Source: Streptomyces sp. DG2A-72 (lineage in GTDB: Bacteria > Actinomycetota > Actinomycetes > Streptomycetales > Streptomycetaceae). From it: a DNA stretch of 64,000 bases. Positions 1 through 64,000 of this stretch are shown here, in pieces. Every line of letters starts with the position of its first letter. Within the stretch, counting starts at the first letter, position 1. A program made the translations under genes and the position numbers. The stretch covers positions 1,116,001 through 1,180,000 of the forward strand of contig NZ_JASTLC010000001.1 of NCBI RefSeq assembly GCF_030499575.1. Direction: 5' to 3'. Below the pieces are notes generated by a model that saw only the letters and a program-made list of their open reading frames with translations, was not told where the DNA came from and ran no database searches.

Positions 1-178
1 CGGTGGACGCGCCCACGGCCAGTCCGTCGTTGGACAGCACCACGGCGTGCCTGACTTCGCTCACGCGCTGGACCAAGTCGTCCAGCAGCCAGTCGAGTTC
101 GCCCGACCTCCCCCACTGTCGGCTTCGCTCGAGCGGGGGGACCCCCACGTCGGCCCTCATGCTCGGGTCCTGGATCAT
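1..178 (-). CDS. cvnB: Roadblock/LC7 domain protein, CvnB-type (3' end outside window)
   Basis: This is the N-terminal 59 residues of a roadblock/LC7-family protein; the rest lies beyond the left edge. The stretch around residues 28-59 (ELDWLLDDLVQRV, then VLSNDGLAVG) is the usual roadblock opening. The ATG overlaps the stop of the upstream kinase gene as ATGA and has a clear AAGGAGA ribosome site. Kinase-like CvnA followed at once by CvnB is the order of Streptomyces conservons, in which CvnB is thought to act with a small GTPase (CvnD) and CvnA at the membrane. An odd segment at about residues 10-25 (PPLERSRQWGRS) is the translation of a dispersed palindromic repeat that has landed inside the gene. 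Confidence 0.85.
   Translation of the reverse strand, partial: MIQDPSMRADVGVPPLERSRQWGRSGELDWLLDDLVQRVSEVRHAVVLSNDGLAVGAST
108..148. repeat. Dispersed Streptomyces palindromic repeat, copy 1, inside cvnB
   Basis: A 41-base element containing CTCCCCCACTGTCGGCTTCG and a complementary GGGGG-rich second half (GAGCGGGGGGACCCCCAC). It is nearly the same as the copy at 2811-2848. Elements of this sequence recur widely in Streptomyces genomes (from memory). Here it is read in frame, adding about 13 residues to the N-terminal part of CvnB. Confidence 0.75.
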
Positions 179-2691
179 GCGGGGTCTCCTTCGCTGCTGT
201 GACTGCCCGCCGGGGTTTCTGGAGCGGCACCGCGTCCCGGCTGCCTGCCGCCGCCGCGCGTCCAGCCGTCGCGGTACGCCGCCATGCGGTCCCGCACGAG
301 TTCGGGTGTGCGCTCGTCCTCGCCCGGCGGAGCGGCCGGTGGTTCCGGATCCTCGGGGCGCCCGTCGCGCAGTTGGGGGGCGAGGTTCGCTTGCCGTACG
401 CGGCGGGGAAGGTCGTCGGAGGCTTCGGAGTCGTCCGGCGGGCGGTGCAGTCGCAAGGTGGTGACTCCGGGGGGTGGTGTGTCTGCCGCGGTGTCCGCAG
501 CGGTGGCGACGGGTGCCACCAGTGCGGGGCGGTCCGCAGGCGCGGTCACGGACTCCTGGTGCCCGGCCGGGCCGGGCACGCGCGCGTACTCGCGATCCGC
601 AGATCGTTCCGCCTCCGCGGTCTTGCGAGGGGAACGTTCCTCCGTGCCGCTGTGCAGCAGGGCGGTGGGCAGCAGCACGACCGCGGTCGTGCCGCCGTAG
701 GGGGAGGTGCGCAGGTGCACCTTGACGCCGTGCCGGGCCGCGAGCCTGCTGACCACGAAGAGGCCGAGCCGGTCGCTGTCGAACAGGTCGAGGGCTTCGG
801 ACTGCTCGATACGGCGGTTGGCCTCGGCGAGGGTCTCCTTGCCCATGCCCAGGCCCCGGTCTTCGACCTCGAGGGCGTAGCCGTTGCCGACGGGCTCGCC
901 GGTGATCCGCACGCGCGTGTGCGGCGGCGAGAACTGGGCGGCGTTCTCGACGATCTCCGCGAGAAGGTGGGTGAGGTCGGCCACGGCCGTGCCGATGACG
1001 GCGGTCTCGGGGAGTTGTCGTACCTCCACGCGCGCGTAGTCCTCGACTTCGGAGACCGCCGCACGGACGACGTTCGTCAGGGAGACCGGCATGCGCCACG
1101 CCCTGCCGGGCGCCGCCCCGGAGAGGATGATCAGGCTCTCGGCGTGGCGTCGCATACGAGTGGTGAGGTGGTCGAGCCGGAACAGGTCGCTCAGTTCGCC
1201 CGGGTCCTCGGAGCGGCGTTCCATGCTGTCGAGGAGGCTGAGCTGGCGGTGGACGAGAACCTGGCTGCGACGGGCAAGGTTGACGAAGACACCGGAGATG
1301 CCGCTGGCCAGCTCGGCGCGTTCCGCGGCGGCCCGCAGCGCCGCGCGGTGCACGGTGGCGAGGGCCTCGGCGACCTGGCCGGCCTCGTCCTCCGCGGCCG
1401 GACCTGGCGGAGCCTCGGCACCGACGTCGATCTCCTCGCCCGCGCGCAGTTTCCGCATGGCCTCCGGGAGCTTGCGCCGGGCGATCTCAAGGGCGCTGTT
1501 GCGCAGGCTCACCAGCTCGACCACGAGGGCGCGGCCGATGCGTACGGAGATGACGAGCGACGCGGCGACGGCGACGAGGCCGAGCAGGACCGCGGCACCG
1601 GCCGGGGTGAGCAGACCGCGGGTGAACGGGTCGGCCCGGTCGGCCACGCCTCGTCCGGCGTCCTCCTCGATCGTGCGCATCGCGTCCTGCACGCGCGCGT
1701 GCGCCTGGTCCCAGGTGGCTTCCGGTGCCGCGTCGATCGCCTGCGCACCCGGGCCGCCGGCGAGGACCTTGTCCTCGGCGGCTCCCAGGGCGGCGTAGGC
1801 GCTGCCGTCGGCGAGCTCCCGCCAGGCGGTGCGTTCGGGGCCGCGCAGGTCCGCGACGGCGGACTCGGTGAGGGTGCGGCGGGTGTCGACGGCTCCGGTG
1901 AACAGCCGCATCCGCTCCCCGTCGAGGCGACCGGCGAGGCGTGCGCCGGCCAGCACGACGTCTTCTTGGGCCAACGCCTCGCCCGCGCGGGAGAATTCGA
2001 GCAGCACGCGCGCGTCCGAGCCGAGTTCGGCGTCCTGGATGCCAGTGAGCGCGCCGCCCACGGTGAAGGCCGTCGCGATGGTCTTCGTGTACTGCCCGTA
2101 CGTCTCGTCCCAGCCCGCACGCCGGTCCCGTACCGCGGTGCGCACGGGGCGCAGTTCCTCGGCGGCGGTGACGAACGCTTCCAGACGCGCGGCCACTCCG
2201 GCGGGCAGTTCCTCGCTGTCGGCGACGGTGTTGTCCTTGCCGAGCCGGAGTTCCTTCACGGCCCGGTCCGTGCGCTCGGCGAGCCGCTCGATGTCACCGC
2301 TCTGCCCGGAGGACGGATCGGTGGCGTGACGCACGGCGGCCTCGCGCTCGGCCTGGAGCGCGGCGACGGCGTCCGCGACGGGGGCCCGGATCGCGGAGTC
2401 CACCCGCTGCAACTGCCGCAGCCGGGAGACGTCCTGGGCGGTGCTCACGGTGGCGTACGCCCAGAGGGCGAGCAGCGAGACCACCGGCACCATCAGCAGG
2501 CAGACGATCTTGGCGCGTACGGTGCGCGGTCGTATGCTCCATCGCCCCGCGCGCGCGGGTGCGTCCTCCACCACCACCGTGTCCACGGGTTCGTCCCGCC
2601 CTTCGTCCGCGGGCGGTCCGGCATGGGCGCGGCGCCCGCGCACGGGCGGCGGCGCGGCGCCGGCTTCAGGGGTCCTTCGGGGTGTACGCAT
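175..2691 (-). CDS. cvnA: Sensor-kinase-like membrane protein, conservon CvnA
   Basis: A protein of 838 residues in the layout of CvnA. It has a basic, Pro/Arg-rich N-terminus, a membrane segment at about 60-83, a large extracytoplasmic nitrate/nitrite-sensor-like helical domain, a second membrane segment at about 364-385 followed by a HAMP-like linker, and a GHKL ATPase domain at about 570-690 (ENAAQFSPP as N-box, VEDRGLGM as G1, then DSDRLGLFVVSRLA). No convincing phosphoacceptor-His dimerisation motif is visible, as is usual for CvnA. The C-terminal 150 residues are acidic and low in complexity. The start at 2691 was chosen because GAGGAGG lies just upstream; the frame stays open for 53 more codons. 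It is translationally coupled to cvnB. Conservons influence development and antibiotic production through G-protein-like signalling. Confidence 0.85.
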   Translation of the reverse strand: MRTPRRTPEAGAAPPPVRGRRAHAGPPADEGRDEPVDTVVVEDAPARAGRWSIRPRTVRAKIVCLLMVPVVSLLALWAYATVSTAQDVSRLRQLQRVDSAIRAPVADAVAALQAEREAAVRHATDPSSGQSGDIERLAERTDRAVKELRLGKDNTVADSEELPAGVAARLEAFVTAAEELRPVRTAVRDRRAGWDETYGQYTKTIATAFTVGGALTGIQDAELGSDARVLLEFSRAGEALAQEDVVLAGARLAGRLDGERMRLFTGAVDTRRTLTESAVADLRGPERTAWRELADGSAYAALGAAEDKVLAGGPGAQAIDAAPEATWDQAHARVQDAMRTIEEDAGRGVADRADPFTRGLLTPAGAAVLLGLVAVAASLVISVRIGRALVVELVSLRNSALEIARRKLPEAMRKLRAGEEIDVGAEAPPGPAAEDEAGQVAEALATVHRAALRAAAERAELASGISGVFVNLARRSQVLVHRQLSLLDSMERRSEDPGELSDLFRLDHLTTRMRRHAESLIILSGAAPGRAWRMPVSLTNVVRAAVSEVEDYARVEVRQLPETAVIGTAVADLTHLLAEIVENAAQFSPPHTRVRITGEPVGNGYALEVEDRGLGMGKETLAEANRRIEQSEALDLFDSDRLGLFVVSRLAARHGVKVHLRTSPYGGTTAVVLLPTALLHSGTEERSPRKTAEAERSADREYARVPGPAGHQESVTAPADRPALVAPVATAADTAADTPPPGVTTLRLHRPPDDSEASDDLPRRVRQANLAPQLRDGRPEDPEPPAAPPGEDERTPELVRDRMAAYRDGWTRGGGRQPGRGAAPETPAGSHSSEGDPA

Positions 2692-2810
2692 GGCCTCCTC
2701 GCTCGGAAGTCGTTCGGGGCGTGCCTGCCGGACCTCTCCGGGGTGGACCCGCCGCTCAGCGCTCCACTGGATATGCGGTTCGTTCGCCGCGGGCCGGTGG
2801 GGGCTGGTCG

Positions 2811-2848
2811 CTCCCCCACTCTCGGCTTCGCTCAAGCGGGGGATCCCC
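2811..2848. repeat. Dispersed Streptomyces palindromic repeat, copy 2
   Basis: This 38-base element (starts CTCCCCCACTCTCGGCTTCG, ends AAGCGGGGGATCCCC) lies between the MHYT gene and cvnA, both read leftwards. It can fold into a GC hairpin in the transcript. It differs by only a few bases from the copy inside cvnB. The rest of 2692-2906 shows no gene. Confidence 0.7.
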
Positions 2849-2906
2849 ATCGCGGCGGTAGCCGCAGATTCAACACAGCCCCGCGCCCGAACTTCCCCAA
2901 GACCGC

Positions 2907-3686
2907 TCAGCGGGCGACGCTCTCGACCGGACGCCGGGCCGAGGCGGATGCCTCGCGCTCGCCTGTCGTGGGAGACAGGGCGACGAAGGCCGAGGTCAGG
3001 AACAGATAGGACCCGAGGCCGACGGCGAGGGGAAAGATGAACTGCATCGCCGTGGCCCCGGGCAGGACCTCACCGGACGGCGTGACGTGCACGCTCACCG
3101 CGAACATCCCGGTGTAGTGCATGCTGCTCACCGCCGCCCCCATGATGAGCGAGGCGATCGTGACGGCGACCGCGGACTTGATGTTGAGGGCCGCCCACAG
3201 GGCCGCCGTGGCGGCGACGACGGCGATCAGCACGGAGAGTCCGACGAGCACCGGGTCGTAGTCGACGTCTCCGTGGAGGCGCACCGCCGCCATTCCGAGG
3301 TAGTGCATGCTCGCCACGCCGAGTCCGGTGGTGAGTCCGCCGATCAGCAGCGCCCGGCCGCGGTCACGGCTGTAGCCGACGGCGAAGACGCCGGCACAGA
3401 CGACCGCCATGGCGACGAGCAGGCTCAGGATGGTGAGCGGCACGTCGTAGTGGATGTCGGTGCCGCTGACGCTGAAGCCGAGCATGGCCACGAAGTGCAT
3501 GGTCCAGATGCCGGTTCCGATGGCCGAGGCGGCGGTGATGAGCCAGTTGCGGCGCGACCGGCCGGTGGCGCCGAGCGCTCGGACGGTGCAGCGCAGTCCG
3601 AGCGCGGCGCCTATACAGGCCATGACGTACGACAGTGCGGGTGTCAGCCAGCCCAGGGCGGCGTGGTCCAGGTGTCCCATGGCCAA
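2907..3686 (-). CDS. MHYT-domain integral membrane protein
   Basis: A protein of 259 residues with about seven hydrophobic helices. It carries three copies of the signature for which the MHYT family is named (MHFVAML near residue 64, MHYLGMA near 127, MHYTGMF near 190). The domain is proposed to bind a metal, possibly copper, and to sense oxygen, CO or NO in the membrane. In many bacteria MHYT is fused to GGDEF/EAL or kinase outputs. Here it stands alone, as is common in Streptomyces. It ends about 215 bases before cvnA on the same strand, so a link to the conservon is possible but not shown. The ATG at 3680 is an alternative start. Confidence 0.85.
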   Translation of the reverse strand: MAMGHLDHAALGWLTPALSYVMACIGAALGLRCTVRALGATGRSRRNWLITAASAIGTGIWTMHFVAMLGFSVSGTDIHYDVPLTILSLLVAMAVVCAGVFAVGYSRDRGRALLIGGLTTGLGVASMHYLGMAAVRLHGDVDYDPVLVGLSVLIAVVAATAALWAALNIKSAVAVTIASLIMGAAVSSMHYTGMFAVSVHVTPSGEVLPGATAMQFIFPLAVGLGSYLFLTSAFVALSPTTGEREASASARRPVESVAR

Positions 3687-3822
3687 GGGACGCTAGGGGG
3701 GCAGGGGCGCACAAAGGGAGCGCATTTCGAAAGGTGCTGGAATATGACGCAGAGAGGTATCTGAACGATCGCGTCACGCTCGAACGTGTGCGCCGCGACG
3801 TCCTCCCTGCCGGTGAGGGATC

Positions 3823-4431
3823 ATGCGGACCATGAGCGACGACCACACACATGTCCAGGAGTTCTTCACCGCCCGCGCAGCGGACTGGGACAGCCGCTTT
3901 CCGGACGACGGCCCGGCCTACGCGGCCGCGGTCGCCGAACTCGCTCTGCCCGAGGGGGCCCGAGTGCTCGACGCGGGCTGCGGCACGGGCCGGGCCCTGA
4001 CGCCGCTGCGCGCGGCCGTGGGGCCGTCCGGAGTGGTCCTGGGAGCCGACGTGACCCCGGCCATGCTGGAGGCCGCCGTACGGGCCGGACGGGACCGGGA
4101 CGGGCAGTTGCTGCTCGCCGACGTCGCCGCGCTGCCGCTGCGCTCACAGTCGCTCGACGCGGTGTTCGCGGCGGGACTCATCGCCCATCTCCCCCAACCG
4201 GTCAAGAACCTGAGGGAGTTGGCGCGCGTGGTGCGCAGGGGCGGCACCCTGGCGCTGTTCCACCCGATCGGCCGGGCGGCGCTCGCGGCACGCCAGGGGC
4301 GGCAGATCACCCCGGACGACCTGCGCGCGGAACCCAACCTGCGGCCCCTGCTGGCGCGTTCGGGGTGGCGTATGACGTCGTACGTCGACGAGGACGCCCG
4401 GTTCCTGGCGCTGGCCGTGCGCGAAGGCTGA
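3823..4431 (+). CDS. Class I SAM-dependent methyltransferase
   Basis: A protein of 202 residues. A Rossmann methyltransferase core starts near residue 45 with VLDAGCGTG (SAM-binding motif I). An acidic strand end follows (VVLGADV), then LLLADVAALPL as motif II and a later motif III-like LARVVRRGGTLAL. The closest general class is the UbiE/Methyltransf_11 group, but the substrate cannot be read from sequence. An in-frame ATG at 3832 is an alternative start. It diverges from the MHYT gene across about 135 bases and has no obvious functional partner nearby. It is small and single-domain, so it could act on a metabolite or lipid. Substrate unknown. Confidence 0.8.
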   Translation: MRTMSDDHTHVQEFFTARAADWDSRFPDDGPAYAAAVAELALPEGARVLDAGCGTGRALTPLRAAVGPSGVVLGADVTPAMLEAAVRAGRDRDGQLLLADVAALPLRSQSLDAVFAAGLIAHLPQPVKNLRELARVVRRGGTLALFHPIGRAALAARQGRQITPDDLRAEPNLRPLLARSGWRMTSYVDEDARFLALAVREG

Positions 4432-4567
4432 GCCTCACGCCGATTCGGCGCCAGTCACATCGTCGTCGCCCACAGGTGCCCGCCGTCCTCCAGCACGCGC
4501 GCGTGGCCACCGTCGCCGAACGCGTCCTCCTCGTAAGAGGCGATGCCGCCGATGGCCGCGGATCGGC

Positions 4568-5470
4568 TCATTCGCCGGCGGTGGCTGACGGATCCGTGGA
4601 GCGCACCGGGCAGCCACGCAGTCCGGGCACCGGGCGGGTGCCCAGCTCGTCGAGCCGGTAGCCGTTCGGGTAGCCCTTGATCTCCCAGTTCTGGCGCGCG
4701 TGGTGCGGTGCCCGGCGTGGTGGCAGGAGACGCACGAGCCGTCCGCGCGTCCGTACGGCGCGGCGTACCAGGGCACGGGTGGCGGCGTTCGGCGCAGGGT
4801 AGTGGAAGGCCCGCAGCAGCGAGTCGTCGAGCAGGGCGAGGGTCGTCGTGCGCAGGAGGGGGCGCAGTGGGCGTGGGTACCAGGAGGCCATCAGAGCGAG
4901 AGTGGCGTCGGAGACACGGCGCGCGTCCTCGTCCCAGTCGAAGTGGGCCTCCTCGTAGGCGTCGAGGCAGGTCTCGAACTCCTCGTAGGACTCGGGGATG
5001 TCCTGGATGCCCATGCGCCGGCCCAGCGTGCGGTAGTGGACCGTGGAGGCGATCGTCTCGTGGCGTGACAGCCTGCGCCATCCGTAGGAGTCGATCCACC
5101 GCTTGGGCATGACGACGAACGTGCACAGGACGTAGCGCATGTCGTCGTTGCTGATGTCGTAGCTGCGGTGCATCTGGTTGATTCGACGTATCGCGGTGCG
5201 GCCCTCTCCGCTGTCGAACCCGTGCTCGACGACGGCGTCCAGGAGCAGGCTGGTGTCGTCGTAGCGTTTCTGCGTACGGTCGGTGAGCTCGGCCGTCGCG
5301 GCCAGGAGCCGGCCGATGCTGGGCACGGCGTACGTGCGGTAGAGGGCCAGTTCCAGGGATCGGGTGAAGTCCCAGGGGAACTCGTACGCCGCGCAGAGAC
5401 GGTAGATCTCGGACGCGTCCTCGTACGGGTCCATCCGCCGGATTCGTTCGAGTCGCTCGAAACGCTTCAC
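4568..5470 (-). CDS. DUF2236 / MpaB-family oxygenase-like protein
   Basis: A protein of 300 residues of the DUF2236 family, related to MpaB' and latex-clearing (Lcp) b-type haem oxygenases. The family region spans about residues 35-245, with an RRLSRHETIASTVHYRTLGR stretch and a LGRRMGIQDIPESYEEF helix that are typical. The GTG at 5470 was preferred because AAGGGGA lies 8 bases upstream; the frame is open for 26 more codons. The C-terminal 50 residues are basic and variable. It diverges from the small gene at 5524. The bases from 4432 to 4567 show no gene. The enzymatic substrate is unknown. Confidence 0.75.
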   Translation of the reverse strand: MKRFERLERIRRMDPYEDASEIYRLCAAYEFPWDFTRSLELALYRTYAVPSIGRLLAATAELTDRTQKRYDDTSLLLDAVVEHGFDSGEGRTAIRRINQMHRSYDISNDDMRYVLCTFVVMPKRWIDSYGWRRLSRHETIASTVHYRTLGRRMGIQDIPESYEEFETCLDAYEEAHFDWDEDARRVSDATLALMASWYPRPLRPLLRTTTLALLDDSLLRAFHYPAPNAATRALVRRAVRTRGRLVRLLPPRRAPHHARQNWEIKGYPNGYRLDELGTRPVPGLRGCPVRSTDPSATAGE

Positions 5471-5523
5471 CGCGCCGTCCCCTTCTGCCGCCGGAGCTCC
5501 AACTCTACGTTGAGGAGCAGGAG

Positions 5524-5865
5524 ATGAAGGATCAGCCGTGGCAACCACGCAGGGGGAAGGTGGTCAGCATGTTCAGGAGGGTCCGCAAGTCCGGTGTCAG
5601 ATTCCTCAACGCGTTGCGCGCGGAGCGGGACACCGGCAGGGACAGGCGCACGCACAATCTGTTCGAGGCCGCCGCCGCGTATGTGTCGGCGTGCGCCGAG
5701 GACGACCAGGAACAGATCGACGAGGCCGCCGGCTGGGTGTCGCCGGAGGCGCTGTCGTTCGGGGTGAGCGAGCTGGCGTGCCGGGCCGTCATCGCGCTCG
5801 CGCGGGAACGCGACGAGTCGCCGCAAACCGTGGCCCGGGCGCTCCTCGGGCTGCCGGCGGCCTGA
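5524..5865 (+). CDS. Small hypothetical protein
   Basis: A protein of 113 residues, not assigned to a family I recognise. It has a basic N-terminus (RRVRKSGVRFLNALRAERDTGRD), then an Ala-rich helical body that alternates acidic and hydrophobic residues (AAAYVSACAEDDQEQIDEAA). This could form a small helical bundle. The ATG has GAGGAGCAGGAG directly upstream; an internal ATG at 5569 is the alternative. It diverges from the DUF2236 gene, and codon-position GC is typical of a real Streptomyces gene. Function unknown. Confidence 0.6.
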   Translation: MKDQPWQPRRGKVVSMFRRVRKSGVRFLNALRAERDTGRDRRTHNLFEAAAAYVSACAEDDQEQIDEAAGWVSPEALSFGVSELACRAVIALARERDESPQTVARALLGLPAA

Positions 5866-6000
5866 CGCCGAGGGGGCAGCCGTGGTCGATTCGCCCCGTC
5901 GAGCCGGAAAACTGCAGCTCCGGGTGGGCCTGGGAGTCGTGACAACGGCCTTCCGGTCGCACTAGGGTGCGCCGTTGTACAGACCGATGGGGAGGCTGGG

Positions 6001-6876
6001 ATGGCCGGGACGGACGAGGACGCCGTCGCCGCCGAGGACGACGCGCTCTATGTGCTCACGGCGGTGCTGCTGACGCCGGCGAAGTTCCCGAGCGTGCTGG
6101 GCGACGACTATCCGGAGGCCTGCGCGGCGCTCGGTCTCGCGCCGCTGGCCGACGGGTACGGCTTGGTGTTCGGCCAGGACGGTGACGGCGCCCGCTGGAC
6201 GGTCGCCATCGACGACGTGTCGCTGGTCGCCGTGGCCATCGCGTCCTGGGACTGCGGCATGGAGTACGACCTGTCCCCCGACGAGCGGACGGTCGTGGCC
6301 GCGCTGCCCGGCTGGCCGCTCGAGGTCGCCGTCGCGGCGCCCGGCGTGCCCGCGCCGCACGACCCCGGTCCCGATGTCGCCGACCGCCCTCCACTGGTGC
6401 CGCCGGACACCAGCATCTGGGGACCGGCCCAGCGCCGCCTGGGCGCGGACGAGATCGCGCGGCAGTGGGCGACGTGGCGCGAGCAGATCGACGACGGGGA
6501 CTTTCAGAGCCCCAACGGCTCATCCGCGACGCCCGCGGACACGGACGAGGCCGAGCAGGACGTGAAGGCCCAGAAGCAGGACGGGACCGAGGAAACCGGC
6601 AAGCCGGGCCACGGCGGCATCCGGCGTGTTCTCGCGGAGGCCCGCGCCTACGTCGACACGCCGCCGCCACTCGGCCGCGTACGGTCCTCCTTCGCGCCGG
6701 GCGACGCACGGACCCTGCGCGCCGACGGCCCCGGCTGGTCCTTGGTGGCCAGGACAGACGACATCGCCTTCGTGCTGCTCGACGAGGAGCCCGGCGAGGT
6801 CATGCCGGTGGGCCGGGGACCTGAGCTGCCGGGTCTGCTCGAGGCCCTCGACAAGATGGCCGTACGCCCCAGCTGA
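6001..6876 (+). CDS. Hypothetical acidic protein
   Basis: A protein of 291 residues with no signal peptide or membrane segment. It seems to have two compact halves. One (about 15-120) has alternating hydrophobic strands (YGLVFG, WTVAIDDVSLVAVAIASWDCGMEYDL). The other (about 200-291) has GWSLVARTDDIAFVLLDEEPGE. They are joined by an acidic, Gln/Glu/Lys-rich linker near 170-195 that is probably disordered. The repeated beta pattern suggests two copies of one small fold, but this is inference. It is transcribed towards the small membrane gene at 7022-7204 and separated from it by a hairpin. Function unknown. Confidence 0.65.
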   Translation: MAGTDEDAVAAEDDALYVLTAVLLTPAKFPSVLGDDYPEACAALGLAPLADGYGLVFGQDGDGARWTVAIDDVSLVAVAIASWDCGMEYDLSPDERTVVAALPGWPLEVAVAAPGVPAPHDPGPDVADRPPLVPPDTSIWGPAQRRLGADEIARQWATWREQIDDGDFQSPNGSSATPADTDEAEQDVKAQKQDGTEETGKPGHGGIRRVLAEARAYVDTPPPLGRVRSSFAPGDARTLRADGPGWSLVARTDDIAFVLLDEEPGEVMPVGRGPELPGLLEALDKMAVRPS

Positions 6877-6926
6877 GGGGGCCACGACCACGGGGCTCAG
6901 CCTCGTGAGTCCCCGCAAGGCACCGA

Positions 6927-6966
6927 GCCGCCCGCGGACCGTACCGTCGGCAGGCCCGCGGGCGGC
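6927..6966. terminator. Bidirectional hairpin between convergent genes
   Basis: Perfect 11-base arms (GCCGCCCGCGG at 6927-6937 and its complement at 6956-6966) flank an 18-base loop. The hairpin sits between genes that converge from both sides. There is no U-run, as is usual for Streptomyces terminators. Confidence 0.65.
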
Positions 6967-7021
6967 GATGTGGTCGGCTCCTGTGTGCCGGCCGACCGGG
7001 ATACACCGGTGCGGTCATGCC

Positions 7022-7204
7022 TCAGCGGCCGAGCTCCTTGCGGGTGACGCGGCGCAGCTTGCGCCGCTGCGAGGGGTCCAGCGTGAGGTACGCGGCAGCC
7101 GGGACTCCCAGGATTATCAGGAGCGCCGCCCACCAGGGCAGCCAGATCAGCAGGATGATCCCGGCTGCCACACCTCCTGCGGCGATCTTCGCGTTCTTCG
7201 ACAT
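7022..7204 (-). CDS. Small membrane protein
   Basis: A protein of 60 residues. A short polar start (MSKNAK) leads into two closely spaced hydrophobic segments (about 8-24 and 26-43, IILLIWLPWWAALLIILG). A basic tail follows (SQRRKLRRVTRKELGR), so both ends are probably cytoplasmic. The ATG is preceded by a strong AAGGAGG. Small hydrophobic hairpin proteins of this type are common in Streptomyces and have no assigned role. It diverges from the helicase gene. Confidence 0.65.
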   Translation of the reverse strand: MSKNAKIAAGGVAAGIILLIWLPWWAALLIILGVPAAAYLTLDPSQRRKLRRVTRKELGR

Positions 7205-7534
7205 GTGTCGCCTCCTTCGCGGCCACGGCCGCTCTCTGTCCTGAAAACGGGTCCGCGCTTCCCACGGTTCCGGATCACGACCCTGAGACACCCCTGAGGC
7301 CCGACCCCGAGGCACCCCTGAGATCGAACGCCACTGCGTTCCATGAGGCAACCCGTCCGTGAGGCGGTAGCCACGGGCAGGAGTCGGGATGTCCGTCTCC
7401 GCATGGAGTGGATACCCAGCCGGAGCGTGGAGTGACCCGGCTCACTGCGCGATCATGCCGGGCTGACCGCCGCCGTGCTGTACCCTCGGCGGCTCCGACC
7501 TCCGGTAGTCAAATTTGAGGAATAAGTCTTCGCT
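7205..7534. promoter_or_regulatory. Divergent intergenic region upstream of the HelD-type helicase
   Basis: 330 bases without a gene. It contains a direct repeat CACCCCTGAG (7290 and 7314 areas) and, close to the helicase start, the perfect 10-base palindrome TCAAATTTGA at 7509-7518 in an AT-rich patch that probably marks the promoter. I looked for the rifamycin-associated element reported upstream of some helicase genes and did not see a convincing copy. Confidence 0.4.
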
Positions 7535-9649
7535 GTGCACGTTGTCAAGAGGAGCCACCTGTTGTCGCAAGTCAACGATCCCGCCGCGTACCAGGTCGAA
7601 TGGGAACAAGCCCACGTGTCCACTGTGTACGAGGTACTCACCGAGCGGCTCGCCGAGGCACGGACGCGTTTGGCAGATGTACTCAAGACCCGGGCCGAGA
7701 GCGCAAGCGAGACGCACGAGCGAGAGGTCGCCGCTCAGCGGCTGGCGAAGGAGATCGGCCGGCTGGAGGGAGCCGAGAACGGCCTGGTCTTCGGTCGGAT
7801 CGACTCGGCGGACGGTACCACGTTGCATATTGGCCGGCTTGGCCTGCAAACGGACGAAGACGACCTGCCTCTGCTGGTGGACTGGCGCGCGAACGCGGCG
7901 CGGCCCTTCTACGAAGCGACACCGGCCCACCCGATGAGCCTGCGGCGCCGCCGACACCTTCGCCTGGAGGAGCGCAAGGTGGTCGCAGTGAGCGACGAGT
8001 TGCTGGACGGCTCCACTCCGACCGCTGGGGATGTCGTGGGGGACGGCCCTTTGATGGAGGCCCTTTCGGCGCGGCGTACGGGTCGGATGCAGGCCGCGGT
8101 CGCGACGCTGCAGGCCGAGCAGGACGAGATCGTGCGCTCCGCGCACCGCGGAGTGTCAGTGGTCCAAGGCGGCCCCGGAACCGGCAAGACGGTGGTTGCC
8201 CTGCACCGGGCGGCCTATGTCCTGTACGCGTTCCCGCGCGCGGCACAGCACGGTGTGCTGATAGTCGGTCCGAACGCGCGGTTCCTGGACTACATCTCCC
8301 AGGTTCTGCCCTCACTCGGCGAGAACGACATCGTCCTGGCGACCTGCCAGGAACTGGCGGGAGTCTTCCCGGACACGGCGGAGACGCTCGACGTGGCGCG
8401 TCTCAAGGGCAGCTCGATGCTGGCCGGCGCACTGGCCGAGTTGGTGCGGTGTCACCAGGCTCCGGACGGAAGCTTCACCGTGCTGATCGGACACGAATCG
8501 GTTCGCCTTCATGACGAGGTTGTCGCCACAGCGCGAGACTCCGCCGTGGCAACCGGGTTGGGACACAACCCCGCGCGACGGGTGTTCAAAAAACTCCTGA
8601 TCGACGCCATCACCGACGCGCTGGAACGGAGCACGGGCGACATCCTTGAGCAGATCGATGCGGAGGTCGCCGTGCTGACCGGCACAGACCTCGACCGGGT
8701 GGCGGCGGCCGACCTGCGCCGGCTCGGATACGATGCCGCAGCTGCCACGGGGCCGGCCGATGAGTTCGACGCGGACGCCGTCCGGGCCGGACTCCTGGAC
8801 GACGCTCACGTCGATCGCGCGGTGGAAGAGCTGTGGCCGCGGCTGGTGCCCAGCGATCTCGTGCGAGCTCTGCTGACGAACCCTGGCACTCTCGCCGAGC
8901 ACCTGCCCCAGTTGACCGACGACGAGCGGTCAAGTCTGCTGCGCGATGCGGACGACTCGTGGACCGATGCCGATGTGCCTCTGCTGGACGAAGCAGCGAG
9001 CCTGATCGACGGTCCACCGCAGCGGACGTACGGGCACGTGGTCGTCGACGAGGCACAGGAGCTGACCGCCATGCAGTGGCGGATGATCGTACGACGATGC
9101 CCGGGCAAGGCGATGACGCTGGTGGGCGACTTCGCCCAGGCGGGACCGGTCGCGACAGCACACGACTGGACGGAGGCGCTGAGCCCTCATGTCGGCCAGC
9201 GGTTCAACCTCCACACCCTGACCATCAGTTACCGCACTACACAGGAGATCCTGGAGACCACCCGGGACCTTCTCGTACGGATTGCCCCGGACCAGACTCC
9301 GACACGGTCCCTACGCAGTGGTGAGTCTCCTCGCACCGTGTCGACGCAGCCGGATGAGCTTGTCGCCACCCTCGTCCGGGAGCTGCAGATGCAGACCGAG
9401 TCGTACCCCGGCGAGCTCATCGGGGTGATCTGCGCGGACACGAGGCTGGATCAGCTGACAGCCGCGGGTATCGCAGAGCATGCGCGCATCGTGCCGGCGT
9501 CCGAAGCACGCGGGCTGGAGTTCGACGAGGTCGTCGTCGTGGGTCCCGGGGAAATCAGCACGGCCCGGCCCGGCGGAGAGAAGGACCTGTACGTTGCCCT
9601 GACTCGGGCCACCAAGAGACTCTGCACGATCACTGTCCAGCCCGTTTGA
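7535..9649 (+). CDS. UvrD-like superfamily 1 helicase, HelD/HelR type
   Basis: A protein of 704 residues, the usual size of actinobacterial HelD/HelR. These enzymes are ATP-driven and enter the RNA polymerase channels to remove stalled complexes; the HelR branch also dislodges rifamycins. Visible features: a long N-terminal helical hairpin (about 15-75, charged coiled coil), GENGLVFGRID-type core, Walker A GGPGTGKT near residue 211, Walker B VVVDEAQEL near 501, motif IV SYRTTQEI near 567, and the C-terminal LYVALTRATKRL of UvrD-like helicases near 684. The GTG at 7535 has little ribosome site. A TTG at 7562 lies 7 bases after AGAGGAG and may be the true start. I cannot separate HelD from HelR by eye. 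Confidence 0.85.
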   Translation: MHVVKRSHLLSQVNDPAAYQVEWEQAHVSTVYEVLTERLAEARTRLADVLKTRAESASETHEREVAAQRLAKEIGRLEGAENGLVFGRIDSADGTTLHIGRLGLQTDEDDLPLLVDWRANAARPFYEATPAHPMSLRRRRHLRLEERKVVAVSDELLDGSTPTAGDVVGDGPLMEALSARRTGRMQAAVATLQAEQDEIVRSAHRGVSVVQGGPGTGKTVVALHRAAYVLYAFPRAAQHGVLIVGPNARFLDYISQVLPSLGENDIVLATCQELAGVFPDTAETLDVARLKGSSMLAGALAELVRCHQAPDGSFTVLIGHESVRLHDEVVATARDSAVATGLGHNPARRVFKKLLIDAITDALERSTGDILEQIDAEVAVLTGTDLDRVAAADLRRLGYDAAAATGPADEFDADAVRAGLLDDAHVDRAVEELWPRLVPSDLVRALLTNPGTLAEHLPQLTDDERSSLLRDADDSWTDADVPLLDEAASLIDGPPQRTYGHVVVDEAQELTAMQWRMIVRRCPGKAMTLVGDFAQAGPVATAHDWTEALSPHVGQRFNLHTLTISYRTTQEILETTRDLLVRIAPDQTPTRSLRSGESPRTVSTQPDELVATLVRELQMQTESYPGELIGVICADTRLDQLTAAGIAEHARIVPASEARGLEFDEVVVVGPGEISTARPGGEKDLYVALTRATKRLCTITVQPV

Positions 9650-9665
9650 CGGACGTCAGCTCCGC

Positions 9666-10253
9666 TCAGGGCCGTGTGCCGGCCCCGAACCCTGTCCAGC
9701 GCAGATCGACCGGCAGGTGGCCCATGTCGTTGTACAGCAGCACCGTCGGCGCCGTGCCGTCGCGGTACTCGATCACCGTCAGCGCCGCGTTCCCGCAGTT
9801 CAGACCGAGCCAACGCACCGCGGGCGCGTCAAGGGCGTGCCGGACCAGCCAGGCCACCTGGTAGGCGTGGGTGACCAGGATTTCGTGCGTCTCGGTTTCG
9901 GCGGGGCGCGCGAACCTGTCGGTCAGGGCGTCGGCCTGGCGTCGCGCCTCCGCGGCTTCCTCGTCGCCGTAGCCGTCGAAGAACGCCGCCCACGCCGGTG
10001 GCACGTCGTCCGGAACATGCGGAATGTGATCGACCAGTTCCGGCGCTTCCCGCACGGCGGCGTCCGGCAGACAGGCGCCCACGATCTGCGCGGAGTGCAC
10101 TGCCCTGGGCAGGGGCGAGTGCCAGACCGTTTCGATCGGAAGTCCGGCCAGGCGTTTGCCGACCAGTTCCGACTGCCGCTGCCCGACGTCGGTCAGCGTG
10201 CCGAAGGGGTCGGCTGCTCCGTGTCGTACCAGGTACACATGCCGAGTTGCCAT
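9666..10253 (-). CDS. Histidine phosphatase family protein (phosphoglycerate mutase-like)
   Basis: A protein of 195 residues. The N-terminal VYLVRHGAAD carries the RHG phosphohistidine motif (residues 10-12). The second catalytic His is in ILVTHAYQVAWLVRHAL near residue 140. The size fits single-domain SixA/PhoE/GpmB-type phosphatases rather than a glycolytic mutase. The ATG at 10253 follows AGGAGA. It lies directly downstream of the PPDK-like gene on the same strand, across a repeat-rich spacer. Since that protein carries a catalytic phospho-His, dephosphorylation of a partner is conceivable, but there is no direct evidence. Confidence 0.8.
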   Translation of the reverse strand: MATRHVYLVRHGAADPFGTLTDVGQRQSELVGKRLAGLPIETVWHSPLPRAVHSAQIVGACLPDAAVREAPELVDHIPHVPDDVPPAWAAFFDGYGDEEAAEARRQADALTDRFARPAETETHEILVTHAYQVAWLVRHALDAPAVRWLGLNCGNAALTVIEYRDGTAPTVLLYNDMGHLPVDLRWTGFGAGTRP

Positions 10254-10285
10254 GGTGGATCTCCTGTTCAGGATGCCGCTCGTCG

Positions 10286-10335
10286 TCGAATCAGGTGAGT
10301 CAGGTGGATCAGATGAGTCAGGTGAGTCAGTCGAA
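10286..10335. repeat. Short tandem GTGAGTCAG-type repeat in an intercistronic spacer
   Basis: Five or six imperfect units of about 9-10 bases (variants of GGTGAGTCA, GGTGGATCA, GATGAGTCA) run up to the stop codon of the PPDK-like gene. Arrays like this arise by slippage. No protein-coding meaning is seen on either strand. Confidence 0.7.
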
Positions 10336-11862
10336 TCAGCGGTGGCGCAGTGCCGCATGGGCCGCCTCGAGGCGCTGGGTTTCCTCGCGTACGGAGTGGT
10401 CGCCCGAGACGTCGTCGGCCCATGCGAGCAGTCGGTGGAGGTGCCCGTCGGCCGCGTCGGCGATGACGTGGGGAGTGCCGAGAGCGACCTCGCCGCTGGT
10501 CCCGTCGATGGTGACGAGGGTGCCGCCGCCGATGGTGCGGCCGCCGACCGTCACGGAGCCGTCGTCACGGTCGAGGGTGAGGCCGGCGACGCCCACGACC
10601 GCGGGCTTTCCCATGGCCCGCGCGACGACCGCGGCGTGGCTGGCCGGTCCGCCGCGGGCAGTGACGATTCCGGCGGCGGCGGCAAGGCCGTGCATGTCGT
10701 TCGGGGAGGTCTCCGGACGTACCAGGATGACCGGATCGGCACGGGCCATGCGTACTGCGCCGTCCGCCGTGGTCGCGATTCTGCCGACGGCGACACCGGG
10801 ACAGGCGCCGATGCCCCGGGCGAGGACGTCGGTCTTCTCGGATGACGCGATGCGCGGCGTGCGGACGTGCCGGAGGTGCTGTGCGGAGACCCTGAGCAGC
10901 GCTTCGTGACGTTCGAGGACACGCTCGTCTACGAGTTCGGTGGCTACGCGGACCGCGGCACCCCCGACGAACCGGCCGGGACGGACCTGCAGGATCCACA
11001 GCTCGCCGGACTGGAACGTGAACTCGACGTAGCAGGCGTCGCGGTAGTGCCCTTCGATCCGGCGCAGGGCGTCGAGCAGCCCTGTCCACACTGCCGGTTC
11101 CCGCTCGGCGAGTTCACGCAACGGCCGGGTCGTCGCTCGACCGGAGACGACTTCTTCTCCTTGGTGCCCGAAGAGGACTTCGCCGAAGGGGGTGTTCTCG
11201 CCGGTGTTGGGATCGCGGCTGAACACGACTCCGGTGCCGCTGCGGTCGTCGCGGTTGCCGAACACCATCCGTTGGACGATCACGGCGGTGCCGAGGTCGT
11301 GCGGGATGTCGTTCAACTCGCGATAGGTACGCGCGCGCGGCGCGTCCCAGGACGAGAAGACAGCTTCGACCGCCAGTTCCAACTGGCGGCTCGCGTCCTC
11401 GGGAACCTGCTGGTCGCCGTCCCCCTCCGAGTCCGTGACCGCGGAGGCAAAGCTCGACAGGAAGCGCAGGCGCGAGTCCCGTGCGAACGGCCGGTCGTCC
11501 GTCTCGGCGGCAAGGCCCTCGGTGGCTTCGGTCGTGAGACCGAGGTTGAGGATCGTGCTCATCATGCCGGGCATTGACACGCCGGCCCCGGAGCGAACCG
11601 ACACGGCCAGCGGCTTCTGCGGTCCCCCGAAGGAGCGCTCGGTGGAGCGTTCGAGGTCGGCCATGGCAGTCGCGAGCTCGTCGTCGAGTCCTTCGGGAAG
11701 GCGCCCTGCCCGAAGGAAGGCGCGACATGCCTCGGTGGTGATGACGAACCCGGCCGGCACCGGCAAGCCGAGACGGTGCAGCAGGACCAGGCCGAGTGCC
11801 TTGCCGCCCAGTGTCTCCGCCGTCTCCTCGGCCTGGGCGGAGATCGCGCGAATCCACCTCAT
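10336..11862 (-). CDS. PEP-utilising / pyruvate phosphate dikinase-like phosphotransferase, short form
   Basis: A protein of 508 residues. The N-terminal three fifths is the PPDK/PEP-synthase ATP-binding domain (GGKALGLVLLHRLGLPVP near residue 18, AVSVRSGAG near 92, VVFSRDPNTGE near 225). The C-terminal part is the swivelling PEP-mobilising domain with catalytic His in GGPASHAAVVARAMGKP near residue 404. The C-terminal PEP/pyruvate TIM barrel of full PPDK (about 880 residues) is absent, so it cannot be a complete dikinase. Short forms of this kind may pass phosphate from ATP to another acceptor or protein. The start overlaps the stop of the regulator gene (ATGA), so the two are coupled. The acceptor is unknown. 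Confidence 0.75.
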   Translation of the reverse strand: MRWIRAISAQAEETAETLGGKALGLVLLHRLGLPVPAGFVITTEACRAFLRAGRLPEGLDDELATAMADLERSTERSFGGPQKPLAVSVRSGAGVSMPGMMSTILNLGLTTEATEGLAAETDDRPFARDSRLRFLSSFASAVTDSEGDGDQQVPEDASRQLELAVEAVFSSWDAPRARTYRELNDIPHDLGTAVIVQRMVFGNRDDRSGTGVVFSRDPNTGENTPFGEVLFGHQGEEVVSGRATTRPLRELAEREPAVWTGLLDALRRIEGHYRDACYVEFTFQSGELWILQVRPGRFVGGAAVRVATELVDERVLERHEALLRVSAQHLRHVRTPRIASSEKTDVLARGIGACPGVAVGRIATTADGAVRMARADPVILVRPETSPNDMHGLAAAAGIVTARGGPASHAAVVARAMGKPAVVGVAGLTLDRDDGSVTVGGRTIGGGTLVTIDGTSGEVALGTPHVIADAADGHLHRLLAWADDVSGDHSVREETQRLEAAHAALRHR

Positions 11863-12485
11863 CGCTGCATCCCGAGTGTGGCGAGCAGGTCTTCGTGCAG
11901 CTCTGCCCAAACGGTGTGGTACGACGCGGTACTGTCGGCCACGTACTCCAACTCGCCGGAGACAGCGCGCTTGAGAGCTTCGGTGAGGCGGTACCGGTAA
12001 CGACCGAATCGAGGCAATGCCTCGGACAACTCGGCACAGACCACGGCAGCGCGTCGGTCGAGATCGGCGAATCGGGCCAGGACCCGGGAGTCGTAGGCGG
12101 GATCGCTGTGGTCGTTGGCGCTCGCGATGCCGTCGACGGCTCGGAGTTGCCATGCCGTACAGAGGTCGAGCAGCTCCGGGTTGAGGACGAGAAACCGCTC
12201 GTACGCCGCTGTCACGGCCCCGCGGGCATGGGCCGACTCGAGCTCGTCGATGATCCGCTCGGACGCTGCGGCACGGCCGGCGTCCGTGAGACTCCAACCG
12301 GGCAGGTCGCCGGACATACGCGTGACAAGACCGTCGGCCCCGAGATCGATGAGCTCGGACTCGGCATCGGATTCGTCGAGACCCGTTATCGCGTGGAGCC
12401 GGGCGAGGCTGACGGTGCCGGCGCAGCGCAGGGCGTGCAGTACCAGCAGGCCGGTGTCCGTCGCGCGAGCTTCAGGCCAGGTCAT
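11859..12485 (-). CDS. Winged-helix transcriptional regulator-like protein
   Basis: A protein of 208 residues. The N-terminal 80 residues resemble a MarR/PadR-like winged helix (LLVLHALRCAGTVSLARLHAITGLDESDAESELIDLGADGLV, then GWSLTDAGR as the wing). The C-terminal 120 residues are helical and Ala/Leu/Glu-rich, perhaps for dimerisation or ligand sensing. It is translationally coupled to the PPDK-like gene, so a shared pathway is likely. It begins just after the ABC permease on the same strand, 106 bases away. Confidence 0.6.
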   Translation of the reverse strand: MTWPEARATDTGLLVLHALRCAGTVSLARLHAITGLDESDAESELIDLGADGLVTRMSGDLPGWSLTDAGRAAASERIIDELESAHARGAVTAAYERFLVLNPELLDLCTAWQLRAVDGIASANDHSDPAYDSRVLARFADLDRRAAVVCAELSEALPRFGRYRYRLTEALKRAVSGELEYVADSTASYHTVWAELHEDLLATLGMQR

Positions 12486-12591
12486 GTGTTGTCCTCCTGG
12501 GGTGCGGTGGGCATTGCGGAAATCAGCGGGCCCGAGGGCGCCGGCGCCGGGAGGGGACGTCGGCCGATCGCCACGTGAGGGAGCCGCATCG

Positions 12592-13389
12592 TCATTCCTG
12601 GCGGCCGTAGGCGCGGACTGCCAGGGGGCAGAAGACGACGAACAGGACGGCGGACCACAGCAGGGTGCGGCCGATGCTTCCCGCGTCCGGCGTCCCGTTC
12701 AGCAGAGCGCGGCAGGCATCCATGACATGGGTGACGGGGTTGATGTCCGCCCACGCTTTCAGCCAGCCGGGCAGGGTGTCGGTCGGGGAAGCCAGGCTGC
12801 TGCCCAGCTGGAGCGGCAGGAAGGCGATGAAACTGAACGCCAGCACGGCCTCGGCGCTCTTGACGATGACACCGATGAACACCGTGACCCAGCTGAGGCA
12901 GAACCCGAACAGGATCGCGAGCCCGGTCGCCCCCAGTGCGGCGGGGATGCTTCCCTGGATGCGGAACCCGAGCGGAATGCCGATGACGAACAGGATCGAC
13001 ACGGCGATCAGGTAACGGAGGACGTCGGCCGTCACGGAGCCGAGCAGCGGCGCCGTACGGCTGATCGGGAGGCTGCGGAACCGGTCGGTGACGCCGTTCT
13101 TCAGGTCGAGGTTGATGGCCGATCCGGTGGAGATCATTCCGGCCAGGCCGGCGCCCATGACGAGGATTCCGGGGAACAGGTACTGCAGGTATTCGCCGGT
13201 GGAACCGGCGACCGGTCGGCCGAACAGGTAGAGGAACAGGATCATGAACAGCGCGGGGGTGACCACACCGTTCATGATCGGACCCGGGTTCCGGGTGGTC
13301 TTGAGCAGGCTGCGCTGGGCGAGAACCGCGCTGTGCCGGACGGTGGCGAAGCGCCGAGGCCGGGCGGTCCCGGCGAGGGTCGTGGTCAT
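12592..13389 (-). CDS. ABC-2 type transporter permease (DrrB-like)
   Basis: A protein of 265 residues with six predicted membrane helices, in the ABC-2 family (NodJ/DrrB type). The region GVVTPALFMILFLYLFG and a run of further hydrophobic helices up to WSAVLFVVFCPLAV are typical. The ATG at 13389 overlaps the ATPase stop as ATGA, so the pair forms one exporter. It lies about 1.7 kb past the end of the peptide cluster beyond the TetR gene, so export of the heptapeptide is possible but unproven. Confidence 0.85.
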   Translation of the reverse strand: MTTTLAGTARPRRFATVRHSAVLAQRSLLKTTRNPGPIMNGVVTPALFMILFLYLFGRPVAGSTGEYLQYLFPGILVMGAGLAGMISTGSAINLDLKNGVTDRFRSLPISRTAPLLGSVTADVLRYLIAVSILFVIGIPLGFRIQGSIPAALGATGLAILFGFCLSWVTVFIGVIVKSAEAVLAFSFIAFLPLQLGSSLASPTDTLPGWLKAWADINPVTHVMDACRALLNGTPDAGSIGRTLLWSAVLFVVFCPLAVRAYGRQE

Positions 13390-14342
13390 GCTGCCTCCTG
13401 GGCGTCGGCAGTCGGGGCCCCGGTCAGGGACAGGAAGACCTCGTCGAGGCTGGGAAGGCGGAAGGCGATCTCGCTGACATCGATGCCGCGGTCCCGGAGT
13501 TGAGCGGTTATCTCGAAGAACTCGGCGTCCCCGGCAACCGGCACGACGAGTTCGTGGCGGCGTGATCGGTCGGGCTCCCGTCCTGCGACTCGGGCGATGA
13601 CGGCGGCAGCGGGGTCGAGGTCGCCGGCATCGGCCGGGCGGAGGACGATCGTGTGTCCGCCGATCTCGCGCTTGAGGTCGGTGGGTGTGCCCGACGCGAT
13701 CACTCGTCCGTGGTCGATGACGGTGATGCCGTCGGCGAGGGCGTCGGCCTCTTCGAGGTACTGCGTCGTGAGCAGGACCGTGACGCCGTCTTGGCTGAGC
13801 CCGCGGATCATCTGCCACAACTCGTCGCGCTTGCCGGGGTCCAACCCGACCGAGGGCTCATCGAGGAACACGACCTCGGGCCGGCCCACCAGGCCGGCGG
13901 CGAGGTCGAGGCGGCGTCGCATCCCGCCCGAGTAGGTGGCGACGGGCCGGTCGGCCGCATCGTCGAGACCGAAGCGGGACAGCAGTTCGCCGGCCCTCCG
14001 GCGGGCGTCATGCCGTCGGAGGTCGAGGAGCCGGCCGATCATGACCAGGTTGGACCGCCCGGACAGCTCGTCGTCGACGCTTGTGTGCTGCCCCGACAGC
14101 GCGATGCGCCGACGGACCTGAGCCGGATCTCGCCGAACGTCGAATCCGGCCACGCGCACCTGCCCCGCGTCGGGGCGCAGAAGGGTCGCCAGCACACGGA
14201 CGACGGTCGTCTTACCGGCGCCGTTGGGCCCCAGCAGTCCCAGCACCTGTCCGCGCTGAGCGGAGAGGCTCACTCCGTCGACCGCCGTCGTCCGGCCGAA
14301 TTTCTTGATCAGTACGTCGACGTCGAACCCGTTGTCACCCAC
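13386..14342 (-). CDS. ABC transporter ATP-binding protein (DrrA-like)
   Basis: A protein of 318 residues. It has Walker A GPNGAGKTT near residue 37, the ABC signature YSGGMRRRLDLA near 135, Walker B VVFLDEPSVGLD near 155, and the C-terminal extension typical of daunorubicin-resistance (DrrA) ATPases. The GTG at 14342 follows GGAGA and is preferred. An ATG at 14384 is also in frame but would lie inside the palindromic operator. With the overlapping permease it forms a two-gene exporter, divergent from the TetR gene that probably represses it. Confidence 0.85.
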   Translation of the reverse strand: MGDNGFDVDVLIKKFGRTTAVDGVSLSAQRGQVLGLLGPNGAGKTTVVRVLATLLRPDAGQVRVAGFDVRRDPAQVRRRIALSGQHTSVDDELSGRSNLVMIGRLLDLRRHDARRRAGELLSRFGLDDAADRPVATYSGGMRRRLDLAAGLVGRPEVVFLDEPSVGLDPGKRDELWQMIRGLSQDGVTVLLTTQYLEEADALADGITVIDHGRVIASGTPTDLKREIGGHTIVLRPADAGDLDPAAAVIARVAGREPDRSRRHELVVPVAGDAEFFEITAQLRDRGIDVSEIAFRLPSLDEVFLSLTGAPTADAQEAA

Positions 14343-14378
14343 GACCAATCTCCGATGTTCGCCACTTTCGGATGTCCT

Positions 14379-14394
14379 CAGCATCTGGATGCTG
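14379..14394. promoter_or_regulatory. Perfect palindrome, candidate TetR operator
   Basis: CAGCATCTGGATGCTG has 7-base arms around a 2-base centre. It lies between the divergent ABC exporter and TetR genes, about 38 bases before the regulator start and 37 before the exporter start. A site in this position could repress both genes. Confidence 0.6.
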
Positions 14395-14431
14395 GTTGTA
14401 TCATGACACAGCAGGAGCGGAAGGGGACACG

Positions 14432-15529
14432 ATGGCGAGGTTGACCCGCGCGCAGCAGCAGGAGCGGACGCGTGCGGCGGTACTGGTCGCGGCCCGGCAG
14501 GAGTTCGCCGAGTACGACTATGCCGAGGCCAAGATCGACCGGATCGCCGAGCGAGCCGAACTGACCCGAGGCGCGGTCTACTCCAACTTCACCGGCAAGC
14601 GCGCGCTCTACCTCGCGGTGCTGGCCGACGCCGCCGAACTGGCCCGAGCCTGCGCCGAACCGCCGGCGGAATCCCCCGACTGCGTCGGACGAGCGCTCGG
14701 TTCGTTCGCCCGGGTCTGGCTCGAACGGCTGCCCTTCCTCGGCGACACACCGGGCAGCGGCCATCTTCAGCTGCGCTCACTGTCCGGAGTGCTCACCACC
14801 GAGCCGGCCCGGACCGCGATGGCCGAACTCGTCCGGTTCGAAGCCCTGCTGCTCGCGCTGGCACTTGAGCCGCGTTCCGCCGTGCGCGCCGGCACCGTGC
14901 GGCTGGCCGGGCTGGCCCTGACCCTTCTCCACGGTGCGGCCGGCCTCGCGGAGAACGCCCCCGGCGTCGGTGACCCCTTCGACCTGACCCGAGCCGCCGA
15001 GCATCTGGCCGGCATCGCCCTCGGCGACGACACGGAGCCACCGCATCTGCCCTACGTCGCTCCGGCCCGCTCGACCGAGGACCGGTGGGTGCCGCCCCGC
15101 GGTCTGCGCGACGAGATCACCGGCCGTCCGGTCGGCTTCGACGACGGGGTGGTCGTCGTACTCGGTGCGGGACGCCTGTCCGCGGCCGAGGACGCGGTGC
15201 GCTCAGCGCGGCCGGACGACGAGGTGACCATCGTCGTCGTGACGAGCGACCCCGCCGAGATCGGTCAACTGGCCCGACTCCGGATCGTCGATCTCGTCGG
15301 CTGCCTGCTCCGAGTGTTCGCGGCCGACCGACTACCGCAGGCACGCATCGTTTTCGACGACAGCGGCACGGTCCCCGCAGCCCTCGGCCACACGTCGGTC
15401 GACGACCTCACCGAGATCGCGGTCCGGGTGCGCGACGGACTGATCGTGGCCCGCGCGACCGGCCGCGGCGCAGGCCACGCCGCGGCCCGCCACCGTTCCC
15501 CGGATTCCGGCCGGAGCGGGGCGGTGTGA
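14432..15529 (+). CDS. TetR-family regulator with an unusual C-terminal extension
   Basis: A protein of 365 residues. The TetR DNA-binding domain spans about residues 8-60 (RAAVLVAARQEFAEYDY, then IDRIAERAELTRGAVYSNF and KRALYLAV). An ordinary helical ligand domain runs to about 205. TetR proteins usually end near 200; this one carries about 150 further residues, with an alternating alpha/beta pattern at 235-345 (GVVVVLGAGRLS, VTIVVVTSDP, ARIVFDDSG, IAVRVRDGLIVARATG) that recalls a thioredoxin-like or Rossmann-like fold. That extra domain could be a second sensor. The ATG follows AAGGGGA. It diverges from the exporter pair. Confidence 0.8.
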   Translation: MARLTRAQQQERTRAAVLVAARQEFAEYDYAEAKIDRIAERAELTRGAVYSNFTGKRALYLAVLADAAELARACAEPPAESPDCVGRALGSFARVWLERLPFLGDTPGSGHLQLRSLSGVLTTEPARTAMAELVRFEALLLALALEPRSAVRAGTVRLAGLALTLLHGAAGLAENAPGVGDPFDLTRAAEHLAGIALGDDTEPPHLPYVAPARSTEDRWVPPRGLRDEITGRPVGFDDGVVVVLGAGRLSAAEDAVRSARPDDEVTIVVVTSDPAEIGQLARLRIVDLVGCLLRVFAADRLPQARIVFDDSGTVPAALGHTSVDDLTEIAVRVRDGLIVARATGRGAGHAAARHRSPDSGRSGAV

Positions 15530-15977
15530 AACCGGGCCCGCGTCCGGAGCCTTGCCTCGCGACGTGACGCTCCTGGCACACGGCGCAGCCCCTCGAAGTG
15601 ACGCTCCTGGCGGTGACGCTCCTGGCGCACAGCGCAGTCCAGCCGCCTGCCGGCCCGGCGAGTGACCGTCGTTCGAAGCGGGACCGGCTGTCTGTTGGTC
15701 AAGGTGCGTGGCGTGGCGGCGCGTTGGTGGAGTTCCCGACGTCGTCAACTTCGAGGGCCTTCGTCGGCCGCCTGAGAGGGCTGCTGACCAGGACCGGCGG
15801 AGGGCGAGCCGCTCGGGCGGTCGCGGCACGGACCGGCTCTGCGCCGCGCCGCGCCGGCCTCCGTGTGCGGGGCCGGGCGGCCGCCCGCCGCGTGACGACG
15901 TATTCCTCGGAATGCCGGAATACGGTCAGCCGACATCAGACAACGTCAGTCGATCGCCTGCGCTGCGGCAGGGCCTC
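15530..15977. other. Gene-free region between the TetR gene and the biosynthetic operon end
   Basis: 448 bases where the rightward TetR gene and the leftward biosynthetic operon converge. The left part holds the repeats at 15564-15637. The right part turns AT-richer near 15900-15960. Open frames here overlap neighbours and have no gene-like codon pattern. This is the likely left boundary of the peptide cluster. Confidence 0.55.
15564..15637. repeat. Three imperfect repeats of GTGACGCTCCTGGC
   Basis: Units start near 15564, 15598 and 15613. The first and third extend to about 25 bases with a shared CACRGCGCAG end; the middle one is cut short. They lie just after the TetR stop. Confidence 0.65.
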
Positions 15978-16790
15978 TCATGGCTCACCGTCCTTCTCCT
16001 CGCGGTCATGTGTGCTGAGGGACACCGAACCCAGGACCCCGAACGAGGCATGTACCTCCTGGTTCGGCAGCAGGTCCACCGCGCCGGACCAGGAGCCGGC
16101 CAGCACGAGGTCACCGGCGCTGATGCCGGTGCCGAACCCTGCCAGGATCCGGACCAGGCATGCCACCGACTCCGCTGGATGCCCCATGACCGCCGAGCCG
16201 TTCCCGGTGTACTCGGTGTCGCCGCTGCGCAGTACCATCCGCGCCGCCGCCAGGTCGGTGGTGTCCGGTGGGACGCCGGAGCCGACCACGGCCGCGGCGG
16301 AGGACGCATTGTCGGCGACGGTGTCCACCAGGCCGATCTTCCATGCCTCGATCCGGCTGTCGAGCACCTCCAGGACCGGGCAGACCACTGTGGTGGCGTC
16401 GAGAACGTCCTGAGCCGTGACCTCGTGGCCACTGAGATCCTCCGCCATCCGGAAGGCGATCTCGCCCTCGACCTTCGGTGAGATGAACCTCCGCAGGTCG
16501 AGGAGGACGCCGTCGGGCAGGAGCATGCGATCGGTCAGGTATCCGAAGTCGGGATGGTCGATGTCGAACATCTTCTGGATCGCCTCACTGGTGGCTCCGA
16601 TCTTGAGCCCGGCCAGCGCGGCACCACTCGCCACTTCGAGCGCGCGCATCTCACTTTGGATCGCGTATGCGTCCGCCAGGCCGAGTTGCGGGTGCCGGAT
16701 CGACACGGGCGGCACCGGCCGGCGGGTTTCGGCGGCCTTCCAGAGCTCGGTGGCGAGTTCGCGGTGGAGTGCCCGCGCGGCGGTTGTCAT
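15978..16790 (-). CDS. 2-oxopent-4-enoate hydratase family protein (MhpD-like), ADH precursor dehydratase
   Basis: A protein of 270 residues of the MhpD/DmpE hydratase and decarboxylase family. The metal-binding acidic residues are present in KVEGEIAF (near 106-113) and EVLDSRIEAW. In meta-cleavage pathways these enzymes add water to an oxo-enoate. Here it probably runs as a dehydratase on the 4-hydroxy-2-oxo acid made by the neighbouring aldolase, giving the unsaturated chain of 2-amino-3,5-dimethylhex-4-enoic acid (ADH), as proposed for cyclomarin CymE-H. The ATG at 16790 overlaps the methyltransferase stop (ATGA). It is the last gene of the long core operon. Confidence 0.85.
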   Translation of the reverse strand: MTTAARALHRELATELWKAAETRRPVPPVSIRHPQLGLADAYAIQSEMRALEVASGAALAGLKIGATSEAIQKMFDIDHPDFGYLTDRMLLPDGVLLDLRRFISPKVEGEIAFRMAEDLSGHEVTAQDVLDATTVVCPVLEVLDSRIEAWKIGLVDTVADNASSAAAVVGSGVPPDTTDLAAARMVLRSGDTEYTGNGSAVMGHPAESVACLVRILAGFGTGISAGDLVLAGSWSGAVDLLPNQEVHASFGVLGSVSLSTHDREEKDGEP

Positions 16791-17770
16791 CTGCTCGCCA
16801 CGAAGAGCCGGCCCCCGGGCAGGCCGATCGGCACGGTCCTGGTCCGCGAGAAGCCCGCCTTGTCGAACGTGTCCAGCCACTCCTGCTCGGTGGGCAGAAG
16901 GACACTCATGAAAGTGGCGTGCAGATAGGTGAAGAGCGCGCTGAACTTGCGCTCCTGAGGCTGCTGCGCGTAGGAGACGGCGTCGGCCACGGCGAGGAAT
17001 CCGCCGGGGGCGAGCGCGTCGCGCAGGGCACCGAGAACGTTCTGGGCCGTGCGCTCGTCCGCCACGATGTCGTGCATGACGTAGCAGGCCAGGATGGCTT
17101 CCGCGCCCGCGACCGGCCCCGGGTCGTCGACCAGCGACTCGATCGGCCGCTCGGCAACTGTCAGGCGATCGTGCACCTCGCAGGCGCGGGCGGCCTCACG
17201 CGCCGCGGCGCAGGCGGCGCCGTTGCTGTCGACGGCCGTGCCGGTGCGTGCCGGATTCTCCTGCAGCAGCTTGATGAGCAGTGCGCCGGCCCCGGCGCCG
17301 AGGTCGGTCACCCGGAGCGCGCCGGACGCCACGACCTGTTCGATGATCTGCGGGTAGAACGCGCGTTCGCCGATCCACCGTGAGCTGACCGCGACCCGCC
17401 GTCCGTTGCGCCGGTGGGTGCGGGCGGCCTGGGCGGGGTCGGTCAAGAATGCACGGGCGTTGTCGATGAAAGGGCCGTTGGCGTGCATCGCCCAGGACAC
17501 GTACCCGGCCTGGTGGCGCAGGTCGGTGTAATCTGCGGCCGTCTGGAACTCGTCAGGGACCTCGGTCTCGACGATCAGGCCGGCGGCGAGCAGTGCCGCC
17601 AGGTAGGCGGTGACGCCGGCGACGGGGACGCCGGCCGTCTTGGCCATGTCCGAGGCGCTGAAGATCTCGCCGGAGTCCAGGACCTGGTCGGCCCCGATCT
17701 CGGCACCGATCTGCAGCAGTGCGGCGACCGCGGCCGCGTCGGCCACGGATTCCGGGGTGTGCCGTTGCAT
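16787..17770 (-). CDS. SAM-dependent C-methyltransferase, ADH precursor pathway
   Basis: A protein of 327 residues in the two-domain layout of plant-type O-methyltransferases and of the 2-oxoacid C-methyltransferases such as MppJ. An N-terminal winged-helix-like dimerisation domain (FSASDMAKTAGVPVAGVTAYLAALLAAGLI, about 40-70) is followed by a SAM Rossmann domain (VTDLGAGAGALLIKLL near 150). The likely role is methylation at C3 of the C6 2-oxo acid, which gives the 3-methyl branch of ADH. It sits 20 bases after the aldolase gene and overlaps the hydratase start, so the set is co-translated. The substrate assignment is inference from context. Confidence 0.8.
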   Translation of the reverse strand: MQRHTPESVADAAAVAALLQIGAEIGADQVLDSGEIFSASDMAKTAGVPVAGVTAYLAALLAAGLIVETEVPDEFQTAADYTDLRHQAGYVSWAMHANGPFIDNARAFLTDPAQAARTHRRNGRRVAVSSRWIGERAFYPQIIEQVVASGALRVTDLGAGAGALLIKLLQENPARTGTAVDSNGAACAAAREAARACEVHDRLTVAERPIESLVDDPGPVAGAEAILACYVMHDIVADERTAQNVLGALRDALAPGGFLAVADAVSYAQQPQERKFSALFTYLHATFMSVLLPTEQEWLDTFDKAGFSRTRTVPIGLPGGRLFVASR

Positions 17771-17790
17771 GGTTCCTTCCCTCTTGCCCG

Positions 17791-18833
17791 TCAGATGTGG
17801 TCAGCAGAGGTGTGCGGCAGGTCCGTGGGTGCCCGCTCGCCGGCCAGTTGCATGGCGACCTCGATGATGGTGTCCTCCTGGCCGGCCACCACCCGCCGCT
17901 TGCCCAGCTCGAGCAGGATCTCGCGGGGATCGACGTCGAAGCGCCGGCTCGCTCGCCGTACCGGCGCCGCGAATCCGGAGAACACCCCGGCTATGCCGCT
18001 GGCGATGGTGACGCTGTCGTTGGTCGGCACGTGCTTCACGAACCGTTCCTCGGCCGTCTGCGCCGCGTCCAGGGCGCCGAACAGTCTGATCCCTGTCTCC
18101 ATCTGCTCGACGTGCAGGTTGGCGGCGACTAGTTCGATCGGCGCGTTACCCGCCCCTGCGCCGAACCCGCGCGCCGTGACGTCCACGATGGAAGCCCCCG
18201 CCTGCATCGCGGTCATGCTGTTGATCACCGAGAGGCCGAGGTTGTTGTGGGCGTGGAAACCGATCGCGATGTCGAGCTTGTCGACCAGCTCACCGACCTT
18301 CTCCCGCACCTTCTGCGGCGTGTACGCGCCGGCCGAGTCCATCAGCACGACGGCCTCGGCGCCGTAGTCCTGCATGAGCTGCGCCTGTTCGACCAGCTTC
18401 TTCGCCGACGCCATGTGGCTCATCAGAAGCATTCCCTTCACGGGTACGCCCATGGCCCGCAGCATCGTGATCTGCTGGCGGGTGACGTCGGCCTCGGTGC
18501 AGTGGGCGCCCACCCGGACCTCGTCCACGCCGCTGTCGAGGGCGGGCTTGAGGTCGCGTTCGACGCTGGCGAAGCCGGGGATGGAGAGCACGCCGAGCCG
18601 GGAGTTGCGCAGTTCGGCCTTGGCGGCGCGCAGCATCTCCGCGTCGCTGATGGCCGCGATGCCGACCTGGATGGAGGAGGCGCCGAGGCCGTTGCCGTGC
18701 CCGACCTCGACGACGTCCACACCGGCCGACTCGGCCGCCCGCGCGTACGCGCTGATGTCCGCGCGGTTCAACTGGTGGGCGACCGCGTGGTTGCCGTCCC
18801 GCAGCGTCGTGTCGCAGATCTGGAGTTGCCCGC

Positions 18834-18837
<4 letters not shown>
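17791..18837 (-). CDS. 4-hydroxy-2-oxovalerate aldolase family protein (MhpE/DmpG-like)
   Basis: A protein of 348 residues, the normal length of DmpG/MhpE. The N-terminal CDTTLRDGNHA holds the Arg, metal-binding Asp and catalytic His of the family. The second metal site HAHNN is near residue 200, and the C-terminal communication domain that binds the dehydrogenase is present. Standard enzymes release pyruvate and an aldehyde. Here the reverse aldol (pyruvate plus isobutyraldehyde) would give the carbon skeleton of ADH. The start overlaps the dehydrogenase stop (ATGA), as in catabolic operons where the two proteins form a channelling complex. Confidence 0.9.
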
Positions 18838-21474
<2,637 letters not shown>

Positions 21475-21477
21475 GGT

Positions 21478-21693
21478 TCAGGACTCCTCGCCCATGGCGC
21501 GGACCAGGCTCCGCGGCCGCATGTCGGTCCAGTGCTCCTCGATGTAGTCGAGGCACGCCTGGTGCGCGTCCTCGGGGTGGGCGACGGTCCACCCGGCCGG
21601 CACGTCGATGGCCGCGGGCCACATCGAGTACTGACCCTCGTCGTTGACCAGCACCAGGAACGTTCCCTCGGTGTCGTCGAACGGGTTGCCCAT
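21478..21693 (-). CDS. MbtH-like protein
   Basis: A protein of 71 residues with the family core [24 protein letters not shown] and the conserved Trp pairs in the second half ([18 protein letters not shown]). MbtH proteins bind NRPS adenylation domains and help them fold and work. The start overlaps the NRPS stop as TGATG and has AAGGAGG upstream, so it is translated together with the NRPS. Confidence 0.95.
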
Positions 21694-24600
21694 CAGTTCT
21701 CCTCCTTGGTTGTCGCGTTGGCGGCGATGGCGGCCCGGAGGTGTTCCTCGAGAATCGGGCCGATCAGCTTCAGCGCCTCCGGCGTCATGATCGTGCTGTG
21801 GCCGGTCGGGACCGGGTGGTACGTGATGTCGCCGCCGACGAAGTCCCGCCACACCTCGGGGTCGAGCACCCGCTCCCGTTCCTCGGTCGCGCCGAAGATC
21901 AGCATGTCGGCGTCGACCCGTTCCGGCCGATGCCTGGTGGCGATGGAGATATTGCGGTGCAGGATCTCCATCAGGAGCCGGAACTCGTCCTCGGCGACGT
22001 TGCCCAGGACCGTGTTGGTGGTCCGGGCCAGCTCCGAGAACTGCGCGAAGGAGAGCTTCCCGCTCGGCAGGGTCGCCGGGTCGACGCCCAGCACCTCAAG
22101 GATGCCGGTGTAGACCTTGGCGGTGGCCTCGACGACCTGCTGCTGTTCCTCCTCGGTCAGCGGCCTGGCCGGTTCGGAGTCGAGGGCGACGATGAGTCCG
22201 ACCTGCTCCCCGGCGGCCTGCAGGCGGGCGGCCATGGCGTGCGCCACGACGCCGCCGAACGACTGCCCGAGCAGGTAGTAGGGCCCGGTCTTCTGCACCT
22301 GGCGCATTTCCTCGATGCAGTCGTCCGCGACCTGGATCAGGGTTTCCGGCAGCTCGTCGGGGTGGCTCAGCGCGCGGGACTGCAGCCCGTAGACGGGGAA
22401 GTCGGGGCTCAGATGCAGCAGCAGATCCGAGTAGGACCAGCAGATCGCCGCTCCCGGGTGGATGCAGAACAGCGGCGCCAGGCTGCCCCCGGTGCGCAGC
22501 GGGAGGAGTACGTCGAAGGCCTTGTCCGTGCCGTCGGAGCCGAGGTGCTCGGCGAGCTGGGCGACGGTGGGCCCGGCGAAGAACGTCCGGATCGGAACCT
22601 CCGTGCCCATCACCTCGGCGATGCGGGCGATGAGCCTGTTCGCCAGCAGGGAGTGGCCGCCCAGGTCGAAGAAGTTGTCCTCGACGCCGATCTGTCCCAG
22701 GTTCAGCACCTCGGCGAACAGCCCGCAGAGGATCTCCTCCTGCGGGGTGCGGGGGCCACGCCCCACCGGTGCCGCGATCTGCGGCACCGGCAACGCCTCC
22801 CGGTCCACCTTGCCGTTCGGCGTGAGCGGGAACTCCTCCACCGCCATCACCACCGCCGGCACCAGATGCTCGGGCAACGACCGGCGCAGATCCTCCCGGA
22901 TGCCGGTGACGTCGGTGTCGGGGCGGGCGGGGACCACGTACCCGAACAGCGCCAGGTCGCCCTGGCGGTCGGCTCGCACGGCCACGGCAGCCTGTGCCGC
23001 GGCCGGGTGCTTCGCCAGCGCGGCCTCCACCTCGCCGGGCTCCACCCGCATCCCGCGGATCTTCACCTGGTCGTCGGTGCGGCCCACGTACTCCAGCTCG
23101 AACGCGTGGTTCAGGCGGCCGATGTCCCCGGTGCGGTACATCCGCGAGCCTGCCGGGCCGTACGGGTCGGCGACGAACCGGCCGGCGGTCAGTCCGGGCC
23201 GGTGCAGGTAACCGCGGCCCACGGCCGGCCCGGCGACGTACACCTCGCCGTCGGTGCCGGGCGGCACGATCCGCAGGGCCGCGTCGAGGACGTAGATGCG
23301 CATCCCCGGGTTGGGCCGGCCGACCGTGACGCGCGCGCCGTCCGCGCTGTCAAGGGGATCTGTCATCGTGCAGGCGACGGTGGTCTCGGTCTGGCCGTAG
23401 ACGTTGACCATGCGTCGCTCCGGCGACCAGCGGGCGGCGAGATCGGGCGTGAGGACCTCCCCGCCGAGGAGCAGTCCGCGCAGCTCGGTGAGCCGGCCCG
23501 GCGCGTCGGCCGGCAGGCTCGCCAGCACCGACGGCAGCGTCACCAGGTGCGTGATCCGCTGCTCGGCCAGCACCCGGGCCAGCGCCTCGCCCGCGAGAAG
23601 GCCCGGCTCGGGAAGGACGAGCGTGCCGTGCGCGGCGAACGCGACGACGAGGTCCATGACCGAGGCGTCGAAGCTCGGTGAGGAGAGCTGCAGGACGCGG
23701 GAGCCCGGCCCGAAGCCCCAGCGGTCCCGCCACGCCTCGGCCGCGCCCGCCAGGCCCGCGTGGGTGATCACTGCGCCCTTGGGCCGGCCGGTCGAACCCG
23801 AGGTGTAGATGACGTAGGCGGGGTGGTGCAGGCCGAGGGCGGCCGAGCGATCCCGGTCGGTCGGGTTCGTGTCCGGCAGGCCCTCCCACTGCGCGACGGT
23901 GGCCGGTTCGTCGATGTCGATCAACGGCTGCTCCGCGCCGAGGCGGGCGGCCCCCGAGGCATCCGTCACGACCAGTTCCGGCCGGGCGTCCGCGCAGAGG
24001 TACGCCACCCGGTCGGCCGGGTAGGCCGGGTCGATCGGCAGGTACGCCGCCCCGCTCTTGGCGATGGCCCAGATGGCGACGACCTGCCGGACACTGCGCG
24101 GCAGCAGCACGGCGACGAGGTCCTCCGGGCCCGCGCCCCGCTCGATCAGCGCCCGCGCCATCCGGTTCGCCCGGCTGTTCAGCTCGGCATAGGTGAGGCC
24201 GGCCGCGCCGTCGCTCACGGCGATCGCGGACGGGTCGGCCGTCGCCCAGGTTTCGAACAGCCACGGCAGCGTTCCCGGTACGGGATCCGCAAGGTTGACT
24301 TCCGCCCCGCTCGTCAATTCAAGTCCTCCGATGGGTTGGTGGGGAGAGTCGACGACTTCACGCAGCAGCCGGCCGAACTCGTCGAGGAAGGCGTCGATGG
24401 TCGCGCCGTCGTAGAGATCGGTGGCGTACTCGGCGACGAGGATCAGTCCGCCGGGCGCGCCACGGTCGTCGAACGTCTCGATCGCGTTGACGGTGAGATC
24501 CACCCGGGCCACGCCGGTCTCGACCCCGTCCAGCTGCGGCCGCGCGGTCAGGCCGGCCAGCTCGAACTCGGCCTCCGGTGTGTTCTGCAGCACGAGTTGC

Positions 24601-27600
24601 ACCTGGAAGAGCGGGTGGTGCGCGGGCGACCGGTCGGGGTTGAGCTTCTCCACCAGGTGGTCGAAGGGGATGTCCTGATGGGCGTACGCGGCCAGGCTCG
24701 TGTCGCGCACCTGCTCCAGCAGCTGGACGAAGCTCGGGCCGCCCGAGGTGTCGATGCGCAGCACCAGCGTGTTGATGAAGAAGCCGATCAGGTCCTCGAG
24801 GGCGTCGTCGACCCGTCCCGCGATCGGTGCACCCACCGGGATGTCGGTGCCGGCCCCGCTGCGGCTCAGCTGCGCGCCGAGCGCCGCCTGGAGGGCCATG
24901 AACAGTGTGGATCCGTTGCCGCGGGCCAGCGCTCGCAGGGCCTGGTGCAGATCTGCGTCGAGATTGCGGGTCAGCGTCGCACCCTGGTGACCGGCCTCCT
25001 CCGGGCGCGGCCGGTCGGTCGGCAACGTCACCAGCCGCGGCAGGCCGGCCAGTTGTTCCCGCCAGTAGGCGAGCTGGCGGCCGATCCGGCTGTCCGGGTC
25101 GGCGTCGTCGCCCAGCATCCTGCGCTGCCACAGCGCGTAGTCCGCGTACTGCACCGGCAACGGCGCCCAGGACGGTCCACGCCCGGCTGCGCGTTCCTCG
25201 TACGCCGTCGTCAGGTCACGGGTCAGCGGCCGCAGCGACCAGCCGTCCGCGGCGACATGGTGCACGACCAGCAGCAGCACCCATTCGTCGCGGCTCGTAG
25301 CGAACAGCCACGCCCGCAGCGGGATCTCCCGCGACAGGTCGAACTCGTGCCGGGAGGCGTCCCGGAGCACCTGCGCCAGGTCGTCCTCGGACACCTCGCG
25401 CACCGGCAGGTCGATGTCGCCGACGTCAAGGATCTGCTGGTGCGGCACTCCACGGCGCTCGGCGAAGACGGTGCGCAGTGCCTCGTGCCGGGCCACCACG
25501 TCGCCCAGGGCGGACCGCATCGCGGCCACGTCGAGGGCACCGGACAGCCGCACCGCCAAGGGCGAGTTGTACGTCGCCGACGAACCCTCCAGCTTGTGCA
25601 GGAACCACAGCCGCTGCTGCGCGAACGACAGGGGCAGCGCCTTGGGCCGGGGCTCCGGCACAAGGGCGGGCGCCATGCGGTCCGCGTCCGACCCGTGTGC
25701 CAGCACCACGGCGAGCCGGGCGGGTGACGGCGCGGCGAACACCTGCTGCAGAGGCACCTCGATACCCAGGACGGCGCGGATGCGGCTGGTCAGCCGGGTG
25801 GCCAGCAGCGAGTGGCCGCCCAGGTCGAAGAAGCTGTCGTCGACACCGACCCGGGGCAGGCCGAGGAGGTCGGCGAACAGCTCGCACAGGATCTCCTCGT
25901 ACGGGTTGCGCGGACCGCGGTCCTGGGCGCCGGTGATCATGACCTCGGGTTCCGGCAGGGCCTTGCGGTCGATCTTCCCGTTCGGGGTGAGCGGGATCCG
26001 CTCGATCGGCGTGATCGTGGCCGGCACCATATGGTCGGGCAGCAGCGACTTGACCGTGCCGCGCAGCTCGGACACCAGCTCACCGGCGGTCCGGGCGAGG
26101 GCGGGCACGTTGGCGACCGCTTCCGGGCTGCTCGGGCGGTACACGTCCGCGAGTGGTACGTCCTCGCCGGTGCCGGTGAGCAGCACCGCGTCGTAGGCGT
26201 CCCGGCTCCGCGGCGACCAGGTCAGCACCGCCCGCCGGCCGCGGTCCGCGGCCCATTGGCGTACCCGCTCGGGGTGCAGCCGCGGATCGGTCGTGTCGGC
26301 CAGCCGCGGGTTGGGGATCCGGGTCAGCCGCGCCGGTGCCGTCACCTCGTCCAGCTCGGTGACGTCGCGGCCCCAGACCAGCTCGGGCAGTTCCCCGACC
26401 GGTTGCGCGGCGCCGGTGTGCAGCACCACCTCGTATCGGTACGCGGTCAGCTCGTTGTCCGCGTCACCCCGTTTGAGCAGCACCTCGACGCCGCTCAACC
26501 GGGGATGCCGGAAAGCGGTGAAGAACTCGGGTGCGAGGAGCAGTTCCTTCTCCACGGCCACCGCGTGGTCCACGGCCGACGTGCCCGATCCGGGATCCCG
26601 GAACCGCTGCACCGCCGTGTGCAACGCCCGCAGCAGACCGTGGTGCCGTACGTCGCCGACGACCACCCGGCCGCCGTCGGCCAGCAGATCGATCGCCTTG
26701 CCCAGCACGTCGCGCAGGTAGTCGGCGCTCGGGAAGTACTGGACGACCGAGTTCAGCACGATGGTGTCGAAGTGGCCACTGGGCAGCCCCGAGACGTCAT
26801 GAGCCGGTCGGCATCGCAGGTGCACGTGGTCCCAGTTCTGTTCCCGCGCGTACTCCCGCAGTCTCTCCACGGCGGCCGCCGAGAAGTCCGTCGCCCAGTA
26901 CTCCTCGCTCCGCCGAACCAGCGGGATCATCACCAGGCCGGAGCCCGCTCCGATTTCGAGTACCCGGCGAGGGCCGAACCGCGCCACCTGGTCCACCGCG
27001 GACCGCTGCCACTCCCGCATCTCGTCGATCGGGATGGGCGCGCCGGTGAAGGAGCTGTTCCAGCCCGCGAAATCGGCGCCCGGCTCGCGCGACAGCCCGC
27101 GGTAGACCTGGTGGTAGATGCTGCGCCATTCGTCGAGCTGCTCGTCGACGTCCGCGGTGGATCCGCCCTCGGCCGGCACGACATAGGCGGCGAGCGAGAC
27201 GGCACCCGAGCGGTCCTGCCGCGGCACCACGACGGCACGTGCGACCGATGCCTGCGCGGCGAGGACGCGTTCCACCTCGCCGGGTTCCACGCGGAAGCCG
27301 CGAATCTTCACCTGTTCGTCGGAGCGGCCGAGATACTCCAGGTCGCCCTCGGCGTTCCACCGGACCAGGTCACCGGTGCGGTACATCCGCGACCCGGCCG
27401 GCCCGTACGGATCGGCGAGGAAACGCGACGCCGTCAGGGCCGGACGCCGCCCATAGCCCCGTGCCACCCCGGCACCCGCGATGTACAACTCCCCCGGCAC
27501 ACCCGGTGCCGCCAGCCCGAGGGACTCGTCCAGCACATACAGCCGGGTGCCCAGAGCCGGTTTGCCGATCGGCACCGGGGGTCCACTCAGTTGGCCGGTC

Positions 27601-29192
27601 TGGCTGGCGACGACGGTCGACTCGGTGGGCCCGTAGGCGTTCACCATTCTCCGGCCGGGCGCCCAGGTCCGCAGCAGTTCCGGCGGGCACGCCTCGGCAC
27701 CGACGATGAGGGTGCTGAAGCCGGTCAGGGCCCGCGGTGCCTCGGCCGGCAGGGTGCTCAGCACCGACGGCGGGATCAGGGCGTGGGTGATGCGGTGTCC
27801 GGCGAGCGCCTGCGCCAGCTCCTCACCGGCCAGGCGATCCGCCGAGGCGATCACTAGGGCGGCGCCGGAGTCCAGGGCCCAGACGAGTTCCAGGACCGCG
27901 GCGTCGAAGCTCGGCGACGAGAACTGCATGATCCGGCTGTCCTCGTCGGCGGCACAGCGCTGACGCAGGGTGGCGGCGAGGCTCGCGAGTCCGCGGTGGG
28001 TCACCACGACGCCCTTGGGCAGGCCGGTCGAACCGGACGTGTAGATCACATACGCCGGGTGATCCACTCCCACCGGACGCACCCGATCCCCGTCACCGGG
28101 GTCGTGCTCGGGCAGCCCCTCGAACACATCCGACTCACCGATCACCAACACCGGTTCGGCATCCTGCAGCAGGTACTCCACCCGCGCCTGCGGATAGCCC
28201 GGGTCCACCGGCAGATACGCCGCACCCGCCTTCGCCACACCCAACACAGCCGCAACCTGCATCGCACCACGCGGCATCAACACGCCGACGACGTCCTCGG
28301 CACCCACACCCCGGCCGATCAGATACCACGCGACCCGGTTCGCATACGCATTCAACCGCGCATACGACCAACTCACCTCACCCTCGACCACCGCCACCGC
28401 ATCCGGCGCCGCCACAACACGACGCCGGAACAGCTCCGCCAACGTCACCGCATCGACAGCAGTCTCAGCCGCTCCCCACTGGCCCAGCAGCCGAACCCGC
28501 TCCTCAGCACCGAGCAGATCCACCTCACTCAGCCGGGCCCCAGGCGCCACCACCATCGCCCTCAACACACGCACCCACCGCGCCGTGAACGCCTCGATCG
28601 TCGAACGCTCGTACAAATCCGTGGAGAACTCGACCACGCCGGTGAACCCAGCCGGGCCGCCATCGGCCGAAGTGGTCTCGGTGAGGCTCAGCGACAGGTC
28701 GAAGCGGGACGTGCCGGTGCCGCGTCCCTCCTGCCGCACCCGCAGATCGGAGAGCGTGAAGTCGGCCTCGGCGTTGTTCTGCAGGACCATGGCGATCTGG
28801 AACAGCGACTGATGCGACGCCGACCGCAGCGGATTGATCTTCTCGACCAGGTACTCGAACGGAATGTCCTGATGCGAGTAGGCGGCGAGACTGCTGTCGC
28901 GTACCCGCTGGAGCAACTCGGTGAAGGTCGGGTCGTCGGACGTATCGGTGCGCAACACCACCATGTTGACGAAGAAGCCGACCAGATCGTCGAGTTGCTC
29001 GTCGGTGCGGCCGGCCACGCCGGCGCCGACCACCACATCCGTTCCGGCGCCGGACCGGGTCAGCAGCGCGGACAGCGCCGTCTGCAGGACCATGAACAGC
29101 GTCGAACCGGTCTGCCGGGCCAGTGCCGTCAGCTCGGCGTGCAGTGCGGCATCGACCTGGAAGGTGCTCACGTCACCCTGGTAGCCGGCCAC
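21693..29192 (-). CDS. cymA: NRPS, modules 6 (C-terminal part) and 7 with thioesterase; 3' half of a CymA-type synthetase
   Basis: This open frame of 2499 residues starts inside a condensation domain and is not an independent protein; see the frameshift at 29211. Approximate order: rest of C6 (1-190), A6 (250-700) interrupted by an N-methyltransferase domain (700-880, [17 protein letters not shown]), carrier T6 ([14 protein letters not shown] near 1117), C7 (1180-1600, HHVAADGWS), A7 (1650-2130), T7 ([13 protein letters not shown] near 2170) and a type I thioesterase (2230-2490, GQSFGG catalytic Ser and a late GHS). The A6 pocket residues read D-A-L-L-I-G-A-V-V, fitting Leu, and with the methyltransferase this gives N-methyl-Leu. 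The A7 pocket (D-A-M-V-L-G-V-V-A) is unusual and fits a non-standard branched acid such as ADH. The thioesterase would cyclise the heptapeptide. No epimerase is present. Confidence 0.9.
27981..28665. repeat. Near-identical internal repeat B, copy in module 6
   Basis: 685 bases covering the N-terminal part of A6 and the end of C6. It is nearly identical to 34190-34874 at offset 6209. A second shared stretch of about 240 bases (27272-27512 and 33484-33724) lies in the C-terminal part of the same A domains. Confidence 0.85.
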
Positions 29193-32100
29193 TTCCGGCC
29201 GCGGGCGGTCGGGGGCAGGGTCACCTGCTCCGGCAGGTCGGCGAGCCGATCCCGCCAGAACGCGAGCTGGCGGCCGAACTCGCTGTCCGGATCCGCGTCG
29301 TCCCCGAGCAGTTCACGATGCCACAGGCTGTAGTCGGCGTACTGCACCGGCAGCGGGGCCCAGTCCGGGGCCGTGCCGGCGCTGCGCGCGGCGTACGCCG
29401 TCGCCAGGTCGCGCGCCAACGGCCGCAGCGACCAGCCGTCGGCGACGATGTGGTGCAGGACCAGCATCAGCACCCACTCGTCGTGGCCGACCGAGAACAG
29501 CGACGCCCGCAGCGGGATCTCGTCGGCCAGGTCGAACCGGTGGCGTGCCGCGGCCCGCAACTCCTCGTCCAGGACGGTGGCGTCGGCCTCGCGCACGGCC
29601 AGCTGAATCGTGTTCTCGGCCAGGTCCAGGATCCGCTGGTACGGCTCACCGTCGTGCTCGGCGAAGACGGTGCGCAGTGCCTCGTGCCGGGCGACGACGT
29701 CGGCGAGCGCCGTCCGCAGCGCCGGCACGTCCAGATTGCCCGTCAGGCGCAGCGTGAGCGGCATGTTGTACGTCGGCGACGGGCCTTCCAGCTTGTGCAG
29801 GAACCACAGCCGCTGCTGGGCGAACGACAGCGGCAGCACGGCCGGCCGCGGCAACGGCACGAGGGCGGTCCGGGCCGGGGCGTTCGCTTCGAGGATCGCC
29901 CGCGCCAGCGCGGCCGGCGTCGAGGCCTCGAACAGGGTGAGCAGCCGGACCTCGAGGCCGAGCTCGGCACGGATCCGGCTGATCAGCCGGGTGCCCAGCA
30001 GCGAGTGGCCGCCCAGGTCGAAGAAGCTGTCCTCCAAGCCGACCCGGTCCAGACCCAGGATCTCGGCGAAGAGCCCGCACAGGATCTCTTCCTCCGGCGT
30101 ACGAGGGTCTCGTCCCCCCGAGGTCTCGAACTCCGGTTCCGGCAGCGCCTCGCGGTCCAGCTTGCCGTTCGGCGTCAGCGGGATCTCCTGCACCGCCACG
30201 ACCGCGACCGGTACCAGGTGGTCGGGCAGCAGGCGGCGGAGGTCCTCGCGTACGGCCGTGGGATCGGCACCGGGCCGCGCGGGGACCATGTAGCCGACCA
30301 CCGCGGGGTCGCCCCGCCGATCGCTGCGGACCACCGCGACGGCGCGGGCCACATCCGGATGCGCCGCCAGCGCGGCCTCGATCTCGCCCGGTTCGACGCG
30401 GATGCCCCGGATCTGAAGCTGGTCGTCGGAGCGGCCGAGGTACTCGAGTTCCCCGTCCGCGTTCCAGCGGACCACGTCACCGGTCCGGTACATCCGCGAA
30501 CCGGCCGGCCCGTACGGATCGGCCACGAACCGTGACGCGGTCAGTGCCGTACGGCCCAGGTATCCCCGTGCGACGCCGGTACCGCTGATGTACAGCTCGC
30601 CTGCCGAACCGGGCGGCACCAGGCCCAGGCCGGCGTCCAGTACGTACACCCGTGTGCCGGGCAGTGGGGCGCCGATCGGATGCGCGCTCCCGGACAGCGG
30701 ACGGCTCACCGACGCCGCTACCGTCGTCTCCGTCGGCCCGTAGAGGTTCGTCATCCGGCGGCCCACCGACCAACGACGCACCAGGTCCGCCGAACACGCC
30801 TCGCCCCCGACCACCAGACTCCGCAACCCCGGCAGCCCGTCCGCCGCGTCCTCCGGCAACGTCGCCAACACCGACGGCGGCACGAACGCGTGCGACACCC
30901 CCGCACCCGCCAACAACCCGGCCAACTCCTCACCCGCCAGCCGTGTCTCGCGGGCGACGACCAGGGCGGCGCCGGCGCCGATGGCCATCATCATTTCGAG
31001 GACGGAGGCGTCGAAGCTCGGCGACGCCAGGAGCAGCACCCGGCTGTCGCCGTCGACGTCGGCGCGCTCACCCGTGCCGGAGGCGAGCGCGGCCAGGCCA
31101 CGGTGGGTGACGACCGTGCCCTTGGGTCGGCCCGTCGACCCGGACGTGTAGATCACGTATGCCGGGTGGTCCACTCCCACCGGACGCACCCGGTCCACGT
31201 CGCCCGGGTCGTGCTCGGGCTGCCCCTGGAACTCGTCCGACTCACCGATCACCAGCGCCGGTTCAGCGTCCTGCAACAGATACTCCACCCGATCCTGCGG
31301 GTAGCCCGGGTCCACCGGCAGATACGCCGCACCCGCCTTCGCGATGCCCAGCACTGTGGCGATCTGCGTCGCGCTGCGCGGCATCAGTACGCCGACGACG
31401 TCCTCGGCACCCACACCCCGGCCGATCAGATACCACGCGACGCGATTCGCATGCGCGTTGAGCTGCGCATACGACCAGCTGACGGCTCCCTCGACCACCG
31501 CGGTCGCGTCCGGTGTCGCCGCGACGCGACGTTGGAACAGCTCTGCCAGGGTCGCCGGTTGTACCGCCGCCGCCGGCTCGGTGTACGACCAGCGGGTCAG
31601 TTGGTCGCGCTCGCCGTCGAGCAGCAGGTCCACGGATCCGATCCGCTGCTCCGGGTCGCGTACGACGGCGGCAAGGAACCGCAGCCAGCGCCCGATGAAG
31701 GCATCGATCGTCGCGGCGTCGTACAGGTCGGTGGCGTATTCGACGGCCCCGATCACACCGGCGGCGCCGTCGGCGTTCTGCTGCTCCGCGAGGCTGATGA
31801 ACAGGTCGGTGCGGGACAGCCCAGTGCTGACGCCCTCCATGCGGGTGTGCAGTCCGGGCAGGTCGAAGCTGGTTTCGGGGTTGTTCTGGAAGGCCAGCAG
31901 CACCTGGAACAACGGGCTGTGCGCGGTACTGCGATGCGGATTGAGCTTCTCCACCAGAAACTCGAACGGCACATCCTGATGCGCATACGCCGCCAGCGAC
32001 GTCTCCCGCACCCGTCGCAACAGCTCGTCGAAGCCCGGATTCCCCGACGTGTCCGTCCGCAGGACAAGCGTATTGACGAAGAAACCCACCAGATCATCGA

Positions 32101-35100
32101 GCGCATCATCCGTCCGGCCGGCGACGGGACTGCCGACCGGCACATCAGTACCCGCACCCGACCGCGTCAGCACCGCGGCAAGCGCCGCCTGCAACACCAT
32201 GAACAACGTCGCACCACTACGCCGCGCCAACACCAGCAGACCGGCGTGCAGATCGGCGTCCACCCGGAACATGCACACATCGCCGGCATACGACGCCGTC
32301 TGCGGCCTCGCCCGATCAGCCGGCAGCGTCACCTGCTCCGGCAGCCCCGCCAACTGCCCACGCCAGTACGCCAGCTGACGCCCGAACACACTCTCCGGAT
32401 CAGCCTCATCGCCCAGGAGCCGCCGCTGCCACAACGTGTAGTCCGCGTACTGCACCGGCAACGGCGACCACGACGGACCACGCCCCGCCCGACGATCCCC
32501 ATACGCCCTAGCCAAGTCCCGCGCCAACGGCCCCAGCGACCAACCGTCCGCCGCGACATGGTGCACCACCAACAGCAGCACCCACTCCCCCGAACCAGCC
32601 GCGAACAACCACGCCCGCACCGGAACCTCACGCGAGAGATCGAACTCATAACGCGCCGCATCCCGCAACACCCGCGGCAACTCGCCCCCGGACACCTCAC
32701 GCACCGGCAGATCGACCCCGGCAACGTCGAGGATCTGCTGATACGGCACCCCCTCCGACTCCGCGAACACCGTCCTCAACGCCTCATGCCGACCGACCAC
32801 ATCACCCAGCGCCGCCCGCAACGCCGACACGTCCAGGGCACCGGACAGCCGGATCGCCAACGGCGAGTTGTACGTCGCCGACGGACCCTCCAACTGGTGC
32901 AGGAACCACAACCGCTGCTGCGCAGACGACAACGGCAACAACTCAGGCCGCACCACCCGCTCCAACGCCACCTGCACCCGACCCTGCTGCTCCCCCAACA
33001 CCACCGCCAACTCCGCCGGCGAAGGCGCCGCGAACAGCGCGCGCGGCGCCAGTTCGCAGCGGAACGCCTTGCGGATCAGGATGATCAGCCGGGTGGCGAG
33101 CAGCGAGTGCCCGCCCAGATCGAAGAAGCTGTCGTCGGGTCCCACCTGCGGCAGGCCGAGCACCTGGGCGAAGAGGAGGCAGAGCAACTCCTCCTGCGGC
33201 GTACGCGGTGCGCGGGTACGGCCGTCGGTCTGCTCGGGATCCGGCAGCGCCCGCTCGTCGATCTTCCCGTGCGAGGTGCGAGGAATCTCGTCCAGCAGGA
33301 CGACGGCCGACGGAACCAGGTGCTCGGGCAGTTCGTTCTGCAACTGCGCGCGCAGTTCATCACCGTTGATCGCCCGGTCGGCGACCGGAACGGCGTACGC
33401 CAAGAGCCGCAGGTCGTCGTGCTGGTCCGGTCGGACGATCACGGCAGCCTGGGCGACAGCGGTGTGCCGGAGCAGCACGGACGCCACCTCGCCGGGTTCC
33501 ACGCGGAAGCCCCGGATCTTCACCTGTTCGTCGGAGCGGCCGAGATACTCCAGGTCGCCCTCGGCGTTCCACCGGACCAGGTCACCGGTGCGGTACATCC
33601 GCGACCCGGCAGGCCCGTACGGATCGGCGAGGAAACGCGACGCCGTCAGGGCCGGACGCCGCCCATAGCCCCGTGCCACCCCGGCACCCGCGATGTACAA
33701 CTCCCCCGGCACACCCGGTGCCGCAGGTTGCAGCCCGTCGTCCAGGACGTACAACCGGGTGTTGAGCACCGGACGGCCGATCGGCGCGGAGCCGGGCGAC
33801 AGTTCCCCGCTCATCGACGCGCAGACGGTCGACTCGGTGGGACCGTAGGCGTTGAACATACGGCGGCCTGGCGACCATCGCGCGGTCAGCTCGGGCGTGC
33901 ACGCCTCGCCCGCCACCACCAGGGTGCCGAGGTCGGGCAGGTGGGCGGCGGTTTCGGCGGGCAGCGTCGCCAGCACGGTGGGCGGCAGGGTGAGGTGGGT
34001 GACGCGGTGTTCGCGCAGGACGGCCGCCAGGTCCTCGCCGGCGAGGCGGTCGGTCTCGGGCAGCACCAGGGCGGCGCCCGAGCCGAGGGCCATCACGAGT
34101 TCCCAGACCGTGGCGTCGAAGCCGAGCGCGGCGAACTGCAGCACCCGGGAGCCCTCGTTCACCCCGAACCGCTGCTGAGTCGCCGCCATGCTCGCGAGTC
34201 CGCGGTGGGTCACCACGACGCCCTTGGGCAGGCCGGTCGAACCGGACGTGTAGATCACATACGCCGGGTGATCCACTCCCACCGGACGCACCCGATCCCC
34301 GTCACCGGGGTCGTGCTCGGGCAGCCCCTCGAACACATCCGACTCACCGATCACCAACACCGGTTCGGCATCCTGCAGCAGGTACTCCACCCGCGCCTGC
34401 GGATAGCCCGGGTCCACCGGCAGATACGCCGCACCCGCCTTCGCCACACCCAACACAGCCGCAACCTGCATCGCACCACGCGGCATCAACACGCCGACGA
34501 CGTCCTCGGCACCCACACCCCGGCCGATCAGATACCACGCGACCCGGTTCGCACACGCATTCAACCGCGCATACGACCAACTCACCTCACCCTCGACCAC
34601 CGCCACCGCATCCGGCGCCGCCACAACACGACGCCGGAACAGCTCCGCCAACGTCACCGCATCGACAGCAGTCTCAGCCGTCCCCCACTGGCCCAGCAGC
34701 CGAACCCGCTCCTCAGCACCGAGCAGATCCACCTCACTCAGCCGGGCCCCAGGCGCCACCACCATCGCCCTCAACACACGCACCCACCGCGCCGTGAACG
34801 CCTCGATCGTCGAACGCTCGTACAAATCCGTGGAGAACTCGACCACGCCGGTGAACCCAGCCGGGCCGCCATCGCCTGCCGCGGCCTCGACGATGTTGAT
34901 CGACAGGTCGACCCGGGAGACGCCGGTGTCGACCGACGCGCCGGAGGCGGTGACACCCGGCAGGCTGATGTTCTGCTCGGCGGTGTTCTGCAGTCCGAAC
35001 AGGATCTGGACAAGGGGGTGATGGGCGGCCGACCGGTGCGGGTTGAGCCGTTCCACCAGGTACTCGAAGGGCATGTGCTGGTGGGCGTACGCGGCCAGGG

Positions 35101-38100
35101 AGGTCTCGCGCACGCGGGTGAGCAGGTCGCTCAGCGTGGGATCACCACTGGTGTCGGTGCGCAGCACCAGCATGTTGACGAAGAGACCGACCAGGTCCTC
35201 CAGGCGGTCATCCGTGCGCCCGGCGATAGGTGAGCCGACCGCGATGTCGGTTCCGGCGCCGAGGCGCGTCAGCAGGCCGGCCAGTCCGGCTTGCAGGATC
35301 ATGAACAGGGTGGTGCCGGTTTCCCGGGCCAGGCGGACGAGCTCGCTGTGCTGTTCGGCGTCGAGGTCGAAGGTGACCGTCTCGCCGCGGTAGCTCGCGA
35401 CAGCCGGGCGCGGCCGGTCGGTGGGCAGCGTCATCTGGTCCGGCAGGTCCGCCAGTTCCTGGAGCCAGTGGGCAAGCTGGCGGCTGAAGACGCTGTCGGG
35501 GGCGTCGTCGGTGCCGAGGTGCTCGCGCTGCCAGAGGGTGTAGTCGGCGTACTGCACGGCCAGTGGCTGCCATGAGGGTGAGGTGCCGGCCCGGCGGCTC
35601 GTGTACGCGTCCGTCAGGTCGGACACGAGGACCTGCAGCGACCAGCCGTCGGCGACGATGTGGTGCAGGACCAGCATCAGCACCCACTCGCCGGAACCGG
35701 TTGCGAACAACCACGCCCGCAGCGGGATCTCGCGGGCCAGGTCGAACTCGTGCCGAGCCGCCTCGCCCAACGCCTGCGGCAGTTCCGCCTCCGTGATCGC
35801 CCGGACCTCCAGCTCGGGCACGGCCTCGGCCACGTCCAGGATCCGCTGGTACGGGTTTCCGCCCTGCTCGGCGAAGACGGTCCGCAGCACCTCGTGCCGG
35901 GCGACGACATCGGCCAGCGCCATCCGCAGCGCCGGCACGTCCAGGTCGCCGGAAAGCCGTATCGCCAGTGGCGAGTTGTAGGTCGCCGACGGGCCTTCCA
36001 GCTTGTGCAGGAACCACAGGCGCTGCTGGGCGAACGACAGCGGCAGGACCTGGGGTCGTGGCATCGGCTGCAACCGGGCCGGGACGGGGCTGCCCTCCAC
36101 CAGCCGGCCGGCGAGCTGCCGGGGGGTCGGGGCGTTGAAGAACGTCCGCATCGACACATCGACGCCGAGCGCGCCGCGCACCCGCGAGATCAGTCGGCCG
36201 GCCAGCAGGGAGTGCCCGCCCAGGTCGAAGAAGTTGTCCTCGGCGCCGATCTGCGTGATCCCCAGAACGTCGGCGAACACCGACCGCAGGATCTCCTCCT
36301 GCGGCGTGCCCGGCGACCGGTTGTCCGCGCCCGTGGTGACGAAGCGAGGCTCGGGAAGGGCGTTGCGGTCCAGCTTTCCGTTGGCGTTCAACGGGAACTC
36401 GTCGAGCACGACGATCGCGGCCGGTATCAGATAATCAGGCAGTTCGCGGCGCAACTCCTCGCGCAGCCGGGTGGCGTCGGCGGGTTCCTCGCCTGCCGTG
36501 ACGTACGCGCACAGCGCCTGGAAGCCTTGCTGATCAGGGCGGGCGACCACAACGGCCTGCGAGACGCCTGGCTGCCGGAGCAGCGTTGCCTCGATCTCGC
36601 CCGGTTCGACGCGGATGCCCCGGATCTTGAGCTGGTCGTCGGAGCGGCCGAGGTACTCGAGTTCCCCGTCCGCGTTCCAGCGGACCACGTCACCGGTCCG
36701 GTACATCCGCGAACCGGCCGGCCCGTACGGATCGGCCACGAACCGTGACGCGGTCAGGCCGAAGCGGCCCAGATATCCGCGCGCGACCCCGGCCCCGCCG
36801 ATGTACAGCTCGCCCCGCGAGCCGCGCGGCACCATCCCCAGACCCGCGTCCAGCACATACACCCGCGTCCCCGCCAGTGGGGCGCCGATCGGATGCGCGC
36901 TCCCGGACAGCGGACGGCTCACCGACGCCGCTACCGTCGTCTCCGTCGGCCCGTAGAGGTTCGTCATCCGGCGGCCCACCGACCAACGACGCACCAGGTC
37001 CGCCGAACACGCCTCGCCCCCGACCACCAGACTCCGCAACCCCGGCAGCCCGTCCGCCGCGTCCTCCGGCAACGTCGCCAACACCGACGGCGGCACGAAC
37101 GCGTGCGACACCCCCGCACCCGCCAACAACCCGGCCAACTCCTCACCCGCCAGCCGACCGGGTTCGGGCATCACGAGGACGGCGCCGACGTGGAACGTGG
37201 TGAGGAACTCGAAGACGGAGACGTCGAAGCTCGGTGAGGTGAGCTGCAGAACCCGGCTGTCCCGGTCGACGTCCGCCCGCTCGCCACCGCTGACCGCCAG
37301 CGCGAACAGGCCCGTGTGGGTGACGACCGTGCCCTTGGGCCGGCCCGTCGACCCGGATGTGTAGATGACGTACGCCGGGTGTTCGACCCGCAGGGCGGTC
37401 CGCCGGTCGGCATCGGCCGGGTCGGTCACCGGCAGGTCCCGGAGAGCGGAGGCCATGGCCGGGTCGTCGACCGTGATCGCGCCGGCCCCGGCCGCCGCGT
37501 CCGCGTGGGCGGTGTCGGTGAGCAGGAGCTTCGGCCGGGCGTCCTCGATGAGGTAGCCGACCCGTTCCGCCGGGTACGCCGGGTCGATCGGCAGGAACGC
37601 GGCGCCGGCCTTGCCGATCCCGAGAAGGGTGGCGATCTGCAGCGCGCTGCGCGGCATCAGTACGCCGACGACGTCCTCGGCACCCACACCCCGGCCGATC
37701 AGATACCACGCGACGCGATTCGCATGCGCGTTGAGCTGCGCATACGACCAGGTGAGGTCCTGCTCGATCACCGCGGTCGCGTCCGGCGTCGCGGTGGCCG
37801 TGGCTTCGAAGATCGCCGGCCACGCCAGCTGTTCGGGGGCCGGTACATCGCGGCCGGACAGGGCGAGGACCGTGGCGTTCTCCTCGTCGGAGAGCAGGTC
37901 GATGGCGTTGATCCGGCGGCCCGGGTCCTCGACGGCCGCCTGCAGCATGCGCACGAAGCGCGACACGAACGACTCGACGGTGCTCGCGTCGTACAGATCG
38001 GTCGCGTACTCGACGGCACCGCGGATGCCCTGCGGTTGGCCGTCGTCCCCGAACGACTCGGTGATGTTGAGGGTCAGGTCCACCCGGGACACACCGGTGA

Positions 38101-41100
38101 CGATCTCGTCGGGCTCGGTGTGCAGTCCGGGCAGGTCGAAGCTGGTTTCGGGGTTGTTCTGGAAGGCCAGCAGCACCTGGAACAACGGGCTGTGCGCGGT
38201 ACTGCGATGCGGATTGAGCTTCTCCACCAGAAACTCGAACGGCACATCCTGATGCGCATACGCCGCCAGCGACGTCTCCCGCACCCGTCGCAACAGTTCA
38301 TCGAAGCCCGGATTCCCCGACGTGTCCGTCCGCAGGACAAGCGTATTGACGAAGAAACCCACCAGATCATCGAGCGCATCATCCGTGCGACCGGCGACGG
38401 GACTGCCGACCGGCACATCAGTACCCGCACCCGACCGCGTCAGCACCGCGGCAAGCGCCGCCTGCAACACCATGAACAACGTCGCACCACTACGCCGCGC
38501 CAACACCAGCAGACCGGCGTGCAGATCGGCGTCCACCCGGAACATGCACACATCGCCGGCATACGACGCCGTCTGCGGCCTCGCCCGATCAGCCGGCAGC
38601 GTCACCTGCTCCGGCAGCCCCGCCAACTGCCCACGCCAGTACGCCAGCTGACGCCCGAACACACTCTCCGGATCAGCCTCATCGCCCAGGAGCCGCCGCT
38701 GCCACAACGTGTAGTCCGCGTACTGCACCGGCAACGGCGACCACGACGGACCACGCCCCGCCCGACGATCCCCATACGCCCTAGCCAAGTCCCGCGCCAA
38801 CGGCCCCAGCGACCAACCGTCCGCCGCGACATGGTGCACCACCAACAGCAGCACCCACTCCCCCGAACCAGCCGCGAACAACCACGCCCGCACCGGAACC
38901 TCACGCGAGAGATCGAACTCATAACGCGCCGCATCCCGCAACACCCGCGGCAACTCGCCCCCGGACACCTCACGCACCGGCAGATCGACTTCGCTGACAT
39001 CGAGGATCTGCTGATACGGCACCCCCTCCGACTCCGCGAACACCGTCCTCAACGCCTCATGCCGACCGACCACATCACCCAGCGCCGCCCGCAACGCCGA
39101 CACGTCCAGGGCACCGGACAGCCGGATCGCCAACGGCGAGTTGTACGTCGCCGACGGACCCTCCAACTGGTGCAGGAACCACAACCGCTGCTGCGCAGAC
39201 GACAACGGCAACAACTCAGGCCGCACCACCCGCTCCAACGCCACCTGCACCCGACCCTGCTGCTCCCCCAACACCACCGCCAACTCCGCCGGCGAAGGCG
39301 CCGCGAAGATCTGCTGCAGGAGCGCCTCGACGCCCAGCACCGAGCGGATCCGGCTGGTCAGCCGGGTGGCGAGCAGCGAGTGCCCGCCCAGATCGAAGAA
39401 GCTGTCGTCGACACCGACCCGCTCCAGGCCCAGGATGTCGGCGTACAGCTCGCACAGGATCTGCTCCTGCGGCGTCCGCGGCTGCCGGCCGCCTGACACC
39501 ATCACCTCCGGGTCCGGCAGCGCCCGGCGGTCGATCTTTCCGTTCGGGGTGACCGGGATCCGCTCGATCGGGGTGATCGTCGCCGGGACCATGTAGTCCG
39601 GCAGCAACTCCTTCACCGTCGAGCGCAGTTCGGAAACCAGTTCGCCGACCGTACGGGCCACCGCGGGAACGTTGGCCTGCTCGACGGCCTCGGCCGGGCG
39701 ATAGACATCTGCCAGCGGCTCCGCCTCGGCGGCGTCCGTCAGCACGACGTCGTAGGTGTTCCAGCGATGCGACGACCAGGTCGGCACCGCCCGCATGCCA
39801 CGCGCCGCCGCCCACTGCCGCAGCGCCTCGGGCTCGAGCTCGGGCCCCGCCGACGTCGGCACCGCGTCCGCGCCGTCCAGCACTCGCATCGCGGCCACGC
39901 CATCGGCCAGCCGAGGATTCGGGATGCGCGTCACCCGCGCCGGACCGGTCACCTCGTCCAGATCGGTGATGTCCTGGCCCCACACCAGTACGGGCAGCGT
40001 CGCGAGCCGCCGCGCCGGTGCGGTGTGCAGAACGACCTCGTAGCGGTAGCCGGTCAGTTCGTCCGACGCCCGGCCGGCCTTGAGCGACACCTCGACACCG
40101 GAGATGGCCGGGTGTTTGAAGGAGGTGAAGAACTCCGGAGCCAGCAGCAGTTCCTTCTCCACCGCCATCGCGCGCTCCACCGCCGCGCGCAGCCCTTGGG
40201 TGCCACGGAAGTCGTGCACCGCCGCCTGGAACACGCGGAGCAGGCCGTAGTGCCGGACGTCGCCGATGATCACCCGGCCGCCGTCGGCGAGAAGGTCCAT
40301 GACCTGCGTCAGCACGTCGCGCAGGTAGTCGGCGCTCGGGAAGTACTGCACCACCGAGTTGATGACGACGGTGTCGAAACGGCGGCGGGGCAAGCCGGAG
40401 AGGTCGTGCGCCGGCTGGCAGGACAACCGCACGTGCTCCCAACCGCGTGCGCGGGCGAAATCCCTGAGCCGGTCGATCGAGACCTGCGAGAGGTCGGTTC
40501 CCCAGTACTCGTCGACCACGTCGGCCAGCGGGGTCATCAGCAGACCGGAACCCGCGCCGACCTCCAGGACCCGGCCGGGACCGAACCGCAGCACCGCGTC
40601 CACCGCGGCCCGCTGCCATTCCCGCATCTCCTCGACCGGGATCGGGCCACCGGTGAACGAGCTGTTCCAGCCCACGAAGTCGTTGCCCGCGTCACCGGAG
40701 AAGCCGGTGTAGACCTGGTCGTAGAGGTCGTTCCACTCGGACAGCTGATCGTCGAAGCCCGTGGTCGCCGCCTGCGCCGCCAGCACGGCGTACGCCGCGA
40801 GGGAAACGGCTCCCGAACGGTCCCGGCGCGGCACCACCACCGCCCGCTCGACCGACGGCTGGTTCGCGAGGACACGCTCGACCTCGGCGGGTTCGACCCT
40901 GAAGCCCCGGATCTTCACCTGCTCGTCGGAGCGCCCCAGGTATTCCAGCTCGCCGTCGGCGTTCCACCGGACGACGTCGCCGGTCCGGTACATCCTCGAT
41001 CCGGGATCGCCGAACGGGCTCGCGACGAACCGCGACGCCGTCAGGCCGCCCCGGTCGAGGTACCCCCTGGCCAGGCCCGCGCCGCCGATGTACAACTCTC

Positions 41101-44100
41101 CCGGTACGCCGGGAGCGGCCGGCCGGAGCGTCTCGTCCAGGACGTACAGCTCGGAGTCGAACACCGGCTTGCCGATCGGTGCGCGCGCCTCGGCCAGCGG
41201 GAAGGTGTGCGAGGCGGCGATCGTGCACTCGGTCGGGCCGTACGCGTTCACGACATCACGCCCCGGCATCCACAGCCGGACGAGTTCGGACGGGCAGGCC
41301 TCCGCGCCGACGCTGAGCATGCGGAACTCGGGCAGCAGGCCGGCCGTTTCCGGCGCCAGGGTGCTCAGTGCGGACGGCGGGATGTGCGCGTGGGTGATGC
41401 GGTGCTCGGTCAGTGCCCGGGCGAGTTCCTCGCCGGCCAGGCGGTGCTGGCTGGCGATGACCAGCCGGGCTCCGGAGCTGAACGCCCACACCATCTCCAG
41501 CACCGAGGCGTCCACGCTCGGCGACGACAGCTGCAGCACGCGGCTGTCCTCGTCCGCCGCGCACCGCTGCCGCAGGGTCTCGGCGAAGGCGGCGAGGCCG
41601 CGGTGGGTCACCACTACGCCCTTGGGCCGGCCGGTCGAACCGGACGTGTAGATGACGTAGGCCGGGTTGTCGACGTTCACCGGCCGGACGCGGTCGTCGT
41701 CGGTGGGGTTGTCCTCCCGGCCCGTCTGCCGCAAGACGGAGCCGTCCTCGTCGACCGTGACCAGCTCGCAGGTCAGGTCGGAGGGCAGGTCCTCGGCACC
41801 CTCGCGGGTGGTCAGCACCAGCCGGGGGGCCGAGTCGGTGATCACGTGCCGGTTGCGGCGGGCCGGGAAGACGAGGTCCACCGGCACGTACGCCGCACCG
41901 GCCTTGAGTACTCCGAGCAGCGCGGCCACCAGGCCGGCGGACCGCGGCATCGCGATGCCGACCAGGTCTTCGGGGCCGATGCCCCGCTCGATGAGGCGGC
42001 GGGCGACGTGGTTGGCGTAGCGGTTCAGCTCACGGTAGGTCCAGACGTCGCTGCCGTCGCTCACGGCGATGGCGTCGGGCGTGGCCGCCACCTGACGCTC
42101 GAACAGATCGCTGAAGGTCACCGGCACGACGTCTTGCCGGTACCGGCGCCACCCGGCCAGCCGGGAGGCGTCGTCGGGGGTGGTGACGTCCAGGGTGTCG
42201 ATCCGGCGCCCCGGGTCCGCCACGACCTGGCGGATCAACTGGGTCCAGCGCTCGACGACGGCCTGTGCCGTCTGCGGGTCGTAAAGGTCGGCGGCGTACT
42301 CCACGGTGCCGCTGATGCCGGCCGGGGTGCCGTCGGGCGTCGTGCTCTCGGCGACGCTCAGCGACAGGTCGAAGCGGGCGGTGCCGGTCGGCACCGTCTC
42401 GGCGCGTACCCGGAGTCCGGGCAGGTCGAACGGGACGGAGGTGTTGTTCTGCAGGACCAGCGCGACCTGGAACAGCGACTGGCGCCCGGCACTCCGGTGC
42501 GGGTTGAGGCTCTCGACCAGCTGCTCGAACGGGATGTCCTGATGGCTGTACGCCGCGAGGCTGGTGTCGCGCACCCGGTGCAGCAGATCCGCGAACCGTG
42601 GGGTGTCGGCCGTGTCGGTGCGCAGCACCAGCATATTGACGAAGAGCCCGACCAGGTCGTCGAGGGCGGGCTCGGACCGGCCGGCGACACCGGCGCCGAT
42701 GGCGATGTCGGTGCCCGCGCCGAGCCGGGTCAGCAGCGCCGCCAGGGCCGCCTGCAGAACCATGTAGACGGTGGCGCCGTTGCCGCGGGCGAGCTCCGAG
42801 ATACCGGCGTGCAGCTCGGCGTCCAGGGTGATCGGGACAACGCCGCCCCGGTAGGTCGGCACGGCCGGCCGGAGCCGGTCGCCGTGCACGGTGACCTCGT
42901 CGGGAAGCTCGGCCAGCTGCTCGCGCCAGTACCGCAACTGCCCGTTCAGCGGGCTGGCCGGGTCGTCCTCGTCGCCGAGCATCGCGCGTTGCCAGAGCGT
43001 GTAGTCGGCGTACTGGACCGGGAGCGGCAGCCACTGCGGTGCGGCCCCGTCGCGCCGCGCGGAGTAGGCGGTGACCAGGTCCCTGGCCAGCGGCGCCCCG
43101 GACCAGCCGTCGCCGGCGATGTGGTGGATGACGAGCATCAGCACGGACTCGTCCGGGCCGAGGACGAGCAGCTCGGCCCGGACCGGGATCTGCCGCGCCA
43201 GGTCGAACGCGTGCCGCGCCGACCGGCGCAGTTCCTTGTCCAGGTCCGCCGCGTCGATCCGGCGCACGGGCAGGTCCGGGCGTACGTCGTCGGGGGGCAG
43301 GATCTGCTGGTACGGCTGTCCGGCGATCTCGGGGAAGAGGGTGCGCAGCGGTTCGTGGCGGCGGACGACGTCGGCCAGGGCGGCGGCGAGCGCGCCGGTG
43401 TCGACAGTTCCGGTCATGTGCAGGGCGAGCGGCATGTTGTACGTCGCCGACGGCCCTTGGAGCCGGTGCAGGAACCACAGCCGCTGCTGTGCGAAGGACA
43501 GCGGAATCCGCTCGGGCCGCGGCAGGCGGGTCAGCTCCGGGCGAGCCGGCCCTGCCTCCTGCCGCTGCAGGTGCGCGGCGAGGCCTGCCGGGGTCGGCCT
43601 CTCGAAGAAGTCCCTCATGTCGACGTCGAGGCCGAGGGTGCCGCGGATCCGGCCGATCAGCCGGCCGGCCAGCAGGGAGTGCCCGCCCAGGTCGAAGAAA
43701 TTGTCGTCGAAACCGATCTGCGGCAGCTCGAGGATCTCGGCGAACAGGACCCGCAGCATGTCCTCCAGCGGGCTGCGCGCGGTCCGGTCCAGCCCGGCCG
43801 GGGTGTACTCCGGGTCCGGAAGGGCGTCGCGGTCGACCTTGCCGTTCGGGGTCAGCGGCAGGCTGTCGAGCAGCACGACGCTCGCCGGGACCAGGTATGC
43901 CGGCAGTGTGGTGCGCAGTTCGTCGCGCAGCTCCGCCGCGCTCGTCGTGGCGGAGGCCGGCACCACGTAGGCGGCGAGCTGCCGTTCCCCGCGGGCGTCG
44001 GCGCGTACGGCGACGGCCGCGTGCACCACGTCGGCCCGCCGCTGCAGCACTGCTTCGAGTTCGCCGGGCTCCACCCGGGCGCCACGGATCTTGACCTGGT

Positions 44101-45331
44101 CGTCGGCGCGGCGCAGGAACTCCAGCCGGCCGTCCGGGCGTTGCAGGCCGATATCGCCAGTGCGGTACATCCGCGAACCGGGCGGCCCGTAAGGGTCGGC
44201 GAGGAAGCGGGTGGCGGTCAGGCCCGAACGGCGCAGATAGCCCCGTGCCACGTTGGCGCCCGCGACGTACAGCTCGCCCGGCTGCCCCGGGGCGAGCTGC
44301 GCCAGTCCGTCGTCCAGCACGTAGACGCGGGTTTGCTCGATGGGTGTGCCGATCGGGGCGTCGGTGCCGGTCAGCGGCGCCGTAAGGGTGGCGGCCACGG
44401 TGGTCTCGGTCGCGCCGTACCCGTTGATCAGCCGGCGGCCCGCCGACCACCGGCGTACCAGCTCGGGCGGGCAGGTCTCGCCGCCGATGTGCACGGTGGT
44501 CAGGTCGGGCAGCAGGTTCTCGGCGTCCGGCGGAAGCGATGCCAGCACCGGGACCGGGAGCGTGACGCACGTGATCCGCTCCTCCCGGAGCACCCGGAGC
44601 AGGTCGTCACCCAGGAGCCGTTCGGCCCGGGGGACGACCAGGGTGCCACCGGTGGCCACCGCGGTGAGCAGCTCCCAGATCGCGACGTCGAAACCGAGCG
44701 ACGCCAGTTGCAGCACGCGCGGGGTGTGGCCGGGGGCGTGCTGACCGGTGATGGTGCGGGCGAGGTTGACCGTGCTGCCGTGGCTGACGCCGACGCCCTT
44801 CGGCGTCCCGGTGGAGCCGGAGGTGTAGATGACGTACGCGAGGTGGTCCGCGGTGAGCGCGCAGACCCGGTCCGCGTCCCCGGGATTGCTCGCGGGCTGC
44901 GCGGCCCATGCCGCGGCGACGGACGGGTCGCCGACCTGAATGGCCCCGGCGAAGCTGTCGTCCGTGCTGCCGGTCAGCACCAGGCTCGGCGCGGCGTCGC
45001 CCAGCAGGTATCCGATGTGCTCGGCCGGCAGGACCGGGTCGAGCGGCAGATAGACGGCGCCCGCTTTGAGCGTGCCGAGCAGCGCGGCAACCTGGTCGAT
45101 GCCGCGGGCGAGGGCGACGCCCACTGTCTGCTCCGGCCCGACGCCCCGCTCGATCAGCCACCACGCGATGCGGTTGGCGGCGGAGTTCAGCTCCCGGTAG
45201 GACCACGAGCGGCCACCGTCGGTGATCATCGGCGCGTCGGGGTGCGCCTCGACCATCGACTCGTACAACCGGACGATTGTGGGCCGCGCGCCGGGCAGTT
45301 GAGTCGCGGCCACTACATCAGCAGAGCTCAT
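29168..45331 (-). CDS. cymA: NRPS, modules 1-5 and start of 6; 5' part of a CymA-type heptapeptide synthetase
   Basis: An open frame of about 5388 residues. Order: A1-T1 (no starter C domain), C2-A2-MT-T2, C3-A3-T3, C4-A4-T4, C5-A5-T5, then part of C6, where it runs out of frame. Carrier motifs (DLGGHSL) fall near residues 544, 1976, 3035, 4071 and 5104. All visible C domains keep HHxxxDG and look like L-L condensers. Pocket residues read by eye: A1 D-V-W-T-H-G-G-V-A (aromatic, Trp expected), A2 D-A-L-H-S-G-A-I-A with an N-methyltransferase (N-Me-Leu type), A3 D-V-F-F-V-G-L-V-A (small, Ala expected), A4 D-A-W-T-V-A-A-V-C (classic Phe), A5 D-A-L-F-V-G-L-V-A (Val expected). This matches cyclomarin order. 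The ATG at 45331 follows GGAAG; an ATG at 45343 is the alternative start. The last 10 or so residues are frameshifted. Confidence 0.92.
29211..29215. other. Frameshift in a five-G run that splits the NRPS gene
   Basis: On the coding strand the text is CTGCCCCCGACCGCC. The 5' frame reads [14 protein letters not shown] and stops. Adding one C gives [17 protein letters not shown], which matches the equivalent segment of other C domains here ([17 protein letters not shown]). The 3' frame has no natural start, only a GTG inside the C domain and no ribosome site. One missing base in a homopolymer explains everything. Confidence 0.9.
30662..30943. repeat. Near-identical internal repeat C, A5 specificity region
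   Basis: 282 bases, essentially identical to 36875-37156 at offset 6213. It encodes the part of A5 carrying six of the pocket positions (278 to 331 in GrsA numbering). Confidence 0.85.
31844..33034. repeat. Near-identical internal repeat A, copy in module 5 C domain
   Basis: 1191 bases covering the end of carrier T4 and most of C5. It is almost base-for-base the same as 38117-39307, with a constant offset of 6273 and only scattered differences. Codon use in it (many GTT, TTG, GGT) is unlike flanking sequence. Confidence 0.85.
34190..34874. repeat. Near-identical internal repeat B, copy in module 4
   Basis: Partner of 27981-28665. It ends before the pocket-forming region, so A4 (Phe) and A6 (Leu) keep different specificity codes. 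Confidence 0.85.
36875..37156. repeat. Near-identical internal repeat C, A3 specificity region
   Basis: Partner of 30662-30943. Because of it, A3 and A5 share the F-V-G-L-V-A half of the code and differ only in the first half (D-V-F versus D-A-L). Confidence 0.85.
38117..39307. repeat. Near-identical internal repeat A, copy in module 3 C domain
   Basis: Partner of 31844-33034. It covers the end of carrier T2 and most of C3. Both edges fall abruptly into diverged sequence, which is the mark of recent gene conversion or duplication rather than ordinary homology. Confidence 0.85.
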
Positions 45332-45379
45332 GCTCACTTCCATCGGGTCGTCGGGGCGGCGAGATCGTGATCAGGGGCG

Positions 45380-46174
45380 TCAGGTGCGGTCGAGCGGACC
45401 GCGGTCGACCTCGAGCGGCGTGTGGTCGCGGCCTACGAGGTGCTCCGGGCGTGGGGCGCCGACCGGGCGCGGCGCGGCCGACACCGGGTTGTAGGTGAGG
45501 ATCAGCAGGCGGCGGGCGAACGGGGAGACGTTGGTCCCGGACCCGTGGACGATCTGCGAGCTGAACAGCAGCACGCCGCCACGCGCACCCTTCGGGCTGA
45601 CCATCTCGTGCTGCTTGACCAGATCGGCGAGTTCGGCCGGGGTCAGGGAGTACGCGTCCGGGTCGATGTGGCCGGTGCCGTGGTCCTGCGCGGACGCGCC
45701 GCGTTCCAGCGTGCCGAGCCGGTGCGAGCCGCGCAGGAAGATCACCGGGCCGTTGAACTCGGTGACGTCGTCGAGGAAGAGCGCGACGTTCACCTGCGAG
45801 GCGGCCGGCATGTTGTCGGCGTCGCGCCAGACGATGTAGTCCTGGTGCCACGCCCACCGCTCGCCGCCGAACGCCTGCTTCGAGTTGATCTTCATCTGGT
45901 GTACGTAGAGGTCCTCGCCGGTGATCTGCCGGGCCGGGCCGAGCAGCCGCTCGGTGCGTACCAGCCGCTCGAAGACCGGGTGGCGGGTGTGCGAGGCGTA
46001 GATCGACCGCGGGGTGACGCCGTCGTTCTCGGTGATCAGACACGGGCCCGGCACGCGCTGGTCCTCGGCCAGCGCGATGCACAGGGCATCGATCTCATCG
46101 CCGGAGAACGCGTCCTCCAGCAGCACGAATCCGTCGTTGTGGAAGCTGGCGAGCTGTTCCTCGGTGAGTTTCAT
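45380..46174 (-). CDS. Fe(II)/2-oxoglutarate dioxygenase, phytanoyl-CoA hydroxylase family
   Basis: A protein of 264 residues in the PhyH/EctD-like family. Iron ligands are His and Asp of WAWHQDYIVW (near 106-112) and the distal His of LFSSQIVHGSGTN (near 205), followed by an Arg that can hold 2-oxoglutarate (ARRLLILTYN). Enzymes of this group hydroxylate free or carrier-bound amino acids; GriE, for example, hydroxylates leucine at C5. The likely task here is leucine delta-hydroxylation for residue 2, a step given to a dioxygenase in cyclomarin work as I recall it. The ATG at 46174 follows GGAGAG. It lies 48 bases before the NRPS start in the same operon. Confidence 0.85.
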   Translation of the reverse strand: MKLTEEQLASFHNDGFVLLEDAFSGDEIDALCIALAEDQRVPGPCLITENDGVTPRSIYASHTRHPVFERLVRTERLLGPARQITGEDLYVHQMKINSKQAFGGERWAWHQDYIVWRDADNMPAASQVNVALFLDDVTEFNGPVIFLRGSHRLGTLERGASAQDHGTGHIDPDAYSLTPAELADLVKQHEMVSPKGARGGVLLFSSQIVHGSGTNVSPFARRLLILTYNPVSAAPRPVGAPRPEHLVGRDHTPLEVDRGPLDRT

Positions 46175-46251
46175 GGCTCTCTCCGCGTGGACCTGTCGGC
46201 AGGACGTGGTGACCGTCGATCGCGTCATGTGCGGCGACCCGAGGTGTCGGA

Positions 46252-47460
46252 TCAGTGGTGACGGAAGGCGATGCGCAGGGAACGCGGACCGGCGACCCCG
46301 GGCGTGTCGTAGTAGTCGACGGGCGTGCCCGTCACCTCGAACCGGCTGAAGCGGTCGAGTATCGCCTCGAGTGCGATCTCCAGCTCGAGGCGGGCCAGCG
46401 GCGCACCCAGGCAGTAGTGGATCCCATGGCCGAACCCCAGATGCTTGCGGGCGTCACGGTGGATGTCGAACCGGTCGGCGTCGGTGAAGTGCTGCTCGTC
46501 GCGGTTGCCGGAGATGAACGACAACGACACGAACTGGCCCGCCGGCAGCTGTTCGGCACCGACCGTGACCGCGCGGGTGGTGACGCGCATATTGCTGACG
46601 ATCACCGGCCGGTACCGGAGGGTCTCCTCGATGGCCCCCGGAATCAGCGCCCGGTCGGCGCGTACCTCGGCTGCCGCGGCGGGGTGCTCGTCGAGTGTCA
46701 GGACGATGTTCGCCAGCAGCAGCGTGGTCGTCACATGACCGGCGAGCAGGAGGAGGTTGGCGAAGTTCACCACCTCTTCCTCGGTGAGCCGCTCCCCGCC
46801 GACCTCGGCCTGGGTCAGGCGGCTGATCAGATCGTCCTGGGGATTCGCCCGGCGCCGCCGGCAGTGGACCTTCAGGTAGTCCAGCAGCTCCTGCTGGGTG
46901 TCCGCGACGCGCTTACGGACCGCTTCGTCCGTCAGGTTGCCCTTGTCGAACGAGAGCAGGCGCTGCGCCCAGTCACGGAACAGCTCCCATTCCTCCGTCG
47001 GCAGACCGAGCAGATCGCCGATCACCAGGACGGGAAGCGGATCGGAGAGGTCGGCGACGACGTCCATCTCACCGCGGTCGGCGACGGCGTCGACCAGTCG
47101 GGTCGCGATGGCGGTGATCCTGGGCCGCAGTCCCGCGACCGCACGGGCCGTGAACGAGCGACTGACCAGATCCCGCACCAGGCGATGCCGGGGCGGATCC
47201 ATCGCTGTCAGGTTGCCCGCGGTGAGGTTGCCGGTGCCCATCTCCCCGGGCAGATGCCGCCACAGCTCCGACGAGAAGGCGGCCGGGTCGGCGGTGGCCT
47301 GTGTGATGTCACGGTGCCGGTAGAGCGTCCACACGCGAGTGAGCGGATCCTGATGCACCGGATGGCGCAGCCGCATGTCCCGCAACCACCGGTGCAGCGA
47401 GCCTCCTCCGTCCAGCGAGTACGCCGGTGCCGTTGCGATGCCGGTTTGCCGAAGATCCAT
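46252..47460 (-). CDS. Cytochrome P450, first gene of the core operon
   Basis: A protein of 402 residues, a typical soluble actinobacterial class I P450. It has I-helix LLLAGHVTTT near 240 with a His in the place of the usual acidic residue, ExxR in EETLRYR near 280, and the haem loop FGHGIHYCLGAPLAR near 345. It needs ferredoxin and reductase from elsewhere; none is encoded nearby. Candidate steps are beta-hydroxylation of Trp, beta-hydroxylation of Phe, or epoxidation of the prenyl group. Sequence alone does not decide. It starts the core operon, divergent from the P450 at 47681. Confidence 0.88.
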   Translation of the reverse strand: MDLRQTGIATAPAYSLDGGGSLHRWLRDMRLRHPVHQDPLTRVWTLYRHRDITQATADPAAFSSELWRHLPGEMGTGNLTAGNLTAMDPPRHRLVRDLVSRSFTARAVAGLRPRITAIATRLVDAVADRGEMDVVADLSDPLPVLVIGDLLGLPTEEWELFRDWAQRLLSFDKGNLTDEAVRKRVADTQQELLDYLKVHCRRRRANPQDDLISRLTQAEVGGERLTEEEVVNFANLLLLAGHVTTTLLLANIVLTLDEHPAAAAEVRADRALIPGAIEETLRYRPVIVSNMRVTTRAVTVGAEQLPAGQFVSLSFISGNRDEQHFTDADRFDIHRDARKHLGFGHGIHYCLGAPLARLELEIALEAILDRFSRFEVTGTPVDYYDTPGVAGPRSLRIAFRHH

Positions 47461-47548
47461 ACACGCTCACACTGCCCCCGCCGTCGTGCAGTCAGAAGAT
47501 TCCTGGCAATCCTTGCGACGGCGGGTCGGTCACCGCACCAGGGGTCCA

Positions 47549-47567
47549 CCCCAGAAGGACCCCAGGA
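47549..47567. promoter_or_regulatory. Paired CCCCAG motifs in a divergent P450 promoter region
   Basis: CCCCAGAA at 47549 and CCCCAGGA at 47560 are spaced 11 bases apart, one helical turn. A mirrored CCAGGGG lies at 47538-47544. The rest of 47461-47680 has no gene. The motif recurs upstream of the LAL regulator, so it may be a cluster operator. Confidence 0.4.
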
Positions 47568-47680
47568 TGAACGCACGAGGACTCTGCGTAGTCCGGGGTT
47601 GTGGCGGCGAGCACGGGCGCGGGTACATTGCGGATCCGATGCCGAACTTCCGGTACGCCTGGGTCAGACGGAGGGCAGCC

Positions 47681-48958
47681 GTGAGTGGTCAGCCTGTCAG
47701 CGATCAGCAGAATTCGAGCGACGTACATGCGCCGCCCAACGTGATTTCCGACCCGCACGCCGTGTACACGCATATGAGGGAGCAGGCAGCAGCCTGTCCC
47801 ATGCGCTCGCTCGACGGGTCACTGATGTGGGTCGTCGGACGCCATGAGGGCGTACGGTCGATGCTCGCCGATCCCCGGTTCGCGAACGATCCGGCCTCGG
47901 TCCCGGGCGGCGCGCCGCTCATGCAGGTCAACGCGATGCGGAACCTCGGCCTCGCCGAGGAGCTCATCCCGTATCTCGCGGACACGCTGCTCGACAACGA
48001 CGGGGCGAGCCACAGCAGGCTGCGCCGTCTGGTGGCGCCCGCGTTCACCGCGCGGCGCATCCTCAACCTGCGTCCGCGCATCGAGCGGCTCACGGACGAT
48101 CTCCTGGACGGGCTGGCGGAACACGCCGAGGACGGCGTCGTCGACTTCCTCAGCCTGTTCGCCTACCCGCTGCCCATCACGGTGATCTGTGAACTCGTCG
48201 GGGTGCCGATGGCCGACCGCCCCGCCTGGCTGCGCTGGACCCACGCGCTCTCGTTCGAGCAGGAGAAGCTGGGGGAGACGCTCGGCCCGCTCGTGGACTA
48301 CACGCAGGCGCTGGTCGGGCGTCGCCGGTCCCAGCCGGCGGACGACCTGATCAGCGAACTGATCCGGGCGCAGGACGGCGACCGTCTCACCGACCGGGAA
48401 CTGGTCACGATGGTGCTCAGTCTGGTCATCGCGGGGCACGACACCACGGCCAACTTCCTCGCCAACAGCGTCTGGGCGCTGCTGACCCACCCCGACCAGC
48501 TGGCGCTGGTCCGCGCCGACCCGGAGCTGATGCCGCAGGCGGTGCACGAGTTGCTGCGCTGGTGCGGGCCCGTCCTGGTGTCGCGGATGCGGTACGTCAC
48601 CGAGGACGCCGACCTCGGGTGGGCGGCGTTTCAGGCGGGGGACGCGGTGATGGCCGCGCTGAGCGGCGCCAACCACGATCCGCGGGAGTTCCCGGAGCCG
48701 GAGCGCCTGGACGTCACCCGGCAGAACCGGACCCGCGGGGAGGCACACGTGTCGTTCGGCGCCGGGCCGCACTACTGCCTCGGCGCCGGGCTGGCACGCC
48801 ACCAGGCAGAGATCGCGCTGGGACGGTTGCTCGCCCGCTGGCCCGCGCTGGCCCTGGCCGTGAGCCCCGAGGAGCTGAACTGGCAGCCGGTGTCCGGCAT
48901 GCGGAAGCTCGAGCACCTGCCGCTACGGCTGAACGGGCCCAGCGACTCGTCCGCCTGA
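47681..48958 (+). CDS. Cytochrome P450, divergent from the core operon
   Basis: A protein of 425 residues. It has I-helix VIAGHDTTANFL near 250, ExxR in HELLRW near 287, and haem loop FGAGPHYCLGAGLAR near 360. The GTG at 47681 was chosen because of GGAGG seven bases upstream; the frame is open further back without a better ribosome site. As one of three P450 genes in the cluster it probably performs one of the Trp, Phe or prenyl oxidations. Confidence 0.88.
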   Translation: MSGQPVSDQQNSSDVHAPPNVISDPHAVYTHMREQAAACPMRSLDGSLMWVVGRHEGVRSMLADPRFANDPASVPGGAPLMQVNAMRNLGLAEELIPYLADTLLDNDGASHSRLRRLVAPAFTARRILNLRPRIERLTDDLLDGLAEHAEDGVVDFLSLFAYPLPITVICELVGVPMADRPAWLRWTHALSFEQEKLGETLGPLVDYTQALVGRRRSQPADDLISELIRAQDGDRLTDRELVTMVLSLVIAGHDTTANFLANSVWALLTHPDQLALVRADPELMPQAVHELLRWCGPVLVSRMRYVTEDADLGWAAFQAGDAVMAALSGANHDPREFPEPERLDVTRQNRTRGEAHVSFGAGPHYCLGAGLARHQAEIALGRLLARWPALALAVSPEELNWQPVSGMRKLEHLPLRLNGPSDSSA

Positions 48959-49011
48959 CGGCGGAGCGGCGGACGCGGGCATCGCCCTCCGCCGGTTTCC
49001 GCCGGCCGGTC

Positions 49012-49569
49012 TCACGGGTCGCCGGCGTCGGCGTCGTCCGCGCGGGCCAGTCCTCCGGACACGGGGCGGGTCGCGTCGAGGCCGCGCTCGCGCCACCGCT
49101 CGCTCTCGACGGGATCGAGATGCCGGCCCGCCCAGCCGTCGAGGTCGTGCGCGTACGCCTCCGGCGCATAAGCGGCCTGAGGGACCGTCAGCTCCGGTAG
49201 GTCCGCGCCGGGCTCGTGCCGCAGCGGGTGGGCCAGACCGGCGCGCCAGCGCTGCTCCTCCGGCAGCCATCGCTCGGCGACGGACTCGGTCCGGATGCCG
49301 ATCGCGACGGCGATCTCGGTCCAGTCGGAGCCGTTCTCCCGTGCGTTGAGGACGGCGGCCTCCACCAGCTTGTCGACGTGCGAGCGCACCCGGAGTGCCT
49401 GGAGCAGCAGTTCCTGCGCGGTGCGCCGGTCGTCGTCGACGGTGGGCACCAGGCGGAGCGCCTCGTCGACGGTGTCGCGGGCCCGGTCGGCGAGGACCAG
49501 GCGTGCCAATGCGGCGGTCGTGTACGGGTTCGGTGGCCTATCGGACACGGAGGACTCCGGATACGGCAC
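49012..49569 (-). CDS. Hypothetical HTH-like protein at the end of the tailoring operon
   Basis: A protein of 185 residues. The middle (about 65-110) has VDKLVEAAVLNARENGSDWTEIAVAIGI, which resembles helix-turn-helix proteins common in Streptomyces that use a SWAEIGEALGV-type helix. The C-terminal half is charged and proline-rich. It follows the thioesterase by 43 bases, so it is probably co-transcribed. Whether it regulates the cluster is unknown. Convergent with the P450 gene at 47681. Confidence 0.55.
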   Translation of the reverse strand: MPYPESSVSDRPPNPYTTAALARLVLADRARDTVDEALRLVPTVDDDRRTAQELLLQALRVRSHVDKLVEAAVLNARENGSDWTEIAVAIGIRTESVAERWLPEEQRWRAGLAHPLRHEPGADLPELTVPQAAYAPEAYAHDLDGWAGRHLDPVESERWRERGLDATRPVSGGLARADDADAGDP

Positions 49570-49612
49570 GCGTGGAACGTGTGCCCGGACGGTGTGGCGG
49601 CATCGGGCGATT

Positions 49613-50377
49613 CTATCCGCGGGCCCAGTCCAGACCGTCCTGCGCGCAGTCCGCGGTCACCGCCTCGCAGACCGCGGCCGGGTCGTCATGCAGGAAGAAG
49701 TGGTTGCCGCCGAAGACGCGCACCCGGGCTCCCGGGGCCACCTGCCGCCACCCCTGAAGCGTCTCGACCGGGACGTCGTGGTCCGCCGCGGCGCCGTACA
49801 CCGAGACCGGCGACTTCAACGGGTACGCAAAATCCGGTGTGTACCGCTCGATCAGGTCCAGGTCGGCGCGCAGCCCGGCCAGGACCTGCGGGCCGAACTC
49901 GGGATCGGTCAGGAGGCTTTCGTCCGTACCGCCGAGCCGTCGGACGTAGGCGGTCATGCGCTCGTCGGACGCTCTGAGCACATCGGGCGGAAAGGTCCGC
50001 CGGGAGCCGGGAGGCGCAGCAGCGCACAGCACCGCACGCTCCGGGAGCGGCCCGGCCGAGTTCTCCAGCCGGCGCACCGTCTCCGCGGCGATCAACGCAC
50101 CGAGACTGTGGCCCAGCAGGATCCACGGCTCCGCAAGCTCGCGCACCGTGCTCGCGAGGGCGGCGGCGCGGGACTCGATGCTGGAGCGGCGTTCCGACCC
50201 GTCGGGCCGTTCCCAGTGCACGGCCCGGACCGCGATGCCGCGTGGGCCGAACACCCGGTGCCAGGAGTGGAAGGCCACGGCGCTGCCACCGGCGTGGGGC
50301 ACGCAGACCAGCGTCCACTTCGCCTCCTGCCGCTGCGCTCCGCCCAGCGTGACGAGCCTTGCCCGCTCGGCGCTCAT
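49613..50377 (-). CDS. Type II thioesterase
   Basis: A protein of 254 residues of the GrsT/RifR family. The N-terminal CVPHAGGSA oxyanion motif, nucleophile GHSLGA near residue 93, and catalytic His in GGNHFFLHDD near 227 are all present. Such enzymes free NRPS carrier domains from wrong or stalled acyl groups. Its start overlaps the methyltransferase stop (ATGA). Its presence beside P450 and methyltransferase genes ties this operon to the NRPS. Confidence 0.92.
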   Translation of the reverse strand: MSAERARLVTLGGAQRQEAKWTLVCVPHAGGSAVAFHSWHRVFGPRGIAVRAVHWERPDGSERRSSIESRAAALASTVRELAEPWILLGHSLGALIAAETVRRLENSAGPLPERAVLCAAAPPGSRRTFPPDVLRASDERMTAYVRRLGGTDESLLTDPEFGPQVLAGLRADLDLIERYTPDFAYPLKSPVSVYGAAADHDVPVETLQGWRQVAPGARVRVFGGNHFFLHDDPAAVCEAVTADCAQDGLDWARG

Positions 50378-51231
50378 CGGCCCGCCTCCTCGTGGGCGTC
50401 GTGCGTCACGACCGGTTCCCGCGAGCGCTCCGCCCGGTAGGCGTAGACCTCGTACAACTCGGTGCCGCGCAGTGCGGGGTCCTGCCGCACCCGCAGCGAG
50501 AAGCCCACGTCCCGCAGCAACTCGCTCAGCTGTGTGAGCCGGCCTCCCTCGTCGTGGACCTCCGCCACGACAGCGCCGATGCGCGGCCAGTCGGCGGCAT
50601 CGACACCGCGCAGGACGTCGAGTTCCGCACGCTCGACGTCCACCTTGAGCAGCGCGACGGATCGGAGATCCTGCTCACTCATGAGGTCGGAGACCGTCGT
50701 GACCGGGACCTGGATCGTCCGGCCGTCGTGCAGTCCGTCGATCATCATGTCGACGGCTTCCTCGTCGAGACCGCCGTGGCGCAGGAAGGTCCTGGTGAGG
50801 GCGTCGTCGGCCGCTCGGTCGGCGTACAGGCCGGAGTTGCCGGGGGCTGCCGGGTAGTAGGTGAAGTCCTGGACACCGGACGCGGCTCCCACGGCGGTGC
50901 GCACCGCGGTCGCTCCCGGGACGTGGCGGGTGATGTTGTCCCGCAGACAGGCGAAGACGTCCGGAACCGGTTCCGCGGCGACGATCCGGAGCGTGCGCTG
51001 CGCGTCCGTGAACGCGATCGACACCAGCCCGACGTTGGCGCCGATGTCGAGAACCGAGTCGTGGGGGCGCAACTCCCGTGCGGCGAGCCCGTACAGGCCG
51101 CTGCCGGTCGCCTCCCGCCAGATGAGCAACGCCTCCGCGGGGCTGGTGCACGACACCCGTCGGCCGTCCGGGAGGCTCACCTCCTGCCGCGCCGCGCCGG
51201 GTACGGCGTGCGCGGTCCGTTCCTCGCTCAT
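50374..51231 (-). CDS. FkbM-family SAM methyltransferase, candidate beta-hydroxy-Phe O-methylase
   Basis: A protein of 285 residues. Motif I is VLDIGANVGLVSIAF near residue 60, followed by IVAAEPVPDVFACLRDNI (motif II region) and ALLKVDVERAELDVLRG, the KxDxEGxE-like element of FkbM proteins in slightly altered form. Family members often O-methylate hydroxyl groups of natural products. It is 28 bases after a P450 gene and overlaps the thioesterase gene, so a hydroxylation then methylation pair, giving beta-methoxy-Phe, is the simplest reading. The ATG follows CGGAGGAAG. Confidence 0.85.
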   Translation of the reverse strand: MSEERTAHAVPGAARQEVSLPDGRRVSCTSPAEALLIWREATGSGLYGLAARELRPHDSVLDIGANVGLVSIAFTDAQRTLRIVAAEPVPDVFACLRDNITRHVPGATAVRTAVGAASGVQDFTYYPAAPGNSGLYADRAADDALTRTFLRHGGLDEEAVDMMIDGLHDGRTIQVPVTTVSDLMSEQDLRSVALLKVDVERAELDVLRGVDAADWPRIGAVVAEVHDEGGRLTQLSELLRDVGFSLRVRQDPALRGTELYEVYAYRAERSREPVVTHDAHEEAGR

Positions 51232-51259
51232 GATCGCTTCCTCCGGCTCGCGCGATGGG

Positions 51260-52468
51260 TCATGCGGCGACGAGTCGCACGGGCAGCGCGTCGTAGCCCC
51301 AGATCAGGATCGACCGCGTCCGCCGCGGCGGACCGGTCAGCTCGGCGCCACGCACCCGCCGCAGCAGTTCCTCGAACAGAACGGTGAGCTCCCGCGTGGC
51401 GAGTGCCGCGCCGAGGCAGTAGTGGGGCCCGGCGGCGAAGGCCAGATGGGGGTTGGGCCGCCGGGTCACGTCGAATCGGTCGGGGTCCGGGAACACGGCG
51501 TCGTCGCGGTTGCCCGCGGCCAGCCACAGCGCCACCTGGTCGCCGGGGGCCAGCGCGTGACCGGCGATCTCCACCGCGGCGGTGGACGTGCGCAGCACGT
51601 GCATCGCGGGGCTGGTGAACCGCAGGATCTCCTGCACCGCGGTCGGCAGCAGATCCGGGTCCTCGCGCAACGACTCCCACTGCGATGGACTCCGCACCAG
51701 TGCCAGCAGGCCGCCGACGCTCGCGTGCCGTGTGGTCTCGTTGCCTCCCGACACGAGCCCGTCACAGTTGAGGAAGATCTCCTCATCTGTGAGGGGAACA
51801 CCGTCGACCGCGCCGTGTGCCAGCGCGGTGACGATGTCCTCCTGGGGTTCGCGTCTACGGCGGGCCAGCAGTTCCTCGTAGTACGACAGGATGTCCACGT
51901 GTGCCGCGGCCGACGCGAGCGGGTCGGTTCCCGTTCCCGCGCCGAAGGCCACCATGGTGCGCTCCAGCATGAAGTCCCGGTCGCCGGGCGGCACGCCGAG
52001 CATGTCGCAGATCACCGTGAGCGGCAGCCTGGCCGCGACCCGGGTGAAGTCGCACTCGCCGGCCTCCAGGGCTTCGTCCAGGACGGCGGTGACCGTGTCG
52101 CGCATGGTGCGCTCCAGCCGGGCCACCATGCGCGGGGTGAAGGCGCCGCTGACGATCCGTCGGATCCCGCCGTGCCGCGGCGGATCGGTGATGATCAGCA
52201 TTTTGCCCGAGGCCGCCGCCGTCGCGGCGGGGTTCTGGTCCAGCCGCATGCCCTGCTGGGAAGTGAAGTTCCGGGTGTCCTTGACGACCCGGGAGATCTC
52301 GGCGTGCGACAGCACGGCGTGGAACCGGCGACCGTCGTACTCGCCCTCGTGCACGGGAGCTGCCCGCCGCATCCGCTGCCAGAGCTCCTCGGGGCGTCCC
52401 TGAGCGTAGAGGTCCGGGTCGCAGAGCTCCATCGAACAGGGCGCGGTGACCGGCCGACCACGTGGCAT
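51260..52468 (-). CDS. Cytochrome P450 paired with the O-methyltransferase
   Basis: A protein of 402 residues. It has I-helix LVSGGNETTRHAS near 235, ExxR in QEILRF near 278, and haem loop FAAGPHYCLGAALATREL near 343. The ATG follows AGGAG. It leads the operon P450 - FkbM methyltransferase - thioesterase - small protein. On context it is the best candidate for beta-hydroxylation of Phe ahead of O-methylation. It diverges from the LAL regulator. Confidence 0.88.
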   Translation of the reverse strand: MPRGRPVTAPCSMELCDPDLYAQGRPEELWQRMRRAAPVHEGEYDGRRFHAVLSHAEISRVVKDTRNFTSQQGMRLDQNPAATAAASGKMLIITDPPRHGGIRRIVSGAFTPRMVARLERTMRDTVTAVLDEALEAGECDFTRVAARLPLTVICDMLGVPPGDRDFMLERTMVAFGAGTGTDPLASAAAHVDILSYYEELLARRRREPQEDIVTALAHGAVDGVPLTDEEIFLNCDGLVSGGNETTRHASVGGLLALVRSPSQWESLREDPDLLPTAVQEILRFTSPAMHVLRTSTAAVEIAGHALAPGDQVALWLAAGNRDDAVFPDPDRFDVTRRPNPHLAFAAGPHYCLGAALATRELTVLFEELLRRVRGAELTGPPRRTRSILIWGYDALPVRLVAA

Positions 52469-52813
52469 ACCGATGGCTCCTGGAGTGAGGGGACGAGCCG
52501 ATTGTGTCCGACGTCGGTCCCCGGCAGAACCCCAGAAATTTTCATGCGGTGTGCGGCCCGATTCCCGGGGTGCCGACCGAAACTCTGGGGTGCGGTGGCG
52601 GCCTGGGGCGACCGGCCGCCGCCCGGCCCCTTGTGACCATTTCGCGCCAATTTAAAGACGGGCGAGCAACCTATCGGCTGCCGAGACAGGTGACCGCCGA
52701 CACCCGCGGGACCAGCAGACTATAGTCCGACCCTCGAAAATTATCCTGGACGCTCGGCCAGGGGTCGTGTAATCTGAGTTCGCTCCTGAGTTCAGAAATA
52801 AAGTAGCAGTGAA
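52469..52813. promoter_or_regulatory. Divergent region between P450 operon and LAL regulator
   Basis: 345 bases without a gene. It holds CCCCAGAA at 52530-52537 and its mirror CTCTGGGG at 52583-52590, about 60 bases apart. The 100 bases ahead of the regulator are markedly AT-rich for this genome (AATTTAAAG, GAAAATTATCC, GTGTAATCTG), as expected for a controlled promoter. Confidence 0.5.
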
Positions 52814-55693
52814 ATGTTCTCGGCCAGGCGATACGGGGAAGCACTGACCGTGGTAACTCACTTATTCAACAGCTCACACACCGCACTTCTCGAACGGCAA
52901 GCGGAAATATCCGAGATCGAGAGAAGACTCGACGATCTGCGCGGCGGATTCGGTGGAGTTATCGCAGTCGAAGGTGCACCAGGGACAGGCAAGTCAAGCC
53001 TCCTGCACCTCCTGCACGGCAAGGCCGTCGACAATAAATTCCTGGTACTCCATGCGAGAGGGAACGAATTCGAGGGCTCATTCGCCCTGGGAGCGGTCGC
53101 GCAACTGATTGAATCCGCGGCCGAGGACCTTCCGGGCGGAGATATGCCCGGCCGACTGCACGGTTCACGCATCGCGCGCCTGCTGCACGGCAAACTGCCG
53201 GACGAGACGCACGCAGCGGAATGGCACTCACTGCTCCACGAGTTGCACCGCATCTTTCTCGACCTCGCCAGTGACCAGCGCCTCGTACTCGTGGTCGACG
53301 ACGCACAACTGGCCGATCTGCCCTCATTACGATTCCTCAGTTACCTCGCCGCCCGTGTCGGGCGCAGCCCCATCGTGCTGACCGTCGCCGTGGAACCCCG
53401 CGGCCCCAGTCCGGCCGCCGACCTGCTGGGCACCGTGGTCACCTCTTTCGAATCGACCGTGCTCCGGCCGGCGCCGCTGAGCCTGCGGGCCCTGGAGCAG
53501 GTCGTCGCGGAGACCGTCGGCGGACCCGACCCCACGGCGATCGCCGAGTCGATCTTCGAGGCGACCGACGGCAACCCGATGCTGGTGCGAGCCTTGCTCG
53601 ACGAGGCGGCCACCGGCCCCGGGCGAACGGCCAGGACCGGCCGGGACTGGCTGACCAAACGCGCGCCCCGGAGTCTCATGCGCTGGATCATCCGCAAGCT
53701 GCGCAGCCTCCCGGGGCCGTCCCTCGAACTGGCTCAGGCGGTCGCGGTGCTGGGCCGCGCGACGGAACCATGGGTGGTGGAGCGGACCACCGGCCGCACC
53801 GACACCGGAGTCGAGAAGGCACTCGCCGCGCTGATCGACGCGGAGATCCTGGTCGACGGCCCGGTGCTGCGGTTCGCGCAACCGCTGGTGCGCACGGCGG
53901 TCCAGGACAGCACCCCGCTGCTCACCCGCGGCCAGTTGCACGCCCGCGCGGCGCGAGCACTGGCCACCACCGGGGCCTCACCGGAGCAGATTGCCGGACA
54001 TCTGCTGGAAGCGCCCACCCAGGGCGACCGGCGGACCGTCAGAAGCCTGCTGGACGCCGCCGCAGCAGCGACAGCGCGGGGCGGCGAGCCGGAGACCATC
54101 CCCTACCTGCGCCGTGCCCTGCGCGAGCCACCGGCCGGCCGCGATCTGCCGATGGTCCTGACCCGCCTCGGCACGGCGGAGCTGTCGGTCGACCACGAGG
54201 CGGCGGCCGGACACCTCAGGGAAGCACTGGAGCACACGTCCGACCCGGACGCCCGCGGCGCCGTCGCGCGGGACTTGGCCTGGGCGCTCGCGGCCGGCTC
54301 CCGGTTCGAGGAGGCCGTCACCGTGCTGGCCGACACCATCGCAGAACTTCCGGTGGGGGATGCCGTCGCGGACCTGGACGACGCGTTGTCCTGGATCGGC
54401 AGGCTGTCCCCCGGGGCCCGTGAGCTCCGCCGACAACGCCTGGCCCAGATCCGGGAGCAGTCGGCCGGGACAAGCTCCCACGGGAGCGTTCACCTCCTTC
54501 TCGACCAGTTGTGGAACGGAACGGACGCCACGCGGATGGCGGACTCGGCCGACGACGTGCTGCGCCGGGCCGGCCTGCCCACCGAGAACGGCGTCGGCTG
54601 GGGTGCGGCCCTCACCGCGACCTGGTCCCTGGCTGTCTGCGACCGGCTCCCGCAGGCACGCCGCGCCGTACGGGCGCTGGCTGACGAGGCCCGGCGCCGG
54701 GGAGTCCACCTGTTCCACCTCGACCACTGCCTGCAGGCGTACGTCGAGCTGCGACTCGGGCAGGTGTCCGCCGCCGCCGAGCTCGCCACCACGGCCCTGG
54801 AGGCGAGCGAGTCGGCGGGCCGCCCCACGATCGCGCAACCGATGGCGGCGGCGGCCCTGGTCGAGGCGCTGATCGAGCAGGGCGAATTGGAGCGGGCCAC
54901 CACTGAGCTGTCGACACGTGAGCTGCTCGACGTCGAGGGTGACACATCCGCCCACCTCCCCCTGCTGCGCGCCCGTGGACGGCTGCGGCTCGCGCTCGGG
55001 CAGACCGACGCGGGGGTGGCCGACCTGGTGCGGGGACGAAGACTCGACGCGGAACTCGGCCCGGCGGCGGGGTCGGTCGGTACGTGGGCACCGATGATCA
55101 CGGCCCTCCACCGCAGCGGACGGGTGCGGGACGCGCGCGAGCTGGGCGAGGAGGAGCTCGCCCGTGCGTACGCGTTCGGAGCCGCTCGCCCCCTGGCCGT
55201 CGTGTTGCGGGCCCTGGCCTCGACCGCGGCCCCGGACCGCGCCCTGCTCCTGCTGGAGGAGGCCGTCGACCTGCTGGACGGCTCACCGGCACTCCTCGAA
55301 CGGGCCCACACCCTGTACATCCACGGCAGGGCGCTGGGCAAGGCCGGCAAGACCTCGACGGCACGCGAACAGCTCCGGCTCGCCGTCGAACTGGCCGGTG
55401 ACTGCGGGGCGTACCCCCTGCACAGCCGGGCCCGGGAGGAGTTGCTGTCGCTCGGCGCCCCCGCCCGCGGCCCGGGACGCCGCAAGCGGTCTCCGTCCAC
55501 GCTGACGCCCGCTGAAGAGCGGGTGGCGGCCCTGGCCGCCGAGGGCCTGAGCAACCGGGACATCTCGCAGGCGCTCTTCGTGACGGTCAAGACAGTGGAG
55601 TGGCACCTCACGCAGGCGTACCGGAAGCTCGGCGTCGACTCGCGGGAGAACCTCCCCTGCGCTCTCGGAACCTCGTTACCAGAGCCTCACTGA
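52814..55693 (+). CDS. LuxR-family ATPase regulator (LAL), bldA-dependent by TTA codons
   Basis: A protein of 959 residues, usual for large ATP-binding LuxR (LAL/MalT-like) activators. An N-terminal AAA-type domain has Walker A EGAPGTGKSSLLHLL near residue 55 and Walker B-like RLVLVVDDAQLADLPSL near 157. A long TPR-like helical middle part follows. The C-terminal LuxR HTH (LTPAEERVAALAAEGLSNRD then KTVEWHLTQAYRKLGV) lies at about 895-950. It carries three TTA codons (52862, 53327, 55676), so translation should need the bldA tRNA and be confined to late growth. The ATG has little ribosome site; a GTG at 52850 after GGGGAAG is an alternative. It is probably the pathway activator. Confidence 0.9.
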   Translation: MFSARRYGEALTVVTHLFNSSHTALLERQAEISEIERRLDDLRGGFGGVIAVEGAPGTGKSSLLHLLHGKAVDNKFLVLHARGNEFEGSFALGAVAQLIESAAEDLPGGDMPGRLHGSRIARLLHGKLPDETHAAEWHSLLHELHRIFLDLASDQRLVLVVDDAQLADLPSLRFLSYLAARVGRSPIVLTVAVEPRGPSPAADLLGTVVTSFESTVLRPAPLSLRALEQVVAETVGGPDPTAIAESIFEATDGNPMLVRALLDEAATGPGRTARTGRDWLTKRAPRSLMRWIIRKLRSLPGPSLELAQAVAVLGRATEPWVVERTTGRTDTGVEKALAALIDAEILVDGPVLRFAQPLVRTAVQDSTPLLTRGQLHARAARALATTGASPEQIAGHLLEAPTQGDRRTVRSLLDAAAAATARGGEPETIPYLRRALREPPAGRDLPMVLTRLGTAELSVDHEAAAGHLREALEHTSDPDARGAVARDLAWALAAGSRFEEAVTVLADTIAELPVGDAVADLDDALSWIGRLSPGARELRRQRLAQIREQSAGTSSHGSVHLLLDQLWNGTDATRMADSADDVLRRAGLPTENGVGWGAALTATWSLAVCDRLPQARRAVRALADEARRRGVHLFHLDHCLQAYVELRLGQVSAAAELATTALEASESAGRPTIAQPMAAAALVEALIEQGELERATTELSTRELLDVEGDTSAHLPLLRARGRLRLALGQTDAGVADLVRGRRLDAELGPAAGSVGTWAPMITALHRSGRVRDARELGEEELARAYAFGAARPLAVVLRALASTAAPDRALLLLEEAVDLLDGSPALLERAHTLYIHGRALGKAGKTSTAREQLRLAVELAGDCGAYPLHSRAREELLSLGAPARGPGRRKRSPSTLTPAEERVAALAAEGLSNRDISQALFVTVKTVEWHLTQAYRKLGVDSRENLPCALGTSLPEPH

Positions 55694-55772
55694 GGCGAAC
55701 AGCCGGCGGCACTGGCGTCGGCAGAGATCCATTCGCCTGAAGGGGCCGCCGAGGACGGTAAGTTGGCGCATC

Positions 55773-56327
55773 ATGAAGCATTTCGGCCAGGACATACTCA
55801 CCGTCGCCGACCAGCTCTCCGAGGCATATGCGGAGGTCTTCGGGGCGCCGCCGTGGGAGACCCGGGAACCAGAGGCGACCAGGGTGGAGTTCCGGGAGCG
55901 ACTGGAGAGGGACGCGCTTCGCCCCGGGTTCCGCGCCGTACTGGCGCTCTCCGACGCCGGTGAGGTCGACGGCTTCGCCACGGGGTGGATCACCCAGGCC
56001 CCGTTCCGCACCGACCGCGCCTACCCGAAGGTGACCCGACGGCTCGGCGCGGACCGAGTGAACCAACTGCTCGTGGGCGCCCTGGAGATCGACGAACTGG
56101 GAGTACGGGCACGCGCGCGTGGCGGCGGTCTCGGGCAACGGCTTCTGTCCGCGCTCACGGCCACCGCACCCGACGGCAGGGCGTGGCTGCTGACCTGGAA
56201 TCAGGCGCACGACGCCGTGGCCTTCTACCGCCGTATCGGCTGGCAGGAGCTCGAACCGGTGCCGGGGGACGAGACGGACGTCGTGGTGTTCCTCTCGACG
56301 AGCGTCCGCCGCCCCACGTTCACCTGA
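55773..56327 (+). CDS. GNAT-family N-acetyltransferase
   Basis: A protein of 184 residues. The GNAT core shows LEIDELGVRARARGGGLGQRLLSAL (motif A, the acetyl-CoA pyrophosphate loop, here RARGGGLG) near residue 108-130, then WNQAHDAVAFYRRIGWQEL near the end (motif B). The substrate is unknown. It begins 79 bases after the LAL gene in the same direction, but nothing ties it to the peptide, so it marks the right edge of the cluster. Confidence 0.8.
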   Translation: MKHFGQDILTVADQLSEAYAEVFGAPPWETREPEATRVEFRERLERDALRPGFRAVLALSDAGEVDGFATGWITQAPFRTDRAYPKVTRRLGADRVNQLLVGALEIDELGVRARARGGGLGQRLLSALTATAPDGRAWLLTWNQAHDAVAFYRRIGWQELEPVPGDETDVVVFLSTSVRRPTFT

Positions 56328-56398
56328 AGGTCGTACGGCGTTCGATGCGAGGCCCAACTCTGGCCGCTGTCGTCGAACTTGCTCCTCAGGAGGCCCTG

Positions 56399-57742
56399 AT
56401 GTCCCCGTACGCCACCGGCCGGCGCCGCTTCCACCGTTCCCTCGCCGTGGGTGTGCCGCTGGCGGTGGTGGCCGCCGCGCTGGTGACGGCGGGTCCGGCC
56501 TCGGGGTCGACGACCACGGCCCCGCACGTCACCCGTACGGCCACGCTCGGCGACATCCCGCTCGGCACGTTCAGCAACGCGCTGCTGCCGGGCACGGTGG
56601 CCGACGACCGGGGCGTGGACCTCGGTGGCATCGGCAGTGACATCTATCCGGCGGGCCGCAAGGGCGAGTTCTGGACGGTCACCGACCGCGGGCCCAACGG
56701 CCAGATCAAGGTGGACGGCACCAAGCGCCGCACCTTCCCCGTGCCCGGCTTCGACCCGGCGATCGTGAAGATCCGGGTGTCCGGTGACACCGTGAAGGTG
56801 CTGGACGCGATCCCGATCACCACCTCCTCCGGGAAGCCGGTCACCGGCCTGCCGAACCAGAAGGGGCGCGACGAGGCGCCGTACTCCTATGACGCGCAGA
56901 CGCCTCTGTCGTACAACGCGAACGGGCTGGACACCGAGGGCGTCGTGCGGGCCGGGGACGGGAGTTTCTGGCTCGTCGACGAGTACGGGCCCTCCCTGGT
57001 GCATGTCTCCGCGCGCGGGAGGGTGCTGGCGCGCTATGTGCCCGAGGGGCTGAACCTCACGGGCGCGGACTACCCGGTCATGGAGGCGCTGCCGTCCGTC
57101 CTGCTGCACCGGAAGATCAACCGGGGCTTCGAGGGACTCGCCCAACTGCCCGGCGGTGACCTGGTGATGGCCGTGCAGAGTCCGTTGTCCCTCCCCGACG
57201 GGGATGCGGGGGACGCCTCGCGCACCATCCGGCTGCTGCGCTTCTCGCCGAAGAAGGAGGCGGTCACCGCCGAGTACGCGTACCGCTTCGACCCGGTGAA
57301 CGTGGTGGACCCGAGCGAGGACGACACCTCCGAGCTGAAGATCTCCTCGGTGGTCGCCGTGGGCCGGGACCGGCTGCTGGTCGAGGAGCGCACGGACAAG
57401 GCCGCGCGGCTGCAGATCGTGCACCTGGGACGCAAGGCGAACATCCTCGGCGGCCCCTGGGACGACGACACGACCTCCCCGTCGCTGGAGCAGCTCGACG
57501 ACCCGGCGGCCTCCGGTGTGCCCGTTCTGGCCAAGCGCCTGCTCGTCGACCTGGGCACGGTCGACGGCGTGCCCGGGAAGATCGAGGGCGTCGCGCGCGT
57601 GGATCGCGACACGCTCGCCCTGATCAACGACAACGACTTCGGCATGACGGACGGCACCGGCGCGTTCGACGCGAACGGCCGGCTCGTGGACAGCGGCGTC
57701 GAGACGACCGTGACGTACGTGCGGCTGCCGCGCGGGATCTGA
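56399..57742 (+). CDS. Secreted esterase-like phytase-family protein
   Basis: A protein of 447 residues. A Sec signal peptide fits residues 1-41 (basic start GRRRFHRSLAV, hydrophobic core VPLAVVAAALVTA, cleavage near ASG-S). The mature part resembles the 'esterase-like activity of phytase' domain, a beta-propeller-like family (EFWTVTDRGPNG near 92, NGLDTEGVVRAGDGSFWLVDEYGPSLVHV near 178, FEGLAQLPGGDLVMAVQS near 245). The ATG at 56399 follows CAGGAGG. It acts outside the cell; the substrate is unknown. A strong hairpin follows its stop. Confidence 0.8.
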   Translation: MSPYATGRRRFHRSLAVGVPLAVVAAALVTAGPASGSTTTAPHVTRTATLGDIPLGTFSNALLPGTVADDRGVDLGGIGSDIYPAGRKGEFWTVTDRGPNGQIKVDGTKRRTFPVPGFDPAIVKIRVSGDTVKVLDAIPITTSSGKPVTGLPNQKGRDEAPYSYDAQTPLSYNANGLDTEGVVRAGDGSFWLVDEYGPSLVHVSARGRVLARYVPEGLNLTGADYPVMEALPSVLLHRKINRGFEGLAQLPGGDLVMAVQSPLSLPDGDAGDASRTIRLLRFSPKKEAVTAEYAYRFDPVNVVDPSEDDTSELKISSVVAVGRDRLLVEERTDKAARLQIVHLGRKANILGGPWDDDTTSPSLEQLDDPAASGVPVLAKRLLVDLGTVDGVPGKIEGVARVDRDTLALINDNDFGMTDGTGAFDANGRLVDSGVETTVTYVRLPRGI

Positions 57743-57757
57743 TCCAGGCCCGTGAGA

Positions 57758-57781
57758 GTGCGGCACGCGCGCGTGCCGCAC
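57758..57781. terminator. Perfect 24-base palindrome, bidirectional terminator
   Basis: GTGCGGCACGCG followed directly by its exact complement forms a very stable hairpin. It lies 16 bases after the phytase-like gene and 14 before the stop of the converging gene, so it can end both transcripts. Confidence 0.75.
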
Positions 57782-57794
57782 GAAACACGTCGTC

Positions 57795-58182
57795 CTACGG
57801 CAGGTCGACCCCCAGCGACGGCAGCAGTGACTCGATGTCGCTCGGCAGGCCGCTCGGCAGCTCGCTCGGGAACCCCGAGGGCAGCGAAGGCACCTCGCTG
57901 GGCAGTCTGCTGGGGAACTCGGTCGGGATGCTCAGGGACGGCCGCGGGGTGCCGCTCGTGCTGCTCTCGGCGGGCGTCTTCTCGTCCGGCGAATCGTTGC
58001 CTCCCGAGGCGACCAGCACCACGGCGACGACGACGGCGACGCCCAGGAGTGCGGCGATCAGGATGAACAGCGGATTGCGGCGGCGGCCAGTCACCGTACG
58101 ACGGCGGTCCGAAACCACCGCCCGGAGGCGGCGTCCCACCCGGAGGCCCGGGCGGCTGAGGCGGTGCGGGCGGCATGGCCAT
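57795..58182 (-). pseudogene. Proline-rich membrane protein, apparently frameshifted
   Basis: Two frames carry protein-like sequence in series. From an ATG at 58182 a proline/glycine-rich N-terminus reads MAMPPAPPQPPGPPGG and ends FGPPSYGDWPPP near 58080. The next frame then reads GRRRNPLFILIAALLGVAV as a membrane anchor and a long Ser/Pro/Leu repeat tail (PSLSIPTEFPSRLPSEVPSL and so on) to 57795. Proline-rich start plus anchor plus low-complexity tail is a usual Streptomyces layout, so a one-base indel in the CCGCCGCCGC tract near 58078-58090 is likely. Otherwise a GTG inside the second frame, giving about 105 residues, could be the real start. Confidence 0.5.
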
Positions 58183-58325
58183 ACCGTCAAGCGTCGCCGC
58201 GGACCGGGGCAGCGCGCGACCCCCGCACGGCGGTTGATACGGACTCATGGCATGGATCGCATGGTTCCGGAGCATTCCGCGCGGGGACCGTCCGACAGCC
58301 GGATCTCACCGGCACGCGCGCGTGG

Positions 58326-59525
<1,200 letters not shown>

Positions 59526-59606
59526 TCACGACTATTTCGTCATGGCGCTTTACAAATTAGTATGCGGAGGCATCTCTGGGAAGAGACAAGGTGTCTTTCG
59601 TCAGGC

Positions 59607-59650
59607 ATGAGCCAGACATGAGTCACGCATGAGCCACGCATGACCGCAGA
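59607..59650. repeat. Tandem 11-base repeat in the xylA-xylB promoter region
   Basis: Three full units (CATGAGCCAGA, CATGAGTCACG, CATGAGCCACG) and a partial fourth (CATGACC) run head to tail, ending 14 bases before xylB. The 11-base period is one DNA turn, so bound proteins would line up on one face. AT-rich sequence (TTTACAAATTAGTAT) at 59548-59562 probably belongs to the promoter. Confidence 0.75.
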
Positions 59651-59664
59651 AAAGGGAGAGCCCG

Positions 59665-61119
59665 ATGTCAGCAGCCGAGGGTCCGCTCGTCGTCGGCGTG
59701 GACACGTCCACCCAGTCCACCAAGGCACTGGTCGTCGACGTGTCCACCGGTGAGGTCGTCGCGAGCGGCCAGGCGCCGCACACCGTGTCCTCCGGGGCGG
59801 GCCGGGAGAGCGATCCGCGCCAGTGGTGGGAAGCCCTGTGCGAGGCCCTGCGCCAGTGCGGTGACGCGGCGCACGAGGCCGCGGCGGTGTCGATCGGCGG
59901 CCAGCAGCACGGGCTCGTCACGCTGGACGCCCAGGGCGATCCGGTACGCCCCGCCCTGCTGTGGAACGACGTGCGCTCGGCGCCGCAGGCGCGCCGGCTG
60001 ACCGAGGAGCTGGGCGGCGCGAAAGTCTGGGCCGAGCGCACCGGGCTCGTCCCCGCACCGTCCTTCACGGTCACGAAGTGGGCCTGGCTGGCCGAGCACG
60101 AGCCGGACGCGGTCCGCGCCACCAAGGCCGTACGCCTCCCCCACGACTACCTCACCGAACGCCTCACCGGGCAGGGCACGACCGACCGCGGCGACGCGTC
60201 CGGGACGGGCTGGTGGGCGTCCGGGACCGAGGCGTACGACGCGGAGATCCTCGCGCACGTCGGGCTGGACCCCGCCCTCCTGCCCCGCGTGGTGCGGCCC
60301 GGCGAGGTCGCGGGCACCGTGCGCGACAGCCATGACCTGCCGTTCTCCAAGGGCACCCTGGTCGCCCCGGGCACCGGCGACAACGCCGCCGCCGCGCTGG
60401 GCCTCGGGCTGCGTCCCGGCACCCCGGTGCTGAGCCTGGGCACCTCGGGCACGGTGTACGCGGTGTCGAAGCGGCGCCCCACCGACCCGACCGGAACCGT
60501 GGCCGGCTTCGCCGACGCGCACGGCGACTGGCTGCCGCTGGCCTGCACCCTGAACTGCACGCTCGCCGTCGACCGCGTCGCCTCCCTGCTGGGCCTCGAC
60601 CGCGAGGCCGTGGAACCCGCCACCGGCATCACCCTGCTGCCCTACCTGGACGGCGAACGCACGCCCGCCCTCCCCCACGCCTCCGGCCTGCTGCACGGCC
60701 TGCGCCATGACACCACCGCGGGCCAGCTCCTCCAGGCCGCCTACGACGGCGCCGTCCACGCGCTGCTGGGCGCGCTCGACCTGGTCCTCGACGAAGACGA
60801 CGAGGATGCGGACCGGTCGGCCCCGCTGCTGCTGATCGGCGGCGGCGCCCGGGGCACGGCATGGCAGCAGACCGTACGACGGCTGTCGGGGCGCCCCGTG
60901 CAGGTGCCCGAGGCCAAGGAACTGGTCGCGCTCGGCGCCGCCGCGCAGGCTGCCGGCCTGCTGACCGGCGAGGATCCGGCCGCGGTGGCCCGGCGCTGGC
61001 GTACCGCCGAGGGTCCGGTGCTGGACGCGGTGGAGCGGGACGAGGCGACCCTGGCCAGGATCTCCGGGGTACTCTCCGACGCGGCCCCGCTGCTCGAGCG
61101 GAGCGCGGAAAACCACTGA
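59665..61119 (+). CDS. xylB: Xylulokinase
   Basis: A protein of 484 residues of the FGGY sugar kinase family, phosphorylating D-xylulose. N-terminal VVGVDTSTQSTKALVVD is the first phosphate loop. SIGGQQHGLVTLD near 75 and LLWNDVRS near 98 match xylulokinases. GTGDNAAAALGLGL near 237 and LSLGTSGTVY near 255 are FGGY signatures, and LLIGGGARGTAWQQ near 390 is the second nucleotide element. The ATG follows AAAAGGGAG. It diverges from xylA and is followed by the ROK gene in the same operon. Confidence 0.96.
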   Translation: MSAAEGPLVVGVDTSTQSTKALVVDVSTGEVVASGQAPHTVSSGAGRESDPRQWWEALCEALRQCGDAAHEAAAVSIGGQQHGLVTLDAQGDPVRPALLWNDVRSAPQARRLTEELGGAKVWAERTGLVPAPSFTVTKWAWLAEHEPDAVRATKAVRLPHDYLTERLTGQGTTDRGDASGTGWWASGTEAYDAEILAHVGLDPALLPRVVRPGEVAGTVRDSHDLPFSKGTLVAPGTGDNAAAALGLGLRPGTPVLSLGTSGTVYAVSKRRPTDPTGTVAGFADAHGDWLPLACTLNCTLAVDRVASLLGLDREAVEPATGITLLPYLDGERTPALPHASGLLHGLRHDTTAGQLLQAAYDGAVHALLGALDLVLDEDDEDADRSAPLLLIGGGARGTAWQQTVRRLSGRPVQVPEAKELVALGAAAQAAGLLTGEDPAAVARRWRTAEGPVLDAVERDEATLARISGVLSDAAPLLERSAENH

Positions 61120-61132
61120 GGACGACGGGGGC

Positions 61133-62341
61133 ATGACCGCACCGCTGCACGAGGCCCGCCCGGGAGGAACCGGGCGCGCACTGCCGGACACACAACAGGG
61201 CATGCGCCGGCGCAACCTCGCCCGGGTGATGCACACCGTCAGTGCCGAGGGGCCGCTTTCCCGTGCCGCCGTCGCCTCGCGCATCGGGCTGACCCGTGCC
61301 GCGGTGTCGACCCTCGTCGACGAGCTGATCCGCTCGGGACTGCTGGAGGAGCTGGGCCCCGAGCGGCCCGGCCGGGTGGGACGGCCCGGCTCGGCGCTCG
61401 CCGTCAGCGCACACGGGCCGGCGGGGATCGGCGCGGAGGTCGGCGTGGATCACCTCGCGGTGTGCGCGGTCGATCTGCGGGGAGAGGTGCGAGCGCGGGC
61501 CGTGCGGTACGGCACGAACCGTGGGCGCTCGCCCCGACCGGTGATCGAGGAGCTCACCGAGCTGGTGGGCCGGATCGTCGCCGAGACCGAGCGCGAGGGC
61601 CTGTGGCCGGCCGGACTCGCCGTGGCCGTACCGGGCCTGGTGGCGCGCGACGCGCGAACGGTCGTACGCGCCCCGAACCTCGACTGGCACGACACGGACC
61701 TCGGCGCCCTGCTGCCCGCGGACCTCCCGCTGACCGTCGGCAACGAGGCCAACTTCGGCGCGCTCGCCGAACTCCGGCTCGGCGAAGGCACCCCGAGCGA
61801 CTTCCTGCATGTGTCCGCCGAGATCGGCATCGGCGCGGCGGTCGTCGTGGACGGGCAACTGCTACGCGGGACGCGGGGGTTCGCGGGCGAGCTGGGGCAT
61901 GTGCCGGTCCGTCCGGACGGACCGGCGTGTCCGTGCGGGGGCCGCGGGTGCCTGGAGCAGTACGCCGGGGAGGAGGCGGTGCTGCGAGCGGCCGGTCTGG
62001 AGCCGGGCGAGGACCGCGTCGGGCTGCTCGCGGGGCGCGCGGCGGACGGCGACCCGGACGTACGACGTGCGCTGCGCGACGCGGGAGAAGCGCTCGGCAT
62101 CGCGCTGACCGGGGCCGTCAATCTGCTGGACCCCGAGGGCGTGGTGCTGGGCGGCGCGCTGGCCGGGCTCGCACCGTGGCTGCTGCCTTCGCTGGAAGCC
62201 GAGTTGGCACGCCGGACAGCGGGGCCCGCATGTCCGGTGACCGTGTCGCGACTGGGTCCCGAGGGGCCGTTGCTGGGTGCCGCGCACTCCGTCGTACGGG
62301 CGGTGCTCGACGATCCGGCGGCCGTGGCCGAACGCGCCTGA
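61133..62341 (+). CDS. ROK-family transcriptional repressor, probable xylose regulator
   Basis: A protein of 402 residues. The N-terminal winged HTH reads LSRAAVASRIGLTRAAVSTLVDELIRSGLLEEL (about 38-70). A sugar-kinase-like ROK domain follows, with GNEANFGALAEL near 203, FAGELGHVPV near 247 and the zinc motif CPCGGRGCLEQYAG near 263. Its place 13 bases after xylB and close to xylA suggests it represses the xyl genes until xylose binds, as XylR-type ROK proteins do. Confidence 0.9.
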   Translation: MTAPLHEARPGGTGRALPDTQQGMRRRNLARVMHTVSAEGPLSRAAVASRIGLTRAAVSTLVDELIRSGLLEELGPERPGRVGRPGSALAVSAHGPAGIGAEVGVDHLAVCAVDLRGEVRARAVRYGTNRGRSPRPVIEELTELVGRIVAETEREGLWPAGLAVAVPGLVARDARTVVRAPNLDWHDTDLGALLPADLPLTVGNEANFGALAELRLGEGTPSDFLHVSAEIGIGAAVVVDGQLLRGTRGFAGELGHVPVRPDGPACPCGGRGCLEQYAGEEAVLRAAGLEPGEDRVGLLAGRAADGDPDVRRALRDAGEALGIALTGAVNLLDPEGVVLGGALAGLAPWLLPSLEAELARRTAGPACPVTVSRLGPEGPLLGAAHSVVRAVLDDPAAVAERA

Positions 62342-62610
62342 TCGACGGATGCCCCCAGCCGCGGCCGTCCCAACGTGCCTGATCACAGCGCGACTTCACT
62401 CGTCCGAGTGAGCGAGTTGTCCACAATTCCGCAGCCGTCCACGGATATATGGAGCGCACTTCTGCCCACCCCGCCTGGGCCGTAACGTGATCCACGCGGG
62501 GCGCAGCCGTCGTGTCGGGGCGGCGTCCGGAGCGCAGAGCCGTAACCGCGTGTCCACCGCGAACCGAACCCTCCCCCACCGACCTTCCGCCAGAACGGAG
62601 CTGTGCAGCG
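62342..62610. promoter_or_regulatory. Intergenic region ahead of the acetamidase-like gene
   Basis: 269 bases without a gene. It contains a palindrome with 7-base arms, TCACTCG-TC-CGAGTGA at 62396-62411, and a single TTGTCCACA (DnaA-box-like) at 62417-62425. Either could be incidental. A promoter for the downstream gene is expected here. Confidence 0.4.
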
Positions 62611-63519
62611 ATGAGCGACCCCCGGATTCTGACCGTGCGCCCCGAACCGGGCGAGTACGCCTGGACGTTCGGCGGAGTGCCACCCGTGGCCCGGATCGCG
62701 CCGGGCACGGTCCTCGATCTCTACACGGAGGACTGCTTCGCCGGACGCGTGCGGTCAGAGAAGGACCTGGTGACGCAGGTGTGCGAGTTCCCGTTCCTCA
62801 ACCCGCAGACCGGCCCCTTCCACATCGAGGGCGCCGAGCCGGGCGACACCGTCGCCGTGCGCGGAGACGGTCTGGATCTGGCAACTCGACCGGACCCGCC
62901 GTACGGCCCTGTTCCGGGCGCACGACAGCGACATCGAGGCCGAACTGACCCTCGACCCGATGCACGGCACCGTGGGCGTGGCTCCCGCCAACCTGGAGGT
63001 GCGCTCGGCCCTGGTACCCGACGCGCACGGCGGCAACATATGGACACACCCGAGATGAGGGCCGGCGTCACCTGCTACCTGGGGGTGAACGTCGAGTGCG
63101 CTCTGCTCAGCCTCGGAGACGGCCACGCCCGGCAGGGCGAGGGCGAGACCTGCGGAGTCGCCGTCGAGTGCGCGATGAACACGGTGGTGATCGTCGAGCT
63201 ACTCAAGGGACTCGCCACGCCCTGGCCGCGCATCGAGTCGGACACCCACATCATCTCGACGGGCTCGGCGCGCCCGCTGGAGGACGCGTTCCGGATATCC
63301 CAGCTCGACCTGGTGCGGTGGCTGGTGCGCGACTACGGCTTCAGTGAGCTGGACGCGTACCAATTCGCAACCCAGTGCGTCGAGTCGCCGTTGGCCAATG
63401 TGTGCGACACCAACTACACCTGCGTGGCCAAGCTCCGCAAGCAGTGGCTGCCCGCGCGCGAGACTCATCGCGGCGTGCATGCACGGCTGCGGGAGACGGC
63501 AGCAACCCTGCGGAACTGA
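62611..63519 (+). pseudogene. Acetamidase/formamidase family gene with an internal deletion and compensating frameshift
   Basis: The frame is open for 302 residues, yet only the two ends look like the family. Residues 1-83 (to GDTVAV) and 144-302 (MDTPEMRAGVTCYLGVNVE onward, with GDGHARQGEGETCG) are typical FmdA/AmdA acetamidase. The middle 60 residues are Arg/Pro-rich nonsense. In the +1 frame the same DNA (62864-63037) reads ETVWIWQLDRTRRTALFRAH and on to VPDAHGGN, again typical. So a deletion near 62860 shifted the frame, losing perhaps 40-50 residues, and two extra bases (AT at 63038-63039) shift it back. The product is unlikely to be active. Confidence 0.75.
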
Positions 63520-63553
63520 GCAAGACTTCCTGACCACCGAAAGGCACCGCCCC

Positions 63554-64000
63554 CATGGAACGGGCAAGACCACTCCCCACGAGACGCCGGCTGCTGAAGG
63601 GCGCCGCCCTGGCCGCCGTACCGTACGCGCTGCTCCCCGACGCGCGGGCCGGAGCGCGCGTCCAGGCCGTCGACCACCCGTCGGCCGAGTGGCAGCCGGC
63701 GAACGGCTCCAACTACACGGCGGCAGAACCGGCTACGGACCGAGTGGTCGACCGCGTGATCATCCATGTCACGCAGGCGACCTTCACCACCACCCTGTCC
63801 ATCTTCCAGAACCCGAAGAAGGAGGTGTCCGCGCACTACGTCGTCCGCTCGGCCGACGGTCATGTGGCGCAGTGCGTCCGGGAGTCCGACATCGCCTGGC
63901 ACGCGGGAAACTGGGAGTACAACACGAGCAGCATCGGCATCGAGCACGAGGGCTGGGTGGACCGGCCCGCCTACTTCACCGACGTGATGTACGAGGAGTC
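63554..64000 (+). CDS. Tat-exported N-acetylmuramoyl-L-alanine amidase (3' end outside window)
   Basis: The first 149 residues of an amidase_2/PGRP-type protein. A twin-arginine signal is clear (PTRRRLLKGAALAAVPYALL, residues 8-27). The catalytic domain shows the first zinc ligand in VIIHVTQATF near 72-75, substrate-loop SAHYVVRSADG near 94, and AWHAGNWEYNTSSIGIEHEG near 116-135. It would cleave the bond between MurNAc and L-Ala in peptidoglycan outside the membrane. The second zinc His and Cys are expected past the window edge. Confidence 0.88.

Follow-up and report, generated by a model that had tools for sequence, protein, structure and literature searches.

A predicted cyclomarin-type biosynthetic gene cluster with an interrupted synthetase and a conserved exporter, phosphotransferase and phosphatase cassette in Streptomyces sp. 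DG2A-72

Introduction

Cyclomarins kill mycobacteria via ClpC1. The cyclomarin (cym) clusters of Salinispora arenicola CNS-205 and Streptomyces sp. CNB-982 combine a CymD-type prenyltransferase, an ADH cassette and a set of tailoring families with, following the plan outlined in PMC8068612 and PMC8401383, a heptamodular synthetase carrying N-methylation in modules 2 and 6. Metamarin (met) clusters share the prenyl-Trp heptapeptide plan and a Phe oxidation/methylation gene pair, and those described in PMC8068612 are without an ADH cassette and without an epoxidase. Rufomycin/ilamycin clusters, represented here by a congener (G013) with a NO synthase inside the cluster and by the account of ila in PMC5577134, likewise have N-methylation in modules 2 and 6, an MbtH protein and a P450 gene before the synthetase. 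As for the target, the account in PMC10030653 gives F2, F80 and E89 of ClpC1 as critical and mycobacterial ClpC2 as a cyclomarin sponge and repressor.

Results

A cyclomarin-type locus and its relatives

The cym features listed above recur in a locus within the window, the whole 64,000-nucleotide stretch of Streptomyces sp. DG2A-72 that was analysed, with the difference that the synthetase is interrupted; beyond CymD, the deposited clusters were compared by published description. The region from 9666 to 55693 is very likely a cyclomarin-type biosynthetic cluster, judged by its sequence, because it brings together a CymD-like prenyltransferase, 14 core genes common to all seven relatives, the ADH set, the module layout and the adenylation codes. 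The prenyltransferase is identical to CymD of known structure (PDB 6os3) at 314 of 373 aligned residues (84%), and the tailoring and ADH genes match those of seven other clusters at about 60–99% identity. The preliminary description had read this DNA as a cyclomarin-type cluster starting at 15978, and the type is upheld; best matches to rufomycin/ilamycin with poor cym identity, the finding it had named as contrary to its reading, did not occur (44–45% to the prenyltransferase of G013). The gene families it listed were all found, namely a DMATS-type prenyltransferase plus an IPP isomerase, a four-gene meta-cleavage-like set, three P450s, one PhyH dioxygenase and one FkbM-type O-methyltransferase, but it overlooked the MbtH-like protein, a type II thioesterase, a 185-aa protein and a left cassette (9666–15529), with which the locus extends leftward to about 9666. 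The prenylation and ADH supply genes are:

15978..16880, minus strand: ADH set, 2-oxopent-4-enoate-hydratase-like (7/7 relatives)
16787..17770, minus strand: ADH set, C-methyltransferase (7/7 relatives)
17791..18837, minus strand: ADH set, DmpG-like aldolase (7/7 relatives)
18834..19724, minus strand: ADH set, acetaldehyde-dehydrogenase-like (7/7 relatives)
19721..20842, minus strand: CymD-type Trp N-prenyltransferase (ORF annotated as far as 20959, with the true start at about codon 40)
20884..21474, minus strand: IPP isomerase (PRK03759 and TIGR02150 above cut-off)

The seven relatives are S. abikoensis, S. humidus, S. speibonae, Streptomyces sp. GESEQ-4, Streptomyces sp. CHD11, Pseudosporangium ferrugineum and G706. 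The IPP isomerase is full-length in three of them, a fragment in one and without a match in three. Core gene order is kept in GESEQ-4, S. abikoensis, S. humidus and two S. speibonae contigs, whereas CHD11, Pseudosporangium and G706 have the LAL-like regulator and the left cassette positioned otherwise than here. In S. speibonae, CHD11 and Pseudosporangium the cluster falls on more than one contig, so that their synthetases are partly visible. A Streptomyces sp. CB02959 locus (L007, prenyltransferase 39%) was excluded from the relatives, its 15.6 kb holding no other query gene; a further genome (G351, prenyltransferase 47%), examined by NO-synthase search alone, stands outside the count.

Tailoring genes lie between the synthetase and the right-hand regulator:

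45380..46228, minus strand: PhyH dioxygenase, probable Trp beta-hydroxylase (role as assigned in the account of PMC8401383)
46252..47460, minus strand: P450, probable prenyl epoxidase (54% to the G013 P450 that immediately precedes the synthetase, in IlaR's place)
47660..48958, plus strand: P450, probable N-Me-Leu2 hydroxylase (ORF annotated as starting at 47375; 44% to the G013 P450 in IlaL's place)
49613..50377, minus strand: type II thioesterase (PF00975)
50374..51231, minus strand: FkbM-type methyltransferase, probable beta-O-methylation of Phe4
51260..52468, minus strand: P450, probable Phe4 beta-hydroxylase (adjoins the FkbM gene; best G013 match 33%)

The families are present, and the roles given to the individual enzymes (epoxidase, Leu oxidase, Phe P450 with its methyltransferase, Trp dioxygenase) are putative. 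Alignment with the seven relatives and the rufomycin-type control marks out the core that is conserved and yields P450 role assignments that can be tested.

Synthetase organisation and frame break

Three genes make up the assembly line:

21478..21693, minus strand: MbtH-like protein (7/7 relatives, 87–99%)
21693..29192, minus strand: synthetase, second ORF, with the rest of C6, A6-MT6-T6, C7-A7-T7 and TE
29168..45343, minus strand: synthetase, first ORF, with A1-T1, C2-A2-MT2-T2, modules 3–5 and the start of C6 (frame break near ORF end)

The layout given in the preliminary description is borne out: Pfam searches located seven adenylation domains, five in the first ORF and two in the second, and methyltransferase domains restricted to modules 2 and 6. 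Module 4, said to carry a Phe code, reads DAWTVAAVC with code positions anchored on motifs, which we take to be Phe-type. The stated lack of an epimerase also agrees with the seven condensation stretches, which represent the six domains C2–C7, C6 being split by the frame break, with no epimerase-like extra. The heptamodular plan, MT in modules 2 and 6, Phe-type A4 and terminal TE are thus all present, spread over two ORFs. The cluster had also been called complete; as sequenced it is not, the frame being interrupted around 29170–29220, inside the module-6 condensation domain, to leave ORFs of 5391 and 2499 aa in place of one intact synthetase reading frame.

This break may be a sequence error or real decay. 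The synthetase ORF is uninterrupted in S. abikoensis (7911 codons) and GESEQ-4 (7896 codons), and both halves align in one frame in G706; because close relatives are uninterrupted there, the fault lies with this copy or with its sequence. Were it a real mutation, the cluster would be decaying and the strain would make no full peptide, at most cyclomarazine-type products of modules 1–2, and the position of the break inside C6, at a place uninterrupted in relatives, fits such a loss. Against decay, the remaining core genes have open frames and are strongly conserved, and the break is located in DNA rich in G and C, a kind of sequence in which assembly errors are common. Alignment to GESEQ-4 (36,661 columns) contained three frame-changing gaps unpaired inside gene intervals, at the synthetase break, within the 5′ extension annotated for the prenyltransferase ORF, and in the thioesterase gene three codons before its end; across these 36.7 kb no second unpaired break was found in core domains, which again speaks against decay. 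We regard decay as doubtful, if still a real prospect for this strain. The S. humidus synthetase, whose 5811-codon ORF holds five A domains, was taken for a collapsed assembly and retained as a relative.

Comparison with metamarin and rufomycin/ilamycin clusters

A3 and A5 share seven of their nine code positions, which leaves room for Val as residue 3. A metamarin- or M10709-type pathway, with Val at position 7 or 3, would also have this heptamodular plan and these tailoring genes. Such a product is very unlikely: this locus has the ADH cassette as well as an IlaR-like epoxidase, and the met clusters described in PMC8068612 have neither. The choice of Ala over Val for position 3, and of ADH as the A7 substrate, draws on gene content and conservation, not on a decoded pocket.

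Compared with G013, the nine-position A1 code is identical and the A2–A7 codes all differ; A, C, MT and TE domain queries from the window matched G013 at 47–64%, a paralogue-level comparison. A rufomycin/ilamycin-type cluster, with nitro-Tyr and PKS-made AHA, shares the prenyl-Trp code, the heptamodular plan and N-methylation in modules 2 and 6, but is refuted as far as gene content goes and can be dismissed, given zero NO-synthase matches in this genome, a Phe-type code in module 4, an ADH cassette where a PKS would be expected (all genes assigned from 15978 to 52468 are of other kinds), and a prenyltransferase 45% identical to that of the NO-synthase-bearing cluster versus 84% to CymD.

Predicted pathway

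For the cyclomarin-type cluster, gene content, homology, synteny and codes suggest the following scheme. Trp would be N-prenylated by the CymD-type enzyme, with the IPP isomerase helping DMAPP supply, and the four-gene set would build ADH from pyruvate and a valine-derived aldehyde by condensation, dehydration and C-methylation. The MbtH-assisted synthetase is predicted to join prenyl-Trp, N-Me-(hydroxy)Leu, Ala (or Val), Phe, Val, N-Me-Leu and ADH. The synthetase's thioesterase domain would close the chain into a ring. The dioxygenase, three P450s and FkbM methyltransferase would introduce beta-hydroxy-Trp, the prenyl epoxide, hydroxy-Leu and beta-methoxy-Phe. Control may lie with the LAL-like regulator, whose gene has TTA codons, and the TetR protein, and the predicted product would act on mycobacterial ClpC1.

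ClpC proteins and the left cassette

Altered ClpC1 contacts were considered as a means of self-resistance and rejected: host ClpC1 retains the cyclomarin-contact residues F2, F80, K85 and E89, and since F2, F80 and E89 are kept, resistance via changes there is unlikely. The genome also encodes a ClpC2-like protein (264-codon ORF at G000:C1:5.81 Mb). Compared with mycobacterial ClpC2, it differs in having Tyr in the place of F80, and its gene is distant from the cluster, which makes it a weak candidate for self-protection.

The cluster itself is a known kind of pathway; the adjacent exporter, kinase-like and phosphatase set is unstudied. It comprises:

9666..10253, minus strand: histidine phosphatase, branch 1 (PF00300; near the cluster in 7/7 relatives, 58–97%)
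10336..11868, minus strand: PPDK_N + PEP-utilisers protein (Pfam; NCBIfam PRK05878 above cut-off; found in relatives)
11859..12485, minus strand: 208-aa winged-helix-like protein (42–43% to 218-aa relatives; 7/7 relatives)
12592..13818, minus strand: ABC-2 exporter permease (PF01061; 7/7 relatives; true start probably later)
13386..14384, minus strand: ABC exporter ATPase, DrrA-like (PF00005; TIGR01188 above cut-off; 7/7 relatives)

The PPDK_N/PEP-utilisers gene is annotated as 10336–12297, with homology beginning near codon 144. Winged-helix-like is our own reading of the fold of the 208-aa protein, whose 218-aa relatives gave no Pfam match. The ABC exporter, winged-helix-like, PPDK_N/PEP-utiliser and histidine phosphatase genes lie near the cluster in all seven relatives, in two arrangements.

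Phosphatase homologues of at least 60% identity occur in 11 of 392 congeners. Among the 11, a cym cluster is present in this genome (G000) and in CHD11 (G160); in G359 there are cym fragments with no prenyltransferase match; G013 has its rufomycin-type cluster together with the phosphatase and an ABC pair that is more distant, with no phosphotransferase or winged-helix match in the fetched stretch; and G120 is a 4.9-kb contig. Six others carry the TetR, winged-helix-like, phosphotransferase and phosphatase genes together, the ABC pair being present only in G225, and a search covering synthetase domains, rather than other cluster types, found no match within the 30–40 kb fetched. The lone cassette in these six counts against a cyclomarin-specific role. 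The phosphatase was present in four of six counted carriers versus 7 of 386 others (Fisher p = 5e-6), a post hoc figure for which the 60% cut was set after seeing the list and in which two of the six carriers (G351, G175) have only distant prenyltransferases. For ilamycin, PMC5577134 gives production as unaffected by deletion of orf(+1) to orf(+5).

We speculate that the ABC exporter, the winged-helix-like protein, a barrel-less pyruvate-phosphate-dikinase-type phosphotransferase and the histidine phosphatase, often with the TetR protein, form a recruited self-protection module that accompanies cyclomarin clusters, in which reversible phosphorylation of a peptide hydroxyl before export would spare the unaltered host ClpC1. 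This is an unlikely reading as matters stand. A literature search on PPDK, histidine phosphatase and self-resistance found nothing matching. The set could help explain self-protection of producers with unaltered ClpC1 contacts. On the phosphorylation reading, the copies that stand apart from any peptide cluster in other Streptomyces would serve more generally in resistance or stress.

Regulators and a conserved 185-aa protein

Three further genes complete the locus:

14372..15529, plus strand: TetR-family regulator (PF00440; 5/7 relatives)
49012..49569, minus strand: 185-aa protein with a helix-turn-helix-like stretch (7/7 relatives; 11 homologues in the protein collection)
52814..55693, plus strand: large LuxR-type (LAL-like) regulator (PF13191 and PF00196; three TTA codons)

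The 185-aa protein, whose match in S. speibonae spans 116 residues, reached no Pfam or NCBIfam family at default cut-off; its best sub-threshold matches were Pfam DUF2774 (E 0.078) and the PDB sequence RelI (E 0.075). Its AlphaFold2 model was poor (mean pLDDT 62) and returned no Foldseek matches at E ≤ 0.001. A CymD-type prenyltransferase also occurs in 4 of the 11 homologue hosts (GESEQ-4, S. abikoensis, Streptomyces sp. NPDC049916 and CG1), the four that the check covered, with Solwaraspora sp. WMMB335 and six other homologues outside it. Its hhalign match to the ClpC2-like protein covered 44 columns with a probability of 80% and an E of 1.4e-5; the alignment used was shallow.

A cyclomarin-type cluster shared with seven relatives

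The window's genome comprises 10.58 Mb in three contigs, and the window is 1116001-1180000 of contig 1. The biosynthetic locus (15978-52468) holds a four-gene set of the type associated with ADH, the non-standard residue 7 of cyclomarin, together with a DMATS prenyltransferase, an IPP isomerase, an MbtH gene and a seven-module synthetase. Tailoring genes encode a PhyH dioxygenase, three P450s and an FkbM methyltransferase, and are accompanied by a type II thioesterase and a 185-codon gene without known family. All lie on the minus strand except one divergent P450 gene.

Features of the locus (window coordinates)
9666-15529: cassette to the left of the preliminary description's boundary
15978-19724, minus strand: four ADH-type genes
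46252-47460: P450
47660-48958: P450
49012-49569, minus strand: 185-codon gene
51260-52468: third P450, adjoining FkbM
52814-55693: LAL-like regulator, beyond the FkbM/P450 end of the cluster genes

Scanning genome contigs for the prenyltransferase turned up seven loci: six matched at 83-97%, and the seventh, at 39%, was left out of the comparison. When 354 genomes around Pseudosporangium were searched, G706 was added (prenyltransferase 83%). The relatives compared are Streptomyces abikoensis, S. humidus, S. speibonae, Streptomyces sp. GESEQ-4 and CHD11, Pseudosporangium ferrugineum and G706, three of which have their clusters divided among contigs. Fourteen core genes (the four ADH genes, prenyltransferase, MbtH, synthetase, dioxygenase, three P450s, 185-aa protein, thioesterase and FkbM) occur in all seven at about 60-99%. 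Three relatives have a full-length IPP isomerase and one has a fragment of it, with no match in the other three. The regulator is 82-94% identical in four Streptomyces relatives; in CHD11, Pseudosporangium and G706 it matches at 40-45% and sits between two P450 genes. Some prenyltransferase match was found in 83 of 392 sampled congeners, at 86% or above only in the window's genome and CHD11. Fragments of a cym cluster (P450, FkbM, thioesterase and 185-aa genes; L133, L134) occur in a further genome, G359, which has no prenyltransferase match.

The synthetase and its frame break

The first synthetase ORF runs from A1-T1 to T5 plus the beginning of C6, and the second carries the remainder of C6, module 6 including its methyltransferase, module 7 and a thioesterase. 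The two are in different frames and overlap within C6. The preliminary description of a complete cluster holds for gene content, but not for the sequence as it stands. The synthetase is one uninterrupted ORF in S. abikoensis (7911 codons) and GESEQ-4 (7896 codons), and in G706 the match coordinates of both halves fall within a single frame. In a 36,661-column alignment with GESEQ-4, intragenic frame-changing gaps were mostly in compensating groups; the unpaired gaps were the synthetase break, one in the extension at the 5′ end of the prenyltransferase ORF, and one in the thioesterase gene, three codons before its end. The break may be either a real biological change or an error in the sequence. 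The S. humidus synthetase (L062-L064), a single ORF of 5811 codons, has only five A domains, probably through collapsed assembly of repeated modules.

Nine-position adenylation codes, numbered by the GrsA convention, were anchored on motifs: A1 DVWTHGGVA, A2 DALHSGAIA, A3 DVFFVGLVA, A4 DAWTVAAVC, A5 DALFVGLVA, A6 DALLIGAVV and A7 DAMVLGVVA. We take the A4 code to be Phe-type; the other six were compared between clusters as strings.

Comparison with a rufomycin-type cluster and predicted product

The prenyltransferase is identical to CymD (PDB 6os3) at 314 of 373 aligned positions. A rufomycin-type cluster in the congener G013 (L128-L130; G013:C1:7640000-7699700) served as a control. Its synthetase has seven A domains, with methyltransferases in modules 2 and 6, its prenyltransferase is 44-45% identical to the window's, and an NO synthase is encoded within the cluster, as in the ilamycin plan of PMC5577134. 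The A1 code is identical in the two clusters and the other six differ.

According to PMC5577134, IlaR deletion abolished the prenyl epoxide of ilamycin and IlaL was assigned to Leu methyl oxidation. The P450 at 46252-47460 is 54% identical to the G013 P450 just ahead of the synthetase (IlaR's place), and that at 47660-48958 is 44% identical to the first P450 of G013 (IlaL's place). The third, with a best G013 match of 33%, would naturally be the Phe4 beta-hydroxylase. These putative roles derive from homology and position.

Unlike metamarin clusters, which lack the ADH cassette and epoxidase according to PMC8068612, the window locus has both. Together with the CymD match and the conserved core, this supports the cyclomarin-type interpretation made initially. 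The cluster is a further example of an already known kind, for which a cyclomarin A-like heptapeptide is the best prediction from sequence, with either Ala or Val at position 3. Cyclomarazine from modules 1-2 is a possible further product (compare PMC8401383).

An adjoining cassette of wider distribution

The 9666-15529 cassette comprises a TetR gene, an ABC exporter pair, a 208-aa protein that we read as winged-helix-like, a phosphotransferase with PPDK_N and PEP-utilisers domains but no PPDK barrel, and a histidine phosphatase. No Pfam family was matched by relatives of the 208-aa protein. All seven relatives have the ABC pair, winged-helix-like protein and phosphatase close to the cluster, and five have the TetR gene; the phosphotransferase is of a long type in four and a two-domain type (380-434 codons) in three. 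Four relatives (S. speibonae, S. humidus, S. abikoensis and GESEQ-4) have the cassette on the ADH side of the cluster, and the other three (CHD11, Pseudosporangium and G706) have it on the opposite side, adjoining the third P450. In G359 both types accompany the cym fragments, the long type only as fragments.

Six sampled congeners carry the TetR, winged-helix-like, phosphotransferase and phosphatase set apart from any synthetase-domain match, none being found within the 30-40 kb fetched around each, and a 69% phosphatase lies about 2.6 kb beyond the G013 synthetase. The cassette is therefore a more widespread one, alongside which cyclomarin clusters are found. Our guess is that it might confer self-protection through phosphorylation and export, which fits the host ClpC1 retaining F2, F80, K85 and E89; the copies that stand alone argue against a role specific to cyclomarin. 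In G706 (L102, ~5900-8200), a long array of short tandem-like repeats adjoins the cassette, with an EHPHVRGED/STPTCVGRT pattern in every frame read.

Regulation and the 185-aa protein

The LAL-like gene contains three TTA codons. Among 20 other genes scanned, the only TTA was in the annotated phosphotransferase ORF, within a doubtful 5′ extension, and the biosynthetic genes have none. The cluster may depend on bldA.

The protein collection contains 11 homologues of the 185-aa protein, and four of the five named organisms with one also have a CymD-type prenyltransferase. The predicted structure model of the 185-aa protein is of poor quality. The protein includes a helix-turn-helix-like stretch with weak resemblance to one in a host ClpC2-like protein, a 264-codon ORF (2133-2924, minus strand, of L039, G000:C1:5806500-5811500 of the same genome) with Tyr at the counterpart of ClpC1 F80.
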